Shown: positions 1-64,000 of the stretch, piece by piece | Layout of the letters: each line of letters starts with the position of its first letter | How positions within the stretch are numbered: the first letter of the stretch is position 1 | DNA from: Larkinella humicola | GTDB taxonomy: Bacteria; Bacteroidota; Bacteroidia; Cytophagales; Spirosomataceae | NCBI RefSeq assembly: GCF_008727875.1 | Contig: NZ_VTWS01000006.1 | Span: 124,001-188,000, forward strand | Direction of reading: 5' to 3' | Length of the DNA: 64,000 nucleotides | Notes under the pieces: model-generated | Seen by the model: the letters and a program-made list of their open reading frames with translations, nothing else | Databases searched by the model: none | Told to the model about the DNA's origin: nothing | Position numbers and translations under genes: made by a program

Positions 1-828
1 TCCCGTTATTATTACAAACCGGATCTGCTTTATCAGGAATCCGCGTATCTGTCGTGGCTCCAATCGGTCGTCACCGAACTCAAACAGATTGACCCGGATA
101 AGCCCGTCACCATTGATCTGGACGCATCGGAAAATCTGGTACCGCTTACGAACCGGTTTCACCGTTTCATTCCGGCTATCGACGCCTTCGGGCTTGTTCT
201 GAAGAACTCCTCGCGAGTCGATTCTCAACTGGCTAAACTGCAGGTTCCGTATTTTTTCAGTGAAATTAGCGTCAGCGAATACGCCAAACGTCCAAAAACA
301 ACAACCGGTTTATTTATTGAAAACTGGCAGGATGAACAAACCACCGACTGGGTTAGCTTCAACGGGTTAAAAGACCATGGAGGCCGTGCGAAACGGTCCC
401 TCTGGCAATTGCGTCATACCTGGAAAGGAACGCCCCTGCCAGCATTGCCTCCTCCCATTAAAATTCTGAAACCCGCCCTGGGCACCTTTCCCGGGGCGCA
501 ACTTCCCTACCATGCACTCATCCGCAACACCGATCAATGGACGCTGGTCCAATCGGTTCCGGTCACTTTTCACCTGGAATGGAAACTGGTGAAAATGGAT
601 CGCTTCGAAAATCCCATTTCGGTAAAAAATGTGGGTGAAGGCCCCCGTTTACTGCTAACCATCCCGGAAAATCCATCGAGCTACCAGCTTTATCTGTATG
701 TTCTGAAAGGAAATACGGTTCTGGACATCGCCCGTTCCACGCTCCATACCCCGCTTCAAATCCCGGCCCCTACCCAGCCCAGGGACAGCATCCTTCAACG
801 GCGATCGGCCAGCGTTCGGACAAAATGA
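1..828 (+). CDS. Glycoside hydrolase-like protein, C-terminal part (5' end outside window)
   Basis: The frame is open from the first base to a stop at 826-828, giving the last 275 residues of a longer protein. The part seen resembles the end of a (beta/alpha)8-barrel glycosidase: a strand with FFSEISVSEY, then GLFIENWQD followed by FNGLKDHGGRAKRSLWQL, which is like the closing strands of GH2-type barrels (an acidic strand, then a Gly-Leu-x-Asp turn before the last helix). A beta-rich C-terminal domain of about 110 residues follows. Its 3' end overlaps the convergent GH26-like gene by 34 bases. The catalytic residues cannot be assigned from this fragment. The family is inferred from pattern only; that it is a carbohydrate-active protein is fairly likely given its neighbour. 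Confidence 0.6.
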   Translation, partial: SRYYYKPDLLYQESAYLSWLQSVVTELKQIDPDKPVTIDLDASENLVPLTNRFHRFIPAIDAFGLVLKNSSRVDSQLAKLQVPYFFSEISVSEYAKRPKTTTGLFIENWQDEQTTDWVSFNGLKDHGGRAKRSLWQLRHTWKGTPLPALPPPIKILKPALGTFPGAQLPYHALIRNTDQWTLVQSVPVTFHLEWKLVKMDRFENPISVKNVGEGPRLLLTIPENPSSYQLYLYVLKGNTVLDIARSTLHTPLQIPAPTQPRDSILQRRSASVRTK

Positions 829-2498
829 TCGAATGTCGGCTTGCTGATACGCCAGTCCGGGGCGGGGATCTTGCCCCAGACATTCGGGTTATCGGCCAGA
901 TTGAAGTAACACACGCCAACCACCTCCGGGTGTGCGTTCAGCACGGTGGCGGCCTCTTCCAGCCATTTTTTCTGGAAATCTTCCGGGCCTTTCACCCCAA
1001 ATTCCGTTACAAAAATCGGTTTGTTCACCAATCGCATCCGGTACTGTTTGCGGTCGTAAATGGTCTGGAATGACTCCTGGAGAGCGGGATCGGTTATATT
1101 TTTGTCGGGAAGTCCATAAATCGCCACGCTGATGTAGTCGACGACATCGTCGCCGGGCCACCATTCCAGGGAGCCCCGATCCCCGGCGGGTCCCCACACC
1201 CGCCGGATATTTTTTGCGGTCTTTCCATCAAAATTCATGAAATACCGAAACGCTTTGCTGTATAAAACCGGATCCTGACTTTGCCACGCATACCGCCGGA
1301 TGGGAATCTCCATTTCGTGCGCAAATCGCAAATAAACGGTCTGCGTAGTCGCCGAAATTAGTTGATAAACCGTCCGGAATTCATCGTCATAAACGCCGGA
1401 AACCGTATTTAACAACACATTGGTGTCTTTTCGAATTTTCCGGTCTTTCCACGGCTCCATGCTAATAATTGCATCATGATTTCGCGCCACAACGGCTTTA
1501 AATTCTTTGGCAAAACTTCCGTCCTGAATCGTTCCCAAATCAATAAACAGATGCTCTGCCTGCACGGATTTTGATTTAATCAGGAACTGTTTCGGATCAT
1601 AAACACCAATTTCCGGTTTCGACATTCCCTGCGCAGCCACACTCAGTGCAGACGGTTTTTTGGCCAGATTGGTATTCATCCCATGCTCTTCTTTTTTGAT
1701 TTCCGCGATCGCTTCCCGGATCGAGTCCGAGAGCGACGGATCATCCTTTTCCTTCCGGGAAGCCAGAATAAGAAGAGGTTTATCCATAAACCGCATCCGG
1801 TGTATTTTCCGCTTTATGGCCGTAATGGGATTCGCGATTCGGGGATAGGATGTGGCCAGTTGTTCGGATTTTCCATCGAGGGTAATGCTGATCAAATCCA
1901 CCGCTTCTTCTCCCGGCCAGTACTCGTCGGCTCCGGGATAACCGGCTGGCCCCCAGACCAGCTTAATCTCCGGCGCTACGGTTTTGCAGCGTTTTGCGAA
2001 ATACCGGAACGCATCGATGTATAGAACCGGTGACTGGTACTGCCACGAATAAAGCCGTACCGGCACTTCCATTTCCGGATTCCACCGGAGGTAAATCTCT
2101 GATTTACGTTGGGTTAATGCCTCACAAAACGTTTGGATGGATTCGTCAAACCGGCCCCGCAGAACGTCATCCAGGCCATTCTCCTGACCCGGCGAAACGG
2201 CCATCTGAACGGTGATTAAAGTTGGCAGATCAGCCGGTAGTTCTGAAACCAGTTTTTGCAGAGATGCTTCCTGAACGGTTCGGTCGAGGGTCACCGAAAG
2301 GGTATGAAATGGCTTTGCCAGTTCCGTTTTTAGCGGGCTTTTTCGATCAAATGCCCCAACCGCACGCTCTTCAAAGTCGTGATTGATCAGGGCCACCGGC
2401 GGGCTTTGGTTTTGAAACGGAAAATACGGTTTGAAGAAAACTACCAGGGAAGCGATTACCAGGCCTCCACCCAGTGCGTAAAGAACAATTCTTCTCAT
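795..2498 (-). CDS. Membrane-anchored tandem GH26-like glycosidase
   Basis: The protein has 567 residues from the ATG at 2498, chosen because MRRIVLYALGGGLVIA starts a typical uncleaved signal anchor; an upstream in-frame start at 2573 would put a charged stretch before it. Two homologous GH26-like barrels follow. The C-terminal one has the acid/base motif RFAHEMEIP (E395) and the nucleophile motif PIFVTEFG (E499). The N-terminal one keeps the equivalent RWNPEMEVP (E142), but its nucleophile strand reads PLLILASRK, with Ala246 in place of Glu, so it is probably inactive. Known GH26 enzymes cleave beta-mannans, beta-1,3-xylans or mixed-linkage glucans; the substrate here is unknown. The AraC regulator lies upstream on the same strand. 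The GH26 relation is strong by motifs, specificity is not. Confidence 0.75.
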   Translation of the reverse strand: MRRIVLYALGGGLVIASLVVFFKPYFPFQNQSPPVALINHDFEERAVGAFDRKSPLKTELAKPFHTLSVTLDRTVQEASLQKLVSELPADLPTLITVQMAVSPGQENGLDDVLRGRFDESIQTFCEALTQRKSEIYLRWNPEMEVPVRLYSWQYQSPVLYIDAFRYFAKRCKTVAPEIKLVWGPAGYPGADEYWPGEEAVDLISITLDGKSEQLATSYPRIANPITAIKRKIHRMRFMDKPLLILASRKEKDDPSLSDSIREAIAEIKKEEHGMNTNLAKKPSALSVAAQGMSKPEIGVYDPKQFLIKSKSVQAEHLFIDLGTIQDGSFAKEFKAVVARNHDAIISMEPWKDRKIRKDTNVLLNTVSGVYDDEFRTVYQLISATTQTVYLRFAHEMEIPIRRYAWQSQDPVLYSKAFRYFMNFDGKTAKNIRRVWGPAGDRGSLEWWPGDDVVDYISVAIYGLPDKNITDPALQESFQTIYDRKQYRMRLVNKPIFVTEFGVKGPEDFQKKWLEEAATVLNAHPEVVGVCYFNLADNPNVWGKIPAPDWRISKPTFDHFVRTLADRR

Positions 2499-2623
2499 TT
2501 GATGGTCATCAATGCCTAACGCTGAATGTACAGGACACGCTTTTGCGGGTATCCGTTTGCAGACAGCGGGCAAAATCTGTACCGGGCTTTGTCCTGCGGA
2601 TTAAAAATCCTGGACAGCGGAGG

Positions 2624-3487
2624 TCAGGCGGGGTAACCCGGCGATTGCAACTCCTGACCAGCCTTTCGGAAAGCCGTGGGGCTGCATCCTTTTTGCTTTC
2701 TGAAAAACTTGTTCAAATGGCTTTCATCGGTAAAGCCCAGTTCCCGGGCTATTTCCGTCATCCGCATACTGCTGTGTTTCAGGCGCGCTTCAATGAGTTT
2801 CAGCCGATACCGGGTAATGTATTGTTGCATCGTTTCGGCCGTGTGCTTCTTAAAATACCGCCCCAAGTAGGTCTCCGAAATGCCAAAATGCTGGCTGACG
2901 GCTTCCGCTCTGATTTTGTCCGGCTCATAAATGGTATTCTGGATGTATGCCAGAATGTCCAGCGCTTTTTCATCGGTATTCTCGCTCACCTGTTCGGGCA
3001 TATACCGGGCAATGTTCCGGGCCACCACCACAATGAGCGTATTGACCAGTTGCTGAATCAGTTCTTTATTGTACAGATCCCGATTCTCATATTCCCGGAC
3101 AATGGCTTCGATGAGCGGCTGGACCAGGCCTTTATCCGGCTGGTTTTTCAGAATGCAGCCCGGCTGGTGATTCGCATTTTGCAGAATGTACTCCAGCCGC
3201 TGAATACTGCCCGTTGGCAGAGCGCCCGATTGAATGTAAATGTCGTTGAATCGCAGGAAGAAAAACTGCGTGGTGGTTTCAATTTCAAACGAATGACAAT
3301 CTTCCGGCGTAATCAGAAACAGGTGCCCCGCGCGGTATGCAAACTGGTTTTGGTTGATGCATTGCCGTCCAGTGCCCGACAGAATATAGATTAGTTCGAA
3401 AAATGAATGCTGGTGTTCGGACTTCGGGCATTCGTCGAGCGTTTTACATACAATCTCGAACGGTTCGTGCAAACTTTCCTTTTTCAT
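2624..3487 (-). CDS. AraC family transcriptional regulator
   Basis: This 287-residue protein has the usual two-domain AraC layout. Residues 1-150 form a cupin-like sensor, with HQHSFFELIYILSG near residue 25, where the His/Glu pattern is typical of the ligand barrel. Residues 180-287 hold two helix-turn-helix units, with QHFGISETYLGRYFKKH and ARELGFTDESHLNKFFRKQ ending in the conserved G(C/F)SPTAFR. It is divergent from the oxidoreductase gene (89 bp between the starts) and upstream of, and codirectional with, the tandem GH26-like gene (125 bp gap). It could regulate either; AraC proteins with this layout often answer to a sugar or an aromatic compound, but the ligand cannot be read from the sequence. 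Confidence 0.92.
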   Translation of the reverse strand: MKKESLHEPFEIVCKTLDECPKSEHQHSFFELIYILSGTGRQCINQNQFAYRAGHLFLITPEDCHSFEIETTTQFFFLRFNDIYIQSGALPTGSIQRLEYILQNANHQPGCILKNQPDKGLVQPLIEAIVREYENRDLYNKELIQQLVNTLIVVVARNIARYMPEQVSENTDEKALDILAYIQNTIYEPDKIRAEAVSQHFGISETYLGRYFKKHTAETMQQYITRYRLKLIEARLKHSSMRMTEIARELGFTDESHLNKFFRKQKGCSPTAFRKAGQELQSPGYPA

Positions 3488-3576
3488 GCCACGAAATTAC
3501 CAATTTACCGAAAATATATACCGCATACTTTCACACTATCCGGTATAATTTTGCGCTATATGTAAACAATCCGAAA
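3488..3576. promoter_or_regulatory. Divergent promoter region between araC-type gene and oxidoreductase
   Basis: This is an 89-bp AT-rich divergent gap. On the plus strand TAATTTTG at 3546-3553 matches the Bacteroidota -7 consensus TAnnTTTG and lies 23 bases before the oxidoreductase ATG; a clear -33 TTTG box was not found at the expected distance. On the minus strand a TATATTTTC stretch may serve the regulator. An AraC-type regulator commonly acts in such a shared region. The functional reading is inference. Confidence 0.4.
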
Positions 3577-4518
3577 ATGAAAGCAATACGTTTGAATGGT
3601 TTTGGTGGGGTAGAGCAGTTAGTTCAGCAGGAACTCCCTACGCCGACGATAAAAGATGACGAGGTGCTGATTCAGGCCAAAGCCCTTAGCATCAATCCGG
3701 TGGATGTGAAAACCCGGGCCGGAAAAGGAATGGCCGGTCCACTTAAAGATGAAAAACCGCTTATCCTGGGTTGGGATATTTCCGGTACGATCACTGAAAT
3801 CGGGAAAAACGTCATGGACTTTCGGATGGGTGATGCGGTTTTTGGCATGGTGAACTTTCCAGGTCACGGCAAAACCTACGCCGAATTCGTGGCCGCCCCG
3901 TCTTCACACCTGGCACTGAAACCCGCCAGCATCCCGCACGAAGTAGCCGCGGCCACCACGCTGGCTGCCCTGACCGCCTGGCAGGCACTGGTCAATCACG
4001 CCCGGATTCAGCCCGGACAAAAGGTGTTGATTCATGCCGCAGCCGGTGGTGTGGGACATTTTGCCGTGCAGTTTGCCAAACAATTGGGGGCTTACGTCGT
4101 CGGCACCTCCTCGGCGGCCAACCGGGATTTTGTGCTGAATCTGGGCGCCGATGAACACATCGATTACCAGACACAGCGGTTTGAAGAGGCCGTGTCCGGT
4201 GTTGATTTTGTGCTCGATACCCTGGGCGGAGAAACCATCGACCGCTCGCTGGACGTGATCAAACCCGGAGGCTCCATCATCAGTATTCCGAGTGGGTTGA
4301 ACGAACAGGTAGTCGAAAAAGCAAAAGCACGGGGGATCCACGGGGCTACGTTCCGCGTACAATCCAACGGCGAAGACATGAAAACGCTCGCCGGTTTACT
4401 GGAAAAAGGGACGCTCAAGGCCCACGTATTCAAAACCTATTCCTTCGATCAGATGGCCGAAGCTCATCGGCAGATCGAGACCGGGAAAACCGTAGGCAAA
4501 GTCATCGTGACCATCTAA
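3577..4518 (+). CDS. NADPH-dependent medium-chain oxidoreductase (quinone reductase-like)
   Basis: The protein has 313 residues; the ATG at 3577 starts the canonical MKAIRLNGFGG of this family, and longer in-frame starts reach into the divergent promoter and were not chosen. It belongs to the zinc-free medium-chain dehydrogenase/reductase group: an N-terminal GroES-like domain (about 1-120), then a Rossmann domain with the nucleotide motif AAAGGVGHFAVQFAK near residue 155. The zinc-binding Cys/His set of alcohol dehydrogenases is absent. Such enzymes reduce quinones or activated alkenes in the cytosol with NADPH. It is transcribed away from the AraC gene and may be controlled by it. Family assignment is firm; the substrate is unknown. 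Confidence 0.9.
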   Translation: MKAIRLNGFGGVEQLVQQELPTPTIKDDEVLIQAKALSINPVDVKTRAGKGMAGPLKDEKPLILGWDISGTITEIGKNVMDFRMGDAVFGMVNFPGHGKTYAEFVAAPSSHLALKPASIPHEVAAATTLAALTAWQALVNHARIQPGQKVLIHAAAGGVGHFAVQFAKQLGAYVVGTSSAANRDFVLNLGADEHIDYQTQRFEEAVSGVDFVLDTLGGETIDRSLDVIKPGGSIISIPSGLNEQVVEKAKARGIHGATFRVQSNGEDMKTLAGLLEKGTLKAHVFKTYSFDQMAEAHRQIETGKTVGKVIVTI

Positions 4519-4632
4519 CCGCATTTGGACGACTGTGCAACCCGATTTCTGGCGCGTCTCTTTTGAAATGGCCCGGTTAAACTTTTAAACCAGCGGGTAG
4601 ACTTGCGGAACCAGAAAGCTTTTGAGGAGGAG

Positions 4633-4655
4633 AGACGGGCAACGACTGCCCGTCT
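4633..4655 (+). repeat. Intergenic hairpin, 9-bp stem
   Basis: AGACGGGCA at 4633-4641 pairs perfectly with TGCCCGTCT at 4647-4655 across a 5-base loop, in the gap between the oxidoreductase stop and the rhamnosidase start. No T tract follows, so it is not a classical terminator. It could be an mRNA processing or 5' leader structure; this is inference. Confidence 0.45.
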
Positions 4656-4686
4656 TAACCAGCCTGCGAAAGCCCCCGAACGCGTC

Positions 4687-7476
4687 ATGAGACTGCCCTT
4701 TTATCCGCTGCTCTTTTTTTGCCTGATTATTTTCCGGGCCTGGACCGCCGAACCGGTTCAGCTCACCCGGCTTCGGTGCGATTCCCGGGAGCATCCGCTC
4801 GGTGTCGAAAGCCGTCAGCCCCGGTTGAGCTGGCAGTTGGTGTCGGCGGTTCGGGGGCAAAAGCAAACCGCTTACCGGATTCTGGTGTCCGACCATCCAC
4901 AGACGCTGGCGGCTGGTCAGGGCAACCTCTGGGATTCGGGCAAACGCGTCTCCGACCAGTCGATTCAGGTGCCGTACGAAGGAAAACCGCTGTTGGCGAG
5001 CCAGTCGTATTACTGGAAAGTGCAAACCTGGGACAAAGACGGCCAACCGTCGGGTTGGAGTGCCCCCGCCACCTGGCAAATGGGTTTGCTGACCAAAGCC
5101 GACTGGGGCAAGGCGCAGTGGATTGCGCTGGAAGAACTGCCGGCATCGGAGCGGATTGTTCCGTTTGTCCACGACCCCAATGCAGCCAAACCGTTGGGAG
5201 ACCGGAAATCGGCCCAGAATGCGCTGCCCCAGTTCCGGAAAGAATTTCGGCTGGAAAAACCGCTGAAGCGAGCCACGGCTTTCATCTCCGGCCTGGGTCA
5301 TTACGAACTGAGCCTCAACGGGCAACGCGTGAAAGATCATTTCATCGATCCCGGCTGGACGAACTACGATCACTCCGCCCTGTATGCAACGTACGACGTA
5401 ACGACCGCGCTCAGAAGGGGCGCAAACGTATTGAGTGCGCTCCTCGGCAACGGTTTCTATAACATTCCCGTTGAACGCTACCGGAAAATTGTGGGCTCGT
5501 TTGGCTATCCAAAACTAATCTGCAAGCTGCACCTGGCATACGAAGACGGGACACATCAGGAGGTAGTTACCGATCAATCATGGAAAGTGACGCAAAGCCC
5601 GATCACCTATTCGAGCATTTACGGGGGTGAAGACTGGGATGCCACCCGAGAAATACCGGGCTGGATGGAGGCTGGTTTTGATGATACCGGCTGGCAAACT
5701 CCGCTCGTGGTTCAGGGATCGCCCCAACTGCGGTCGCAAACCGCACCGCCGGTCAAGATCATGGAAACCTTCAAACCGGTGCGGATCACGCAGCCCAAAG
5801 CCGGTATTTACGTGATCGATCTGGGGCAGAACATGTCTGGGATTCCGCAGATTTCGGTAACGGGAAAAACCGGTTCCATCATCAAAATAACGCCCGGCGA
5901 GTTGTTGGGTGACGATAGTCTGGTCACGCAGCAGTCCAGCGGCCAACCGCATTTTTACCGGTATACCCTCAAAGGAACCGGCACCGAAACCTGGCATCCG
6001 CGCTTCACCTATTACGGTTTCCGGTATCTGCAAATTGAAGGCGCGGTTCCCGCCCAGGGCCTGCTGAGCACGATCGCAATGCCCTCCGCCGATATTCCGG
6101 TTTTGAAAGCCGTCAAAGGACTGCACATTCGGGGTTCTGCCGAAACCGTCGGGGCGTTTTCGTGTTCAAACGAGTTGTTCAACCGCATCGACCGACTCAT
6201 CGACTGGGCCATCAAAAGCAACATGGTGAGCACGCTCACCGATTGCCCGCACCGCGAGAAACTGGGCTGGCTGGAGGAGACGCACCTGATGAGTGGTTCG
6301 GCCCGGTATACCTACGATCTGGCAACGCTGCTGCCGAAAATCATTCGGGATATGCAGTCGGCGCAGTTGGCCAACGGCCTCATTCCCGACATTGCCCCCG
6401 AGTATACCGCCTTCGCCAGCGGTTTTCGTGACTCCCCGGAATGGGGCAGCGCCGGGGTGATTCTGCCGTGGTATACTTACCAGTGGTACGGTGATAAAAG
6501 CATTCTGGTGGAAAGTTACGACATGATGAAAAAGTACGTGGCCTACCTGGGCACCAAAGCCAATAACCACATTCTGACCCACGGTTTGGGCGACTGGTGC
6601 GATCTGGGGCCTAAACCGCCGGGCGAATCGCAGTTGACGCCCAAGGGCATTACGGCCACAGCCACCTACTTTTACGACCTGACCATTCTGGAAAAAACCG
6701 CCCGTTTGCTGGGCAAAACCGCCGATGCCGATCGTTTTCAGCAATTGGCTCAGGCCGTTAAAAAGGCGTTCAACGAAACGTATTACGACGCCCAAAAAGG
6801 GCAGTATGGATCGGGGAGCCAGACGTCCAACGCCATGCCGATTTACATGAATCTGGTGACGCCCGACAACCAGGCCGCCGTGACAGCCAGTTTATTGAAA
6901 AACCTCAAAGACAACCATTACAGCCTGACGGCGGGCGACATCGGGTTCCGGTATTTGCTGCTGGCGCTGGGTCAGGTCGGCGCTTCGGACGCCATCTACG
7001 CCATGAACAACCGTGCCGATGTGCCGGGCTACGGTTACCAACTGGCCCACGGCGCCACCGCCCTGACCGAATCCTGGCCCGCCCTGCGGTTTGTCTCCAA
7101 CAACCACTTCATGCTCGGGCACCTCATGGAATGGCTTTACGGCGGCCTGGGCGGGATTCAGCAGGACGAAAACGTGCCGGGATTCAAAGCCATCGTGATC
7201 AAGCCCGAGGTCGTGGGAGACATCACCCACACCCGCGTCCGGTATCATTCGCCTTACGGCCCGATCCGGAGTGAATGGAAAAAAACCGGCACCCAACTGG
7301 AACTGATGGTGAGCATTCCGGCCAACACCACCGCAACGGTGTATCTCCCCACCGGCAATGCTGTTCTGGAAAGTGGCAAAGCCCTCGATCAGCAGAAAGA
7401 CATCAAGGTGTTACGAACGGAAGCCAACCAAACCGTCGTAGCTATTGGTTCAGGCAGTTATGTCTTTAAACTTTAA
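4687..7476 (+). CDS. Alpha-L-rhamnosidase, GH78
   Basis: The protein has 929 residues. The start at 4687 is chosen because MRLPFYPLLFFCLIIF begins a signal peptide ending at TAEP. The order is that of GH78: N-terminal beta domains starting VQLTRLRCDSREHPLG, a rhamnosidase N domain with FRKEFRLEKPLKRATAFISG, then the (alpha/alpha)6 barrel with DCPHREKLGW (D519-W528), the acidic motif carrying the proposed general acid, and a C-terminal beta-sandwich ending in the usual KVLRTEANQTVVAIGSGSY. It releases terminal alpha-L-rhamnose from plant or bacterial glycans, probably in the periplasm because no T9SS tail is present. It converges on susD-susC, so the three probably form a rhamnose-glycan utilization locus. 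Confidence 0.95.
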   Translation: MRLPFYPLLFFCLIIFRAWTAEPVQLTRLRCDSREHPLGVESRQPRLSWQLVSAVRGQKQTAYRILVSDHPQTLAAGQGNLWDSGKRVSDQSIQVPYEGKPLLASQSYYWKVQTWDKDGQPSGWSAPATWQMGLLTKADWGKAQWIALEELPASERIVPFVHDPNAAKPLGDRKSAQNALPQFRKEFRLEKPLKRATAFISGLGHYELSLNGQRVKDHFIDPGWTNYDHSALYATYDVTTALRRGANVLSALLGNGFYNIPVERYRKIVGSFGYPKLICKLHLAYEDGTHQEVVTDQSWKVTQSPITYSSIYGGEDWDATREIPGWMEAGFDDTGWQTPLVVQGSPQLRSQTAPPVKIMETFKPVRITQPKAGIYVIDLGQNMSGIPQISVTGKTGSIIKITPGELLGDDSLVTQQSSGQPHFYRYTLKGTGTETWHPRFTYYGFRYLQIEGAVPAQGLLSTIAMPSADIPVLKAVKGLHIRGSAETVGAFSCSNELFNRIDRLIDWAIKSNMVSTLTDCPHREKLGWLEETHLMSGSARYTYDLATLLPKIIRDMQSAQLANGLIPDIAPEYTAFASGFRDSPEWGSAGVILPWYTYQWYGDKSILVESYDMMKKYVAYLGTKANNHILTHGLGDWCDLGPKPPGESQLTPKGITATATYFYDLTILEKTARLLGKTADADRFQQLAQAVKKAFNETYYDAQKGQYGSGSQTSNAMPIYMNLVTPDNQAAVTASLLKNLKDNHYSLTAGDIGFRYLLLALGQVGASDAIYAMNNRADVPGYGYQLAHGATALTESWPALRFVSNNHFMLGHLMEWLYGGLGGIQQDENVPGFKAIVIKPEVVGDITHTRVRYHSPYGPIRSEWKKTGTQLELMVSIPANTTATVYLPTGNAVLESGKALDQQKDIKVLRTEANQTVVAIGSGSYVFKL

Positions 7477-7551
7477 ATAACGAATATTGAATGTCGAATA
7501 ACGAATATCGAAAGCCGGATCAATCACTTCGATATTCGTTATTCAATATTC
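7475..7551. repeat. Heptad-register hairpin element A
   Basis: The left arm is made of 7-nt units in phase (GAATATT at 7482, GAATGTC at 7489, then units at 7496 and 7503), the right arm of reverse-complement units (GATATTC at 7531, GTTATTC at 7538, AATATTC at 7545). Bases 7496-7512 pair perfectly with 7528-7544 (17 bp, 15-base loop). It fills the gap between the convergent rhamnosidase and susD genes and begins inside the rhamnosidase stop codon. It could act as a bidirectional terminator; see the finding on heptad hairpins. Confidence 0.85.
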
Positions 7552-7561
7552 CTTTGCTTTT

Positions 7562-9061
7562 TCACCACCCCGGATTCTGCGTCAGATTCGGATTGAGCTG
7601 GCGTTCTTTGGCGGGAATGGGAAACAGATAATGTTTCTTTTCATCGAAAGGACGACCTTTGGAGGTCAATTCCAGATACGCTTTTTTCCAGCGAACCAGG
7701 TCCCGCCAGCGGTGACCTTCCAGCCCAAGCTCCACCACCCGTTCGTGGGCGATCCACTCCATAAATGCGGTTTTCGACAAACCGGGGTCGAGTTCCTTCA
7801 AGCCCGCCCGTTTCCGAACGCGGTTGACGGCGGCATAGGCCTCGGCAGTCGGCCCGGAGGCTGAATTGGTGGCTTCGGCAAACATCAGCAGAACATCGGC
7901 AAAACGCAGCAGCCGGATGTTGACGTCCGACCCCGTCGTCCAGTCGAACTCGTTCCCGCCATCTTTCTGGTATTTTCGAACGGCAAAATCCGCCGGCAAA
8001 ACGTCGAACCAGGAGGTGTACTCCAGCACTTTGTAATAATCCAGCCCGTCGAATTTGCTCCCCTGTGGCCCAAAAACCGACGCCAGCAGACGCGTGTCGC
8101 CCACTTCAAACTGCTTGACATACCATTCCGACGGAATCACGTTGTTGTAGGCCCGGCCCCGAACGCCCATTTCGAGGGGCCGTAACCCGCCCGTTCCGCA
8201 TTCGTCACAGAACGCACCGGGATTGACCGTTGCCGAAAACTGGACTTCAAAAAGTGACTCCTTGTTGTTCTCATTGACATTCGTGTGGTTATCGCGGTAG
8301 TTCGGCACCAGATCGTAGGCGTTGGAGTCGATGATCTCCTTAAACAGTTTGGCTGCGGCCGCGTAATCGGTCTGGCTGTTGGTCAGGTTGGCCCGATACA
8401 GCAAGGCTTTGGCCCGGAACCCTTTGGCGGCTCCGCGCGTGGCCCGGCCAATTTCGTCGCCTTCATACAAAACCGGCAAGCGTTTTTCGGCTTCCTCGAA
8501 ATCTTTCAGAATGGCCGCATACACCTGCGGAACCGCAATCCGGGTCGGTTGCTTCTCTTCGGGTTTGCTCACATCGACTACTTTCAGAATCAGCGGCACA
8601 TCGCCGAAATTCGTCACCAGCGTGAAGTAATACATCGCCCGCAGAAAATACGCTTCGCCCAGCAACCGGCTCTTCTTTGCTTCGTTCATCGGAACGCCCG
8701 GAATGCGGGTGATGGCCAGATTAGCCCGGTAAATTCCCTGGTAACAACCGGTCCAGAGGAAATTGTATACTTCCGTAGTGGCATCGGCTTCGGCTTCGCG
8801 CATCAACACCAGACTCGGACTGGTCGACACCGTGGCCTCGGTTTCGTCCGACATCAGTTCCTGGGTCAAATGCATGATCTGGGAATACAGATCCGGCGAC
8901 GCCAGGGTCGCATAAGTCGCATTGACGGCCTTGAGTGCATCTTCTTCCGTTTTGTAATAGTTATCCGTCGTCAGCACATTCACATTCTGAACGTCCAGCG
9001 CCTTGTCGCTGCAACCAGCCACCAACCCGGCCACCAGCAAAAGCGTGCTTATCTTTTTCAT
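7562..9061 (-). CDS. SusD/RagB family nutrient-binding lipoprotein
   Basis: The protein has 499 residues and begins with a lipoprotein signal: MKKISTLLLVAGLVAGC, with lipid attachment at Cys17. It has the SusD-family TPR-helical fold signatures: LTTDNYYKTEEDALKAVNA near the start, YRANLAITRIPG with EAYFLRAMYYFTLVTNFGD near residue 130, and the C-terminal RVVELGLEGHRWRDLVRWK followed by HYLFPIPAKERQLNPNL. SusD proteins form the lid of the SusC transporter at the cell surface and bind glycan. It is co-transcribed after susC, separated by hairpin element B, and probably binds a rhamnose-containing oligosaccharide given the convergent GH78 gene. Confidence 0.97.
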   Translation of the reverse strand: MKKISTLLLVAGLVAGCSDKALDVQNVNVLTTDNYYKTEEDALKAVNATYATLASPDLYSQIMHLTQELMSDETEATVSTSPSLVLMREAEADATTEVYNFLWTGCYQGIYRANLAITRIPGVPMNEAKKSRLLGEAYFLRAMYYFTLVTNFGDVPLILKVVDVSKPEEKQPTRIAVPQVYAAILKDFEEAEKRLPVLYEGDEIGRATRGAAKGFRAKALLYRANLTNSQTDYAAAAKLFKEIIDSNAYDLVPNYRDNHTNVNENNKESLFEVQFSATVNPGAFCDECGTGGLRPLEMGVRGRAYNNVIPSEWYVKQFEVGDTRLLASVFGPQGSKFDGLDYYKVLEYTSWFDVLPADFAVRKYQKDGGNEFDWTTGSDVNIRLLRFADVLLMFAEATNSASGPTAEAYAAVNRVRKRAGLKELDPGLSKTAFMEWIAHERVVELGLEGHRWRDLVRWKKAYLELTSKGRPFDEKKHYLFPIPAKERQLNPNLTQNPGW

Positions 9062-9068
9062 ATGAACT

Positions 9069-9160
9069 CGGTTTTCAGTTCACGGTTTTCAGTTTACGGT
9101 GGGCTGGCGCGCGTACAGGTTGAATGCGTCAGCTCACCGTAAACTGAAAACCGTAAACCA
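9069..9160. repeat. Heptad-register hairpin element B, between susC and susD
   Basis: On the plus strand the units CGGTTTT (9069, 9083) and CAGTTCA / CAGTTTA (9076, 9090) alternate in a 14-bp double heptad; the other arm holds TAAACTG (9140) and AAAACCG (9147). Bases 9082-9101 pair perfectly with 9135-9154 (20 bp, 33-base loop). In the mRNA it directly follows the susC stop and ends about 20 bases before the susD ATG. Such a structure could set the SusC:SusD ratio or protect the mRNA; this is inference. Confidence 0.85.
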
Positions 9161-12022
9161 TTAAAAATTAAGCTGTAATCCCCCCAGGAACATTCGTGAC
9201 TGCGGTTGCTGAGCGACATCGATGCCTTCGCCCAGGGCCTGATTGCTGGCAAATTCAGGATCGAAACCGGAATATTTTGTTTTTGTAAACAGATTTTGCG
9301 CCCCGACATAGACCCGCAAGCGGCTGGCGCCAAAAGTCGAGGTCAGCGATTCAGGCAAGGTGTAGCCCAGTTGCAGGGACTTTAACCGAAAATAACTACC
9401 ATCTTCCACAAAGCGGTCGGACGGGCGAAAATTCCGGGTTCCGGACGCATCCGCGCGGGGCTGCGTGGTCGACGGTTTTTCGCGCGTCCAGCGGCTGAGC
9501 ACTTCCGTTCCGGCGTTATACCGGCCCAGATATCCGTTCAGCCAGTAGGCCGTGGCGTTGTAAAGCTGGTTGCCCGACGCCCCTTGCAGCAAGACCGACA
9601 GGTCAAAACCGGCCACGCTCACTGACGCTGAAAAACCGTAATAGACCGTCGGAATCGGGCTACCGAGGAAGGTTTTGTCTGCGTCCGTGATTTTGCCGTC
9701 CTTGTTCAAATCCGAGTAGCGAATGTCGCCGGGTTCGGTTCCGGTCAGGCTGGGGTTCTTGATGATTTCGTCGCGGGTCTGGAAAATACCCACCCGCTGA
9801 AAACCGTAGTAACTTCCCACGGGCTGCCCTACCGCCGTGGCCGTTACCGTTTCTTCGTGAACCAGGCCACCCAAAACCGGATTGGGCCGGTCGCCCAGCG
9901 AGACCACCTTATTTTTCTGCCAACTGGCAAAACCGGCCAGGCTGAAGCTGATCCAGTCGTTGCTCCGTTCACCCGTCAGACTCAGATCAATGCCGGAATT
10001 ATCGACAATTCCGGCGTTGGTCAGCGGAGCCGCAGCGCCCACCGACGCCGGCAACGGCACCTCTACCAGCAGATTCGTGGTTTGTTTCCGGAAATAGTCG
10101 ACCCGCAGTTTTATACTGTTTTCCAGGGCACTGACATCCAGCCCGACGTTGCTGGTCGTGGTCGTTTCCCAGCGAATACCAATGTTGGGCAAGGTGCTTG
10201 GAAACGCCCCGACGCCCAGAAAAGAGTTGGTGGGGCCGAACGGGTAATTGTAGTTTTGCGCGATGAGTGACGCATATTGAAAATCCCCGACGTTGTCGTT
10301 ACCGCTCCTGCCCCACCCGACCCGGAGTTTGACGGTATTCAGGTACGGCACCGATTCCAGAAACCGCTCTTTGTTAAGGTACCAGCCCGCTCCCACCGAC
10401 GGAAACGCCCCAAAGCGGTGTCCCGGTCCGAAACGCGACGAACCATCGCGCCGGAGTGCCGCCGTCAACCAGTATTTTTTCTGAAAATCATACGACAACT
10501 GGCCCATCAGACTCACCACCCGGTAGAACGCGTAGGTGCCGCCCACCGTCCGGTTGCGCGACGATTGACCGGCCGTCAATGACCGAATGTCGTTACCGGG
10601 CAAATCATCCGCATAGGCCAGGATGTCGTCATTTCGGTAGGTCTGGCGACTTCCCGCCAGCAAAACCGTCAGCGAATGGGCATCCAGCGTGTGCGAATAA
10701 CTCAGTTGATGATGCAGCAAGGTGTTGTAATTCGTCTGTTTGGCCCGGGCCAGCGAAGCCGTCAGGTTGATGTTGTATTCGCCCATGTTGAACGCGGGCA
10801 TAGAATAAGCGCGGTCAAAATTGCGCAGATCGAAGCCGAGGGTCGCGCGGTAGATCAGCCCATCGAACAACGTCCATTCTCCGAATAAATCACCGATCAG
10901 ATTCAGGGACGTGTGCCGATCGTTGGTCAAAACCGACAAACCAATGGGATTCAGGGCGTCGTTGTTGGCGTCGAGGTAGGTAGTTCCTTCGTAGCCGCCA
11001 ATTCGTCGCGGGTTGGTAATCGACAGATAGGGCGCACTTTTCAGCGCCTGTTCAATGGGCGTCCGCCCTCCGGTTCCGTCGTTGGCGTGCCGAACCGACT
11101 GGCTGAGGGTCAGGTTCTGCCCCACTTTCAGGTTGTCGGTCAGATCGAAGTCGGTGTTGAGCCGCAGCGATAACCGCTCGAAATCAGAGCCGAGAATGAC
11201 ACCGTCCTGTTTGAAATAATCCGCAGCGATCAGGTACCGCGCCGACTCCTTCCCCCCCGCCACCGACACATACGCACTTCGAACCGGAGCGGGCCGAAAC
11301 AACGCCCCGAGCCAGTCGGTACTGGTGCCCAACAGCGTATCGAGCGATACTTGATTGGTGAGTTTAAAGGCCGGAATCAAGCCACCGTTCGAGCGGCTGT
11401 CGTTGATGTAACTGATGTACTGGCGGGTATTGAGAAGCTGGGGCATCCGGGTCGTCCGCTGAACGCCGGTATACAAATCGACGGTGACGCGGGGCCGACC
11501 GGTTTCGCCTTTTTTGGTGGTAATCAGAATGACGCCGTTGGAACCCCGCATGCCGTACAACCCCATCGAGGTAGCATCTTTCAGGACTTCAACGGTTTCG
11601 ATGGCGTTTGGAGCCAGCCAGTTCAGGTTATCCGTTTGTCCGATAATCATCCCATCCACCACCACCAGGGGGGTCGTATCGCCAAACCGCCCCGGCCCGT
11701 GAATTTGAAGGGTTGCCGCCCCGCCCGGTTCGCCGGAATTGGACCGAACCAGCAGACCGGCCACCTGCCCCTGCAAGCCTTGCAGGGAATTTGCGGTCAC
11801 GATTCGCCGGAGGTTTTTAGCCGAAACCGTATCCGTTGAGCTGGTGTGCCGAAAGGCGGTCAGCCGGCCATTTTGGGTCGAAAGTGAATCATCAAATGGG
11901 AAGGCCGCAGTGGCATGGGTGGGTAACTGAAGCGTTAAGGCGAGGACAAAACTATTGAAAATGAGCGAATTGGTTTTTACCCATATTGTTGAGAAACACC
12001 GGATAATCGGTGGGTGTATCAT
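9161..12022 (-). CDS. SusC/RagA family TonB-dependent outer-membrane transporter, short N-terminus
   Basis: The protein has 953 residues: a signal peptide (hydrophobic SLIFNSFVLALTLQL after a long charged start), then the plug with LQGLQGQVAGLLVRSNSGEP, the SusC signature TPLVVVDGMIIGQ and a VEVLKDATSMGLYGMRGSNG block, followed by a beta-barrel that ends in an aromatic strand (MFLGGLQLNF). The usual N-terminal carboxypeptidase-regulatory-like beta-sandwich of about 80 residues is missing: only some 40 residues separate the signal peptide from the plug. With SusD it imports oligosaccharides across the outer membrane using TonB energy. It is the first gene of the susC-susD operon. Confidence 0.96.
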   Translation of the reverse strand: MIHPPIIRCFSTIWVKTNSLIFNSFVLALTLQLPTHATAAFPFDDSLSTQNGRLTAFRHTSSTDTVSAKNLRRIVTANSLQGLQGQVAGLLVRSNSGEPGGAATLQIHGPGRFGDTTPLVVVDGMIIGQTDNLNWLAPNAIETVEVLKDATSMGLYGMRGSNGVILITTKKGETGRPRVTVDLYTGVQRTTRMPQLLNTRQYISYINDSRSNGGLIPAFKLTNQVSLDTLLGTSTDWLGALFRPAPVRSAYVSVAGGKESARYLIAADYFKQDGVILGSDFERLSLRLNTDFDLTDNLKVGQNLTLSQSVRHANDGTGGRTPIEQALKSAPYLSITNPRRIGGYEGTTYLDANNDALNPIGLSVLTNDRHTSLNLIGDLFGEWTLFDGLIYRATLGFDLRNFDRAYSMPAFNMGEYNINLTASLARAKQTNYNTLLHHQLSYSHTLDAHSLTVLLAGSRQTYRNDDILAYADDLPGNDIRSLTAGQSSRNRTVGGTYAFYRVVSLMGQLSYDFQKKYWLTAALRRDGSSRFGPGHRFGAFPSVGAGWYLNKERFLESVPYLNTVKLRVGWGRSGNDNVGDFQYASLIAQNYNYPFGPTNSFLGVGAFPSTLPNIGIRWETTTTSNVGLDVSALENSIKLRVDYFRKQTTNLLVEVPLPASVGAAAPLTNAGIVDNSGIDLSLTGERSNDWISFSLAGFASWQKNKVVSLGDRPNPVLGGLVHEETVTATAVGQPVGSYYGFQRVGIFQTRDEIIKNPSLTGTEPGDIRYSDLNKDGKITDADKTFLGSPIPTVYYGFSASVSVAGFDLSVLLQGASGNQLYNATAYWLNGYLGRYNAGTEVLSRWTREKPSTTQPRADASGTRNFRPSDRFVEDGSYFRLKSLQLGYTLPESLTSTFGASRLRVYVGAQNLFTKTKYSGFDPEFASNQALGEGIDVAQQPQSRMFLGGLQLNF

Positions 12023-12105
12023 ATACCTGGACGGGTTAGAGGAGGTAATGCTGAAAGTTAACTAACTCTTCCGTATCAAGAATAATACCAATCCGAAAAA
12101 TAAAA

Positions 12106-12138
12106 AAGCCTGCGTACCCGTAAAAAGTACGCAGGCTT
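12106..12138 (-). terminator. Intrinsic terminator downstream of uxs
   Basis: AAGCCTGCGTAC at 12106-12117 pairs perfectly with 12127-12138 across a 9-base loop. Read on the minus strand, the stem is followed by a T-rich tract (TTTTTTATTTTT), so it ends transcription of the ugd-uxs unit before the susC promoter region. Confidence 0.85.
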
Positions 12139-12242
12139 CGTTTACCGACCGACTTTCTGCCCTTTTCAGAGAAACAGGCTACCCAAAACGGGCTGACTGT
12201 TACGGACTAAAGTTCGTTGTCACGGTAAAAATATTTGTCTGT

Positions 12243-13223
12243 TTATTTTTTCACAAACTCCCGGTGGTAGGCCGCTTTATACAATTCTTCTTCCGGCAGG
12301 CTGCGGAAGTAATCGTACGTAATCCGCAACCCTTCGGCCCGTGAAACCTTCGGCTCCCACCCCAAAATCTGCTGCGCCCGCGTAATGTCCGGACGGCGTT
12401 GTTTCGGGTCGTCGGTTGGCAACGGTTTAACGATCAGCTTCTGCTTGGTTCCCGTCAGTTTGATGATTTCTTCGCCAAATTCGCGGATGGTGATTTCGCC
12501 GGGGTTGCCGATGTTGACCGGATAGGCGTAGTCGCTCAGCAACAGCCGGTAGATGCCTTCAACCAGGTCATCGACGTAGCAGAACGAACGGGTTTGGCTA
12601 CCATCGCCGAACACCGTGAGGTCTTCACCGCGCAGGGCCTGGCCGATGAAAGCGGGCAAAACCCGGCCGTCGTTGAGTCGCATCCGGGGACCGTAGGTGT
12701 TGAAAATCCGCACAATCCGCGTTTCCAGACCGTGGTAGGTATGATACGCCATCGTGATCGCTTCCTGAAACCGCTTGGCTTCGTCGTATACCCCACGCGG
12801 ACCAACCGGGTTCACATTGCCCCAGTAATCCTCGTTTTGCGGGTGAACCGCCGGATCACCGTACACTTCCGAGGTGGAAGCGATCAGCACCCGGGCGTTT
12901 TTAACCCGCGCCAGTCCGAGGCAATTGTGAATGCCCAACGACCCGACTTTCAGCGTCTGGATCGGGATTTTCAGGTAATCGATCGGGCTGGCGGGCGACG
13001 CGAAATGGAGAATATAGTCCAGATCGCCCGAAACGTGGATGAATTTCGATACGTCGTGGTGATAGAACTCGAAGGTGGGCAGGTGGAACAGGTGTTCGAT
13101 GTTGCGAATGTCGCCCGTAATGAGGTTGTCCATCGCAATGACGTGGTAGCCCTCTTTGATAAACCGATCGCAGAGGTGCGACCCCAGGAAACCAGCCCCG
13201 CCTGTAATGAGTACGCGTTTCAT
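12243..13223 (-). CDS. uxs: UDP-glucuronate decarboxylase (UDP-xylose synthase)
   Basis: The protein has 326 residues of the extended short-chain dehydrogenase fold. The NAD motif GGAGFLGSH starts at Gly8; the catalytic set is TSE at 117-119 with YxxxK at Tyr146-Lys150 (VYDEAK). [16 protein letters not shown] and [15 protein letters not shown] are diagnostic for UDP-xylose synthases rather than for 4-epimerases. It converts UDP-glucuronate to UDP-xylose and CO2 with tightly bound NAD in the cytosol. It follows ugd by 33 bases on the same strand, so substrate maker and user are co-transcribed. The UDP-xylose product would feed cell-surface or exopolysaccharide synthesis. Confidence 0.96.
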
Positions 13224-13256
13224 AAATAGTTTTTCAGTTTTTTTTAGTTGATCCGT

Positions 13257-14588
13257 TTACGCACTTTGCGCGACTTCCGGCGTGACGGTTTCGCGCCCGA
13301 TGCTGTAATACGTATACCCGACTTCCTTCATCTGGTCGAGTTCGTAGACATTCCGACCATCGAAAATCAGCTTGTTTTTCAGCAACAGGTTCATTTTTCC
13401 AAAGTCCGGCGTGCGGAACAACGGCCACTCGGTCATGATCACCAGAGCATCGGCATCGTCCAGGGCAGCATACGACGTGTGGGCGTAGTTGATCTGATTG
13501 CCCAGAATATTCCGCACATTGTCCATCGCTTCGGGATCGTAAACCGTTACTTTGGCGCCTTCCTTCAGCAAGGCCCGGATGTTTTCCAGTGCCGGTGCTT
13601 CCCGGATGTCGTCGGTATACGGTTTGAACGCCAGCCCCCAGACGGCGATGGTTTTTCCTTTCAGATCCCCGTCGAAATGGCCCTTGATGATCGGCAGCAG
13701 CTTGCTTTTCTGCTTGGTGTTGACCTCCATCACCGACTTCAGAATTTTAAAATCGTAGTCGTATTCTTGTGCGGTTTTCGCCAGCGCCTGCACGTCTTTC
13801 GGAAAACAACTTCCGCCGTAGCCAATCCCGGCGAACAAGAACCGCTTGCCAATCCGGCTATCGGTTCCGATGCCCCGGCGAATGTCGTCGACGTTGGCAC
13901 CGGCTTTCTCGCACAGGTTGGCGATCTCGTTCATGAACGAAATTTTAACGGCCAGGAACGCATTGGCGGCATATTTGGTCATTTCGGCCGAACGCTCGTC
14001 CATGAAAATCACCGGGTTTCCCTGCCGAACGAGCGGGGCATACAGCTTATTGAGAACGGCTTTGGCTTTGTCTGATTTGGTTCCGATCACGACGCGATCC
14101 GGTTTCATGAAATCATCGACGGCAACGCCTTCCCGCAAAAATTCGGGGTTCGACACCACGTCGAAGTCGATTTTTGCGCCCCGCGAAATGTGAAGCCACA
14201 CCTTTTCGGCGGTTCCCACCGGCACCGTACTTTTGTCGACAATCACCGCGTATTGTTTCAGCAACGGACCCAGATCATCCGACACTTTCAGAATATATTT
14301 CAAATCGGCCGAACCGTCTTCACCCGGAGGTGTGGGCAACGCCAGGAAAATAACTTCTGCTCCTTCAATCCCTTCGGCCAGGTTGGTCGTAAATTTCAGG
14401 CGGCCTTCGGCGGTATTCCGGTTGAATAAAACATCCAGACCCGGTTCGTAAATCGGAATGATTCCGTTGTTCAGCTTTTCAACTTTACGCTCGTCGATGT
14501 CGACGCAGACGACCTGGTTTCCGGTTTCGGCAAAACAGGTCCCCGTAACGAGCCCGACATATCCGGTTCCAATAACGGCTAATTTCAT
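13257..14588 (-). CDS. ugd: UDP-glucose 6-dehydrogenase
   Basis: The protein has 443 residues. The N-terminal Rossmann domain begins MKLAVIGTGYVGLVTGTCF; the catalytic cysteine lies in GIGYGGSCFPKD (Cys261); the substrate lysine is in the ANAFLAVKISFMNEIA helix; and the C-terminal UDP-binding domain has VWGLAFKPYTDDIREAP. It oxidises UDP-glucose to UDP-glucuronate with two NAD. It is first in a two-gene operon with uxs. The 316-bp divergent gap upstream separates it from the acyl-CoA dehydrogenase gene and carries a TATTTTTG -7-like box on the minus strand (14671-14678 on the plus strand). Confidence 0.97.
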   Translation of the reverse strand: MKLAVIGTGYVGLVTGTCFAETGNQVVCVDIDERKVEKLNNGIIPIYEPGLDVLFNRNTAEGRLKFTTNLAEGIEGAEVIFLALPTPPGEDGSADLKYILKVSDDLGPLLKQYAVIVDKSTVPVGTAEKVWLHISRGAKIDFDVVSNPEFLREGVAVDDFMKPDRVVIGTKSDKAKAVLNKLYAPLVRQGNPVIFMDERSAEMTKYAANAFLAVKISFMNEIANLCEKAGANVDDIRRGIGTDSRIGKRFLFAGIGYGGSCFPKDVQALAKTAQEYDYDFKILKSVMEVNTKQKSKLLPIIKGHFDGDLKGKTIAVWGLAFKPYTDDIREAPALENIRALLKEGAKVTVYDPEAMDNVRNILGNQINYAHTSYAALDDADALVIMTEWPLFRTPDFGKMNLLLKNKLIFDGRNVYELDQMKEVGYTYYSIGRETVTPEVAQSA

Positions 14589-14904
14589 AGAGAAGTGATT
14601 GTATTTATGTTAAGATAGGTTGATAGAAGTCAACTGATTTGTACTTTTTGTATACCCTGGTTGCAGGACACAAAAATAGATTTTTTTACTTAATTCTGAT
14701 CGCTCCTCCCGGAATTTGTGATCCAGAGGTCGATAATCTCCGGGTATTGCGCTGGCTCCATGTCAGTTAGCCATCCGTTCAGACCACACGGTAAATTGCT
14801 AAACCCATTCCAGACGGATTTGCCAACCGGCTTGGGTCTGTCGATTTTTTTTTGTAAATTATTATTAAAATCATCGTAAAAGTGCCACACAGCATAGCTC
14901 GTTC
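14589..14904. other. Divergent intergenic region ugd / acyl-CoA dehydrogenase
   Basis: This stretch of 316 bases has no convincing gene. It is AT-rich at both ends, as expected for two divergent promoters. A minus-strand -7-like box (complement of CAAAAATA, 14671-14678) may serve ugd, and a T9G-then-AT-rich block (about 14845-14870) may serve the plus-strand gene. A 66-codon minus-strand frame in it lacks any family resemblance and was not called. Confidence 0.4.
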
Positions 14905-16059
14905 ATGACTTCAGAAATTGTAGAAAACCAAGTAGACGATAGTTCACAGCTAATTGCCCAAACCGTCCGCGATTTTGCCGCACGCCAGATTCTGCCATTT
15001 GTTCGGGAATGGGATGAGTCGCAGCACTTTCCGGTCGAAACCATGCGCCAATTGGGCGAATTGGGGCTTTTGGGCATTCTGGTCCCGGAAGAATACGGCG
15101 GTTCCGGACTCGGCTACCGGGAATACGTCGGTGCCATTGTCGAATTAGCGAAGGTAGACGGCGCCATCGGCCTGTCGATGGCGGCTCACAACTCCCTCTG
15201 TACGAATCACATCCTGCTGTTTGGAAATCCGGCGCAAAAGCAGTTGTATTTACCCAAACTGGCCTCCGGCGAGTGGATTGGTGCCTGGGGGCTGACGGAA
15301 CCCAACACCGGTTCCGATGCCGGTAACATGCGCACGGTGGCCGTCCGGGACGGAGACGACTGGGTGCTGAATGGCTCCAAAAATTTCATTACACACGGAA
15401 AAAGCGGTCATGTGGCCGTGGTCATTGCCCGAACGGGCGAACCCAACACCCCCCACAATGCCACGGCTTTTGTGGTAGAACGCGGCACGCCCGGTTTTTC
15501 AGGCGGTAAAAAAGAAGACAAACTCGGTATGCGGGCGTCCGAGACGGCGGAAATGTTGTTTCAGGATTGCCGCATTCCCGACAGCCAGCGGCTCGGTGCG
15601 GTGGGCGACGGTTTTGTGCAGTCCCTGAAAATTCTGGACGGCGGTCGGATTTCGATTGCCGCCCTGAGCCTCGGCATCGCGCTGGGTGCCTACGAACACG
15701 CCCTGCAATACGCCCAGGAACGGGAGCAGTTTGGCCAGGCGATTGCCCGCTTTCAGGCCATTGCCTTCAAACTGGCCGATTTAGCCACCACCATCGAAGC
15801 CGCCAAACTCCTCACCTACCAGGCCGCCGATTTGAAGGATGCCGGAAAACCGGTGACGAAGGAGTCGGCGATGGCCAAACTTTACGCGTCGGAAGTGGCC
15901 GTGAAAGCCGCCGACGAAGCCGTGCAGATTTTCGGCGGGTATGGCTACACGAAAGATTTTCCAGTCGAGAAATACTACCGCGACGCCAAGCTTTGCACCA
16001 TTGGCGAAGGAACGAGTGAAATTCAGCGGCTGGTGATTTCGCGCTTGATCCTAAAATAG
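14905..16059 (+). CDS. Acyl-CoA dehydrogenase
   Basis: The protein has 384 residues and the three acyl-CoA dehydrogenase domains: N-terminal helices ([17 protein letters not shown]), the central FAD-binding beta-domain with [15 protein letters not shown] and [13 protein letters not shown], and the C-terminal helical domain with [18 protein letters not shown] and [20 protein letters not shown]. The catalytic base is Glu368 in GEGTSEIQR, the position used by short- and medium-chain enzymes. It introduces the alpha,beta double bond into acyl-CoA in fatty-acid or branched-chain amino-acid breakdown, passing electrons to ETF. It is monocistronic, ended by a terminator. Chain-length preference cannot be read from the sequence. 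Confidence 0.97.
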
Positions 16060-16096
16060 AAATGGCGGGAAACTTCCCCGCCATTTCTGCTTTTTT
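16058..16096 (+). terminator. Intrinsic terminator of acyl-CoA dehydrogenase gene
   Basis: A 12-bp perfect stem (16058-16069 with 16077-16088) with a 7-base loop is followed by GCTTTTTT. It overlaps the stop codon by two bases and ends the plus-strand transcript. Confidence 0.9.
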
Positions 16097-16113
16097 CACA
16101 ACTAAATCTACTC

Positions 16114-16314
16114 CTACTTACTCTTCTTTTCGGTCTTTTTGACGGTCGTTTTTTTGACCATAACCTGGTGTTTGCCGTGTTTGCCCTGCATTTTGCTCCC
16201 CTTTGTAGCCGTAGTGCTGGTGGACGACGAGGTCTTAGCTGGTTTTTCCTGCGCAAACGCAAGCGGTTCGGCCAATAAAGCCGCACACAGGGCGATCATA
16301 AGTATCTTCTTCAT
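16114..16314 (-). CDS. Small secreted lysine-rich protein, unknown function
   Basis: A 66-residue protein begins with a clear signal peptide (MKKILMIALCAALLAEPLAFA, cleavage after AFA). The mature part of about 45 residues is low complexity: a Ser/Thr stretch, then GKHGKHQ and a tail of KKTxxKKTEKK units, so it is strongly basic. Nothing identifies a domain. It converges on the acyl-CoA dehydrogenase terminator and lies downstream of, and on the same strand as, the serine hydrolase gene, 134 bp away. The signal peptide and good codon use make it likely to be real. Similar short basic exported proteins are common in Cytophagales; the function is unknown. Confidence 0.65.
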   Translation of the reverse strand: MKKILMIALCAALLAEPLAFAQEKPAKTSSSTSTTATKGSKMQGKHGKHQVMVKKTTVKKTEKKSK

Positions 16315-16448
16315 ATTGTCAGCTTGTTAAAAGTTTCCAACCTCTCTGCTAACTTTTTATTCAACAGAAAGTTCGAGTTATGGCATTAAAACTCTATTAA
16401 GTTTGATTTAAAAGAGGATTAAAGCGCAATTAGCAAAGCCCATTCTGG

Positions 16449-17591
16449 TTATTTCAGCCATTTTTCCACAAATGACTTGTCCGAACCACCGCCGTTGTTG
16501 TTAAAAAGAACGTACAAGGCTTTTTTCCCGGGGAAATAAAACCAGTTGGCGTCTACGCCCAGCAGCGTTCCGTTATGGCCCCAGCCCATACCCAGTTCGG
16601 TGGAAGAATACGATTCCAGCCCTAATCCGTATTCGTTTGCCCCCTCTCGAACGGGCTGAACCGTCATCATTTCCTGCACCGACGCCAGACGGATGATTTT
16701 CCCGGCAAAGAACGCTTCGGTAAATTTCAGCAAATCGTCGGCGGTTGTAATCAGCCCCCCGCTGGCCTGTCCGTCGGAATCGGCGCGATCGAGGGCCGTC
16801 ACGTCCATCAGTTTTCCGTTGGCATAAAAATCGTTGTAGCCCCGGATCACGTTGCGGTCGTCGCGCCGGTCGATGTAGCTGTGGGTGAGACCAAAAGGCG
16901 TAAAAATCACCTCCTCCAAAACCGCCTGCAAGCTCTTTCCCCGAATTGTTTCGATCAGTTTACCCAGTAACCAGAAGTTGGCATTTGAATACTGAAACCG
17001 ATCACCCGGCTGAGAAACCAATGCCCGGCCATAGACGTATCGTCGCAGGATTTCGTCAGTCGATTGCTGAACCCGGCGTTGCGGATTGTTCAACAGATCA
17101 AGCTGATACTGAAGGTCATCGTTCGTTGGATCAACCAAACCGCTGGTGTGTGAAAGCAGGTTTCGAACCGTGATCTTCTGTGCATCCGGAATGTGGCCGT
17201 TCACCTCGGGCAACAGCGCAGCCAGGTTGTCCTCCAGACGCAGTTGCCCTTCTTCTTTCATTTTCATGACCACCGTTGCCACCAATGCTTTCGTGATGCT
17301 GCCGGTACGAAACGGATCCGTAATCCGAAGGTCGGTCTGGTGCTCCAGATTGGATTTACCAATAGCACCGATCCAGGCGGGTGCGTCGGCGCGTTTCAGC
17401 AGCATAAGCGAGCCGGGAATGTTCCACTTCCGGCGAAATTCCGCCAGTTCTTTCCGGTAGAGCTGGTTTTGGGGATGATTGGCATATTCGTCTGTCGAAC
17501 CGGGTTCAGTCGTCGGTTTGAGAACGGGTTCGGTTTCGCACGCCAGGAGTAGCAGTGCCGCGAAGGCACTGAAAATCAATTGATTTTTCAT
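16449..17591 (-). CDS. Serine beta-lactamase-like hydrolase, lipoprotein
   Basis: The protein has 380 residues and a lipoprotein signal with lipobox LLAC (Cys18). It has the class C beta-lactamase / DD-peptidase fold signatures: SxxK at Ser98-Lys101 (GSITKALVATVV), a YSN motif in FQYSNANFWLLGKLIE, and a GHNG box replacing KTG near the C-terminus. Members of this large family are esterases, D-amino-peptidases or peptidoglycan-related hydrolases; true beta-lactamase activity is not implied. The lipid anchor places it on the periplasmic or outer face of a membrane. The upstream outer-membrane protein gene is separated only by hairpin element E, so they may share a transcript. Confidence 0.9.
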   Translation of the reverse strand: MKNQLIFSAFAALLLLACETEPVLKPTTEPGSTDEYANHPQNQLYRKELAEFRRKWNIPGSLMLLKRADAPAWIGAIGKSNLEHQTDLRITDPFRTGSITKALVATVVMKMKEEGQLRLEDNLAALLPEVNGHIPDAQKITVRNLLSHTSGLVDPTNDDLQYQLDLLNNPQRRVQQSTDEILRRYVYGRALVSQPGDRFQYSNANFWLLGKLIETIRGKSLQAVLEEVIFTPFGLTHSYIDRRDDRNVIRGYNDFYANGKLMDVTALDRADSDGQASGGLITTADDLLKFTEAFFAGKIIRLASVQEMMTVQPVREGANEYGLGLESYSSTELGMGWGHNGTLLGVDANWFYFPGKKALYVLFNNNGGGSDKSFVEKWLK

Positions 17592-17605
17592 GAGTTGTTG
17601 TTTTT

Positions 17606-17690
17606 AGAGAAGTCAGAATTGAGACAAGAGAAGTTAGATTACCTAGCGGGTTCTCATTTTTTAGGTCTCACTTCTATCGTCTTTTTTCTA
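17606..17690. repeat. Heptad-register hairpin element E
   Basis: The left arm on the plus strand reads in 7-nt units from 17606 (AGAGAAG, TCAGAAT, then TGAGACA, AGAGAAG, TTAGATT); the right arm, 17651-17685, is in reverse-complement heptads (TTCTCAT, GTCTCAC among them). Pairing is imperfect, about two thirds of the positions. It fills the whole gap between two codirectional minus-strand genes and reaches into the stop codon of the upstream one. Its right arm is clearly related to that of element F. Confidence 0.75.
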
Positions 17691-18266
17691 GTTGAAGAAA
17701 ATCCTCGCGCCCAGGTGCAGGGCCTGGTGGGGTAGTAAAATTTCACGGAATGGCATTTCGCCAAAGAGTTCGTAGCGGGTGAATACCGTCGTTCGGTGGT
17801 GGAAACGGTAGCCCAGACCGGCATTGATGGTGGGCATGAATTTGAGTTGCGTCGCCGGGGCTTTGCGGTACTCGCCCGTGTTCGAATCCTGTGTATAGGA
17901 AGGTGAAACCGGTCGCACCAGCAAGGCACCGCCACCCACCAACGCGTCGGCATAAAACACCCCGACGTATTTCCGGAAACCGAATTCCGAGCTGACAAAT
18001 AAACCGGCTTGTACCCGCGGATGGCGGTAATAGCCCACGTTCAGGGTCTGGATGAGTTGTGAGCTGGGTCGGTTTCGGTAGAAAAGCTCGGTTCCGATTT
18101 TGAGGCCCAGGCCACCCGTCTGAAGGTGCCTGAACGTGGGCAGACTGATGGATTCGGAGAACAGACTGAGGGTGATGGGCAGACCGTTTCGGGTCGATTT
18201 GGGCTTTTGCGCCTTCACCGTCGTGACGACCAGCAGCATGACAAGGAAGACTTGCACTGTTTTCAT
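17688..18266 (-). CDS. Predicted outer-membrane beta-barrel protein
   Basis: The protein has 192 residues with a signal peptide (MKTVQVFLVMLLVVTTVKA). The mature part alternates hydrophobic and polar residues, with Gly/aromatic-rich strands (GGLGLKIGTELFY, AGLFVSSEFGFRKYVGVFY, INAGLGYRF, LHLGARIFFN), and ends in Phe-Asn. This is typical of an 8-stranded outer-membrane barrel, but no named family was recognised. It precedes the lipoprotein serine hydrolase on the same strand. The LytTR regulator gene lies upstream. The barrel prediction is from pattern only. Confidence 0.7.
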   Translation of the reverse strand: MKTVQVFLVMLLVVTTVKAQKPKSTRNGLPITLSLFSESISLPTFRHLQTGGLGLKIGTELFYRNRPSSQLIQTLNVGYYRHPRVQAGLFVSSEFGFRKYVGVFYADALVGGGALLVRPVSPSYTQDSNTGEYRKAPATQLKFMPTINAGLGYRFHHRTTVFTRYELFGEMPFREILLPHQALHLGARIFFN

Positions 18267-18412
18267 GGCATTGTTCAGCAGTTGTTGTTGGCTGCAAAAC
18301 TGGGCTTAAAAACGATATGAAGGCAGTTTTTGACCGCCCACCGGTCGGCGTTCCGGGCTGAATGGCCGAAATGAAAACGCGAATGGTGGATGCAGGCGCG
18401 GAGGTTTTGGGG

Positions 18413-19279
18413 TTACGATCCCATCCACTGCCGAAATTCGGCCACACGCCGTCGGCTAACGGCCACCTCTTCGGAATGGACGGGGTGAAGATGCAGCACC
18501 AACCGCCCCGAACCGTCGTTTTCGACTTTCCGGATGGCCTTTCGGTGGGCGATGAACTGGCGGCTGAGCCGAAAAAAAACGTCTGAAGGCAACCGCTCAC
18601 TGAGTTGTTCCAACGTGGCATCGACCGTAAAGGACTGGCTATCGACGGTTTTAACGATGCTGATTTCATTGGTAATAAAAATGTAGGCAATCTGCTCTAT
18701 TGAAACCGGAATGAACCCTTTTCCCTGGTTCACCAGCAAGGTTTTTAAGGCTGGATTGCGGTTTTCGGCGGATTCGGGCTGGGTTGCCGGTTCGGTCCGG
18801 ATTTCGGCCAGTTGCCGGCGCAATTCGGCGACGGTCTGGCGGTGGTAGGTTCGCATCCAGTACATGGTATAGGCCATGTGCAGGATCAGAATGAAAAGGA
18901 GTCCGATTGGTACATCATTGGAAATCGTGATCGACAAGTCGAACGGCGGGGGTCTTTTTAGAATAAATCGGTTGTAGATCAGGCTAAAAACGGCGATGAT
19001 AAACCCCGTTGAAGTGAAAGCCAGACCGCCCTGCGCCACCAGCCGTTGCAGCGGTTGGGTCGCCCAGGAATACCGTACGTCCATTTTTCGGATCAGCCAG
19101 CGGTTGAACTCCCAAAGAATGACGTTCACCCCCATGATGACAGCCACATCGAGGTAAAAGAGCGGATTCAGAAACAAATCGCCGAGGGGAGCCGGATCGC
19201 CGATGAACCGGAACAACACCGCCCAAATCGGGATGCCGATCAGGCGAACCCAGCGGTCGGGATAGTGAATAACAGGCAT
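18413..19279 (-). CDS. Membrane-bound LytTR family transcriptional regulator
   Basis: The protein has 288 residues. About four membrane segments fill the first half (LIGIPIWAVLFRF, FYLDVAVIMGVNVIL, GFIIAVFSLIYNRF, IGLLFILILHMAYTMYWM), a short coiled stretch follows (TVAELRRQLAEIRTE), and residues 185-288 are a LytTR DNA-binding domain with FIPVSIEQIAYIFI and FFRLSRQFIAHRKAIRKV. There is no receiver domain, so it is not a conventional response regulator: the signal would reach the DNA-binding domain from the membrane part directly. Likely targets are the downstream barrel protein and serine hydrolase genes on the same strand, which is inference from position. Confidence 0.88.
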   Translation of the reverse strand: MPVIHYPDRWVRLIGIPIWAVLFRFIGDPAPLGDLFLNPLFYLDVAVIMGVNVILWEFNRWLIRKMDVRYSWATQPLQRLVAQGGLAFTSTGFIIAVFSLIYNRFILKRPPPFDLSITISNDVPIGLLFILILHMAYTMYWMRTYHRQTVAELRRQLAEIRTEPATQPESAENRNPALKTLLVNQGKGFIPVSIEQIAYIFITNEISIVKTVDSQSFTVDATLEQLSERLPSDVFFRLSRQFIAHRKAIRKVENDGSGRLVLHLHPVHSEEVAVSRRRVAEFRQWMGS

Positions 19280-19457
19280 TTGAATTCAAAGTAGACTTGA
19301 CAGACTTCCCGTTGCCAATGGGACAACGCCCCTCCAGCGGCTGATTACTACCGCAAATTAATCTAATTTCTCCATCCAGCCCCACAACCTTTCATTTACG
19401 GTTTTTTCTGCCTATCATCACAGTACTTGGAGATACGCGTCTATTTTTCCGAGATTT

Positions 19458-19542
19458 AGTCAAGACAAAAGAAGTTAGACAAAAAAATAGAGACATTCCT
19501 GTCTTTTATCTCTTGTCTTACGTCTTACTTCTATCCTCTTTT
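19458..19542. repeat. Heptad-register hairpin element F
   Basis: The left arm from 19458 reads AGTCAAG, ACAAAAG, then AAGTTAG, ACAAAAA and AATAGAG in 7-nt steps; the right arm from 19501 reads GTCTTTT, ATCTCTT, then GTCTTAC twice. About three quarters of the arm positions pair. The right arm shares most of its bases with that of element E (ACTTCTATC core). It lies 24 bases before the paraslipin start in the gap divergent to the LytTR gene, so it cannot be a terminator of an adjacent gene end. Confidence 0.8.
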
Positions 19543-19565
19543 ATTCACTTAACCTTCACTCTCTT

Positions 19566-20483
19566 ATGGGATATGTTTTTTTAACCCTTGTCGTTCTGGC
19601 CCTTCTGGTGGTTTTCATGACGGTTAAGGTCGTGCCGCAGCAAACCGCCTACGTGGTGGAACGGCTGGGTAAATTTCTGGCGGTTCTGCAGCCGGGCATC
19701 ACCTTCATCATTCCTTTTTTCGACCGGGTTGCCTACAAGCACAGTTTAAAAGAAACCGCCCTCGATATTCCCGAACAAATCTGCATTACGCGCGACAACG
19801 TCCAGGTGCGCGTCGATGGCGTCATTTTTATTCAGATTGTCGATCCGCAGAAAGCGTCCTATGGAATTGCCGACTACCGGTTTGCGGTGATTCAGTTGTC
19901 GCAGACCACGATGCGAAGTGAGATGGGCAAAATCGAACTGGACAAGACGTTTGAAGAACGGACGACACTGAATCAAGCCGTGGTCCGGGCCATCGACGAA
20001 GCCGCCATTGGCTGGGGTGTCAAAGTGCTGCGCTACGAAATCAAGAACATTACGCCCCCCCAATCCGTTTTGAACGCGATGGAGAAACAGATGCAGGCCG
20101 AACGCGAAAAACGGGCGGTGATTCTGCAATCGGAAGGCGAAAAGCAATCGGCCATCAACATCGCCGAGGGGCAAAAACAGAAGGTTGTGCTCGAATCGGA
20201 AGGGGTGCGGCTGCGGCAAATCAACGAAGCGTCGGGTGAAGCCGAAGCCATCAAATCCATCGCCGATGCCACCGCCGAAAGCATCCGCAAAGTGGCGGCT
20301 GCCATCAACGATGAGGGCGGTATGGATGCCGTCCAACTGCGGGTGGCCGAACAACTGGTCGATCAGTTTGGCAACCTGGCCCGCACCAACAACACACTGA
20401 TTCTGCCCGCCAACTTCGGGGATCTGGCATCGATTATTTCAACCGCCATGACGGTGGTCAAACATCAGGATAAAAAATCATAA
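19566..20483 (+). CDS. SPFH/band 7 (paraslipin-type stomatin) membrane protein
   Basis: The protein has 305 residues. One N-terminal membrane segment (YVFLTLVVLALLVVFM) is followed by the SPFH domain (VPQQTAYVVERLGKF, ITFIIPFFDRVAYKHSLKE, RDNVQVRVDGVIFIQIVDP), then a long charged coiled coil with EKRAVILQSEGEKQSAINIA, and a C-terminal hydrophobic region. This is the paraslipin (SLP-2-like) branch. Such proteins oligomerise in membrane microdomains and recruit membrane proteases. It is followed after 4 bases by an NfeD gene, the classic bacterial stomatin operon partner. Confidence 0.95.
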   Translation: MGYVFLTLVVLALLVVFMTVKVVPQQTAYVVERLGKFLAVLQPGITFIIPFFDRVAYKHSLKETALDIPEQICITRDNVQVRVDGVIFIQIVDPQKASYGIADYRFAVIQLSQTTMRSEMGKIELDKTFEERTTLNQAVVRAIDEAAIGWGVKVLRYEIKNITPPQSVLNAMEKQMQAEREKRAVILQSEGEKQSAINIAEGQKQKVVLESEGVRLRQINEASGEAEAIKSIADATAESIRKVAAAINDEGGMDAVQLRVAEQLVDQFGNLARTNNTLILPANFGDLASIISTAMTVVKHQDKKS

Positions 20484-20487
20484 AGCG

Positions 20488-20946
20488 ATGGACTTCATCA
20501 CCTGGCCTCAGTTATGGGTCGTTCTGGGCATTCTGTTTTTGATTGCCGAGCTACTCAGTGTTTCGTTTGTCTTCGCCTTTCTCAGCGTTGGCGCGTTCGT
20601 TACAGCGCTGGTCACCTGGCTGGGCGTAACGCCGGAAGTCAGCGCCCAGTTGTTTGCGTTTGCGGCCATCACGCTGCTGACACTGGTCACGGGCCGGAAA
20701 CCGCTCCGGCGCTGGTTTGAATCGCGCACCCGAAAACAGGAATACGTCGAATCGGTGGGCGACAAAGCCACGGTTGTTGAAACCATCCCGGCTTCCGGCG
20801 AAGGACGAATTTTCTACCGGGGCACAGAATGGACGGCGGTTTCGGACAACGACGAGTCGATCATGGCGGGTCGGCCGGTAGTAATCAAGAGAATGGAAGG
20901 CAGCCGGGTTATTGTGGCGCAGGTTCCGGTGGAGAGTTTGCAGTAG
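20488..20946 (+). CDS. NfeD-like membrane protein
   Basis: The protein has 152 residues. Three membrane segments occupy residues 8-75 (LWVVLGILFLIAELLSVSFVF, LSVGAFVTALVTWLG, LFAFAAITLLTLV, the first shown broken by its turn), and the C-terminal part is an OB-fold NfeD soluble domain (VGDKATVVETIPASGEGR, with VVIKRMEGSRVIVAQ at the end). It is the short NfeD1b form, without the ClpP-like protease domain. It is translationally close to the paraslipin gene (4-bp gap) and is expected to act with it in the inner membrane; the exact biochemical role of NfeD is not settled. Confidence 0.93.
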   Translation: MDFITWPQLWVVLGILFLIAELLSVSFVFAFLSVGAFVTALVTWLGVTPEVSAQLFAFAAITLLTLVTGRKPLRRWFESRTRKQEYVESVGDKATVVETIPASGEGRIFYRGTEWTAVSDNDESIMAGRPVVIKRMEGSRVIVAQVPVESLQ

Positions 20947-20961
20947 AGAATCGTGTTCCCA

Positions 20962-21007
20962 AACCAAAACGACGCTAAGCCTCACCCGGCTTAGCGTCGT
21001 TTTGGTT
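20962..21007. terminator. Bidirectional intrinsic terminator between nfeD and pafA
   Basis: A perfect 20-bp stem, 20962-20981 with 20988-21007, with a 6-base loop, lies between convergent genes. T-rich (AAAAC/GTTTT) bases are part of the stem on both sides, so it can serve both strands. Confidence 0.92.
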
Positions 21008-21022
21008 GTTCCTGGTTCAATC

Positions 21023-22675
21023 TCACTTCATCGCTTCCGCCACCGGATCGCCAATGTTTCCGCTGGGTTCCAGAATGTGCAGGAGCGCCGAAACCGTGGA
21101 GGCAATGTCGGCAATGTGCGTCCGGCGGGTGGTTTCGCCGGGTTTGATGCCCCAGCCGTAAAAGACCAGTGGGACGTGCGTATCGTAGTTGTAGAGCGTT
21201 CCGTGCGAGGTGCCGCCCTTCCGGTAGCCTTCCAGCCAGCCGGGTTGCGTCACCAGATACAGGTCTCCGCTTCGCCGGGGGTTGTAGACATTCCGAAGCA
21301 AAGGCAACCAGTATTCCGGGACAGAGTTCGAGTTGATGTCGTGCAGGTTGAGCACGTTCTGAATGCCCGGATTTTTCAATAAGGCCATCCGCACCACTTC
21401 GGTAGCCTCGGACACTTTCACTTTCTTTTCCCGCAGTAGGTCGTGATTCAGATACACCTGCGCATTGGAATTGCCAACGACCCATTTTCCGGGGCCAAAC
21501 GCGTCCGTCAGGGCCTTGTCGGTGGCAGCACTGATGTCCTTTGCTTCCAGAAAATCACCCGGTAAGTTCAGGCTCTGCGAGTAGGCCGGGTTGTCGGCAG
21601 CACCGTGGTCGGCGGATAGAAACGTGAAATAATTTCCTTTCCCGACCTGCGCATCCAGCGCATTCAGCAGGTCCGCCATCACTTTGTCCAGGCGCAGGTA
21701 TTCATCCTCGATTTCAATGGAGGTCGGGCTGAACCGGTGACCAATGGCATCGGGCGACGAAAAACTGACGCAAAGGAAATCGGTTTCGTTGCCTTTTCCC
21801 ATATTTTCGCCTTTCAGAGCGGCTATGGCCATTTCTTTCGTCAATACATCGCCAAACGGGCTGGTCCGCAGGGCTTCGTATTTGCTGCCGAGCGACGCAA
21901 TGGCCTGGTGCGGAAACACGGCTTTGGGTTCTCCGGCCAGCGGGTTCTCAAACGGCGTGTCATCGGCGGTGCTTTCCGTATATTGATCGATCGGCAAGGT
22001 GGTTTCCCAGGTTTGTGTCAGGTATTTGTCCGACAGTTTGAGGGCGTTAAAGTCCTTCGCCCACTGAGGCTGTTCTTTCATATAAAATGTACTCGAAATC
22101 CAGCTTCCGTCTTTCGAGTCGAACCAGTAGGCGGCATTGGCGGCATGACCCGCGGGCAGAATGGCGCCCCGGTCTTTCATGGCAATGCCAATGACTTTCG
22201 AACGACCCTGTGTGGCCACTTTCAACTGATCCGTCACGGTCGTCACCAGCAGGTTGCGGGGAGACATTTTTCCAGCCGACGATGTATTTCCAACCGATCG
22301 AACCGTTGAATCTTCGACACAATATACCGTTCGTTGAGCGGCCCGGTCGTACCAGTCATTGCCCACAATACCGGAAATGGCCGGAGCCGAACCCGTGTAT
22401 ACGTGCGTGTGACCGGGGGCCGTAATGGTGGCCGCATAATGGTAGTGGTTATTGCGGGCATTAAAACCGTCCCGCATCATCCGTTTAAAACCGCCTTCGG
22501 AATATTTGTTGTAAAACCGGTACAAATAATCATACCGCATCTGGTCGACGATGATGCCAACCACCAGTTTCGGTCGGCTCAGGGAAGTTGAAGGGCTGGC
22601 TGCTTTTTTAGGAGCCGGTTGCGCAAACACCCATACCGGTGTAAGCAAAAATAACGCTAAACGGACTAGTTTCAT
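21023..22675 (-). CDS. pafA: PafA-type alkaline phosphatase
   Basis: The protein has 550 residues with a signal peptide (LALFLLTPVWVFA). It belongs to the alkaline phosphatase / phosphodiesterase superfamily, PafA branch: the nucleophile is a threonine (Thr85 in ATITAPGHT), Asn106 is in GNDWYD, and the KxR pair Lys167/Arg169 is in IAMKDRG. Thr-Asn spacing (21) equals that of Elizabethkingia PafA. Metal ligands are visible in IIVDQMRYD, SADHGAADN and SHGTLYNYD. PafA enzymes are phosphate-insensitive periplasmic phosphomonoesterases that release phosphate from sugar phosphates. The gene is divergent from crtW, with a TACTTTTG -7 box upstream on the minus strand. Confidence 0.93.
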   Translation of the reverse strand: MKLVRLALFLLTPVWVFAQPAPKKAASPSTSLSRPKLVVGIIVDQMRYDYLYRFYNKYSEGGFKRMMRDGFNARNNHYHYAATITAPGHTHVYTGSAPAISGIVGNDWYDRAAQRTVYCVEDSTVRSVGNTSSAGKMSPRNLLVTTVTDQLKVATQGRSKVIGIAMKDRGAILPAGHAANAAYWFDSKDGSWISSTFYMKEQPQWAKDFNALKLSDKYLTQTWETTLPIDQYTESTADDTPFENPLAGEPKAVFPHQAIASLGSKYEALRTSPFGDVLTKEMAIAALKGENMGKGNETDFLCVSFSSPDAIGHRFSPTSIEIEDEYLRLDKVMADLLNALDAQVGKGNYFTFLSADHGAADNPAYSQSLNLPGDFLEAKDISAATDKALTDAFGPGKWVVGNSNAQVYLNHDLLREKKVKVSEATEVVRMALLKNPGIQNVLNLHDINSNSVPEYWLPLLRNVYNPRRSGDLYLVTQPGWLEGYRKGGTSHGTLYNYDTHVPLVFYGWGIKPGETTRRTHIADIASTVSALLHILEPSGNIGDPVAEAMK

Positions 22676-22774
22676 GCCAATGGGAAGGGACTATGGAGAA
22701 TGAGTCGGGTTATAACCCCAAAAGTAATGAACATTTCTGGTACGCGGGTCGTTAGCCGGTAAATGAATTGTTAA
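22676..22774. promoter_or_regulatory. Divergent pafA / crtW promoter region with a perfect palindrome
   Basis: A 99-bp divergent gap. GGGTTATAACCC at 22706-22717 is a perfect 12-bp palindrome and abuts a minus-strand TACTTTTG (plus-strand 22718-22725) that fits the Bacteroidota -7 box for pafA, with about 43 bases to the ATG. A repressor bound to the palindrome would cover the start of the pafA transcript. The role is inference. Confidence 0.4.
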
Positions 22775-23512
22775 ATGGTCACTTCCGCAATTTCATTCAA
22801 ACCGACCCAAATCGGCAACCGGGGCCTTTATTTTGCTGCGGCCATTCTGCTCAGTTGGCTGGGCATGCTGGTTTTCCTGCTGAATTACCCGATCAACTGG
22901 CAGAATCCGCTGGTTTATGTTTTCGTGCTGGTTCAAACCCATCTTTATACCGGCGTTTTCATTACCGCCCACGATGCTATTCACGGCGTGGTGGCGCCCC
23001 ACAACAAGCGATTGAACAACGCCATCGGCTTTCTGTGTGCCACGCTGTTTGCTTTCAACAATTACAGCCAACTCAGCCGCAAACACCACCTGCACCACAA
23101 ACACTCGGCTACCCACGACGACCCCGACTACCACGATGGCAACCCCGGTTTTCTGGCCTGGTATTACAGTTTTCTGAAAGAATACATTTCGGTGCTCCAG
23201 ATCGTCCTGATGGCGGTTACCTACAATGCCCTGAAACTCTGGTTTCCGATGGAAAATCTGATCGCATTCTGGATGGTTCCGGCGGTGTTGAGCACGTTTC
23301 AGCTCTTTTATTTCGGCACCTATCGCCCCCACCGGGGCGAACACCACAACCCGCCCCACAACGCCCGCAGCCAGAAACGCAACCACGTTTTGGCTTTCCT
23401 GAGCTGCTACTTTTTCGGCTACCACGCCGAGCACCACGCCTGGCCGTATTTGCCCTGGTGGAAACTTCCGGAGGCTAGAGTGAAGAATGATGAGTTAAAA
23501 GTGATGAGTTAA
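22775..23512 (+). CDS. crtW: CrtW-type beta-carotene ketolase (fatty acid desaturase superfamily)
   Basis: The protein has 245 residues. It is an integral di-iron enzyme with the CrtW histidine boxes: HDAIHG near residue 70, RKHHLHHKHS with DPDYHDG near 107-125, FGTYRPHRGEHH near 190 and YHAEHHAWPYLPWWKLP near 220. CrtW adds 4-keto groups to beta-ionone rings (echinenone, canthaxanthin, astaxanthin). Several hydrophobic segments lie between the boxes. The natural family end is at WWKLPEAR; the last ten residues (VKNDELKVMS) and the stop are encoded by hairpin element G. It converges on a polyprenyl diphosphate synthase gene. A related desaturase role is possible but less likely. Confidence 0.87.
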   Translation: MVTSAISFKPTQIGNRGLYFAAAILLSWLGMLVFLLNYPINWQNPLVYVFVLVQTHLYTGVFITAHDAIHGVVAPHNKRLNNAIGFLCATLFAFNNYSQLSRKHHLHHKHSATHDDPDYHDGNPGFLAWYYSFLKEYISVLQIVLMAVTYNALKLWFPMENLIAFWMVPAVLSTFQLFYFGTYRPHRGEHHNPPHNARSQKRNHVLAFLSCYFFGYHAEHHAWPYLPWWKLPEARVKNDELKVMS

Positions 23513-23587
23513 AATCGTATTCAAGCTATTGGCCTATACGAATATGCGTCAGCCAACTCTACATTGTTAACTCTTCACTATTTACTC
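23477..23587. repeat. Heptad-register hairpin element G, overlapping both flanking gene ends
   Basis: The left arm from 23477 reads AGAGTGA, AGAATGA, then TGAGTTA, AAAGTGA, TGAGTTA in 7-nt steps; the right arm from 23553 reads CCAACTC, TACATTG, then TTAACTC, TTCACTA, TTTACTC. The best stem register pairs 23489-23510 with 23555-23576, 17 of 22 positions. The left arm codes the C-terminal tail and stop of crtW; the right arm holds the stop of the polyprenyl synthase gene. Confidence 0.8.
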
Positions 23588-24555
23588 CGCTCAATCGTAT
23601 ATTGCACCAACTGCTCCAGAGAGGTGCGGTAGCGGGAGTCGGGCAGGGTGAACAGCAGGGCTTTGGCTTCGTCGACGTAGCGGGTCATGATGGTGGTGGC
23701 GTACTGAATACCCCCCGATTTCTTCACAAAATCAATGACTTCGGCGACGCGTTTCGGATTTTCGCTTTCATTCTTGACGATGTTGATCATCCGCCGTTTT
23801 TCAACCCATTTCGCGTTGTTCAACGCATAAATCAACGGCAGCGTCATTTTCTTTTCCTTGATGTCGATGCCGAGCGGTTTGCCCACTTCTTCTTCCCCGT
23901 AATCGAACAAATCGTCTTTGATCTGGAAAGCAATTCCCACTTTTTCGCCAAACATCCGGGCGGTTTCGATCATTTCGGCGCTGGCATCGACGGAGCGGGC
24001 ACCCACCGCGCAACAGGCCGAAATCAGCGATGCAGTTTTCTGGCGGATGATTTCGTAATAAACCGCTTCCGTAATGTCCAGCCGCCGGGCTTTTTCGATC
24101 TGGAGCAATTCGCCCTCACTGATTTCGCGAACCGCCTTCGAGACAATTTTCAGCAAATCATAATCGCCGTTGTCGACCGACAGCAGCAGCCCGCGGGAGA
24201 GCAGGTAGTCGCCCACCAGCACGGCAATTTTGTTCTTCCACAGAGCGTTGATGGAGAAGAAACCACGACGATAATTAGAGTCATCGACCACATCGTCGTG
24301 AACGAGGGTCGCCGTGTGCAGCAGTTCGATGAGGGCCGCGCCCCGGTGTGTCGATTCGGTGACGGTTCCACAGACACCGGCCGTCAGAAAAACAAACATG
24401 GGCCGGAGCTGTTTGCCCTTTCGGCGCACGATGTAGTTCATGATCTGGTCCAGAAGCATGACTTCGCTTTTCATAAACTGCCGGAATTTGTGCTCAAATG
24501 TTTCCATTTCGGCAGCAATCGGCGCTTGTATGTCCCGGATCGATAGTGGCATCAT
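23578..24555 (-). CDS. Polyprenyl diphosphate synthase (trans-isoprenyl synthase)
   Basis: The protein has 325 residues of the all-alpha trans-prenyltransferase fold. The first aspartate motif is LVHDDVVDDSNYRRG, the second FQIKDDLFDYGEEEVGKP; GKQLRPMFVFLTAG carries the conserved Lys/Arg that bind diphosphate. The residues before the first DDxxD are LHTATLV, small ones that suggest a long-chain product (about C35-C45, as for the quinone side chain) rather than C15. It extends an allylic diphosphate with isopentenyl diphosphate in the cytosol. It probably makes the menaquinone side chain; the neighbouring crtW makes a role in carotenoid precursors possible but less likely. Confidence 0.93.
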   Translation of the reverse strand: MMPLSIRDIQAPIAAEMETFEHKFRQFMKSEVMLLDQIMNYIVRRKGKQLRPMFVFLTAGVCGTVTESTHRGAALIELLHTATLVHDDVVDDSNYRRGFFSINALWKNKIAVLVGDYLLSRGLLLSVDNGDYDLLKIVSKAVREISEGELLQIEKARRLDITEAVYYEIIRQKTASLISACCAVGARSVDASAEMIETARMFGEKVGIAFQIKDDLFDYGEEEVGKPLGIDIKEKKMTLPLIYALNNAKWVEKRRMINIVKNESENPKRVAEVIDFVKKSGGIQYATTIMTRYVDEAKALLFTLPDSRYRTSLEQLVQYTIERSK

Positions 24556-24596
24556 TCACATCAGTTCATCGGGTTGGATGAACCGCATTCAGGGCG

Positions 24597-24630
24597 CAAG
24601 TATACCACTCAAACGCGAGATCAGGACAAA
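24597..24630 (-). promoter_or_regulatory. Candidate promoter of polyprenyl synthase gene
   Basis: On the minus strand TATACTTG (plus 24597-24604) differs by one base from TAnnTTTG and is preceded, 22 bases upstream, by a TTTTG box (plus 24626-24630), within the spacing known for Bacteroidota promoters. The distance to the start codon is about 42 bases. It is a prediction from motif only. Confidence 0.35.
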
Positions 24631-24695
24631 ACTTCGCAAAAACTTCGCGCCGGTTGCAAGATTGGCTCTAAAAATGTAACGTTACGGTTAGTAAA

Positions 24696-24783
24696 AATGA
24701 TGAATGATGGATGATGAATGATGGATGAAAAACTTCTCTCATTCCTGTTTGCATTCATCGTTCATCGTCCATCATTCATCATT
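24696..24783. repeat. Heptad-register hairpin element H, in the patatin leader
   Basis: The left arm is four 7-nt units from 24699 (GATGAAT, GATGGAT, repeated); the right arm from 24753 holds ATTCATC, GTTCATC, then GTCCATC and ATTCATC. 24696-24711 pairs perfectly with 24768-24783, and as plus-strand RNA the stem runs on to 32 bp with three G-U pairs. The stem ends six bases before the patatin ATG at 24790. Confidence 0.9.
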
Positions 24784-24789
24784 CTTTGC

Positions 24790-25707
24790 ATGCGTGCACT
24801 GGTACTAGGGGGCGGTTCGCTCAAGGGGGCTTTTCAGGCGGGTGCGATTCAGGCCATTCTGGAATCCGGTTTTGAGCCAGAAGCCATTTATGGCATATCG
24901 GTGGGAAGTCTCAATGCGGTTTTTCTGGCTCACGAAGCCGGGAAGCAGTTTGCCGAACACGGTGCCGTCAATTGGCCCAAAGCCGGTCATCAACTGATCG
25001 AATTTTGGATTCGCAACATTACCCAGCCGCAGGATGTCGCCGTCGTCCGGTCAACGCTGATGATGGGCTACAACACCCTGCTGAGTCGTTTCGATGGTTT
25101 GTTGGATAATACGCCCCTCGAAAACCTGATTCGAACCCACATCAAACTCCCTATCCTGGTCAACAGCCCGGTTAAACTGAAAGTGGGCGCGGTCGATATC
25201 ATCAAGGGCGACATTGTGTATACCAGCAACGACGACGCATCGATCCTGGATTACGTCATCGCCAGCAGTTCCCTGCCGTTTCTGATGCCCGCTGTCTGCG
25301 TGGGTGGCGACCGTCAGAAGATGTTTCTGGACGGCGGTTTGCGGGAGGTTGCCCCGCTGCGGGAAGCCATCGACGATGGGGCCGACGAACTGGTGTGCGT
25401 CGCCTGCCACGCCAAACGGATTTTTACGGAGAAATTCAATTACCGCAGCCTGCTGAATTTAGTCGAGCGGGTGAAAGACATTACGGTTAACCAGATTGTC
25501 AACAACGACATTGCCTGGGCCGAACGCTGGATTGAGCGCGAGAAACTCCGGGGCAACACCATGCACCTGACGCTCGTCCGCCCGAACGAACCGCTGTATC
25601 TGAACCTGATGCGGTTTTCGTCCGAAGACATCGGGCGGCTGATCGTTCAGGGCTACCGCGATGCCACCATCGCGCTGCGGGCGCAGGGAATTGAGCGAAA
25701 GGTGTAG
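24790..25707 (+). CDS. Patatin-like phospholipase
   Basis: The protein has 305 residues from the ATG at 24790, which begins the canonical MRALVLGGGSLKGAFQAG; an upstream in-frame ATG at 24718 lies inside hairpin element H and gives a junk leader, so it was rejected. The Ser-Asp dyad is Ser37 in GISVG and Asp181 in FLDGGLREV; the glycine loop LGGGSLKGAF forms the oxyanion hole. Patatins hydrolyse phospholipid acyl esters; this small RssA-like type is usually cytosolic or membrane-peripheral. It has no signal peptide. Its mRNA leader holds a very stable hairpin directly before the start codon. Confidence 0.93.
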   Translation: MRALVLGGGSLKGAFQAGAIQAILESGFEPEAIYGISVGSLNAVFLAHEAGKQFAEHGAVNWPKAGHQLIEFWIRNITQPQDVAVVRSTLMMGYNTLLSRFDGLLDNTPLENLIRTHIKLPILVNSPVKLKVGAVDIIKGDIVYTSNDDASILDYVIASSSLPFLMPAVCVGGDRQKMFLDGGLREVAPLREAIDDGADELVCVACHAKRIFTEKFNYRSLLNLVERVKDITVNQIVNNDIAWAERWIEREKLRGNTMHLTLVRPNEPLYLNLMRFSSEDIGRLIVQGYRDATIALRAQGIERKV

Positions 25708-25768
25708 GGTTACAGATCCTTGAATGACCGCCTGATTGACGCTATTGACTTTCATCCTTCAACACAAA

Positions 25769-25806
25769 AAAACACCCCCGTCGAATTGCTCCGGCGGGGG
25801 TGTTTT
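25769..25806. terminator. Bidirectional intrinsic terminator between patatin and Oar-like receptor
   Basis: AAAACACCCCC at 25769-25779 pairs perfectly with 25796-25806; the loop is 16 bases with some inner pairing (CG / CCGG). A-rich bases on the left and T-rich bases on the right allow use on both strands between these convergent genes. Confidence 0.88.
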
Positions 25807-25821
25807 CTGATTAACGATGGC

Positions 25822-28800
25822 TTAATTAAAGATGTACCGGATACCGATCTGCGCCTGATACACTGCATTGATGTTTTGAGCAGGCACAAACGAGTCTTTC
25901 AACAAAACCGTCCTCTTGTCAATCACCTGCGTCGCTAACCGGTATGAGGGCACGCCCGTGGTGGTATTGATGCTCGCCAGGGCCAGCGGGTTGAAGGTTG
26001 TCACTGAATTGCCCAAGCCCCAGCTATTGTTGATCAGGTTCCCTACATTCAGGATGTCGGCGCGAAGCTGAATGGTGTTCTTTTTGCCTTTGGCACCAAC
26101 CGCTACGTAAAACTCCTGAATCACGGTGAAGTCGAAACGGGTTAACCACGGATACTGACCTCCGTTCCGCTCGGCATACTGGCCGCGACGGGTTTTCAGA
26201 TAATCGTTCCCCTCGATGTAGGCGTCAAAAGCCGCCTGCTGTTGCTCCGGAGAATACGTAACCGCCGGATAGGCAGGCGTGTTGGCCGTAGCCGCCTGAG
26301 CCGGAACAGTCAACGGAGCAAACGTCAGCTCAGAGGCATTTCTCGGCACATACAACAGGTCGTTGGTGGTCTGGCCATCCAGGTTCACGTCCTGGTTGTA
26401 GGTATACGAAATCTTGCTGCCACTGCTGGAGAGCATTCCGAGCGTAAAGGTGGTAGAACCGCCGAATTTGCCGCCGTAATTGATCCGGTAATTCGCGTAG
26501 CCAACAATCCGGTGACGCAGATCCTGATCCGAATACGCCGTTGTCAGGTAGTTCTGACCGTAGATCGTCGGCACGTTGGCCTGAACCGTGCTGCCGACAA
26601 AAGCCAGATCCCGGGCTTCACCGTAGGTATAAGCCACCATTCCTCCCAATCCGCGGATGGCCGGTTTTTCCAGCTTCGCCGTGATGATGTAGGAGCTTCC
26701 TTTGTTGGTATTCCGCAACACAAACGCATTTCCGATATTAGGATTATAATACCGGGCAACGTTAACCAGGTTGGCTGCGCCCGAACCCGTATTGGCAACA
26801 CCAAACGCCGGGAACAGTTGGCGGTTATCGGGGCCACTCAGCGTCTTGCCCGCCACCGGCGCTTTCAGATTGGCATCGATGTAGCGCAGGGCCTGGATGT
26901 TTTTATTGAAAACCACTTCCAGCGATCCGATCAACCCCCAGGGCAACCGTTGGTCGATGGCGACGTTCGTCTTCCAGATTTGCGGGTATTTCAGATTCTG
27001 GTCTTCGGCATTGATCTGATACGGAGCCAGTCTAGTGAGATCAACGGTAGAAGGATCGGGTGGACGAACGGCGGCAGGCAGTTTGCTCGGGTCCGTCACG
27101 AACGGATACGCATTCGTTCCGGTTACGGTAATGGCGGCCGTATTCACCCCATTATTTCCCAACTGATTGGAAATCAACACCTCCGGAATCCGGGAAACGA
27201 AGATTCCGCTACCACCCCGGATTTGCGTCATCTTATTCCCTTTCACGTCCCAGTTAAAACCAACCCGGGGCGACAACAGCAGGCGCGGTTTCGGAAAAGA
27301 ACCGGTGGTAATTTTATAATCCTGTCCGTTTTCGTTTTTGAACGTTAACCCGGCCACAATCGGGTTGTTAAAATTCTTGGCCGTTTCGTTGTCATACTGG
27401 AAAATATCACCGCGTAAGCCAACGGTCAGTTTGAAGTTCGGCGTGGCCTGAAACTCATCCTGAATATAGGCACTGTAGAGGTTTCGTTTCAGGGTCTGCA
27501 ACGGTTCGCCACCGCCCGGAATCAACGAATACCGCAGGTTGTAGCGAGCGACCGTCACCGGCGAGGTTGTGCTGGTCGGATTACTGATCGACGCTAAGGC
27601 CGCTGTCTTGAAATCCTCGATCGAGTTGTAGACATACACCCCATTGGACGACGGGAAGAACACGTTGTTCGAGGTATAGTGTTCAAACACCAACCCGGCA
27701 GTGAGCGTGTGCTTGCCGGCAAAATAGCTGAAGTTGTCGGTGATGTTCATCGTCGAGTAATTCAGCTTGTTGTTCGGCGTAAACGGATCGAAACCAATGG
27801 AGGTGTACGTGCTTCCGTCCTTCAAAATATCGATGGTCGGAAATAGAGCGGTTTTATACGTCCGGTCTTCGATCTGTTTGTTGTAGGTCGCCACCAGGTT
27901 GTTGGCAAACTTACCGCCGAAGTTGGAGGTTAATTCAGCCGCAATCGACCGGGTGTTGTCGGCAATGAGGTAACCGGAGTTTTCCGGCGAAATCGCCAGG
28001 TTACTGTTGGTCCGGTTTCCGTTCCCCGCCGTGTTGCTACTGTTACTGTTGCTGATGATCGAGCCTGTTTCGGAGTTGTGGTGTGAATACCGCACCGACA
28101 GTTTGTGCTGATCGCTGATGTTGTAATCCAGACGGATCAGCCCTTTCCGGCTTTTCACATCGTTGTTGAAGCCATCAAAAGCTCCCAGACTGCGGCCAAA
28201 ATTCGTTTGCATGAACGATTCGAGATCCTGCATATCGGTTTCGGTCACACGCGACACGTTCGAACCCGCCTGACCCCGGTTTAAGCTCCAGGTCAAGGCC
28301 GGCGTGCTGCTGTCGAACATCTCACCGTTCACAAAGAAAAACAGCTTGTTCTTGATCAGTGGACCGCCCACCCGAAAACCGTACGTTTTCTCGCTAATAT
28401 TGGGTTTTGGCGAAAGTTCAACGCCATCGGCTTCTTTCCCCACCAGGCTGTTGTTCCGAAACAGGTGATACACCGAACCCGAAAATTCGTTGGTTCCGGA
28501 ACGGGTGACGGCGTTGATGCCCGCGCCCGTAAAGCCCGATTGCCGAATGTCGAACGGAGCTACGTTCACCTGAATCTGGTCGATGGCGTCCAGTGAAACC
28601 GCCGTCGTGCCGGTCCGGCCACCGGCCAGCGCCGAACTACCCAAACCAAAACCGTTGTTAAACACCGAACCGTCGATGGTAAAGTTGTTGAAACGGGGAT
28701 CCTGACCGGCAAACGACTGGCCGTTTCCGTACGGATTGTACTTGGAAATATCGGTAATCGACCGGCCAATGGTTGGAATCGTGTTGATGGCGTCGCGTCC

Positions 28801-29241
28801 GAACGAAGCAGCCGCCCCGGTCCGGTCCGAACTAAAAATATCGCTCCGGCTACCCGACACGACGATTTCAGAAAGCTGGGTGCTTTCGTCGGCCATCGCA
28901 AAATCCACATTGGCAGCCGTTCCTAAACTCGCAAAAATGTCGGCTTTTGCCTGTTCTTTGAAACCAACGAAGGTCGAGGTAACCGTATACGGCCCACCTA
29001 CCCTAACGTTGGGAAAAGTGTAACGTCCTTCACCGTTGGTAATGGTTCCGTAGCGCGTACCGGAAGGCGTGTGAATCGCCACGATCGTCGCCCCCGGAAG
29101 CCCGTCTCCCTTCTGATCTTTCACAAAACCGGCAATGGAAGAAGAAGTCACCTGTGCCTGAACATTTCCTCCGCTGGACAGCACAAAGACCAGCCCGCAC
29201 AGGAACGCTACCAGGTAGATGGACAGTAATTTTCTGTTCAT
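25822..29241 (-). CDS. Oar-like TonB-dependent outer-membrane receptor
   Basis: The protein has 1,139 residues: a signal peptide ([18 protein letters not shown], cleavage near VQAQ), a carboxypeptidase-regulatory-like beta-sandwich ([19 protein letters not shown] with [20 protein letters not shown]), a linker with [12 protein letters not shown] (TonB box region), a plug with [19 protein letters not shown] and [19 protein letters not shown], then a large beta-barrel ending in IGIRYIFN. This is the Oar layout (first described in Myxococcus), distinct from SusC: no SusD neighbour and no LVVVDG signature. Oar-type receptors import or export large substrates; the ligand is unknown. It is monocistronic, ended by a strong terminator. 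Confidence 0.94.
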
Positions 29242-29626
29242 AAAAATGGTTGATTTGGTTAAATTTGGTTTGAAGTGTATCTGACAACCTGCTACAGTTC
29301 TTCACAAAGAAACGACATTTTTTTTTGTGACTCAAGTAGCAGTTCTTAGTAAAGTACTATAATAACATTTATACAAACAAGCATTCTACAAAAACTCCAT
29401 AAATCTGTTTTTATCGTTCAATTTCGCCGTATTATTTTTATGTTACCATTGCGTTAAGCGATCTCCGGTTTTTGCACCCTTTTAAGATAATCTTCTACTA
29501 TTCAGATAATTAACTAATTCTCAACGCTTCGTTCGTCGTCCGGTGATTGCGACTTTTTAAACCTTTCTTTTTATCTTTCAGTAGTACTAAAAGGAAAACC
29601 GCACAGCGGTTACAACATCTGCTGAC
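29242..29626. other. AT-rich divergent intergenic region Oar-like receptor / selD
   Basis: There are 385 bases without a credible gene. It is markedly AT-rich over 29300-29520, as expected for two divergent promoters. A short inverted repeat (AACCGC, 3-base loop, GCGGTT) lies about 20-35 bases before the selD start. No clear -7/-33 pair could be fixed with confidence on either strand. Confidence 0.4.
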
Positions 29627-30673
29627 ATGATTCAACAAACGGAAATATACAAACTGGCTCAATTCAGCCAAAGCGCTGGTTTTGGCGGAAAAATTGCCCC
29701 GGACGTTCTCCACGCTCTGCTGAATGCACCAACGTCTTCTCTCTCCGGGTTCCCCAACTTACTGGTCGGTTCGGATCACCGCGACGATGCCGCCGTTCTG
29801 GAAACGGGCCACGGGGAAGCCGTGGTCAGTACCGCCGATTTCTTCGCGCCTTTCATCGATGATGCCTACGATTTCGGTCGCATTGCCGCTGCCAACGCCC
29901 TTAACAACATCTACGCCATGGGCGGAGAACCGCTGCTGGCAGTGGCCATCCTGGGCTGGCCATTCGATAAAATTCCGGCCGAAATCGCCGGTCAAATTCT
30001 GGATGGCAGCCGCGCCCTCTGCGCCGAAGCCGGTATTCCACTGGCAGGAGGCCACAGCATCGAGAGTGCCGCGCCATTTTTTGGTCTGGCCGCTACCGGC
30101 AAAGTGCGTCTGAACCATTTGAAACAAAACAGCACGGCCACGGAAGGCTGCTGCCTCTACTTGACCAAACCGCTGGGCACCGGCATGCTGGCCACGGCAC
30201 TGCAACGGGAAACCCTGAGTGCAGAACACACCGAGCTGGCACTGAGCCAGATGACGAAACTGAATACCTTCGGAACCTTCCTGGGAAAACTGCCGTACGT
30301 CAAAGCACTGACGCACGTTTCGGGCTACGGTTTGCTGGGCCACCTGGCCACGATGGCCGAAAACAGTGGACTGAGCGCCGAGATCGATTTTCACAAAGTA
30401 CCGGTGCTGCCGATTCTGGACGAGTACCGGACGCCGGAAAACATACCGGCTGGCTCGCACCGGAACTGGACCCTTTTCGGCGAAAAAACCAGCGAACTGA
30501 CGGAAGAGCAACGGTTTTTGCTGGCCGATCCACAACTCAGTGGCGGTTTGCTGATCGCCGTCGATCCGCGCAGCGCGACCCTGTTCGAGCAGGTGGCCTT
30601 TGAATACAAACTCCATTTAAAAGCCTTCGGACAATTGATCGAAAAAAGCGAAAAAGCTATTTACGTTCGCTAA
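29627..30673 (+). CDS. selD: SelD-like selenide,water dikinase lacking the catalytic Cys/Sec
   Basis: The protein has 348 residues and is close to SelD along its whole length: ATP/metal motifs GSDHRDDAAVL and STADFFAPFIDDAYDFGRIA, then NIYAMGGEPLLAVAILGWP, LAGGHSIESAAPFFGLA and LTKPLGTGMLATALQRE. The N-terminal active-site loop, GAGCGCK in E. coli (Cys17, Cys19, Lys20), reads SAGFGGK here: Phe19 and Gly21 replace both cysteines, while Lys22 is kept. No in-frame TGA for selenocysteine is present. It can therefore bind ATP and metals but may not make selenophosphate in the usual way. It is an AIR-synthase-fold ATPase and first in a same-strand run with ybfF-like and later genes. Identity as a SelD homologue is firm, activity is not. 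Confidence 0.85.
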   Translation: MIQQTEIYKLAQFSQSAGFGGKIAPDVLHALLNAPTSSLSGFPNLLVGSDHRDDAAVLETGHGEAVVSTADFFAPFIDDAYDFGRIAAANALNNIYAMGGEPLLAVAILGWPFDKIPAEIAGQILDGSRALCAEAGIPLAGGHSIESAAPFFGLAATGKVRLNHLKQNSTATEGCCLYLTKPLGTGMLATALQRETLSAEHTELALSQMTKLNTFGTFLGKLPYVKALTHVSGYGLLGHLATMAENSGLSAEIDFHKVPVLPILDEYRTPENIPAGSHRNWTLFGEKTSELTEEQRFLLADPQLSGGLLIAVDPRSATLFEQVAFEYKLHLKAFGQLIEKSEKAIYVR

Positions 30674-30684
30674 TCATCAAGCGT

Positions 30685-30767
30685 AGCTACGGAGGACCGT
30701 CCGTGAAATGTCAGGCAATATTCTGTAATTTGGCCCCTGAATCCTTCACGGACAATCCTCCGTAGCT
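30685..30767. repeat. Inverted repeat element J between selD and ybfF-like gene
   Basis: Bases 30685-30707 and 30745-30767 are 23-base arms complementary at 21 positions (the two mismatches become G-U pairs in minus-strand RNA), with a 37-base loop. The arms do not show the 7-nt register of the other hairpins. The arm core CTACGGAGGA and TCCGTGAA looks like a dispersed intergenic repeat. The element ends nine bases before the next start codon. Confidence 0.8.
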
Positions 30768-30776
30768 CCGATTTCT

Positions 30777-31547
30777 ATGAAACTCTACTATCGACAGACC
30801 GGCGAAACCGGCACTCCCATCATCATTCTGCACGGTGTTTTCGGCTCATCCGACAACTGGCTAACGATTTCGAAATCCATTGCGGAACACAACCACCGCG
30901 TGTTTCTGGTTGATCAGCGCAACCACGGGCGGTCGCCCCGCAGCGAGGTGTTCAACTACGACGCCATGGCCTCCGATCTGCAGGAATTTATCGCCGAACA
31001 CCAGTTGGAAAAGCCCGTCGTTATCGGTCATTCGATGGGTGGAAAAGCCGTCATGCAGTTTGCGATGGACTATCCCGGGCTGTTCAGCCGGTTGGTGATC
31101 GTGGACATTGCTCCCAAATTTTACCCCGTTCACCACGCCGAGCTGATCCGGGGATTGAAAGCCATCGACCTCGCGACCATCAAAAGCCGGAACGAAGCCG
31201 ACGACATTCTGAGCCAGTATGAACCCATTCTGCCCGTTCGGCAATTCCTGCTCAAAAACCTGTTTCGCACCGACGACGGCCAATTCGACTGGCGGCTCAA
31301 TTTGCCCGTCATCGAACAGGAATTGCACGCGATTGGGGGCGAGTTGGCCCACGTCCGGACGGTAACCGAGCCGACGCTGTTCATCCGGGGGGCCAAATCC
31401 CGGTACATCAAAGACGAAGACGAGGCCGAAATCAAGCGCATTTTCCCGAACAGCACCCTCGAAACCATCGAGGATGCCGGGCATTGGGTGCAGGCCGAAA
31501 AACCGGTGGAGTTTGTGGAAATACTGATGCGGTTCCTAGAAAAGTAG
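30777..31547 (+). CDS. ybfF: Alpha/beta-fold hydrolase, YbfF esterase-like
   Basis: The protein has 256 residues. The oxyanion motif IILHGVFGSSDNW is followed by VDQRNHGRSP, the nucleophile elbow GHSMGGKAVMQFA (Ser around residue 85), an ILPVRQFLLKNLFR cap region and the catalytic His in EDAGHWVQAEKP near the end. RNHGRS and the GHSMGGK elbow match the YbfF/ABHD11 esterase group. It is cytosolic, with no signal peptide. It follows selD after the repeat element J and precedes an RsmI-like methylase by 65 bp. The natural substrate is unknown. Confidence 0.9.
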   Translation: MKLYYRQTGETGTPIIILHGVFGSSDNWLTISKSIAEHNHRVFLVDQRNHGRSPRSEVFNYDAMASDLQEFIAEHQLEKPVVIGHSMGGKAVMQFAMDYPGLFSRLVIVDIAPKFYPVHHAELIRGLKAIDLATIKSRNEADDILSQYEPILPVRQFLLKNLFRTDDGQFDWRLNLPVIEQELHAIGGELAHVRTVTEPTLFIRGAKSRYIKDEDEAEIKRIFPNSTLETIEDAGHWVQAEKPVEFVEILMRFLEK

Positions 31548-31612
31548 TCGCCTTATTCGGTTCTTTGCAAACCGTTCCGCTCAGTGTGGATGCGGTTTGC
31601 CTCCTTTCCATC

Positions 31613-32314
31613 ATGCCCGTTCTGTATCTTATTCCCACTATACTGGCCGAAAATACCGCCGACCAGGTGCTGTCGCCCCAAATCCGTGAGGTGATCAGCC
31701 AGACGACGGTGTTTTTTGTCGAAAACGTCCGCACGGCCCGGCGGTTTATCAGCAGTCTGAAAACCGGGGTGGTCATCGACGACCTGTTGTTTTACGACCT
31801 CGACAAAGACACACCCGAAGCCGAAACCAAACAGCAGCTCACCCTTCTGAAACAGCAGCACCGGGATGCAGGTGTTCTGTCCGAAGCGGGTTGCCCCGGG
31901 GTGGCCGACCCCGGCGCGGTGGCGGTTCGGCTGGCCCACCAAACGGGTTGGCAGGTTCGGCCGCTGGTAGGGCCGTCGTCCATTCTGCTGGCCCTGATGG
32001 CGTCGGGCATGAGCGGTCAGTCGTTCGCGTTTCACGGGTATTTGTCCATCGAAAAACCGGCCCGACTCCAGGAGATCAAGCAGTTGGAACTGGACGCCCG
32101 CAAACGCCAGCAGACGCAGATTTTCATGGAAACTCCCTACCGCAACAACCACCTGCTGGCCGACATCCTGACGGCCTGTAACGCCGAAACCCGGCTGTGC
32201 ATTGCCTGCAATCTGACCGCCAAAGATGAGCTGGTCCGAACGCTAAGCATTCGCGAATGGAAAGCCCAAACACCGGATCTGCACAAAAAGCCCAGCCTGT
32301 TTTTACTTCTCTAA
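31613..32314 (+). CDS. RsmI-like SAM-dependent methyltransferase (TP-methylase family)
   Basis: The protein has 233 residues from the ATG at 31613, where MPVLYLIPTILAEN matches the family start; a longer frame from 31484 overlaps the preceding gene and was rejected. The motifs GVLSEAGCPGVADPGA, LVGPSSILLALMASG and FHGYLSIEKPARLQEIK, with IFMETPYRNNHLL, are those of the tetrapyrrole-methylase fold of RsmI, which methylates the ribose of 16S rRNA C1402. It is about 50 residues shorter than E. coli RsmI, lacking its C-terminal extension; this short paralogue is typical of Bacteroidota and its target is uncertain. The next gene starts 8 bases after its stop. Confidence 0.85.
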   Translation: MPVLYLIPTILAENTADQVLSPQIREVISQTTVFFVENVRTARRFISSLKTGVVIDDLLFYDLDKDTPEAETKQQLTLLKQQHRDAGVLSEAGCPGVADPGAVAVRLAHQTGWQVRPLVGPSSILLALMASGMSGQSFAFHGYLSIEKPARLQEIKQLELDARKRQQTQIFMETPYRNNHLLADILTACNAETRLCIACNLTAKDELVRTLSIREWKAQTPDLHKKPSLFLLL

Positions 32315-32322
32315 TTCTGCAA

Positions 32323-32964
32323 ATGGTACAGATTCAGTCCTTTACGTTTAATCCGTTGGCCGAAAATTCGTACGTTTTATACGACGAAACCCTCGAAGCG
32401 GTACTCATTGACCCGGGTTGTTATGACCCGCGGGAAAAAGACGCGCTGACGGATTTCATTGCACAAAACGATTTGAAACCGGTTAAACTGCTCAACACTC
32501 ACGCCCACATCGATCACGTGCTGGGCAATGCGTTCGTCAAGCGAAAATATGGGATCGAGCTGTACCTGCACGAGAGCGATCTGCCGGTTTTGAAATCCAA
32601 CAAAATTCTGGCTCCTCACTACGGAATCATGGCGTATGAAGAAACCGAAGTCGACCACTTTCTGATTCCGGGAGAAACCGTCACGTTTGGAAATTCGGCG
32701 TTGGAAGTGCGTTTTGTACCGGGCCACGCGCCGGGGCATGTCGCCTTTGTCGGTCATGCCGATCGCTTCGTCATCGGGGGCGATGTGCTGTTCCGGGGCA
32801 GCGTCGGACGAACCGATTTTCCGCTTTCCGACTTCAATACACTGGTTCACAGCATCCGGACACAACTCTACACGCTGCCCGACGACTACACGGTTTACCC
32901 CGGTCACCTGGGAACCACAACGATTGGTCAGGAAAAACGAACCAATCCGTTTGTCAGGATGTAA
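32323..32964 (+). CDS. Metallo-beta-lactamase-fold hydrolase (glyoxalase II-like)
   Basis: The protein has 213 residues; the start at 32323 is preferred over a frame reaching back into the preceding gene. Metal ligands are complete: THAHIDH (HxHxDH), the later His in GHAPGHVAF, the Asp in GGDVLFRGSVGRTD, and the C-terminal His in YPGHLGTTTIGQEK. RGSVGRTDFP is the signature of the hydroxyacylglutathione hydrolase-like group. It is a cytosolic thioester or related hydrolase; the lack of a C-terminal glutathione-binding domain (true GloB is about 250 residues) leaves the substrate open. It is tightly linked to the RsmI-like gene. Confidence 0.93.
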   Translation: MVQIQSFTFNPLAENSYVLYDETLEAVLIDPGCYDPREKDALTDFIAQNDLKPVKLLNTHAHIDHVLGNAFVKRKYGIELYLHESDLPVLKSNKILAPHYGIMAYEETEVDHFLIPGETVTFGNSALEVRFVPGHAPGHVAFVGHADRFVIGGDVLFRGSVGRTDFPLSDFNTLVHSIRTQLYTLPDDYTVYPGHLGTTTIGQEKRTNPFVRM

Positions 32965-33100
32965 CGGTTGTTGTCGGTCAATTCGTTTTTTTCTTGTTCT
33001 TATCAGGATTGCAAGTCCTTTTTCGCAACGATTCCACACCCAAGTTTGGTACTATTTTGACATACAGTGAGACTTATTTTCAGGAATTCAGATAATACCC

Positions 33101-33108
33101 TATATTTG
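33101..33108 (+). promoter_or_regulatory. Candidate -7 box of the ECF sigma gene
   Basis: TATATTTG is a perfect match to the Bacteroidota TAnnTTTG -7 element and lies 41 bases before the sigma factor ATG. A TTTTC box about 20 bases upstream (33077-33081) is a poor -33 element. Confidence 0.45.
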
Positions 33109-33149
33109 ATCGGCAAGGCATCTTCCACCATCCGCAGCAAGGGTATGTC

Positions 33150-33755
33150 ATGAATATACTGAATAAAAACCCGGTTGTCCTGGATGAGCTTGACCTCTGG
33201 CAGCAGCTTAAATACGGAAACAGCGGGGCTTTTGAGAAGTTAATGGAAATTTATGGCCGACCGCTTTTCGCATACGGTCTTAAGTACTCCCACGACTCCG
33301 CATTGGTGAAAGCTTGCATTCAGGCACTTTTTCTGGACTTATGGCAGAAACGGGACACGCTGAACGATACCGTTGTGGTGAAAGCGTACCTGCTGGCGTC
33401 CCTCCGTCGGCAGATTCACCGGGCCCTTGAAAATAAACGCTGGCAATCCGGGACTCCATTGGATTGTGTTGACCATTTTTCGGTCGAATTTTCAGTGCAG
33501 GAAAGCCTGGTTGAAGACGAAACCGCCCGCAATGTGGTCTACCGGTTGAAGTCCCTCATCGGGCAATTGCCCAAACGGCAGCAGGAAGTCGTCTACCTCA
33601 AATTTTTTCAGGAACTGAACCGCGACCATATTTCCGAGGTCATGAGCATTGCCCCGCAGTCAGTTTCCAATTTGCTCCAGGCCGCCATTAAACAGCTAAA
33701 AACCCGGTGGAAAGCCGAATTCTTTGTTGTTTCGCTGGTTCACCTGCTGGGTTGA
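33150..33755 (+). CDS. ECF-type RNA polymerase sigma factor
   Basis: The protein has 201 residues. Region 2 is recognised in FEKLMEIYGRPLFAYGLKY with VKACIQALFLDLWQKRDTL, where the usual acidic (E)DxxQ is changed to KACIQ; region 4 is LPKRQQEVVYLKFFQEL with HISEVMSIAPQSVSNLL as the helix-turn-helix. It is the Bacteroidota sigma type normally paired with a FecR anti-sigma factor and a SusC/TonB receptor. Here the next gene is on the other strand and no intact FecR follows; a FecR-like N-terminal remnant lies 3.8 kb away. It is therefore probably an orphan whose regulation differs from the usual trans-envelope scheme. Confidence 0.92.
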   Translation: MNILNKNPVVLDELDLWQQLKYGNSGAFEKLMEIYGRPLFAYGLKYSHDSALVKACIQALFLDLWQKRDTLNDTVVVKAYLLASLRRQIHRALENKRWQSGTPLDCVDHFSVEFSVQESLVEDETARNVVYRLKSLIGQLPKRQQEVVYLKFFQELNRDHISEVMSIAPQSVSNLLQAAIKQLKTRWKAEFFVVSLVHLLG

Positions 33756-33813
33756 CTTTGCAGCTTGCCACAAATCTTGCGGGTGTTATTTGAAAACCGT
33801 TTGTAAAAAATTC

Positions 33814-33846
33814 GAAGCGGACAGCAGGAAACCTGCTGTCCGCTTC
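33814..33846. terminator. Terminator between ECF sigma gene and T9SS protease gene
   Basis: A perfect 15-bp stem (33814-33828 with 33832-33846) with an AAA loop lies between convergent genes; a TTCATTC run follows on the plus strand and an AT-rich stretch (TTTTTTACAAAC) on the minus side, favouring use by the minus-strand gene. Confidence 0.88.
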
Positions 33847-33877
33847 ATTCATAGTTATTGGACTCGTGTTAACTTCG

Positions 33878-36800
33878 TTATTTCTTCATAAACTTCAGAA
33901 CCCGCTGCGGTTTATTTTTCGACTGTACCCGAAGCAGATACATACCCGTTGGCAATTGCCGCACATCGATTAACCACTTATTCTGCTGGATTTGAATCGG
34001 TAGAGTCAGGTTTGCTCCGTTAATGGTCGAAATACTGATTTCGCTCTGTTCATAACCGGATGGCAGATTCAGTTGCACCTGATCGGTTGCCGGATTGGGT
34101 TGTAAAGTTGGCAAAATACCTTCCTCAACCCTTTTAACCTGCGCAAACTGCGAGGTCACACGAGCACCGTTAGGTTTTACCGGCTCAATCAGCCAGTCCT
34201 GATCGAGCTGATTATTGGCGGCATACGAGAAGGCCCGCAAGATACTGTTTTTCGACGTTATTCGTTTGGACGGAGTAACTGGCATTAAAGAGCTAAAGAT
34301 TGTCCAACCCGGTGCGTTTTGAGACGCATTTATCATCCACTTTTGGTTATTTGCATAAGTAGGTTTATACAAAATCAAATCGGTACCATCGGCAGTTGAC
34401 GCTCCGTTTATGTCAATAAATAATCCGGATGATGCCGATTTGATGCAGTAACTCCCGTCGGCATTTAGGACGAATTTCCAATAATAATTGATATTCAGAG
34501 GAGGATTAAGCTGATTAAGGCCCGTTCCATCAGCAGTCAAATACTTCAGATTCTGCCGAGATTTTATAGTGTATAATTGCTCTTCTTCAACTGGCAATGC
34601 TATTGGAAAAGAAAAATCCCAGTACAGTTTATCATTAAAATTAACCTTGTAATTCAGCCCGATATTTGATTTTGCCCACGACTGAAGGGCCATAAGATTA
34701 TCACTTAAGGAGGGATTTCCAGTCGATGGGAAAGGTCCGGTATCGTTGTGCAGGATCGTTCTTAAATAGGGGCCTGTATACCAAACTTCTCTCACCGCCT
34801 GATACGATTTCAGGTATAAGAGAATGCTGGGTGAGGATACTTCAAATTGTACTATTCTGTCCGTTGAGCCGGGGTTTGCCGAATATTCGGGAGCTGGCAG
34901 TAACTGCGTCTCTGTGTAGGTGTTAAAATTGAATTGATCACCTGAAATAAGTGATTGATTTGCCGGAACTTTGGCCAAATTAAAGGTATTTGTAAAGCTT
35001 ATCGGTGATAGCTGATTCACATCATAGAATAAACGTCCCGATCGGGATGGATACGTCTGATTGGCTTTCATGTACGCTTCAAAATAAGGATGATATACGT
35101 GTTCGATTTGATACAGGGAGAAACTACCTCTTACCTTGAATCGGGTCGTATACCAGGATAATTTCGGCGTCTTGTAAATATCTATGCCGGTTGGATGTTC
35201 GACGGTTTCTTTTCCATCGACCGACACCTTACCGATTGCACCCTGGTTGTACATTGGTTCATCCTGAATGTTATTTAAATCGACGGATATTAAATCCGAA
35301 TACGATAATTGGGGAATTCCAACAGGAACCGGAAAATCTGACAACCGATCGGCATTGTAAAATAAATTTGCGTACGCAAATGGGGTGTTTTTTTTGATAG
35401 TTAAAAAACTATGCGGATAATCCTTTCCTTTTAAAGCAGTGAGCGCTACACTAAGCTGGCTATTATCTTTCGTTAACCGATCATAACATTGTTGAACATC
35501 TTTTGCATATGGCTTAGGCACATTTCTAAGAAAAGTGGCCAGATCGGTTTGTATCGCTTTCTGAATCAAATTGACCAGTTCGTATTCATCACGGTAATAC
35601 TCATAAAGTAAATAGCGATCAGAGCGTTTGGGCAGATCCTGATAGTAATACGCCAAGCCCCTGTAAAAATCAACGTATTTAGGATCCGCTTTGCCGTAAT
35701 AATGGAGCAGGTCTCCCATGGTATTAGCTACCTGAATTACCCTTGTATGCAACATGTCGAGTTCGTCAGGTGCCTGCATGATAGTCGGTTCGAGAGACAC
35801 GTCCCGTTTGGCACGGTTATTTGCCAAATCATACCCCCCCGCATAATACAGCATCGTATTGGTAAAAGCCGACACTTCCGAGCTGATGAGCTGAAAAGCA
35901 ATTGGCCCCAGAACTTCGATTATTTTTTTGATGGCGAAATTATAATCGTTAGCCTGTGGCTTGGAGTTGAAGTAGGCGAATTTGCCCATGCTGCCGATGG
36001 CATCGAGCAGTGTTTGCTTCGTATCCTGAAGAGCAAAATTGGGATTTCTATCTTCCAGTGTCAAACGTTCCAGTTGCTGGGTTAAAACGGTACTTTGAAA
36101 AACAAACTTTTCAATGTCTGCTTTGATAATATCGTCCGATTTGTTGGCATTCAGATCAGCGGAAAGGGATGTTCCATAGCGCATACAGGTTTCCACTGTG
36201 GCAATAACCGCCGTGGGTTGAACAGTAGCGCCGGTATTAATCCTTCCAATGCAGGAATTCAGCCCGGCGCGAAGTTCCGAAAATGCGGTATTCACGGCAC
36301 TACACGTGTTAACAAGCGCCTTGCGGGCCTTCTCTGAAAGTGGAACGATGACCTTGCCTTTTTCCCATTCTTCTTTTTTAAGATTACCCAAACAATGGGT
36401 AAGCAGTGCCGAATTGATGTCCGTTAATTTCTGAAAAACATGCTCCCCAGGCGTGGCATTGTTGTTGTAACCAGTGTAAATACCGATGGCCGCTCCCAGC
36501 ACACCACCGGTTCCGACAGGTAAGACCAGCGGAGATCCCGAAGAACCGGGATAGAGTCCAGGAAAGTTTATGGCTGAAAACTGATGAGGATATAACCAGG
36601 AGCCCTTTTGAAATTGTTCTGCTGTACGGGTTGAAATTTGCTGAGGTCTCAAGTTTCCATGATGAACTACATAGATTGACTTATAGGCATCAGCATTGAG
36701 ACGGGTCGTTGGAATATCGCTTAGAAATTGAACGGCATGCTGCATAAATGCAACACCAATCATGCCCTCTTTCGGGACTTTTATAATGGCGTAATCCTGC

Positions 36801-37318
36801 CAGTCGAGACTGCCTGCCACAACAAAATTCCTCTTGTAAGCCGCTCCCGCTACTGTCACAGAAATCGGTCTGCTTGCGAGGGTGGTATATTGAGTTGGAT
36901 TCGTTCGTGAACCGGCTGCATTGTTAAATGTTGTCCGAAAGTTGAAATCAATATCCGTGAGTTCATTCGTTAGTGACCAGGTTTCATCCGCATTATTCAA
37001 AACGTGAGCCGCTGTCAGCAAACAATAGTGGTCCAGACGCGGATCCGTTATAATAAAAAATGCCGTACCTCTTAAAGGTGTGTATCGATTCAGAATGTCG
37101 GCGTGTCTTCGAATTGCAACCACACTCGAACTGGTCCAGTTATGCATGGTTAATGACGGACTTTGATCTTTGAGATAGGGAACATCATTGACTTCCAAAG
37201 GAGTGCTTTCGATTAAAGATTGCCCCTTCGACGAAGCTAGGCTAACCGAAATGCATAGAAAAGCCGACAACACCAGTCGTCCGATGCCGGTCAGAAGCCG
37301 GTTTTGTTTTGTATTCAT
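33878..37318 (-). CDS. Large secreted trypsin-like serine protease with RICIN-like domain and T9SS sorting tail
   Basis: The protein has 1,146 residues from the ATG at 37318, where a signal peptide starts (LVLSAFLCISVSLASSKGQ); the frame extends to 37384 but without a better start. A chymotrypsin-like triad is complete: His105 in LLTAAHVLNN, Asp175 in DWQDYAIIKV, Ser260 in YPGSSGSPLVL. A long middle part, mostly helical then beta, has no recognised domain. Near residues 960-1050 a ricin-B-like beta-trefoil is suggested by NLKYLTADGTGL and GLFIDING with NNQKWMI. The end is a T9SS type A domain (LQPNPATDQVQLNLPSGY, then LPTGMYLLRVQ). It is thus exported to the cell surface or medium. The coding sequence is clearly more AT-rich than all neighbours, suggesting transfer. 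Confidence 0.85.
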   Translation of the reverse strand: MNTKQNRLLTGIGRLVLSAFLCISVSLASSKGQSLIESTPLEVNDVPYLKDQSPSLTMHNWTSSSVVAIRRHADILNRYTPLRGTAFFIITDPRLDHYCLLTAAHVLNNADETWSLTNELTDIDFNFRTTFNNAAGSRTNPTQYTTLASRPISVTVAGAAYKRNFVVAGSLDWQDYAIIKVPKEGMIGVAFMQHAVQFLSDIPTTRLNADAYKSIYVVHHGNLRPQQISTRTAEQFQKGSWLYPHQFSAINFPGLYPGSSGSPLVLPVGTGGVLGAAIGIYTGYNNNATPGEHVFQKLTDINSALLTHCLGNLKKEEWEKGKVIVPLSEKARKALVNTCSAVNTAFSELRAGLNSCIGRINTGATVQPTAVIATVETCMRYGTSLSADLNANKSDDIIKADIEKFVFQSTVLTQQLERLTLEDRNPNFALQDTKQTLLDAIGSMGKFAYFNSKPQANDYNFAIKKIIEVLGPIAFQLISSEVSAFTNTMLYYAGGYDLANNRAKRDVSLEPTIMQAPDELDMLHTRVIQVANTMGDLLHYYGKADPKYVDFYRGLAYYYQDLPKRSDRYLLYEYYRDEYELVNLIQKAIQTDLATFLRNVPKPYAKDVQQCYDRLTKDNSQLSVALTALKGKDYPHSFLTIKKNTPFAYANLFYNADRLSDFPVPVGIPQLSYSDLISVDLNNIQDEPMYNQGAIGKVSVDGKETVEHPTGIDIYKTPKLSWYTTRFKVRGSFSLYQIEHVYHPYFEAYMKANQTYPSRSGRLFYDVNQLSPISFTNTFNLAKVPANQSLISGDQFNFNTYTETQLLPAPEYSANPGSTDRIVQFEVSSPSILLYLKSYQAVREVWYTGPYLRTILHNDTGPFPSTGNPSLSDNLMALQSWAKSNIGLNYKVNFNDKLYWDFSFPIALPVEEEQLYTIKSRQNLKYLTADGTGLNQLNPPLNINYYWKFVLNADGSYCIKSASSGLFIDINGASTADGTDLILYKPTYANNQKWMINASQNAPGWTIFSSLMPVTPSKRITSKNSILRAFSYAANNQLDQDWLIEPVKPNGARVTSQFAQVKRVEEGILPTLQPNPATDQVQLNLPSGYEQSEISISTINGANLTLPIQIQQNKWLIDVRQLPTGMYLLRVQSKNKPQRVLKFMKK

Positions 37319-37547
37319 ACTTGTATCAATTATTGATTTATCAGACATTCTGCGATTAGGACGTAACCCGCAGGTGAAAGTCACTACTGTCTGAAAAAAA
37401 CAGTGGCATTTTGTCGGTTATGTCTTGACGCCTGGTTGTTCAGGGTCTTGATCCGCGATAAAAGACCGATCAAACAAAATAATTGCAGGAAAACCGGTAT
37501 CTGCGCTCCCAACCCGTCTTTGGTCTCAAACAGCAAATACGCCACGA

Positions 37548-37934
37548 ATGCCACAGCAATACGCCCCAAACATTGAAAAACTAATATGGAATGAGACCTT
37601 TCGGAAGTGGGTGTTGCAACCCACGCCGGAGAGCGATGCGTTCTGGTACATCTGGCAGGTCTCCAACCCCGACCGGGTTGCGGATCTGAAGCTGGCCCGC
37701 ACGGTGGTTGCGGCTTTGCAAATTCAGGACGCGTCATTGCCCGAAACCGAACTTCAGCAACTGATTTCGGAAACGATGACGCTCGCAAAAAAGACACCGT
37801 CATCCTCGCTGTCGAACCCGGTTTTCCGCTGGTTTCGGTGGCAGCCACTGGGCTTGGGCTGGTCCGCTCTCGCACGGTTTTTCGTCGGTAAACGGCACTG
37901 GAGAAAAAACGGCAGGTTTAGTCCTCCGGATTAA
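37548..37934 (+). CDS. Truncated FecR-like anti-sigma factor (N-terminal domain only)
   Basis: A 128-residue frame begins with the hallmark of Bacteroidota FecR anti-sigma N-terminal domains: LIWNETFRKWVLQPTPESD followed by FWYIWQVSNPDR and a helix ALQIQDASLPETELQQLI. After FRWFRWQPLGLG, where the membrane segment should start, the frame ends 30 residues later; the periplasmic FecR domain and the STN-interacting part (about 200 residues) are absent, and no other frame downstream carries them. It overlaps the convergent gene by 17 bp. It is best read as a remnant, or possibly a free cytosolic sigma-binding domain, of the anti-sigma partner of the sigma factor at 33150, split off by the protease gene. 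Confidence 0.6.
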   Translation: MPQQYAPNIEKLIWNETFRKWVLQPTPESDAFWYIWQVSNPDRVADLKLARTVVAALQIQDASLPETELQQLISETMTLAKKTPSSSLSNPVFRWFRWQPLGLGWSALARFFVGKRHWRKNGRFSPPD

Positions 37935-38346
37935 GCGCCAGCTTTCCATCCGTGCCGAGGTAAATCCGGTAGCGCGATCCCCGGCGGACGGTGTATTTAT
38001 TGCTCCGAACGGGGTCGGTTTTCAGCCGGACGAAAAGCTGGGTGCTGTTGGTGGGATAAATGCTCACGTTGTTGGCCTTGATCGTAAAAGCCGTCCACTG
38101 TTTCATGTCCCGGCTGATTTCGAGCATTGCCGGTTTGCCGTAATCATTCACCAGAATAATGCTTTTCTGGCTGTAGCTGATCGTCACTTTGCGGCTCGAA
38201 TCGGGCACGGGGGCGTCGATAAAAAACACCTTGATGTAGCTCACTTCCAGCGTATCGCCCCTGGCCCGGCTGGAATCCGCCCAAACGCGGCTTCCCACCA
38301 CCGGAAGGCTGCACCCCAAAAAGCCGATGAGCAACAGCAGTTTCAT
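37918..38346 (-). CDS. Small exported protein of the CHAT-STAND-caspase cluster, unknown function
   Basis: The protein has 142 residues with an N-terminal signal (MKLLLLIGFLGCSLPVVGS; a lipoprotein-type cleavage before Cys12 is conceivable). The mature part is beta-rich (VTISYSQKSIILVNDYG, FTIKANNVSIYPTNSTQ, VRRGSRYRIYLGTDGK) and may be an immunoglobulin-like or similar sandwich; no family was recognised. It is translationally coupled to the caspase-like gene through an ATGA overlap (38343-38346), so both are made together and both go to the periplasm. A role as a substrate, inhibitor or chaperone of the caspase-like protease is a reasonable inference from the coupling, but nothing in its sequence proves it. 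Confidence 0.75.
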   Translation of the reverse strand: MKLLLLIGFLGCSLPVVGSRVWADSSRARGDTLEVSYIKVFFIDAPVPDSSRKVTISYSQKSIILVNDYGKPAMLEISRDMKQWTAFTIKANNVSIYPTNSTQLFVRLKTDPVRSNKYTVRRGSRYRIYLGTDGKLALNPED

Positions 38347-39644
38347 TCCGATTTGACGGCTAACCGCAGTTTGCGTTTGAACATAAAATCCCCCGCTCCC
38401 GGCGTCGAGCCTTTGATGTGTCCATAGGTCGGTTTTTGCCGGATCTGCGTTCGGTTGTGAACCTCATTTTTCAGGCTGTCGAACAATTCCTCCGATGGCA
38501 GATACTCCTCCCCGTTCATAGCCAGCCGTTTGATGAAATAATCCAGAAAGACGCTGTTGTCAGGCACTTCTTCCAACGAGCTGCAACTCATGGCTTTGCG
38601 GCTTTTCTGGGTGTACTTTTCTTCCCAGGTCTGCAGTTTCTGGTTGGTCATCACCTGATACGACACCACCGTGGCTCCGAAACACGCATCGACCACCAGC
38701 AACAGATGTTGGGTACGCATTTCGTTCAGAATAGACACCAGCGCGGCATTTGACAAATAGCTGTCCAGATCTTCCTGCTGTGTATCCTGCAAGGCCCAGA
38801 AACCGGTATTCTCGTCGGTGCTGACGCTGTGTCCCGCAAAGAAAATCAGCAGGTTATCATCGCTCAGCAGCCGGTAGGAAAGCGCTGTCAGCGTGTCTTT
38901 CACCATTTTTTTGGTGGCATTGGGCAGGTTGATGATCGACGTGAACTCGTATTTCTGCCGCAATACGCTGTCCAGCCGGGCGATGTCGCTGCGGGGTCGA
39001 TTGAGTTTGATCCGGGCATCGCTGTAATCGTTGACACCAATCAAAACCGCGTGGTAGCGGGCAGTCGCCATGGTCGGCCGTTTCACTTTGGCGGGCAGCG
39101 GATATTCGTTGTTCCGTTCGGATTTTCGAATGATCGAAAGTTCCAGGTCATACTCCGCCAGGGCCATGTTCGGGTTTGAAATGTAAACGAAAATGAATTT
39201 CAGACCCGCGTTATCCAGCGACAGTTTGTTGCCGGTATTGTCGGTAAACGCAACGGTTGGGGTGATCGGCACTTTTAGTGTTAACTCCTTGAGGGTGTCG
39301 ACGTTGGCCGACAAAACGGAGTAGGCCGTGGTCTTCGATCCGCTGGTGGCCCGCTCGTCGATGGTGCAGTTTCCGTAGCAGTTTCGGATGGAAATGATCA
39401 GGTTGCGGTTCGATTTGATGGGGGTCACCTTCACCTGCAGCGTGTCGCCGATGCGTAGTTTGACGTTATCGACATCGATGGGATAAAACCGGTTGAAATG
39501 CCGCCCGGAGCCTGTCACACTAAACGCCATCGCCGGAATCGAATCGCTCCTGAACTGAACGAGCGGCTCCACCACCGACTGCCCGCGCGCTGGCAAACAT
39601 GCCACCCAAAGGCATAACAAAACCAGGCCAACGAAGGGTTTCAT
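38343..39644 (-). CDS. Exported caspase-like (C14 family) protease
   Basis: The protein has 433 residues with a signal peptide (PFVGLVLLCLWVACLPARG). Residues 25-185 form a beta-rich domain of unknown type. From about residue 195 a caspase/metacaspase p20 fold follows: YHAVLIGVNDYSD, then the catalytic His272 in LLIFFAGHSVS and Cys321 in HLLLVVDACFGATV, both in hydrophobic strands as in bacterial C14 peptidases. VFLDYFIKRLAMNG is the p10-like helix region. The active Cys-His dyad is intact. It acts in the periplasm if the signal is cleaved. It is coupled to the downstream small protein (4-bp overlap) and follows the STAND gene by 160 bp on the same strand. Confidence 0.88.
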   Translation of the reverse strand: MKPFVGLVLLCLWVACLPARGQSVVEPLVQFRSDSIPAMAFSVTGSGRHFNRFYPIDVDNVKLRIGDTLQVKVTPIKSNRNLIISIRNCYGNCTIDERATSGSKTTAYSVLSANVDTLKELTLKVPITPTVAFTDNTGNKLSLDNAGLKFIFVYISNPNMALAEYDLELSIIRKSERNNEYPLPAKVKRPTMATARYHAVLIGVNDYSDARIKLNRPRSDIARLDSVLRQKYEFTSIINLPNATKKMVKDTLTALSYRLLSDDNLLIFFAGHSVSTDENTGFWALQDTQQEDLDSYLSNAALVSILNEMRTQHLLLVVDACFGATVVSYQVMTNQKLQTWEEKYTQKSRKAMSCSSLEEVPDNSVFLDYFIKRLAMNGEEYLPSEELFDSLKNEVHNRTQIRQKPTYGHIKGSTPGAGDFMFKRKLRLAVKSE

Positions 39645-39712
39645 AGGAATAGACAGATTTTCTGCGAATTAAGGTACGGAATCGGGGATTCGGATACAAT
39701 GACTTTTGTGTA

Positions 39713-39733
39713 ATTGGGCAATTTAGGCCCAAT
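39713..39733. repeat. Hairpin in STAND-caspase intergenic gap
   Basis: ATTGGGC at 39713-39719 pairs perfectly with GCCCAAT at 39727-39733 across 7 bases. It lies in the 160-bp gap between the STAND and caspase-like genes, the only sizeable gap of this cluster. No T tract follows on the minus strand. It could attenuate or process the polycistronic mRNA, or be an operator for a separate caspase promoter. Confidence 0.4.
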
Positions 39734-39804
39734 CAGAGTGAAAAGACCGGCGAAAAAAGAGGTTTACCCGTTTTGCCCCTGATTTTTAAAATCCAGCCTC
39801 TTTC

Positions 39805-42800
39805 TTACTCCCGGAACGATTGCCAGATGGCCTCCCAAAACGAGGTTTGCAGCCGGTATTGTTTTTTCACATCGGCCAAAATCGTCTGTCGTTCAGCTTC
39901 CGGAATATGCTCATCAAGCCACGCGGTGATAAAACCCGGGCCGGGCCAAACCGCTACCCGGCGACCCTGAATGGCCGCATAGAGGGCTCCACTTTTTGAA
40001 AAACTGAACTGGTCCACAGTGCCCCGCCAGTCGAGAAGCCGCTGCCCGTCGGTGTCCCACCAAAACGATTTACCGTCGCCCTGAAACGTAGCGATGAGGG
40101 CTCCGTCCGGTGAAAATCCGGCGTTTTCCACTTCCTTGCCGTGCGTTAGCAAACGGAACGTCTTTGTTTTTACATTCCACAAAAAAGCCTGATTTTCACC
40201 CGCCTGTGTCATCAGCGCCCGTTGACCGGAGGGCGACAGGGCAAAAGACCGGATTTCATATCCGGCGGTAAACCGTCCGGATTGCAGGGATTGCGACAGA
40301 ATGGACTGCCCCTGCTGATTCCAGCCCGACAAGGTGTCATTGCTGCCTTCGGTCAGGGCATAAACCGTCGTTCCATCCGGTGAAATCGTGGCCTGCAGGT
40401 GGTTTCCCGGCAACGCCAGGAGCCGCCGGTCTTTGCGGCTCCAGACGTGCATCCTGCCGCTCGTCGACTGCCGTGAGCGCAGCGACCGGATCACCGCTTC
40501 CTGCCCATTTTCCGACAAATAAATGAGATGCTCATTTACATTCATTGGCAGGCTGTCGATTCGCTCGCCTTCGAAATTCCAGAGATAGCCCTTCCCGGTT
40601 TTCGTGCGCGTCAGAAACGTACTCCGGTCGGCCGAGGCCGTGACGAACTCACCAGCCAGCGGCCTCATCCGCCGTTGGGACCGGTTCCAGACCACGGCAT
40701 TCGTGTCCGGGATGTCGAGCAACAGGTGCCGGGCGTCGACGGACGCCAAAACACTAACGGTTCCGAACGGAGCCAGTACCGAATCGATCGGCAACCCTTC
40801 CCGGTTCCAGAAAACTACCTGATCTTCAATGGTCAATGTCACCAGCGTCTGATCGTCGGCCGAAACCGAAACGTCCAGAACGATCTCTTCGTGGGGCAAT
40901 TCCAGCAACCGGTCATCCTGCCAATTCCAGAGAAACGCTTTACCGTCTTCCGTTCGGGTTAGAATCGATTTTCCATCGGGCGCAAAAGCCACCGTTGACA
41001 CGGCTGCCGAATGCGATAAAACGCCTTTGGATTGTTTTTCCTGATCCCACAGCTCAACTTCCGTACCGGCAACTGTCAGCATCATCCGGCCATCCGGGGA
41101 GATTTCTATCGACTGCAGAAGCCGATCTACTTTCAGCGTATCGACCAGTTTCCCTTCCGAATTCCACCAGTAAATGGCCTGCCCGACACCGGCGGCCAGG
41201 GTATGACCGTCGCGCGAAAGCTTGAGATTAGGAAATTGAAAATCCCCGCCAGGCTGCTGCAGAGGGCGTATTTGCCGGGTTTTCCGATCCCAGCGAAACA
41301 CGCGGCCATCGCTGGTTCCAACGAGCAGAATGCGCCCGCTCTCAATCGTCTCCGCCCAAAAAACCACATCGGGAAAGCGAACCGAATCCAGCAACCGCTT
41401 TCCCAGCGGGTCCCACAGCAGAATCTGGTTGCTCAGTTGCATGTTCCCCGGTGCCATTTTCGGTTTCGGAAAACCCAGGATCATCGATCCATCCGGCGAA
41501 TAGGCCGCCAGTTCCATCGGTGGCAGGGCCGTCAGCACCTCCGCCTTGCTGCCATTCTCCGTCCAGAGCGTCACCGTCCCTTCGTTGTTGACCGTTAAAA
41601 TCGTCTGGCCATCCTTCGAAAATTCAGCAAAAAATACCTTAGAGTCCGCACCGACCGGTTTGAGCGTTTGATCCTCGAAGTTGCCCAGAAAAACGTTCCC
41701 CGGCTCCGTCAAGGCCAACACGCGCCGGTTATCGGGAGCCAGTTCGACCGACAGGTAAATACCGGGAATTTCCAGCTTATCGACCTTCAGGTTTTTCCCG
41801 CTCCGGTCCCAGCGGTGAACGAGGTTGCTCTCAGTGGTGGTCAGCACATACCTGCCATCCTCCGAAAAATCAGCATCCCGAATCGGCATCCCTCCCAGTT
41901 CCAGCTTCGACGCATACAAGCGGTGGTTGTAAAAATGGTTGTAGAGAGCTTTCCGGTTCAATTCGTTCGGGTCCTGCTCATACGCACCAGCCACTGTTAC
42001 CAAAGCCTGCACGGGATCCATGCCTTCGGCCTGCAACACGACGCGGGTGCGGTTGGTTTTGCCCCATTGATTGACTGCAAACCAGACCGACGCCAGCGCC
42101 ACCGCCAGAAACACCGACACAACAGCTACAGTGCGTTTCAGCCTTGCATTTTTCCGCTGCTGCTCCTCCAGTTCCCGGCGCTGTTCTCGCTTCTGAAAGG
42201 CGCGGCTGGCTTCGATATAGGCCCATTTGGCGTAGCTTTCGGGCTTCTCCAGGCTGCGATCCAGTTCGTCATGCACGGCTTTTTCATAGAGTCGGATTTC
42301 GGACAGTCGGCGCGAAGAGAGCAGCAAATCCTCGGCCTGGTTTTTCTCCATGTATTCGCGATACGCGTCTTTCAGCCGCCGGATGATGTCGTTGATTTGC
42401 CGCTGTTCGGCCGAACGCCCCTTGTCGATCACCTTGGCCAGACTGTCGTGGGCCAGTTCGTAAGTTCCTTCGTCCGGGCGAACCAGCCGCGTGCGTTCCA
42501 GTTCGGACAATATTCGCAGGAGCAGCGGAACGGGCAGGCGCGTGGCTTCTTCGAGCGATGCCAGACGGTGTTCCCGGCGGGTGCCTTCGTACGTCACAAA
42601 GGTTTCAAGCACCAGACTCACGGCGGGTTGTTCGTCCGGGGCCAGCAAATCGGTGACGGATTTCTTCTGTTCGGCCAGAAAAAGCTCCAGCACATCGTCG
42701 ATCCGGCCCACCTCCTCCACCAGAGCCGGGGTGATCCAGACTGGTGGCTCAGGTTCTTTTTCGTTTTCCAGCCGCCAGAGCCGATCCAGATATACTTGAA

Positions 42801-43503
42801 GGTAAGGGAGTTGAAACGAATTGGCCGAACTGCGGTTGTTTTCCAGAATGAGCCTGACCGTCCGGGGTTCTTCCACCAGCCGAACCGTATCGATCTGGCT
42901 GAACGTGCCGACAATCACTTCTTCCAGATTCCGTTCGCTCATCGGTTCTACCCGCATCCGAAAATCGAACAAACCGGGCAGTTGTTCCTCGTAGGTATAC
43001 AGAAACGCCAGGAAATCTTCGCGCGTGACCAGAATCACTTTGCAGGCAATCGATGAATGTTCGATCGCTTTCAAAAAACCGGCAAACCACTGCTGTTCTT
43101 CCGCCGTGCCGCTGATAAAGAGCTCTTCGAGCTGGTCAAAAACCAGATAGATCGGACGCAGCACGTAGCGAATACATTCCGCAACCAGGGCCACCGGATC
43201 GGTCAGGGCGGTTTCTTCCAGCATACCGCTCAGGATCGTCACCAGCGTCTGCCGCAAATCGCCCCGACGCCGGATAGACACCAGAAAATAATCAGACGCC
43301 GGAATCGCTTTCGCCAGTCCACACTGTACCAGACTGGTTTTCCCGGTGCCCGACGGCCCGTAGACGAGCACCAGCCGGGACCGAAAGAGGAGTTCGACGA
43401 GCCGTTTCTGCTCGGCATTCCGACCAAAAAACCGGGATTGGTCGGCGGCTGTGTAGGCGTCAAGAAATTTAAATGGACTGCTTACGGACGGGTGGGCGGG
43501 CAT
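39805..43503 (-). CDS. STAND-type NTPase with membrane segment and WD40-like beta-propellers
   Basis: The protein has 1,232 residues. After FFGRNAEQKRLVELL comes the P-loop (Walker A YGPSGTGKTSL, Lys55) and Walker B (IYLVFDQLEELF, Asp123), with the nSTAND-type helical and winged-helix regions (YELAHDSLAKVID near residue 355). A charged coiled stretch (REQRRELEEQQRKNARLKR) leads to one membrane helix, residues 457-478 (VAVVSVFLAVALASVWFAV). Residues from about 530 to 1200 are about a dozen WD40-like repeats, each with DGxx(L/I)..T..G and a trailing W-D/N-x-x-G(K/E). The positive side before the helix predicts a cytosolic NTPase and a periplasmic propeller. It starts 3 bases after the CHAT gene. 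STAND proteins oligomerise on ligand sensing to activate partner effectors. Confidence 0.92.
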   Translation of the reverse strand: MPAHPSVSSPFKFLDAYTAADQSRFFGRNAEQKRLVELLFRSRLVLVYGPSGTGKTSLVQCGLAKAIPASDYFLVSIRRRGDLRQTLVTILSGMLEETALTDPVALVAECIRYVLRPIYLVFDQLEELFISGTAEEQQWFAGFLKAIEHSSIACKVILVTREDFLAFLYTYEEQLPGLFDFRMRVEPMSERNLEEVIVGTFSQIDTVRLVEEPRTVRLILENNRSSANSFQLPYLQVYLDRLWRLENEKEPEPPVWITPALVEEVGRIDDVLELFLAEQKKSVTDLLAPDEQPAVSLVLETFVTYEGTRREHRLASLEEATRLPVPLLLRILSELERTRLVRPDEGTYELAHDSLAKVIDKGRSAEQRQINDIIRRLKDAYREYMEKNQAEDLLLSSRRLSEIRLYEKAVHDELDRSLEKPESYAKWAYIEASRAFQKREQRRELEEQQRKNARLKRTVAVVSVFLAVALASVWFAVNQWGKTNRTRVVLQAEGMDPVQALVTVAGAYEQDPNELNRKALYNHFYNHRLYASKLELGGMPIRDADFSEDGRYVLTTTESNLVHRWDRSGKNLKVDKLEIPGIYLSVELAPDNRRVLALTEPGNVFLGNFEDQTLKPVGADSKVFFAEFSKDGQTILTVNNEGTVTLWTENGSKAEVLTALPPMELAAYSPDGSMILGFPKPKMAPGNMQLSNQILLWDPLGKRLLDSVRFPDVVFWAETIESGRILLVGTSDGRVFRWDRKTRQIRPLQQPGGDFQFPNLKLSRDGHTLAAGVGQAIYWWNSEGKLVDTLKVDRLLQSIEISPDGRMMLTVAGTEVELWDQEKQSKGVLSHSAAVSTVAFAPDGKSILTRTEDGKAFLWNWQDDRLLELPHEEIVLDVSVSADDQTLVTLTIEDQVVFWNREGLPIDSVLAPFGTVSVLASVDARHLLLDIPDTNAVVWNRSQRRMRPLAGEFVTASADRSTFLTRTKTGKGYLWNFEGERIDSLPMNVNEHLIYLSENGQEAVIRSLRSRQSTSGRMHVWSRKDRRLLALPGNHLQATISPDGTTVYALTEGSNDTLSGWNQQGQSILSQSLQSGRFTAGYEIRSFALSPSGQRALMTQAGENQAFLWNVKTKTFRLLTHGKEVENAGFSPDGALIATFQGDGKSFWWDTDGQRLLDWRGTVDQFSFSKSGALYAAIQGRRVAVWPGPGFITAWLDEHIPEAERQTILADVKKQYRLQTSFWEAIWQSFRE

Positions 43504-43506
43504 GGT

Positions 43507-45369
43507 TTAGTCAGACAGAGAAAGCAGATCGATGTTGGTATCGGTATTTGAAGGGTTCGGTTCGTTTTCGGCGGTCGCCAGCGGATCGGGTAACGAGAGC
43601 AGCGCCAGCACGGTACTGAACTGTTCGCGCAGGGTCGTAAAATCCTGCTTCTGAAGCAGTTCCGTTTCACTGGGCTTGAACGACACGCTCAACAGCGGAT
43701 CTTCGGGCCGGGCGATGTGCTTGAACTGCAGCGTTCCGGGTTGGGACGAATGAAAACTATACGGATCGAAAACGTTGCTTTTGATGTAGACATTCTGGTC
43801 GATCAACAAAGGCGAAAGATTCAGGAAATCAGCGACTTCGGTTTCGCCCGTGGCGGTTTCCCGCCGAACTTTTACCAGCAGCACGGATTGCGACGCCCAC
43901 GGATTGGTCAGGTTGATCTCCTGAAATGATTTGTCTTCGTACGGATTCTGGGTGGTTCGTAAAACCGCCTTTTCGTGTTTGTATTCTTCCTGGCGGTAAA
44001 AAAAACGTACCACCCGAATGTTTTTATAGGATTCAAGCTGGTAGTTCGCCCAGAAACCCAGCCGTTTGCACAACTCCACCAGTTGATCCTCGCCCACCTG
44101 ACAAAGCGACGGAATATTGGCGACCCCGGCGTTGCCCGCCAGCCGCCGGCGCAAGTCATCGAAAAACAGAAAGCATTCGTAAAACGTCTCCCGTTCATCG
44201 AACTGACGGGCGAGTTCCTGCATTTCCGGGATAAAAAGTTTAATTTGACTATCGGCCAGAAACTGGCTCAATTGTCGAAGGGATCGCTCCAGTTGGTGCG
44301 GTTCCAGGTTCGACCAGCCTTCCGTCACCAGCCGCTGCAACAGGGCGGTGGTTTCCGCCGTCATCGGGGGTTCCGCTCCTTCTTTTCGATACCGGATCAG
44401 CCGGTCAAGCACCTGAGCCAGCAGCGTAATCATCAGTAAATCAAAAGCGGACTCGAACAAGGCCGTGTAATTCAGCAGCCGTTCGCGCGTACTCGGAATT
44501 GGCAGCTTCTTGCCTTCCGGGCTGAACGGGGGCGTGAATAACCGGCGGAGCGGTTCGGCAATCGGATACGGCAGACGACTCAGAATAGCGTCGTTGATCC
44601 AGAGAATCTGCGATTCCGGCGACTGCTTGCTGACCTGCATGAACTTGTCCCGCAAGCTTGGTTCGTATTTATTGAGGGCATTGAACAGGGCGTTGCGCAA
44701 GGCGGTGTTCGGCTTGTATTCGACAGCGGTTTGCTCGGCCGCCGTGGGCAACTCCCAGCGGACGGCTTCGTCGGACGGGCGGTGAAAATACCAGAGGTTC
44801 CGCGTAACTTCCTCCTCCGACAGGTCGATCATTGCGCGGTCGACCACCTGAATGGTCGTTGCTTCGCTGACCTGCAAGGTCAGTTGGGCCCTGTCCAGCG
44901 CTTCTTCCACCGAATGCTGGTTGGCCAGCGCGCGGTAGAAAGTGAGGGCAAAAGCCGATGCGGCTTTGTCTTCAATCGGGGTGCTGGTGGCAATGATGGC
45001 CGCTTTTACGTTCTGGGCCGCCAGCAGCCGGATGTGCTGGAGCGTGGAGCAGCCGTTCAGGAAAACCAGCTTGAGGTTTGGACAACGACCGAGCAACTGG
45101 GCAATGCCTACGCCCCGCGCCACGCTATCTTCGAGTTGCAAAACCGTGCTACCGGCATGACCGCTGAAATGAAACAGACTCAGCGTGTTCTGGTAGGCTG
45201 TCAGTTTATCGGCCACCGAACTGGTGGTTGCAAACGACTCCCGCACTTTTTGAAAGTGGCCTTGACTACTCCGTAAATCCAGCAACCGGTCGATGCCGTC
45301 GTCTTCATCCCGCAGAGACGGCAACGGATGATCCCGGTCGTTGGCAAAACAAAAAAGCAGGGTATCCAT
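43507..45369 (-). CDS. CHAT domain (caspase HetF-associated) protease
   Basis: The protein has 620 residues from the ATG at 45369 (MDTLLFCFANDRDHPLPSL is the normal start of a CHAT domain; an upstream ATG at 45411 adds 14 unconvincing residues). The CHAT dyad is complete: His71 in FHFSGHAGS and Cys107 in LVFLNGCSTLQ, followed by AIIATSTPIEDKAASAFAL and FYRALANQHSVEEAL. The remaining 400 residues are largely helical and match no family I know, perhaps adaptor or effector-associated regions. It has no signal peptide, so it is cytosolic. It is the first gene of the CHAT-STAND-caspase cluster, only 3 bases from the STAND gene, so the NTPase most likely controls its protease activity. Confidence 0.9.
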   Translation of the reverse strand: MDTLLFCFANDRDHPLPSLRDEDDGIDRLLDLRSSQGHFQKVRESFATTSSVADKLTAYQNTLSLFHFSGHAGSTVLQLEDSVARGVGIAQLLGRCPNLKLVFLNGCSTLQHIRLLAAQNVKAAIIATSTPIEDKAASAFALTFYRALANQHSVEEALDRAQLTLQVSEATTIQVVDRAMIDLSEEEVTRNLWYFHRPSDEAVRWELPTAAEQTAVEYKPNTALRNALFNALNKYEPSLRDKFMQVSKQSPESQILWINDAILSRLPYPIAEPLRRLFTPPFSPEGKKLPIPSTRERLLNYTALFESAFDLLMITLLAQVLDRLIRYRKEGAEPPMTAETTALLQRLVTEGWSNLEPHQLERSLRQLSQFLADSQIKLFIPEMQELARQFDERETFYECFLFFDDLRRRLAGNAGVANIPSLCQVGEDQLVELCKRLGFWANYQLESYKNIRVVRFFYRQEEYKHEKAVLRTTQNPYEDKSFQEINLTNPWASQSVLLVKVRRETATGETEVADFLNLSPLLIDQNVYIKSNVFDPYSFHSSQPGTLQFKHIARPEDPLLSVSFKPSETELLQKQDFTTLREQFSTVLALLSLPDPLATAENEPNPSNTDTNIDLLSLSD

Positions 45370-45878
45370 CTCGGTGGTTACAAATGCGTTGCGAGAAGCG
45401 CGTGGAGCCACCCGCAGCGACCCGGCAAGTACCCCGGCCCGAACGAATCGTCCCCGGCGGCAAAACCGCTTCTATCGATTGGAAGGTAAGTAATAACTGC
45501 CTAGATTCAAAATAAGCCCCAAAACGTCCAGAAAGCCCGGATTTTTACCGTCTGATAATTTAGTCACCCGAAGAAACGTTTATTCGTTCATTTATTGTAT
45601 TATTGTCTGAATTAATCCCCTTATTTTCTCTAAAAAATACTACTTTTCGGGCTATAAAACCCAATTCATAGGGATAGGTCCGTGAAATTCAGACGAACCC
45701 GTTTGTCTGACAATTTTTGGAATAACTATTGATGTAACTTATATAAACAAAGAATAAACAATAAGTATTTGTCTGGTTATTATTTCAGAATCCGGCCTTT
45801 TGTGTGCCGGGTCCCACCCCGGTGGGAGAATTGTACGAACCGAATGCAACACCATCTTACGAATTTAAACGGAAGTCT
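45370..45878. other. Divergent intergenic region between CHAT gene and large rhamnosidase gene
   Basis: There are 509 bases without a credible gene. The central part (about 45540-45790) is strongly AT-rich and must carry the divergent promoters. A 14-bp perfect palindrome, CCCACCCCGGTGGG-type, at 45813-45826 would form a leader hairpin 50 bases before the rhamnosidase ATG; near it GTATTTG (45766 on) resembles a -7 box with one base missing. No known operator was recognised. Confidence 0.45.
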
Positions 45879-48800
45879 ATGAATTGGATTCTTTACGGAC
45901 TAGTACTCTGCCTGTCGTTTCCCGCCCTGGCGCAGCGGAGCATTTCAATCTCCGATCTACACACCGAAAACCTGACCAATCCCGAAGGCATCACCGGGTC
46001 GTCTCCCCGCCTAAGCTGGATTCTGACCAGCAATCAACGGAATCTGAAGCAGGACAAATACCAGATTCTGGTCGCGTCGACGCTGGAAAAACTCAATCAG
46101 AACGAGGGTGATTTGTGGAATTCCGGCCTGGTAACCAGCGACCGTTCGCAGTGGGTTGCCTACGCGGGCCAGACGCTGACCAGTCGCCAGAACTGTTTCT
46201 GGAAGGTCAAAGTCCGCAGTAAAGACGGCGTCGAGTCCAACTGGAGTTCTCCGGCGCGGTGGTCGATGGGCCTGCTGCAAACCGCCGACTGGACGGCGCA
46301 GTGGATCGGCCTGGAGCAGGCTTTTGAGTGGGATGCGCCCAAAGCCGTCAACACCCGGCTGTCGGCGCGGTATTTCCGAAAACAGGCTACGCTTTCCAAA
46401 CCCATCAAACAGGCCACAGCCTACATCAGTGGCGTGGGGCTGTACGAACTCTCGCTGAACGGCCGAAAAGTGGGCGACGCCGTGTTGGCGCCGGGGCCGA
46501 CCGAATACGACAAACGGGTTTTGTATAACACCCTGGACGTCACGACCTACCTCCAATCGGGCGATAATGCCTTCGGCGTCACGCTCGGCAACGGCCGTTA
46601 TTTTGCCATGCGGGTCGGACAACCCAAGGTGCCGGCAACGACCCACTACGGTTATCCGAAGCTGCGGCTGCAAATCGAGGTAACCTATACCGATGGAACG
46701 ACCGAAAAAATCGTGAGTGACAATACCTGGAAAGTGACCGCCGATGGCCCTATCCGGGCCAACAACGAATTTGATGGCGAAGAATACGACGCTACCCGTG
46801 AACTAACCGGCTGGGATAAAACGGGTTACAACGCTGAGAACTGGCTCACGGCGGCAACCGTCAATGCCCCGGCCAGTCGGCTCGAATCGCAAACCAACCC
46901 GCCCATCCGCGTGATTCAAACCCTGACGCCGGTTGCGGTTCAGCAACCCGAACCGGGGAAATACGTTTTTGACCTGGGGCAGAACATGGTGGGCTGGGCC
47001 CGGCTGAAGGTGCAGGGCACCCGCGGAACGCAGGTAACGCTGCGGTTTGCCGAAAACATCAAAAGCGATGGCACCCTGATGCTCGACAACCTGCGGACGG
47101 CCGAAGCGAAGGACCTGTATACGCTGAAAGGAGGGGACGAAGAAATCTGGGAGCCCCGGTTTACGTACCACGGTTTTCGCTACGTCGAAGTGAGCGGCTA
47201 CCCCGGCACACCAACGGCACAATCGCTGGAGGGCCGGGTGGTGCACGACGACCTGCCTCAAACCGGAACGCTGACCACCTCGAACGACCTGCTGAACCGG
47301 ATTTACAGCAATGCCCTCTGGTCGGTTCGGGGCAACTACCGGGGCATTCCGACCGACTGTCCGCAGCGCGACGAACGGCAGGGTTGGCTCGGCGACCGGG
47401 CAACGGTTTCGACCGGCGAAAGTTTCATGTATGGCAACCAGAGTCTGTATGCCAAGTGGCTGGACGACATCGAGAGTGCGCAGAAACCGGACGGCGGCAT
47501 TCCCGACATTGTGCCCAGCTACTGGAAATACGCCACCCCCAGTGTAACCTGGCCTTCGGCCTATGTCCTGGTCGCCAACATGTTGTATGAGCAATTTGGC
47601 GACGACGAGCCGATTCGGAAGCACTATGCGTCGATGAAACGCTGGGTTTCGTATCTCGAAAAATACAGCACCGATTACATTCAGCAGGCGGATGAATACG
47701 GCGACTGGGCCTTGCCGCCGGAGTCGATGTACCTCACCAAAACGGAAGACCCTACCCGGAGAACGGACGGGACATTGATGAATACCGCCTATTATTTTTA
47801 CGTCCTGAAACTCATGGAACGGTTTGCGGTGATGACCGGCAACGAAGCCGACCGGGCGGCCTTCAGCAGCCGGGCGGCACTGGTTCGGACGGCCTTCAAC
47901 CAGAAATTTCTGAATCCCCTTACGAATCAATACGACAACAATACGGTGACGGCCAACCTCGTGGCGCTGGCCTGCGGGCTGGTTCCCGACGATCGGCGGT
48001 CGGCGGTTTTCAACCAGATTACGGCGGTCATCGAGGGGCGATTCAACGGTCACATCAGTACTGGCGTCGTTGGAACCCAATGGCTGATGCGAACCCTGAC
48101 GGCCAACGGACGCCCGGATCTGGCGATGCGGCTGGCAACCAATACCGGTTATCCAAGCTGGGGGTATATGGTACAGAACGGTGCCACAACGACCTGGGAA
48201 TTGTGGAACGGCAACAAGGCTCCGGCCTTCATGAATTCGGGCAATCACGTTATGCTGCTGGGCGACTTACCCATTTGGATGTACGAGAACCTGGCAGGCA
48301 TCAAATCCGGGGAAGCCGGTTTCAAATCCATTGTGATGCGTCCCGTTCCATCGGGCGATCTGAACCGGGTCAATTCCACGTTCACTTCGGCTTACGGACC
48401 CATTGCCAGTGACTGGACCGTTACGAATCAGCAATTCCGCTGGAAAATAACTGTACCCGGTAACACAACGGCCCTGGTTTCGATTCCCGCCGACAATCTG
48501 GCGTCGGTTCGGGAGGGCAACCAGCCCGCCGAAAACGCAACGGGGGTTACGTTCCTGCGAATGGAAGACGGTCGTGCCCTGTTTCAGGTGGGCTCCGGCT
48601 CGTATGATTTCCTGTCGGCACCCGGCAATTATGAAAACCGGGCACCCGTGGCGCCCGGTTTTAGCCCACCTTCCGGCATCGTCAGCAAATCGTATACCTA
48701 CACGATTCCGGCGTTCACCGATCCTGAAGGCGGAACCGTGACTCATGCCCTCAGCGGCACCATCGCCGGCCTGAGCTTCAACCCCACGACGCGGCTGTTG

Positions 48801-51608
48801 AGCGGAACGCCCACGACGGCAGGCACGTATATGTTGGTAGTCGAAGCGACCGACACGGAAGGAGCTTCCACTACCGCCACCCTGTCGATTCTGATCAATA
48901 ACAACCTGAATGTCTATGACGGTTATCTGGACAAGGTCCGTTGCGATAGCATTACGGGCTGGGCCTGGAACCGGGATCGGCCCAATTATGCCGTAACGAT
49001 CGAGTTTCTGGAAGGGCCGACGGTGGAAACCGCCAGTCTCATAGGAACGGTCGTAGCCGATTTTTTCCGGCAGGATCTCAAAACCGCCGGAAAAGGCAAT
49101 GGCGCACACGGGTACCGGTTCAAGGTGCCGGAGAGTTTGAAAGATAACCAAACACACACGATCTGGGGCCGGGCCGAGGGCATTTACACCCTGAAATGGT
49201 CGCCCAAAACCCTGACGTGTGAAGGCACGGAAACACCCCCGCCTGCTAACATGCCCCCGGTTGCGCCCGCGATCGCTTCGCTGAGTGCGACGGTCGGGCA
49301 GTTATTTTCGACCACACTGGCCCCTTTCACCGACGCCGACAGCAACCCGCTGATCTACAGCCTGACGGGTTCGATACCGCCGGGACTGGGATTCAATGCG
49401 ACCACCCGCGTTTTGAGTGGTACGCCCACAACCTCCGGAACCTTCAGCCTGACCTATTCGGCCAACGACGGAACCATCTCCACTTCGGTGGTTATCAGTG
49501 CATCGGTCGCCAGCCCTCCCGTCGTCAACACCCCGCCGGTACCACCAACCCTGGCTTCGCTGAGTGCAACGGTCGGGCAGACGTTCTCAACCACACTGGC
49601 TGCCTTTTCCGACGTCGACAGTGACCCGCTGACCTACAGCCTGACGGGTTTGGTGCCGGGTCTGGGATTCAGTGCCAGCAACCGGGTGTTGAGCGGCACA
49701 CCAACCACCAGCGGAACGTTCAGTTTAACGTATGCCGCCAACGACGGAACCGGATCGGTCGCCACCTCTGTCACCGTGGTTGTCGCCAATCCACCAGCCG
49801 TAAATCAACCGCCGGTAGCGCCATTGCCCATCTCGGTTTCCGCCACGCTTGGGCAACTGTATACCACCACGCTGGCCCCGTTTACAGACCCCGAAAACGG
49901 GACATTGACGTATACCTTGTCGGGAACCGTACCGGGTCTGGGCTTCAATGCCTCCAGCCGGGTTTTGAGCGGCACGCCCACGACAGCCGGGACGTTTAGC
50001 CTGACCTATACCGCAACGGACGCTCAAAATCTGGAAGAACGCGTTGATGTGACCGTCACGGTTTCGAACACGGCGACCGCGCCTGCGCTGAGTCTGGCGG
50101 GCTACGACGGGTATTTGTCGACGGTCAACTGCGATATTTTTTCGGGGTGGGTATGGCACCGGGACAGACCGAATCTACCGCTTACGGTCGAATTTCTGGA
50201 CGGTGCGACACTCGAAACCGCCAGGCTGGTGGATACGATACTGGCAGACGTGTTTCGGCAGGATCTGAAAACCGCCGGAAAAGGCAACGGAAATCATGGT
50301 TATGTTTTCACAGTTCCCCAGAGTCTGAAAGATAACCAGGCTCACAAAATCTGGGCGCGGGTAGAAGGTTCAGCCTACGTGCTGCGGCTGTCACCCAAGT
50401 CGCTGACCTGTGAAAGTACCACCACGCCCCCACCCCCAACCAACCAGGCTCCCGTAGCCCCTTCCATCGCGACGCTGTCGGCCACGGTGGGACAAGGGTT
50501 TACCACCACGCTGGCTCCCTTTAGCGATGCCGACAACAACCCGCTGACCTACAGTGTTGCAGGAACGATTCCGGGCCTCTCATTCAATGCTTCGACCCGC
50601 GTCCTGAACGGAACACCAACCCAGGCCGGTTCTTTCAGTCTGACGTATTCGGCCCATGACGGAACCGTAGCCGTTCCGATGACGGTTCGCATGACGGTCA
50701 ACAATGCAACGCCTGCCAACAAAGCTCCGGTTGCGCCTTCCATTGCCTCTCTGACGGCCACAATCGGGCAGGCCTTCACCACGACGCTGGCGGCTTTCTC
50801 CGATCCCGAAAATGGGTCGTTATCCTACGCCGTAACGGGATTGCCGGCCTGGCTCGGTTTTCATACCGGCACCCGTGTCCTGAGCGGCACTCCCACGGCA
50901 ACCGGCACCCATTCGCTGACCTACTCGGCGACGGACAATAAAAATGCCAAAACCAATCTGACTGTGACGTTAACCGTCAATCCGGTTCCGGTTACCGGCA
51001 ATTTCGAAGGCTATCTGGATGTGGTCAACTGCTCAACAATCTCCGGCTGGATCTGGAACCGGGATCGGCCCAATGCCGTCGTCACGATTGATTTTCTGGA
51101 AGGCAGTACGGTCGCAACGGCGCAGGTTGCCGGAACGGTTTCGGCCGATATCTTCCGGCAGGATTTAAAAAATGCCGGGAAGGGAAACGGCATTCACGGC
51201 TACGCGTTTACCGTACCGCAGAACCTGAAAAACAACCAGACCCGCACCATCTGGGGTCGGGTTCAGGGCGGAAGTTACATTCTGATCTGGTCGCCCAAAA
51301 CGATCAACTGCGCCCCCGGCCAACGAATTGGAGCGGGGGCCGACAGCGAGATGCTGTCGGAACTGTCTCTGACGCCCAACCCCACCACTGGACGGGTAAC
51401 GGCCCGCTTCCAGTTGGCCGAAAATGAAAAAGCCCGGCTGAGTGTGACGGACTTATACGGTCGAACGTTGCACCAGCAGGACGTGTTGGGAACCGGGCGA
51501 CCGCAGGAAGAAACCGTTGACCTCAGTCAGAACGCAGTCGGCATGCATTTTATTCACCTCAAAACCGATCAAAAAGCGATGAGCGGTCGGGTACTCTTAC
51601 ACCGGTAA
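45879..51608 (+). CDS. Giant multidomain alpha-L-rhamnosidase (GH78) with Ig-like and W-rich repeats and T9SS tail
   Basis: The protein has 1,909 residues from the ATG at 45879 (signal MNWILYGLVLCLSFPALA). Residues 25-920 are a complete GH78 enzyme, with DCPQRDERQGW (Asp498, Glu499) in the barrel. Then come six putative Ig (He_PIG-type) repeats with LxSATxGQ and (V/L)LSGTPTT(S/A)GT motifs, starting near 922, 1125, 1219, 1311, 1523 and 1615, and three copies of a ~100-residue module with GW(A/V/I)W(N/H)RDRPN and FRQDLK(T/N)AGKGNG, near 1013, 1408 and 1709. The order is Ig-W-Ig3-W-Ig2-W. The end is a T9SS type A domain (LTPNPTTGRVTARF). It is thus an exported, surface-tethered or released rhamnosidase with binding modules. 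It differs from the periplasmic GH78 at 4.7 kb. Confidence 0.95.
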   Translation: MNWILYGLVLCLSFPALAQRSISISDLHTENLTNPEGITGSSPRLSWILTSNQRNLKQDKYQILVASTLEKLNQNEGDLWNSGLVTSDRSQWVAYAGQTLTSRQNCFWKVKVRSKDGVESNWSSPARWSMGLLQTADWTAQWIGLEQAFEWDAPKAVNTRLSARYFRKQATLSKPIKQATAYISGVGLYELSLNGRKVGDAVLAPGPTEYDKRVLYNTLDVTTYLQSGDNAFGVTLGNGRYFAMRVGQPKVPATTHYGYPKLRLQIEVTYTDGTTEKIVSDNTWKVTADGPIRANNEFDGEEYDATRELTGWDKTGYNAENWLTAATVNAPASRLESQTNPPIRVIQTLTPVAVQQPEPGKYVFDLGQNMVGWARLKVQGTRGTQVTLRFAENIKSDGTLMLDNLRTAEAKDLYTLKGGDEEIWEPRFTYHGFRYVEVSGYPGTPTAQSLEGRVVHDDLPQTGTLTTSNDLLNRIYSNALWSVRGNYRGIPTDCPQRDERQGWLGDRATVSTGESFMYGNQSLYAKWLDDIESAQKPDGGIPDIVPSYWKYATPSVTWPSAYVLVANMLYEQFGDDEPIRKHYASMKRWVSYLEKYSTDYIQQADEYGDWALPPESMYLTKTEDPTRRTDGTLMNTAYYFYVLKLMERFAVMTGNEADRAAFSSRAALVRTAFNQKFLNPLTNQYDNNTVTANLVALACGLVPDDRRSAVFNQITAVIEGRFNGHISTGVVGTQWLMRTLTANGRPDLAMRLATNTGYPSWGYMVQNGATTTWELWNGNKAPAFMNSGNHVMLLGDLPIWMYENLAGIKSGEAGFKSIVMRPVPSGDLNRVNSTFTSAYGPIASDWTVTNQQFRWKITVPGNTTALVSIPADNLASVREGNQPAENATGVTFLRMEDGRALFQVGSGSYDFLSAPGNYENRAPVAPGFSPPSGIVSKSYTYTIPAFTDPEGGTVTHALSGTIAGLSFNPTTRLLSGTPTTAGTYMLVVEATDTEGASTTATLSILINNNLNVYDGYLDKVRCDSITGWAWNRDRPNYAVTIEFLEGPTVETASLIGTVVADFFRQDLKTAGKGNGAHGYRFKVPESLKDNQTHTIWGRAEGIYTLKWSPKTLTCEGTETPPPANMPPVAPAIASLSATVGQLFSTTLAPFTDADSNPLIYSLTGSIPPGLGFNATTRVLSGTPTTSGTFSLTYSANDGTISTSVVISASVASPPVVNTPPVPPTLASLSATVGQTFSTTLAAFSDVDSDPLTYSLTGLVPGLGFSASNRVLSGTPTTSGTFSLTYAANDGTGSVATSVTVVVANPPAVNQPPVAPLPISVSATLGQLYTTTLAPFTDPENGTLTYTLSGTVPGLGFNASSRVLSGTPTTAGTFSLTYTATDAQNLEERVDVTVTVSNTATAPALSLAGYDGYLSTVNCDIFSGWVWHRDRPNLPLTVEFLDGATLETARLVDTILADVFRQDLKTAGKGNGNHGYVFTVPQSLKDNQAHKIWARVEGSAYVLRLSPKSLTCESTTTPPPPTNQAPVAPSIATLSATVGQGFTTTLAPFSDADNNPLTYSVAGTIPGLSFNASTRVLNGTPTQAGSFSLTYSAHDGTVAVPMTVRMTVNNATPANKAPVAPSIASLTATIGQAFTTTLAAFSDPENGSLSYAVTGLPAWLGFHTGTRVLSGTPTATGTHSLTYSATDNKNAKTNLTVTLTVNPVPVTGNFEGYLDVVNCSTISGWIWNRDRPNAVVTIDFLEGSTVATAQVAGTVSADIFRQDLKNAGKGNGIHGYAFTVPQNLKNNQTRTIWGRVQGGSYILIWSPKTINCAPGQRIGAGADSEMLSELSLTPNPTTGRVTARFQLAENEKARLSVTDLYGRTLHQQDVLGTGRPQEETVDLSQNAVGMHFIHLKTDQKAMSGRVLLHR

Positions 51609-51815
51609 GGCCCGGGAACCGGCCTGTCCAATCGACACGCCGGTTCCGGGTTCGGTATCTTCGCCATCGTCCCCTCCATCGGGTTCGAGCGTATCGGTTT
51701 CGTCTTCCTGGGGCGAATCGGCGGGGTTCATCAGCTCGGGTTTCATTTCCAGGCCAATGGCATCGCGGTGGATCTCTTCTTCGGTTTTGGGCAGTGCGGA
51801 ATCCTGATTGTTCAT
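51597..51815 (-). CDS. Small highly acidic protein, unknown function
   Basis: A 72-residue protein from the ATG at 51815. It is cytosolic, disordered-looking and very acidic: EEIHRDAIGLEMKPEL, then NPADSPQEDETDTLEPDGG and DDGEDTEPG. The block NPADSP...EPDGGDD has the look of a conserved motif and I believe related short acidic proteins occur in Spirosoma-type genomes, but I cannot verify this here. It overlaps the end of the rhamnosidase gene by 12 bp, and its 3' end contains an imperfect GC-rich inverted repeat (GGAACCGGC at 51615-51623 with 51639-51647) that may terminate the rhamnosidase transcript. A longer reading back to 51920 is possible but the leader is unlike the rest. Confidence 0.55.
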   Translation of the reverse strand: MNNQDSALPKTEEEIHRDAIGLEMKPELMNPADSPQEDETDTLEPDGGDDGEDTEPGTGVSIGQAGSRALPV

Positions 51816-51985
51816 GGGGTCAGATTGTCGTGCTTGTTCAGGAAATAACCCTACTCCGGCCGGAATGTTTGCGCGACCTTCCCCGGCAGCAAAGGGGCCA
51901 TCCTCCGAAACCCGTTTCAAAAAGAATCATTGCGTAAAAACCGTGCTTCAGAAAACCTCAGCGCGTCGGCGTTCGTTATATACGT

Positions 51986-52921
51986 ATGAAGTTATTTTTG
52001 CGCGTCCTCCGTTGGACTTTACTCATCATCGTTATCGTATGTGCCGGCTTATTAACCGCAGCCCATTGGGTCGAATCGCGGGATAGTGACGAAGAACTGG
52101 CCGAAAGTTTTCGCAACAGCCCCGTTCAGACCGTGGTACACCGGTACCATATCCGGGACCGAACCATTCGCTATCTGGAAACCGACGAGGCTGGTCAGGA
52201 CACCCTGCCCGTGGTTCTTTTCGTTCATGGGGCACCGAGTTCGCTGTCTTTTTTTAAGAAATTTTTCAAAGATACAACCCTGCTCAACCGCGCCCACCTG
52301 GTAGCGGTCGACCGGCCGGGCTACGGGTATTCCGATTTTGGCCGGGTCGAAACCTCGATCGTCAAACAGGCCCAACTGCTTCAGCCGCTGATCGACCGGT
52401 ACCGGAAAGCGTCATTTCTGATGCTGGTCGGGTCGTCCTATGGCGGTTCGGTGGCGGCACGGCTGGCCATGAACAACCCCGATGCCGTCGATCAGGTAGT
52501 GTTTGTATCGTCCGCACTGGGGCCGGGTCTGGAACGCACGTATCCCATTAGTCATTTCATCGACAAACCGCCTTTGCGCTGGCTCATTCCCCCGCTCCTG
52601 CTGCTGGCCAACGACGAAAAACTGGCCCACCGCCAGGCGTTGACCGAAATCCTGCCCGACTGGTCGAAAATCAAAGCCGGAGTGACGTTTCTGCACGGCC
52701 AGCGCGACGAACTGGTATACCCAACCAACGTCTCGTTTGGGCGTTCCCATCTCGTCAACGCTCAGTCTAAGGAGTTTCTGTTGCCGGAAAACCGCCACGA
52801 CATCGTGTTCAACAAACGGGAGTATATGACGGAGATTATTGTCAACATTCTGACGACCTACGCCCATTCGATCAAACCGGAAAAAGGTCATCCGAAAGAG
52901 TACATGACGGCCAACCCCTGA
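51986..52921 (+). CDS. Membrane-anchored alpha/beta-fold hydrolase
   Basis: The protein has 311 residues. An N-terminal signal anchor (TLLIIVIVCAGLLTAAHWV) is followed by the alpha/beta hydrolase core: VVLFVHGAPSSLSFFKKFF (oxyanion region), VAVDRPGYGYSDFG, the nucleophile elbow VGSSYGGSVAARLAM (GxSxGG), FLHGQRDELVYPTN with the acid, and a final His in LPENRHDIVFNK. The active site would face the periplasm. It is separated from the GH130 gene by a single base, so they are co-translated. The substrate is unknown; with GH130 an acetyl- or acyl-esterase acting on mannose-containing glycan would make sense, as inference. Confidence 0.88.
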   Translation: MKLFLRVLRWTLLIIVIVCAGLLTAAHWVESRDSDEELAESFRNSPVQTVVHRYHIRDRTIRYLETDEAGQDTLPVVLFVHGAPSSLSFFKKFFKDTTLLNRAHLVAVDRPGYGYSDFGRVETSIVKQAQLLQPLIDRYRKASFLMLVGSSYGGSVAARLAMNNPDAVDQVVFVSSALGPGLERTYPISHFIDKPPLRWLIPPLLLLANDEKLAHRQALTEILPDWSKIKAGVTFLHGQRDELVYPTNVSFGRSHLVNAQSKEFLLPENRHDIVFNKREYMTEIIVNILTTYAHSIKPEKGHPKEYMTANP

Positions 52922-52922
52922 G

Positions 52923-53951
52923 ATGAAAAACTACCAACTCCGCCGGTTGTCGGATCAACCCATTCTGACGGCGGCCGATGTCAAACCGTCGCATCCGCAG
53001 TTTCGGGTGATGGGGGCCTTCAATCCGGCAGCCTGTCGGTTTGGCGATGAAATTCTGTTGCTGCTGCGCGTGGCCGAAGCCGTTGACCTTAAACCGGGTT
53101 TCATTCAGGTCCCAATCGTGCAGCAACAGGCGGGTCTTTTTCAACTGGTGATTAAAACCTTTCCTGAACCGGAAGGCGATTACGATCCGCGCGTCGTTCA
53201 AATCGGCGATCAGGCCTATCTGACCTCGCTGAGTCATTTGCGACTGGCCCGGAGCAAAGACGGTATTCGCTTTACGGTGGACGAGAAACCGTTTATTTTC
53301 CCGGAGCGGGCCGACGAATCGTTCGGGGTGGAAGATGCCCGGATTACGTTTCTGGACGGCCAGTATTGGATCACCTACACGGCGGTTTCGGAAAACGGTC
53401 CCGGTGTGGGATTGATTATCACGAAAGACTTCGTGACCTTCGAACGGAAAGGCATGATCATCCCGCCCCCGAACAAGGACGCCTGTCTGTTTCCCCAGAA
53501 GATCAACGGTTTTTATTATATGCTGCACCGGCCGATGGTTTCGGACATCGGAAAACCGTCGGTCTGGCTGGCGCGGTCGCCGGACGGCGTGCATTGGGGC
53601 GACCACCGGTTTTTGTTCGGAGCTGCCGGAACGCCTTGGGAACACCTCAAAATTGGGGCCGGTCCCGAACCGCTGCTCACCGACGAAGGCTGGCTGGTTT
53701 GCTACCACGGTGCCAGCGTAGACCACGCCTATTCCCTCGCCCTGGCCCTGCTCGACCGCGACGACCCCACCTGCATTCTCGACCGTTCGACCAGCCCCTT
53801 GATGGTGCCGGAGCTGGAATGGGAGAAAACCGGTTTTTTTCCGAATGTCGTTTTCACCAACGGCTGGGTCCGAATGCCCGATGGCCGGATTCTGGTGTAT
53901 TACGGTGCGGCCGATTTTTGCGTGGGGGTGGCGGAACTGGTCACGGATTAA
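52923..53951 (+). CDS. GH130 family glycoside phosphorylase/hydrolase
   Basis: The protein has 342 residues and a five-bladed beta-propeller pattern of GH130: MGAFNPAACRFGDEILLLLR, the FGVEDARITFLDGQYWITYT blade with the conserved E-D-A/P-R, PPPNKDACLFPQKING, GPEPLLTDEGWLVCYHGA and the closing YYGAADFCVGVAELV. GH130 members phosphorolyse beta-1,4- or beta-1,2-mannosides, or hydrolyse them. No signal peptide is present, so it is cytosolic, as expected for a phosphorylase. Its stop overlaps the stop of the convergent MFS gene by 4 bp. It sits in a two-gene unit with the preceding alpha/beta hydrolase. Family is firm; linkage preference is not readable. Confidence 0.95.
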   Translation: MKNYQLRRLSDQPILTAADVKPSHPQFRVMGAFNPAACRFGDEILLLLRVAEAVDLKPGFIQVPIVQQQAGLFQLVIKTFPEPEGDYDPRVVQIGDQAYLTSLSHLRLARSKDGIRFTVDEKPFIFPERADESFGVEDARITFLDGQYWITYTAVSENGPGVGLIITKDFVTFERKGMIIPPPNKDACLFPQKINGFYYMLHRPMVSDIGKPSVWLARSPDGVHWGDHRFLFGAAGTPWEHLKIGAGPEPLLTDEGWLVCYHGASVDHAYSLALALLDRDDPTCILDRSTSPLMVPELEWEKTGFFPNVVFTNGWVRMPDGRILVYYGAADFCVGVAELVTD

Positions 53952-55231
53952 CGCGTTGGCACCGGTTGCCCGCCCACTACGGACGAGCCCTTTGCCGCTT
54001 CAGCCGCCTGTTTCTTCACGACATACTGGTTGATGAAATACATCATCACAATTGTTATCGCCATCGTTACGGCTACAATATAACCCAGCATATCGTATCG
54101 CCCCAGCGAACCATCCTTGCCCTGCACCACGATCAGTCCGGCAATCAGGGAGGCAATACCGCCCGAAATTTGTTGCACCGACGAGTTAATGCCCATGTAG
54201 GCCCCGCGATCCTGCGGGTCGGGAATGCCCGAAACCAGGGCCGACGACGAAACCATCCGGGCCGAAATCCCGGCAAACAGCAGCACGTTGATGACCATGA
54301 TCTGCCAGAGGGGTGTTATGCCCAGGTTGCAATAGACGATGACGACCACCATTCCCCAGATTGACGCGTACGTGAACAGGGGAAATTTGCCGATTTTGTC
54401 GCTCAGCCGTCCTGAAAACGGGCCGATGATCATGGCCGAAATGCCGGTGACCATGTAGATCAGCGGCAGGTCGGTTTGCGGAATGCCCAGGTTATGAATG
54501 GCGAAAGCACTCCCGAACGGCATGAGCATAAAACCGCCCGTGGCCAGCAGTGCGGTACTGGCAAAACCGCGCAGGTAGCTCGAACGGGAAACCGTATGCT
54601 GCAAATGCTGGAACGGATTCCGCTCCGATTTGAGTTTCAGGTGGGCCGTGATCGGCTTCATGTATACGACAATCGCCAGCCCGACCACCACACTAACGCC
54701 CACAATCAGCAGAAAAGGCGAATGCCAGCCCAGCGAATTGGCCAGATACAATCCCACCGGAATGCCCAGCACCTGACTGGCCGCAAACGCCGATTGAACG
54801 ACGCCCATCACCCGACCCCGCATCTGAAAGGAAAACAGATCGGTGATGATCGCAAAGCCAATCGATCCGATGACACCCCCGAAAATCCCGGTGACGATGC
54901 GGGCCATGAGTAAGAAGTGGTAGTCCGGGGCAATGCCGCACAGGAGCGTACCCAACACAAACCCGGTGTAAAAGAACAGCAGCAGTTTTTTCCGGTCGTA
55001 GCGGTCGGCAAACCCGGCGGTCAGCAAACCGGCAATTCCGGCACTGAAGGCATAGGCCGACACCACCCAACCAAACTGGGCCGTCGTAATGTTCAATTCC
55101 ATCATCAGTTGGGCACCCAGGGGCGAGAGCACCATAAAATCCAGAATCACCGTAAACTGGATGAAGGCCAGCATCGCAATGATGGCTTTTTCGTAGGTCG
55201 TAAAAGGCGTTGTTGGTTGGGCCGTAGTCAT
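53948..55231 (-). CDS. Major facilitator superfamily transporter
   Basis: The protein has 427 residues from the ATG at 55231 (MTTAQPTT; an ATG 7 codons upstream at 55252 is also possible). Twelve membrane segments are visible, starting IIAMLAFIQFTVILDFMVL, with the A motif GFADRYDRKKLLLFF between segments 2 and 3 and GRLSDKIGKFPLF at the matching place in the second half. The D-F-M-V-L-S-P-L segment after the first helix resembles drug:H+ or arabinose-type efflux permeases (DHA1-like). It follows a TetR regulator gene on the same strand (92-bp gap), the standard layout of an inducible efflux pump. Confidence 0.93.
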   Translation of the reverse strand: MTTAQPTTPFTTYEKAIIAMLAFIQFTVILDFMVLSPLGAQLMMELNITTAQFGWVVSAYAFSAGIAGLLTAGFADRYDRKKLLLFFYTGFVLGTLLCGIAPDYHFLLMARIVTGIFGGVIGSIGFAIITDLFSFQMRGRVMGVVQSAFAASQVLGIPVGLYLANSLGWHSPFLLIVGVSVVVGLAIVVYMKPITAHLKLKSERNPFQHLQHTVSRSSYLRGFASTALLATGGFMLMPFGSAFAIHNLGIPQTDLPLIYMVTGISAMIIGPFSGRLSDKIGKFPLFTYASIWGMVVVIVYCNLGITPLWQIMVINVLLFAGISARMVSSSALVSGIPDPQDRGAYMGINSSVQQISGGIASLIAGLIVVQGKDGSLGRYDMLGYIVAVTMAITIVMMYFINQYVVKKQAAEAAKGSSVVGGQPVPTR

Positions 55232-55323
55232 ATCGTTTGATTTCAAGAGCAATTTAGTCTTCTGAGGTTAATTCAGGATTAAAACCGGGTCCGGTCTCAT
55301 AATCCGTTCAGTAAGGTAAGCAA

Positions 55324-55917
55324 TCAGGGCTGCAGGGCTTTCAGAACCAGTTCCAGTGTTTTTTCCAGCGTTTTTTCATCGAGCACAAACGTTCCCCACC
55401 CTGGCATACCGGCCTTGGATTGATGAAACTTAATCAGTTGATACAAAGGCGCATAGGCAACCGACCAATAGACTTCAAGCGGTAATTTGATCAGCTCCTT
55501 TCGCTCGATGGCATTCAGCACAAATGTCTTCATGGCGGTCGAAAATGGATTCCGGGCGTCGCCCTGAAATTTTTCGTGGAACGGCGAATGGCGCATCTGC
55601 TCCATAAAATGCATCCGCAGTGGGTATTTCAGGCAATACTGCGCGCGATTCATCCACTGCACGCGCATTCCCTCCTCGAAATGCATCCCGGGATCAAAAC
55701 CGGCGAGCGTTTCGGTACTCATGGTTAGCATTTCATCGTAATAAATCTGCCGGATCAGGTCTTCCCGGTCTTTAAAATAGATGTAGATCGTGGCCGGAGA
55801 AACGCCCGCAGCCTTCGCCAGTTTCTGCATACTCAGGCCGTCGAATCCCTCCCGCACAATCATCTCGATGGCTTTTTCGCGGATGGTCCGCTCTTTTGTT
55901 TCGTCTCGTAACCGCAT
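55324..55917 (-). CDS. TetR/AcrR family repressor
   Basis: The protein has 197 residues. Residues 1-55 are the TetR helix-turn-helix (IREKAIEMIVREGFDGLSM, QKLAKAAGVSPATIYIYFKD), the rest is the helical ligand-binding and dimer domain (RMHFMEQMRHSPFHEKFQG, LPLEVYWSVAYAPLYQLI). It precedes the MFS transporter gene on the same strand, so it most likely represses itself and the pump and is relieved by a transported compound. A 24-bp near-perfect palindrome directly upstream is the probable operator. Ligand unknown. Confidence 0.94.
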   Translation of the reverse strand: MRLRDETKERTIREKAIEMIVREGFDGLSMQKLAKAAGVSPATIYIYFKDREDLIRQIYYDEMLTMSTETLAGFDPGMHFEEGMRVQWMNRAQYCLKYPLRMHFMEQMRHSPFHEKFQGDARNPFSTAMKTFVLNAIERKELIKLPLEVYWSVAYAPLYQLIKFHQSKAGMPGWGTFVLDEKTLEKTLELVLKALQP

Positions 55918-55928
55918 AATGAGAACAA

Positions 55929-55952
55929 AAATAAACGAACGTTCTTTTATTT
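55929..55952. promoter_or_regulatory. Palindromic operator upstream of tetR-MFS unit
   Basis: The half sites AAATAAACGAAC (55929-55940) and GTTCTTTTATTT (55941-55952) are complementary at 11 of 12 positions, with the core GAACGTTC perfectly symmetric. It begins 12 bases upstream of the TetR start codon, so a bound repressor would cover the promoter. Operators of this size and symmetry are typical of TetR dimers. Confidence 0.75.
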
Positions 55953-56035
55953 AAAAACAGATTGATGTTTTTTTTCTAAACATCAAAGGAGGCTAAACGC
56001 CTGATTTCTGTCCCCATCCATCATCCCGTCCCAGA

Positions 56036-56228
56036 AAAAAGCCCAACGGGCTTTCATCATTAGCCCCGGATGCCATCCGGGGCAGGAAGAACACACACAC
56101 GACGCCCGAACCTGAAAGGGTTCAATACGAATACCCGACCTGGATTCAACCCTTTCAGGGTTGGTGCGGTTCGTTGTGGTTCCCCGGATTGCATCCGGGA
56201 CTAATGATGGCAGCCATTTGGGCTTTTT
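56036..56228. repeat. Nested palindromic intergenic element M
   Basis: This 193-bp element is an inverted repeat with smaller palindromes inside it. Outer arms: AAAAAGCCCA (56036-56045) with TGGGCTTTTT (56219-56228). Next: CATCATTAG (56055-56063) with CTAATGATG (56201-56209). Inside these are the self-complementary CCCCGGATGCCATCCGGGG (56064-56082) with its partner at 56182-56199, and two AACC(C)TGAAAGGGTT-type palindromes (56109-56122, 56148-56162). It fills most of the gap between tetR and the S9 peptidase gene. It looks like a mobile palindromic repeat of Bacteroidota-type genomes. Confidence 0.85.
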
Positions 56229-56295
56229 GGACTGCGTGGAATTAAGTTTTGACCGGTTTTTGCTTAATTTAGTACGTTGTTAACCCACTCGAACC

Positions 56296-59292
56296 ATGCG
56301 TCGCTGCCCTTTTCTTTTCGTTTGTTTTATCCTTCCTTTTCAAACATTCCTGCTCGCACAATCGCCCAAACGGCCGCTCACCCACGCCGACTACGACCGC
56401 TGGCAAACCGTTCGCTCCGAAAAGCACGCGAACAATGGGCAATGGCTGAGTTATCAGATTGATCCCCAGGAGGGCGACGGGGTGCTGGAATTGATCAAAA
56501 TTGGAGGTAAAGCCCCCGCTCAGGCTTCCGAAAAAAGTGCCGAGACCGTGGAGGCCAAATCCGGTCCAAACGCCCCCACAGACCGCCCAACGACTGTGTT
56601 CAACCCGCTGAGCTCAAAAAAATACACGTTTGCGCGGGGCTACCTGGCGCAATTCACGCCCGACAGCCGGTTTCTGGTGATGCGGTTAAAAGCGTCTTTC
56701 AAACTCACGCGGGAGGCCAAAAAGAAAAAAGTCAAAGCCGACCAACTTCCGAAAGACAGTTTGCTGGTGTTCAACCTTGAAACCGGCAGCCGCATCGGGT
56801 TTGCCAATGTCAAGTCATTCACCTTGCCCAAAGAAAGCGGTTCGTGGGTGGCGGTTTTGCAGGAACACCAGGAGGTGAAAGGAGCGAAAAAGGATTCAAC
56901 CACTACCAAATCGGCCAGCCGGGGTCGGGCATCCGCTTCGACGAAAAAACCGAAAGGCGACGATTTGATTCTGCTGAACCTGGAAACCGGCGCCACGCAG
57001 TCGTTCCGCTACGTGACTTACGTGACGGTCTCGGATAATGGAAACACCATTTTTTATACCAAAGATGCTGTCAATGATACGCTGAAAAAAGCCGGGGTGT
57101 TTGCGTTCGATACCAAAAAGCAGAACGAGATGCTGATCGATACCAGCTCGAAACACCGGCTTTACAAAGGGCTGGCGGTCGATAAAACCGGCTCGCAACT
57201 GGCGTGGATGGCCACCGCCGACAGCGCCGAAGCCGATGTCCGGGCGTATGCGCTGTATTACAAACGCCTGGCCTCTGCCCCGGCCCCTTCATCCCGGAAA
57301 AAGAAAACCGCCGTTTCCTCCTTTTCCGAACGAACGGCGATGAACCCGGTGGTGCTGGCCGATACACTCACCAAAGCCTATCCCAAAGGCTGGAATGTAA
57401 ACGAATACCGGACGCCCTCGTTTTCGGAAGATGGGAAACGGCTGTATTTCGCCACCTCGATTCTTCCCCCCAAACCCATCAAGGATTCGACGGTGCTGGA
57501 TGAGGAGCGCGTGAAAGTGGACGTCTGGAGCTGGAACGACCCCACCATTCAGCCCATGCAACTCAAGCAGTTGAAGCAGGAGAAAGAACGCGGTTTTCTG
57601 GCGGTTTGCGATTTGACCACCGGCAGCATTACGCAACTGGGAAACCGGGATATGCCGAATGTCCAGATCGACCCCAAAACCGATCAGCCGTATTGGCTGG
57701 GACTGAGCAATTTACCCTACCAGATCAGCAGCATGTGGGACCCCGGCCAGACGGACCTGTATTTGATCGATGCCAAAACCGGACAGAAAAAACAGATCGC
57801 CAGCGAAGCGCGGGTGTCGTACGCCCAGTTGTCGCCGGGCGGCAAATACGCCTGGTGGTACGACGAACGGGATTCGCTCTGGCGGGCGTGGTCGATTGCG
57901 GAGGGAAAACGGATCGACCTGACGCGCGGGATTCCGGCCCGGTTTTTCGACGAAGAACACGACACACCCGATTTGCCCGGCAGTTACGGAGCCGCTGGCT
58001 GGAGCCGCGACGACCGCTATGTGCTGATCTATGACCGCTTCGACCTCTGGCGCATCGATCCGACGGGGCAGGAAAAACCGGTGAACCTGACGGCGGGTTA
58101 CGGTCGTAAAAACCGCATCCGGCTGCGTCGCGCCAACCTCAATCCGGACGAAAAATTCGTTCCGCTGACGGGCGACCTCTGGCTGACGGGTTTCTGGGAA
58201 AGCAACAAAGCCACCGGAATTTTGCGGAAACCGATGGAAAAGCCGGCGGCTGAACCACTGGTGCTGGCAAAAGGCGATTACCGGTTTTCCGGTTTATCAA
58301 AAGCTAAAAACGGCCCGGCGCTGACGTTTTTGAAAGGCAATTTCCGGGAGTCGAACAACCTGTATTTGACCGACACCACCTTTGCCGAACCGCAGCCACT
58401 GACCCGCATTAATCCGCAACAGGACAGCGTCCGTTGGGGCAAGGTCGAGTTGGTGAATTGGGTGGGCAACAATGGCGTCCGGCTGGAAGGGCTGCTTTAT
58501 AAACCGGACGACTTCGATCCGAAGAAGAAATACCCGATGCTGGTGTATTATTACGAACGCAACGCCGAAACCCTGAACGACTACAAAGCCCCGGCACCCA
58601 GTCGCTCAACCATCAACATGGCGTATTGTGTGTCGAACGGGTACCTGGTTTTTGTTCCTGACATTCTGTATACCACCGGCATGCCGGGCCAGAATGCCTA
58701 CGATTGCATCGTGCCGGGCGTGTTGAGCCTGATCGAAAAAGGTTTCGTGGATCGTGACCGCATTGGGTTGCAGGGCCAGAGCTGGGGCGGTTATCAAACC
58801 GCTTTTCTGGTGACGCGGACGAATTTGTTCAAAGCTGCGATGGCGGGTGCGCCGGTGGTCAACATGACCAGCGCCTACGGCGGCATCCGCTGGGGAACGG
58901 GCATGAGCCGGATGTTTCAGTATGAAAAAACGCAAAGCCGCATCGGCGGAACGCTCTGGGACAAACCGATGAACTACCTCGAAAGCTCGCCCCTCTTCTA
59001 CGCCAACCGCATCCAGACGCCCTTGTTGCTGATGGCGAATGATCAGGACGGCGCGGTGCCCTGGTACCAGAGCATCGAGTTTTATTCGGCACTCCGGCGA
59101 CTGAGCAAACCAGCCTGGCTGCTCGTTTACAACGGCGAAGACCACAACCTCACCCAGCGACACAACGCCAAAGACCTCAGCATCCGGATGTACCAGTTTT
59201 TCGATCACTACCTGAAAGACGCCCCCGAACCCGCCTGGATGAAACAGGGCCGGTCGGCGGTGGAAAAAGAGCTGGGAAATATGAAATATTAA
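56296..59292 (+). CDS. S9 family prolyl oligopeptidase-like serine peptidase
   Basis: The protein has 998 residues with a signal peptide (RRCPFLFVCFILPFQTFLLAQ). The first 670 residues form an irregular beta-propeller (repeated blades such as FTPDSRFLVMRLKASF, SPGGKYAWWYDERDSLW, SRDDRYVLIYDRFDLWRI), with Ser/Lys/Thr-rich insertions around residues 190-220. The catalytic alpha/beta domain follows: Ser829 in GLQGQSWGGYQ, Asp918 in MANDQDGAVPW and His950 in YNGEDHNLTQRHN. It resembles dipeptidyl-peptidase IV/acylaminoacyl-peptidase-like exported enzymes of Bacteroidota. It acts in the periplasm on short peptides. Monocistronic, with a terminator after it. Confidence 0.93.
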   Translation: MRRCPFLFVCFILPFQTFLLAQSPKRPLTHADYDRWQTVRSEKHANNGQWLSYQIDPQEGDGVLELIKIGGKAPAQASEKSAETVEAKSGPNAPTDRPTTVFNPLSSKKYTFARGYLAQFTPDSRFLVMRLKASFKLTREAKKKKVKADQLPKDSLLVFNLETGSRIGFANVKSFTLPKESGSWVAVLQEHQEVKGAKKDSTTTKSASRGRASASTKKPKGDDLILLNLETGATQSFRYVTYVTVSDNGNTIFYTKDAVNDTLKKAGVFAFDTKKQNEMLIDTSSKHRLYKGLAVDKTGSQLAWMATADSAEADVRAYALYYKRLASAPAPSSRKKKTAVSSFSERTAMNPVVLADTLTKAYPKGWNVNEYRTPSFSEDGKRLYFATSILPPKPIKDSTVLDEERVKVDVWSWNDPTIQPMQLKQLKQEKERGFLAVCDLTTGSITQLGNRDMPNVQIDPKTDQPYWLGLSNLPYQISSMWDPGQTDLYLIDAKTGQKKQIASEARVSYAQLSPGGKYAWWYDERDSLWRAWSIAEGKRIDLTRGIPARFFDEEHDTPDLPGSYGAAGWSRDDRYVLIYDRFDLWRIDPTGQEKPVNLTAGYGRKNRIRLRRANLNPDEKFVPLTGDLWLTGFWESNKATGILRKPMEKPAAEPLVLAKGDYRFSGLSKAKNGPALTFLKGNFRESNNLYLTDTTFAEPQPLTRINPQQDSVRWGKVELVNWVGNNGVRLEGLLYKPDDFDPKKKYPMLVYYYERNAETLNDYKAPAPSRSTINMAYCVSNGYLVFVPDILYTTGMPGQNAYDCIVPGVLSLIEKGFVDRDRIGLQGQSWGGYQTAFLVTRTNLFKAAMAGAPVVNMTSAYGGIRWGTGMSRMFQYEKTQSRIGGTLWDKPMNYLESSPLFYANRIQTPLLLMANDQDGAVPWYQSIEFYSALRRLSKPAWLLVYNGEDHNLTQRHNAKDLSIRMYQFFDHYLKDAPEPAWMKQGRSAVEKELGNMKY

Positions 59293-59308
59293 CAACAAAT
59301 CAGGAATT

Positions 59309-59336
59309 CCAGCCCACGGTTAAAACCGTGGGCTGG
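59309..59336. terminator. Terminator between S9 peptidase and DUF1573 genes
   Basis: A perfect 13-bp stem, CCAGCCCACGGTT (59309-59321) with 59324-59336, and a 2-base centre, lies between convergent genes and is followed by TTGTTGTCGG on the plus strand. The T tract is weak, so it may depend on strong stem stability. Confidence 0.8.
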
Positions 59337-59372
59337 TTGTTGTCGGTATTTCGCTGATCAGACTACTACTGC

Positions 59373-59756
59373 TTATTGGGCAACCACTTCACCCCGAATC
59401 GACAATACTTTCGTTCCGCCCTCAGCGTTGGATTCCACGGTGACGGTTTTGTTGAACGTTCCGACCGCAGCGGCATTGAACGTCGCTTTGATCTTGCCGG
59501 CTTTTCCGGGCAAAATGGCTTCTTTCGGATACTCGACGCCCGTGCAGCCGCAGGAACCACGGGCGTTGCTGATCACCAGCGGAACACCGCCGTTGTTGGT
59601 AAAGGCAAATTCGGCCACCACCGGTTTGCTTTGCTGAATTTTGCCGAAATCGTGGGTCGTTTCGTCCCACTTAAAAACCGCCGACAGCGAGTGGGCAATC
59701 AGAACACTGGCGGCAACCAGCCACAGGCAGGACGCGATCATCAGGATGCGTTTCAT
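59373..59756 (-). CDS. DUF1573 family exported protein
   Basis: The protein has 127 residues from the ATG at 59756 (MKRILMIASCLWLVAASVLIA signal peptide); a frame open to 59933 adds an unlikely leader. It has the whole DUF1573 pattern: FKWDETTHDFGKIQQSKP, VVAEFAFTNNGGVPLVIS, ARGSCGCTGVEYPKEAI, PGKAGKIKATFN and KTVTVESNAEGG. The CxC pair (SCGC) is the family signature. The fold is an immunoglobulin-like (ASH/MSP) sandwich. The role is unknown; members are abundant periplasmic or surface proteins in Bacteroidota. It lies divergent from the histidine kinase gene with 185 bp between starts. Confidence 0.9.
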   Translation of the reverse strand: MKRILMIASCLWLVAASVLIAHSLSAVFKWDETTHDFGKIQQSKPVVAEFAFTNNGGVPLVISNARGSCGCTGVEYPKEAILPGKAGKIKATFNAAAVGTFNKTVTVESNAEGGTKVLSIRGEVVAQ

Positions 59757-59941
59757 GAGGTTTGTGTTTAATGGTGAAGCGTTGGTCAATCCAACGGCAC
59801 AAAAGTACCTTCCTGAAAAACAGCAGGCTGTTAACGGGTAGCGAACAGTTGTTAACGAGATGTTAATGAGTTGATTTTTAGCCGCCGGTAGCCGACTTTT
59901 GGCTTTCGATTCATCCTTTTCCCAGGAAACCACGAGCGATC

Positions 59942-61225
59942 ATGTCCAGACGCGTTTTCCGCATCCTGATTATTCTGTCGGTTATTTCGATCATCGGCAT
60001 CATTACCGTACAGATCGTCTGGGTGCGCAAAGCCTATGCCCTGCGGGAACGCCAGTTTCGGCAAACCGCTTTCATTGCTTTGCAGGACGTGGCCGACCAG
60101 GTGGGCCAATTGAACGGAATCACGCAAAGCTGCACGGCAGTCACGCAGCTTTCGCCCGATTACTTCATCGTCAACACCGACTCGCCGGTTGATCCGGGCA
60201 TTCTCGAACACTACATCCAGACCTCGCTGCACAACCACAACCTGATCACGGACTTCGAATACGGCATTTACAACTGCGAAAGCGACCGGATGATCTACGG
60301 CGCGTTTGTCAGCCTGAACGCCAATCCGAACACGGTTCAGGCCAGCCGGAACCTGCCCAAGTTTTCGCGCAGTCCGTACTACTTCGGCATTCACTTTCCG
60401 AGCCAGTCCAGCTTCATCGCCGGTCACCTCGACGGCTGGATTGCTTCGTCAGCTGCGGTTTTGCTGGTTGTTTTGTTTTTCGGCTATACGCTCGTGGTGG
60501 TGTTGCGGCAGCGAAAACTGACGGAGGTGCAGCGGGATTTTATCAACAACATCACCCACGAACTGCAAACACCGGTGGCCACCCTCCGCATTGCCGCCGA
60601 CGTGCTGCAATCCGACGCCATCCTCGACCAGCCCGAACGCCATCGCCAGTACGTGCGGGTGGTACAGGAAGAAAGTCTGCGGCTTCAGAAACAGGTGAGC
60701 AGCGTTCTGCAACTCGCCCGCTCGGAACAAATGCAGTTTAGCATTACAGCCACGGAAATTAACCTCCATCAACTGCTGACGGAAGCCGCCGAGGTGTTTC
60801 GTCCGCACGTCAGTCTGGAGCTTTGGGCCGAAAACGCGATGATTCAAGGCGACCGGTATCACCTCGGGAACGTCATCAACAACCTGATCGACAATGCCTT
60901 GAAATACAATACTGCTACTCCCCACGTCATCCTGGAGACCCATACTGAAAGAGACCGGCTGGTGTGGTCGGTACAGGACAATGGCATTGGCATTGCCCCG
61001 GAACACCAGCCGTTCATTTTCAACCAGTTTTACCGCGTCCCGACCGGGAATGTTCACAACGTGAAAGGATTCGGATTGGGGCTGTATTACGTTTGCAAGG
61101 TCATCAAAGCCCACCGCTGGCACATTTCCCTGCAAAGTATACCCGGTTCCGGGAGTATCTTTACGGTAAAAGCCCGAACGACGAAACAAACCGCCCTGGC
61201 TCCTAAACTCCCGGCTGTACGATGA
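59942..61225 (+). CDS. Sensor histidine kinase
   Basis: The protein has 427 residues. A first membrane helix (RILIILSVISIIGIITVQIVW), a periplasmic region of about 130 residues, and a second helix (WIASSAAVLLVVLFFGYTLVV) frame a typical sensor. HisKA contains His206 in NNITHELQTPVATLRIA, followed by the ATPase boxes NNLIDNALKYN (N), DNGIGIAPEH (G1), FIFNQFYRV (F) and GFGLGLYYV (G2). The periplasmic domain is of unknown type and has ELNG-like helices, not a PAS signature. Its stop overlaps the response regulator start (ATGA at 61222-61225), so kinase and regulator are made as a pair. Confidence 0.95.
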   Translation: MSRRVFRILIILSVISIIGIITVQIVWVRKAYALRERQFRQTAFIALQDVADQVGQLNGITQSCTAVTQLSPDYFIVNTDSPVDPGILEHYIQTSLHNHNLITDFEYGIYNCESDRMIYGAFVSLNANPNTVQASRNLPKFSRSPYYFGIHFPSQSSFIAGHLDGWIASSAAVLLVVLFFGYTLVVVLRQRKLTEVQRDFINNITHELQTPVATLRIAADVLQSDAILDQPERHRQYVRVVQEESLRLQKQVSSVLQLARSEQMQFSITATEINLHQLLTEAAEVFRPHVSLELWAENAMIQGDRYHLGNVINNLIDNALKYNTATPHVILETHTERDRLVWSVQDNGIGIAPEHQPFIFNQFYRVPTGNVHNVKGFGLGLYYVCKVIKAHRWHISLQSIPGSGSIFTVKARTTKQTALAPKLPAVR

Positions 61226-61911
61226 AACCGCTTTTACTGTACGTCGAAGATGACGTAAACCTGGGTTTTGTCACCAAAGACAACCTGGAACTGGCGCAAT
61301 TTCAGGTGGTACACTGCACCACCGGCCTGGATGCCTGGCGTTGTTTCGAACAGCACCCGTTCGACCTGTGCATTCTGGACGTGATGTTGCCCCAAACCGA
61401 CGGTTTTACGCTGGCCCGGCAGATCCGGCAGATCGACGATAAAATTCCCCTGCTGTTTCTGAGTGCGCGGACCGACAAAGACGACCGGCTACAGGGGCTT
61501 CGGCTGGGTGCCGACGACTACCTGACCAAACCGTTCAGCATAGAAGAACTGATTCTGAAAATCAACGTGTTCCTGCGCCGGAGTAAGCCCCCGGTTTCTA
61601 CACGTATTGGATCGGTTCAGGCAATCGGGTCGTATCAGTTTAATGTTCAGAATCTGACACTGGAAATAGACGGCCACTTACAAACACTGACCCACCGCGA
61701 AGCCGAAGTGTTGCATTACCTGATGGCCCGACCGAACACGCTGATCCGGCGGGACGAGATTCTGAAAGCCATCTGGGGAGACAACGACTACTTTATGGGT
61801 CGCAGTCTCGATGTGTTCATCTCCCGTTTGCGGAAACGGCTCGGGGCCGATGCTGCCATTCGCATCGAAAATCTCCACGGCATCGGATTTCGGCTGCTGC
61901 TGCCCGGTTGA
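61222..61911 (+). CDS. OmpR/PhoB family response regulator
   Basis: The protein has 229 residues. The receiver domain begins MKPLLLYVEDDVNLGF; the phosphoryl-accepting Asp53 is in LCILDVMLP, with Thr/Ser in FLSARTDKDDR and Lys in DDYLTKPFS. Residues 130-229 are the winged helix, with LTHREAEVLHYLMARPNT, ILKAIWGDNDYFMGRSLDV and SRLRKRLGADAAIRI typical of OmpR/PhoB. It is coupled by 4-bp overlap to the histidine kinase. Targets are unknown. The next gene on the plus strand is absent: the convergent CheB/CheR-kinase gene ends 9 bases away. Confidence 0.96.
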   Translation: MKPLLLYVEDDVNLGFVTKDNLELAQFQVVHCTTGLDAWRCFEQHPFDLCILDVMLPQTDGFTLARQIRQIDDKIPLLFLSARTDKDDRLQGLRLGADDYLTKPFSIEELILKINVFLRRSKPPVSTRIGSVQAIGSYQFNVQNLTLEIDGHLQTLTHREAEVLHYLMARPNTLIRRDEILKAIWGDNDYFMGRSLDVFISRLRKRLGADAAIRIENLHGIGFRLLLPG

Positions 61912-61920
61912 GAAAACCGC

Positions 61921-64000
61921 TCAGGGAATCCGGACCGGATTAAACTGCCTGACGGGCAGAATAATATGAAAGGCGGCTCCATCGGTTTCGGTTGCTTCAA
62001 CAAAAATTTCACCGTGGTGAATCTCCACGATTTTCTTGCTGAGCGATAGACCGATCCCGGTTCCGTGGTAGTGACCGGGTTGGTTGAGCCGCTGAAAAAG
62101 AACGAAAACCTGCTGCCCGTATTTCTGCTCGAAACCAATGCCATTGTCTTTAAAAATCAATTCACAGTAGGTCGTCGACGGGTTCAAAGCCGGGTATTGG
62201 CTGACGGCCTCCCGGGCCAGAAAGTGCGACGAAATCGCCAGAACCGGAGGGGTACCCTCCCGGGAAAATTTGAGGGCATTGCTGATCAGGTTGTAAAAAA
62301 GCTGGTTCATCTGCAACGGAATCGCTTCAATGCTGGGGAGCAATTCGCTGGTGATGACAGCCTGTTTCTGTTCGATCAGCAGTTCAAAATCACTCAGCAC
62401 ATTTTCCAGCGTTACCCCCAGATCCGTCGGCGCAAACAGTTTTCCGTGGTTGAGGAGGTGGGAGTAATTGAGCAAATCCTGGATGAGTTTGCTCATCCGC
62501 ACCGAGGCCCCGGCAATTTTGCTCAGGTAGGTTTTGGCTTCCAGGGAAAACTCATCTTCGTGTTTTTCCTGCAACCGGTTCGAGAACGTAACGATCTTGC
62601 GCAGCGGTTCCTGCAAATCGTGGCTGGCGGCATGGGCAAACTGCTGCAATTTTTCATTCGTTAGCTGCAAATCGGCCGTTCGTTCCTTGACCTTGATTTC
62701 CAGGGCTTCCGAAAACGTCTTCAGTTTTTGTTCCGCCACTTTTCGTTCGGTAATGTCTTCAATAGCAAGCAGAATCAGGGGTTCCACGGCATTTTCGTTA
62801 GCCACCTGGCGGGCATTCAGCAGCATGGTCCGCTCACCGAGAACCGGGAAGGGCAGGGTGATTTCGAAATCTTCCAGTTTGGCCCGTTGCGGGATGATTT
62901 TTTCAAGCTGTGCCTGCAACACCGGATCATCCCACTGGCGGTTTTGCAATTCATAAAACAGTTTGTCTTCCGTTTCGAGCTCCGTAAAATTAAATTTTTT
63001 GTAGAATGCCAGATTGGCGGTTTTAATGCGCAAGGCTTTATCAAGTATTACCAGCGGTTCGCGGATGGAGGTAACGATGGCTTCGGAATACAGGCGGGCA
63101 ACGTTGAGTTGCTCCTGTTTGTCGAGCAGTTCCTGATTCAGGATCACCAGTTCTTCGTTGCTTGACTGCAGTTCTTCCTTCGACGTTTCCAGTTCTTCAT
63201 TCAGGCTCTGCATTTCTTCACTGCTGCTCTCCAGTTCTTCGCTCGTGCTTTGCAGTTCTTCGTTGGCCGCTTCCTGGTCTTCGATAATGCTGCGCATGTC
63301 TTCGCGGGTTTGTGCCAGCTCGTTTTCCAACTGCTGAATCCGTAACTGGGCTTCGTTCGTGATCACCGCTGTCAGGTTATCGCCATTCAGAACCGGTGCG
63401 GTTTCGGTTTCCGCTTTAGTAAACAGAATCAGAAAATGGGGTTCAACGTTGTTGGTGAGCAACACAATCTCGATGGTCACCAGGTGCTGCACCCCGTGGA
63501 TCCGAACCGGAATGCCGGTTTTGATCACCGCGCCCGGGCTGGTTTTGGCTTTGTGCAAGGCGTTTCGCAGTTCGAAGCCCAGGCCCTCGCGTGCCATTTT
63601 GAACAGATTGAAGGTCGGTTTGCCGGGTGGTGGTTCCAGAAACGGCGCAATGGCCCCGTGGATGTGCACCACATCCATCAGTTCATTCACGATCACACTG
63701 GCCGGGGTGTATTTGGCCAGTAGAATAGCCTCCGCCGTTTTGCGGAAGTCGGTTTGCTGGGTATCGGGTTTGGTCGTTTTTTTATCTTTTTTGACGAGGG
63801 CCTCCTCCCGGCGACCGGCGGCCACGGGCAGAAAACGGCCGGGAACCGACTTGCGGGTATATATCTTTTCGGTTCGAATAAAAGACGCGAACAAATCGGA
63901 CACCACGCTGGTCGTTTCGGATTTGCCGAGCAGCAGAAAACCGTTTTTCCGGAGGGCGTAATGAAAGGTCGACAAGGCTTTTTTCTGCAAAAAGCTGTCC
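61921..64000 (-). CDS. CheB/CheR-PAS-histidine kinase fusion, C-terminal part (5' end outside window)
   Basis: The frame is open to the window edge on the minus strand, giving about 693 residues. The N-terminal part seen is the end of a CheR methyltransferase (ALSTFHYALRKNGFLLLGKS). A PAS-like region follows (PASVIVNELMDVVHIHG), then a long Glu-rich coiled coil (EEMQSLNEELETSKEELQ), a second PAS domain (REPLVILDKALRIKTANLAFY) and a histidine kinase with FAHAASHDLQEPLRKI (H box), NQLFYNLISNALKFS, KDNGIGFEQKYG and GTGIGLSLSKKIVE. This is the standard chemotaxis-like CheB-CheR-PAS-HK hybrid, a cytosolic signalling protein common in Cytophagales. The CheB part is expected to lie beyond the edge; its presence is inference. 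Confidence 0.9.
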   Translation of the reverse strand, partial: DSFLQKKALSTFHYALRKNGFLLLGKSETTSVVSDLFASFIRTEKIYTRKSVPGRFLPVAAGRREEALVKKDKKTTKPDTQQTDFRKTAEAILLAKYTPASVIVNELMDVVHIHGAIAPFLEPPPGKPTFNLFKMAREGLGFELRNALHKAKTSPGAVIKTGIPVRIHGVQHLVTIEIVLLTNNVEPHFLILFTKAETETAPVLNGDNLTAVITNEAQLRIQQLENELAQTREDMRSIIEDQEAANEELQSTSEELESSSEEMQSLNEELETSKEELQSSNEELVILNQELLDKQEQLNVARLYSEAIVTSIREPLVILDKALRIKTANLAFYKKFNFTELETEDKLFYELQNRQWDDPVLQAQLEKIIPQRAKLEDFEITLPFPVLGERTMLLNARQVANENAVEPLILLAIEDITERKVAEQKLKTFSEALEIKVKERTADLQLTNEKLQQFAHAASHDLQEPLRKIVTFSNRLQEKHEDEFSLEAKTYLSKIAGASVRMSKLIQDLLNYSHLLNHGKLFAPTDLGVTLENVLSDFELLIEQKQAVITSELLPSIEAIPLQMNQLFYNLISNALKFSREGTPPVLAISSHFLAREAVSQYPALNPSTTYCELIFKDNGIGFEQKYGQQVFVLFQRLNQPGHYHGTGIGLSLSKKIVEIHHGEIFVEATETDGAAFHIILPVRQFNPVRIP

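Follow-up and report, generated by a model that had tools for sequence, protein, structure and literature searches.

Hairpins whose arms are built of degenerate 7-nt words form a genome-wide class in Larkinella humicola, lie mostly behind stop codons and, in relatives ~91% identical, are often replaced at the same place by another hairpin. The period of seven, the family structure for part of the elements, the position at stop codons and the same-slot exchange were all observed directly. The usual picture of a palindrome between bacterial genes is that of a conserved terminator or of a scattered repeat. In the present case it is the location that persists, whereas the sequence does not, at divergences of no more than ~9% and between repeat families that are unrelated to each other. 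The reading we favour, to which we give an even chance, is that small palindromic repeat families (REPIN/MITE-like) occupy conserved slots, mostly behind stops, and that the occupants are often exchanged whole.

Heptad hairpins in the window and across the genome

The window (the whole stretch analysed, 64,000 nucleotides) had been predicted to carry heptad hairpins at six places, and all six were found as described, none with an assigned strand. E1 (7478..7551; GAATATT/TAACGAA-type) lies in a convergent gap between genes for an alpha-L-rhamnosidase (plus strand) and a SusD protein (minus strand), named by Pfam like the other flanking genes given here. E2 (9066..9159; CGGTTTT/CAGTTTA-type), with the inner core GGCTG(A/G)CGC, takes up almost the entire gap between TonB-plug (SusC-like) and SusD genes. 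E3 (17609..17690), built of AGANNNN-type words (AGACAAG, AGAAGTT), is flanked by co-directional minus-strand genes, and E4 (19460..19545), also AGANNNN-type, precedes an SPFH/Band 7 gene in a divergent gap, a setting that few heptad elements share. E5 (23483..23588; TGAGTTA/AAAGTGA-type) separates convergent desaturase and polyprenyl synthetase genes, its left arm containing the end of the plus-strand ORF at 23512, and E6 (24693..24786; GATGAAT/GATGGAT-type), in a divergent gap, ends just ahead of a patatin start codon.

With arm limits drawn by eye, lag-7 identity from E1 to E6 was 0.78, 0.63, 0.51, 0.54, 0.53 and 0.79, and within-arm shuffles gave p of 0.0005, 0.0005, 0.0015, 0.005, 0.0025 and 0.0005. 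E2, E6 and E1 (folded at -55.1, -51.2 and -25.3 kcal/mol) are strong hairpins, E5 (-23.4) is a moderate one, and E3 and E4 (-21.9 and -17.9) are imperfect. An inverted-repeat scan of the window at a score of at least 12 returned 17 repeats including E1, E2, E5 and E6; E3 and E4 were missed because their stems are broken, and the scan was passed by the orthologue of E3 in one relative (G006) and of E4 in three (G002, G005, G006). Purine-rich words had been suggested to lie on one arm; a more accurate statement is that G prevails in the first arm whichever strand is read (267 G-C vs 88 C-G pairs in 37 co-directional heptad elements; E2 is T/G-rich). A search of the window against Rfam at the gathering score gave no match, and we rejected a known RNA family as the identity of E1 to E6.

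The genome scan proposed with the original prediction placed these hairpins in a genome-wide class. We sampled three 400-kb stretches picked by position (1.2 of 7.86 Mb), using an ungapped hairpin scan and genes called with a dicodon finder. This yielded 265 inverted repeats, compared with 10 in one dinucleotide shuffle. Their lag-7 arm identity was 0.374 vs 0.282 in permutations (z 17.5), lag 14 gave z 14.0, and all remaining lags from 2 to 15 stayed at z of 2.0 or less; none of 1000 permutations reached the observed value at lags 7 and 14. Elements with lag-7 identity of at least 0.5 and arms of at least 16, called heptad elements below, have a median span of 90 bp, 80% of them within 65-104. 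Period seven is not universal among the hairpins: an 8-nt family (GTGATTGA) occupies the E2 slot in G003 and G006, and G006 overall also shows a lag-8 excess (z 3.7). A 50-kb stretch of E. coli could not serve as a periodicity control, since it yielded just one inverted repeat. In other Bacteroidota genera, heptad hairpins with other words occur at 10 of 80 named loci; the mean lag-7 identity over the 80 (0.301) does not stand out from lag 3 (0.303) or lag 14 (0.306), so that a phylum-wide claim rests on single hairpins only.

Position behind stop codons and exchange at orthologous slots

Every one of the 66 heptad elements in the sample is intergenic by our gene calls, some of them reaching over a stop codon: 37 in co-directional, 23 in convergent and 6 in divergent gaps, the available gaps of at least 60 nt numbering 413, 104 and 156, respectively. 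In co-directional gaps, 35/37 were nearer the stop than the start that follows (median distance to the stop, 5 nt). The interval from -25 to +15 nt relative to the stop held 32/37, whereas 2000 draws under the null gave 17.8 on average and 25 at most. Stop proximity is not particular to heptads, since 26/44 other long hairpins lay within the same interval. Microhomology between native gene ends and heptad words at lag 7 (z 2.3, 2.1 and 2.8 for the stop and the two preceding codons) is weakly positive as a cause of this position, and is a lead, some other lags reaching z 2-3 as well. Among 52 convergent gaps of 70-150 nt, 14 held a heptad element, 10 a short hairpin and none both, which is suggestive of mutual exclusion, but space alone may explain it.

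Whether orthologous gaps in relatives carry other heptad words at the same place had been proposed as a test, and comparison with G006 and G002 showed that they do. Over C17:1-400k, 44 of 70 inverted repeats mapped to G006 and 44 to G002; the gap-based count took mapped gaps only, some slots enter both comparisons, and an element was scored as kept at a local alignment score of at least 0.5 per element base. At 13 heptad sites compared with G006, 4 elements were kept, 8 were replaced by another hairpin and 1 by none; at 18 sites compared with G002 the counts were 11, 6 and 1. Thus 14/16 heptad sites that were not kept hold another hairpin, as against 14/103 matched hairpin-free gaps (co-directional or convergent, 60-400 nt; 10/48 in G006 and 4/55 in G002; Fisher p 2e-4 and 2e-5). 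By-eye judgement of the words assigned 6/8 (G006) and 3/6 (G002) exchanged pairs to different word families, and moving the cut-off for kept elements from 0.3 to 0.6 gave 6-9/13 and 4-7/18 exchanged sites. Slot exchange, too, is not particular to heptads: it was seen in 14/31 comparisons of heptads, 10/40 of other long hairpins and 6/25 of short hairpins.

Single gaps were also followed across the genus. The gap at 23512-23577 holds a heptad hairpin in 7/9 genomes, with words of three kinds, and that at 20946-21022 a hairpin in 8/8 mapped genomes, heptad in G008 and non-heptad in the other 7; the gap at 14588-14904 has no hairpin in 8/8, and that at 13223-13256 is short and empty in our genome, G002 and G006 and filled in G001, G003, G005 and G008. 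At C17:294422 and C17:351332 the arms had changed in concert while the loop was kept. In the presence/absence pairs examined, which include few clean empty sites, no target-site duplication was recognised by eye.

Stem conservation and a possible function at gene ends

A possible but rather doubtful explanation is that selection wants some hairpin at the 3' end (for termination, 3' protection or ribosomes at the stop), that any palindrome serves and that its sequence turns over. The adjacency to stop codons, the filling of the first two gaps above by unrelated sequences across the genus, with the third free of hairpins throughout, and the predicted transcript-strand stability (median -43.7 kcal/mol for 37 heptad elements and -44.8 for others) all fit this explanation, whereas the slots are not always filled, as at 13223-13256. 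At least six T in the next 10 nt were present in only 4/37 heptad elements, though also in only 14/99 other hairpins. Kept heptad elements (15 comparisons) changed in their arms (6.7% and 7.4%) much as in their loops (8.3%), unlike short hairpins (14 comparisons; arms 5.9% and 5.1%, loop 22.9%). Most heptad elements lacked the T-run after the stem, and their stems were hardly more constrained than their loops, unlike intrinsic terminators, which they resemble in standing directly behind a gene and from which their long, heptad-built arms also set them apart. That they are ordinary intrinsic terminators, or chance, is most improbable: other kinds of hairpin are also common behind genes here, but chance is excluded by the shuffle and permutation tests, and most elements have no T-run and no conserved stem.

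Among 426 pairs of kept heptad stems, with 56 gapped ones left out, 51 had changed on one side and 4 on both; arm homogenisation is therefore not frequent between exchanges. Both-sided Watson-Crick changes numbered 3 vs 0.7 expected in heptads and 20 vs 1.5 expected in other long hairpins, so that frequent compensatory evolution, clear in the latter, is rejected for kept heptads. On the transcript strand, G-U and A-C mismatches were equal in our own co-directional gaps (27:27 in heptads, 82:77 in all hairpins) and remained so with G002 and G006 added (44:50 and 124:115), as against 7:0 in a small control of four tRNAs. We therefore rejected upkeep of pairing at the RNA level; with arms barely better conserved than loops and no G-U bias, RNA-level selection is not visible. 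The mismatch and arm/loop tests are not decisive, as a single change may do little harm to a long stem. It now becomes testable whether a gene end is served equally by any hairpin.

Repeat families, origin and known relatives

It had been proposed that only the architecture of these hairpins is conserved and not their sequence, unlike normal repeats. The data do not bear this out: E1 to E6 are best read as members of several palindromic repeat families, some with many full-length relatives. At 70% cover or more, self included, E2 matched 13 places in the 1.2 Mb, E6 6 and E5 2, and for 46/66 heptad elements another element in the sample had a best cover x identity of at least 64. One CGGTTTA-type query matched at least about 40 places in the genome (best match 92% over query bases 1-85 of 86), and one ATGTAAA-type query at least about 40 in G006 (best match 86%). 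In the same 1.2 Mb E1, E3 and E4 matched themselves only, which counts against the repeat-family reading. So do the slot effect, too strong for free transposition, the lack of a recognised target-site duplication and of heptad hairpins at Y1_Tnp loci, the mostly one-sided changes in kept stems, and the finding that other hairpins share both the exchange and the proximity to stops.

If repeat families do occupy the slots, arms of degenerate tandem 7-nt words (8-nt in some families) would be swapped entire, both arms with the loop, frequently for another word family and with the flanking genes unchanged. A new occupant would be a copy of an element at another place in the genome, made by way of a hairpin or a single-stranded intermediate, the words would have grown by replication slippage, and template switching inside the hairpin would make the arms alike. 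The routes by which small palindromes arrive behind genes and displace each other thus become open to test. Slippage by 7 nt, first suggested as a mechanism common to all elements, is a possible one; in the available sections of PMC4679880, Mrazek et al. 2007 are cited for finding that, among long simple repeats, heptanucleotides were the commonest kind in most genomes concerned, and for proposing polymerase slippage.

The absence of other full-length copies of E1, E3 and E4 would also suit a local origin, in which 7-nt slippage and template switching build every hairpin where it stands and nothing is dispersed. The concerted arm changes with a kept loop agree with this, as does the case made in the available part of PMC8794818 for template switching as a means by which hairpins can be generated and preserved, but identical sets of words turn up at loci with no relation to each other (the core GCTGACGC is present, on one side or both, in 19/265 elements) and full-length relatives of the CGGTTTA and ATGTAAA types exist; we consider local origin quite unlikely. 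Also unlikely is a dedicated mechanism that would see an existing hairpin or stop end at fixed gene-end slots, swap the occupant and write arms of 7- or 8-nt words. A protein or short template that adds or reads 7-nt words could account for period seven across unrelated word families in this genome and for the hairpins with other words in other genera. A reader strictly bound to 7 nt is hard to square with the period-8 elements that fill the same slots, slippage is a simpler account of the 7-nt bias, and no result supports the protein reading 7-nt steps that had been put forward; such machinery is very unlikely.

A prior description of heptad hairpins swapped at conserved slots was not found in the open-licence full-text literature. 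Among known systems, compared here from the available sections of the papers cited, REPINs and REPs with RAYT transposases (PMC3116915, PMC12306157, PMC3733652) are likewise small, dispersed, hairpin-forming extragenic palindromes; the heptad elements are extragenic inverted pairs forming hairpins (66/66 in gaps), and dispersed copies are present for the E2, E6 and ATGTAAA families and absent for E1, E3 and E4 in the 1.2 Mb. These sections mention no heptad build. According to PMC12306157, an earlier study placed 260/496 E. coli REPs no more than 15 nt from a stop, and a newer one 446/4,072. A REP carries an unpaired GTAG or CGTC tag at one end; in some of our elements a GCGTC string sits in the paired inner core, not at an unpaired end. 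Mobilisation by RAYT was rejected: heptad hairpins were absent around all seven Y1_Tnp loci of our genome (3.1-3.3 kb each), most of which had other hairpins.

The closest precedent is the inverted GGGAATC heptads of Xanthomonas (PMC4692102), which are 7-nt tandem words, rarer than expected between divergent genes, with 70 and 75 convergent (inverted) pairs counted; in our elements, too, heptamer words form convergent pairs, and these lie near stops. They differ in that Xanthomonas, and Nostoc with GGGGA(T/C)T, have in each genome a single type of G-tract word, investigated as G-quadruplexes, with few inverted pairs in Nostoc and, in the sections available, no mention of a swap for another word family; the heptad words of E1 to E6, read from the sequence, have no GGG run. 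TAACTGA repeats of Beggiatoaceae, cyanobacteria and some Bacteroidetes (PMC4679880) are also intergenic heptamers, some sets being split by related 7-bp words, and the word gives stop codons in all three frames. According to the same source they are direct (one indirect), of a single word and mostly just upstream of starts in the type genome, whereas our elements have other words and stand on the stop side. Why 7-nt words recur in bacteria as distant as Xanthomonas, cyanobacteria, Beggiatoaceae and Bacteroidota can now be tested; at one Arcicella locus (L238) the arms consist of CAGTTAT, the TAACTGA-repeat word on the other strand.

Period 7 in hairpin arms

All six heptad hairpins of the original prediction were present with the sequence claimed (E1 to E6: 7478..7551, 9066..9159, 17609..17690, 19460..19545, 23483..23588 and 24693..24786). 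The lag-7 autocorrelation of the arms was significant in each of them, and Tandem Repeats Finder detected period 7 or 14 in E1, E2, E5 and E6 and neither period in E3 and E4. The stems of E3 and E4 are broken in Larkinella humicola; a regular hairpin was found in the E3 slot, i.e. the same gap between orthologous genes, of G006 and in the E4 slot of G002, G005 and G006 (G001-G008 denote the eight other genomes of the genus that we compared). A protein encoded in the window had its best named hits in Rudanella, Spirosoma and Fibrisoma, in keeping with a place in the Spirosomataceae.

Scanning 1.2 Mb of the 7.86 Mb, 20-contig genome (the first 400 kb each of contigs C11, C15 and C17, the last of which contains the window at 124001-188000) for ungapped inverted repeats with a score of at least 13 yielded 265, compared with 10 in a dinucleotide shuffle. 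Identity at lag 7 within their arms was 0.374 versus 0.282 in permutations (z 17.5), a period-7 excess over randomised sequence that extends beyond the window. At lag 14 identity was 0.377 (z 14.0), and z did not exceed 2.0 at the remaining lags between 2 and 15. Arms of at least 18 nt carry the lag-7 excess, which was also detected in stretches of G001 (z 5.1), G002 (z 10.7) and G006 (z 5.8), the latter with an additional lag-8 excess (z 3.7). Outside the genus, we examined 80 loci from Cytophagales and related bacteria, of which 12 contain one or more hairpins whose arms match best at lag 7 or 8 with an identity of at least 0.55 (lag 7 in 10); the heptad and octad hairpins of other genera, e.g. 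Dyadobacter, Hymenobacter, Pontibacter, Arcicella and a Chitinophagaceae MAG, use other words. The mean lag-7 identity across the 80 loci was 0.301 with no standout, indicating that most of these stretches are poor in heptad hairpins.

Word families and position behind stop codons

The heptad word sets of the L. humicola scan were AGTTAAG/AGTGAAG, CGGTTTA/CGGTATT/CAGTTTT, GATGAAT, ATGTAAA/ATGATGA, AGACAAG and GAATATC; an 8-nt set, GTGATTGA, also occurs. Full-length likeness is frequent within a set: best cover x identity to another element reached at least 64 in 46 of 66 heptad elements, as it did in 72 of the 160 non-heptad hairpins whose arm length is at least 16. Genome-wide, one CGGTTTA element used as query matched at least about 40 places, the best at 92%. 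Of the 265 elements, 19 contain one or both sides of an inner core, GCTGACGC/GCGTCAGC, surrounded by arms of different sets (9 CGGTTTA, 6 AGTTAAG, 4 other). The loop of a CGGTTTA hairpin at C11:293363-293481 contains a run of GAATATT-type heptads that forms one arm only and may represent a nested intermediate.

The 66 heptad elements lie in 37 co-directional, 23 convergent and 6 divergent gaps; E4 and E6, being in divergent gaps, are exceptions to the stop-codon rule. In co-directional gaps their median distance was 5 nt from the stop codon and 33 nt from the next start, and 32 of 37 fell between -25 and +15 of the stop versus 17.8 expected if the elements were spread uniformly over these gaps. 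Long hairpins of other kinds were also near the stop (26/44 in this interval, median 11 nt), and terminator-like hairpins were farther away (4/15, median 32 nt).

Exchange of hairpins at orthologous slots

G002 and G006 are each ~91.4% identical to L. humicola in aligned blocks of at least 300 bp. Of 13 heptad sites compared with G006, 4 were kept, 8 held another hairpin and 1 held none; the corresponding numbers for 18 sites in G002 were 11, 6 and 1. Matched gaps that are hairpin-free in L. humicola held a hairpin in 10/48 (G006) and 4/55 (G002) cases. Other long hairpins (10/40 comparisons) and short hairpins (6/25) were exchanged as well, indicating that exchange is commonest in heptads and not confined to them. 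Judged by reading the words, the family differed at 6 of 8 (G006) and 3 of 6 (G002) exchanged sites, the remainder having different words of the same family. Other heptad words at the same place in relatives, which the original prediction had raised, were indeed found between closely aligned flanks: AGTTAAG in L. humicola and G002 is replaced by GATGAAT in G006 (C17:91364), and CGGTTTA by ATGTAAA in both relatives (C17:95643). At E2 (C17:133078), likewise closely flanked, CGGTTTT is shared with G002 and G006 has 8-nt words; of the 7 genomes mapped at this slot (9061-9160), 5 have a heptad or octad hairpin there, and in G001 and G004 the gap measures 11 nt. A hairpin occupies slot 20946-21022 in 8/8 genomes, heptad in G008 only, and slot 14588-14904 in none of eight; slot 13223-13256 is empty in L. 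humicola, G002 and G006 and occupied in G001, G003, G005 and G008. The E1 slot of G006 (L104) is taken up by a GC-rich family of palindromes, CCCCTAAATCCCCTAAAGGGG. This family has an example at C17:215685, and at several gaps one relative carries it and another lacks it.

Pairing and origin of the hairpins

Selection may favour some hairpin, of whatever sequence, at those gene ends and so cause the strong slot effect (the main rival explanation), or insertion may preferentially target stop codons or hairpins already in place. Transcript-strand mismatches in heptads were G-U and A-C in equal number (27:27; 7:0 in the stems of 4 control tRNAs). Arms of kept heptad elements differ by 6.7% and 7.4% and their loops by 8.3%, compared with 5.9% and 5.1% versus 22.9% in short hairpins, 10.3% in hairpin-free gaps and 17.2% at third codon positions. 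The equal mismatch numbers, together with arms that vary much like loops, indicate that heptad pairing is not visibly maintained by RNA selection between exchanges, although long stems may hide weak selection. Exchange of the entire element renews pairing, and so, in some cases, do changes in both arms around a retained loop (C17:294422, C17:351332). Best supported is recolonisation, in which several families of REPIN-like palindromes would repeatedly occupy slots at gene 3' ends, slippage would give rise to the heptad words, and a putative step would exchange one occupant for another. TAACTGA repeats (PMC4679880) and REPINs (PMC3116915) have been described; the available text of these accounts does not report word-family exchange at a slot.

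The CGGTTTA hairpin at C17:294422-294541 has a GCCGGGCCGTCGCTAC block in both arms, which is missing in G002 with the loop nearly the same; the G006 gap is short and contains a single word-like remnant. Among other long hairpins, that at 30679-30773 has arms that differ among L. humicola, G002 and G006 around a nearly unchanged loop, and that at 56049-56215 carries CCCCGGATGCCATCCGGGG and CATCATTAG within its arms. Seven matches to Y1_Tnp, a transposase domain, were found (L159-L165); near several of them lie separate GC-rich hairpins, such as GGTCGCTAACGCGACC at L162. An imperfect 21/42/63-bp tandem repeat lies at 63127-63283 within a minus-strand open frame (61921-63990).
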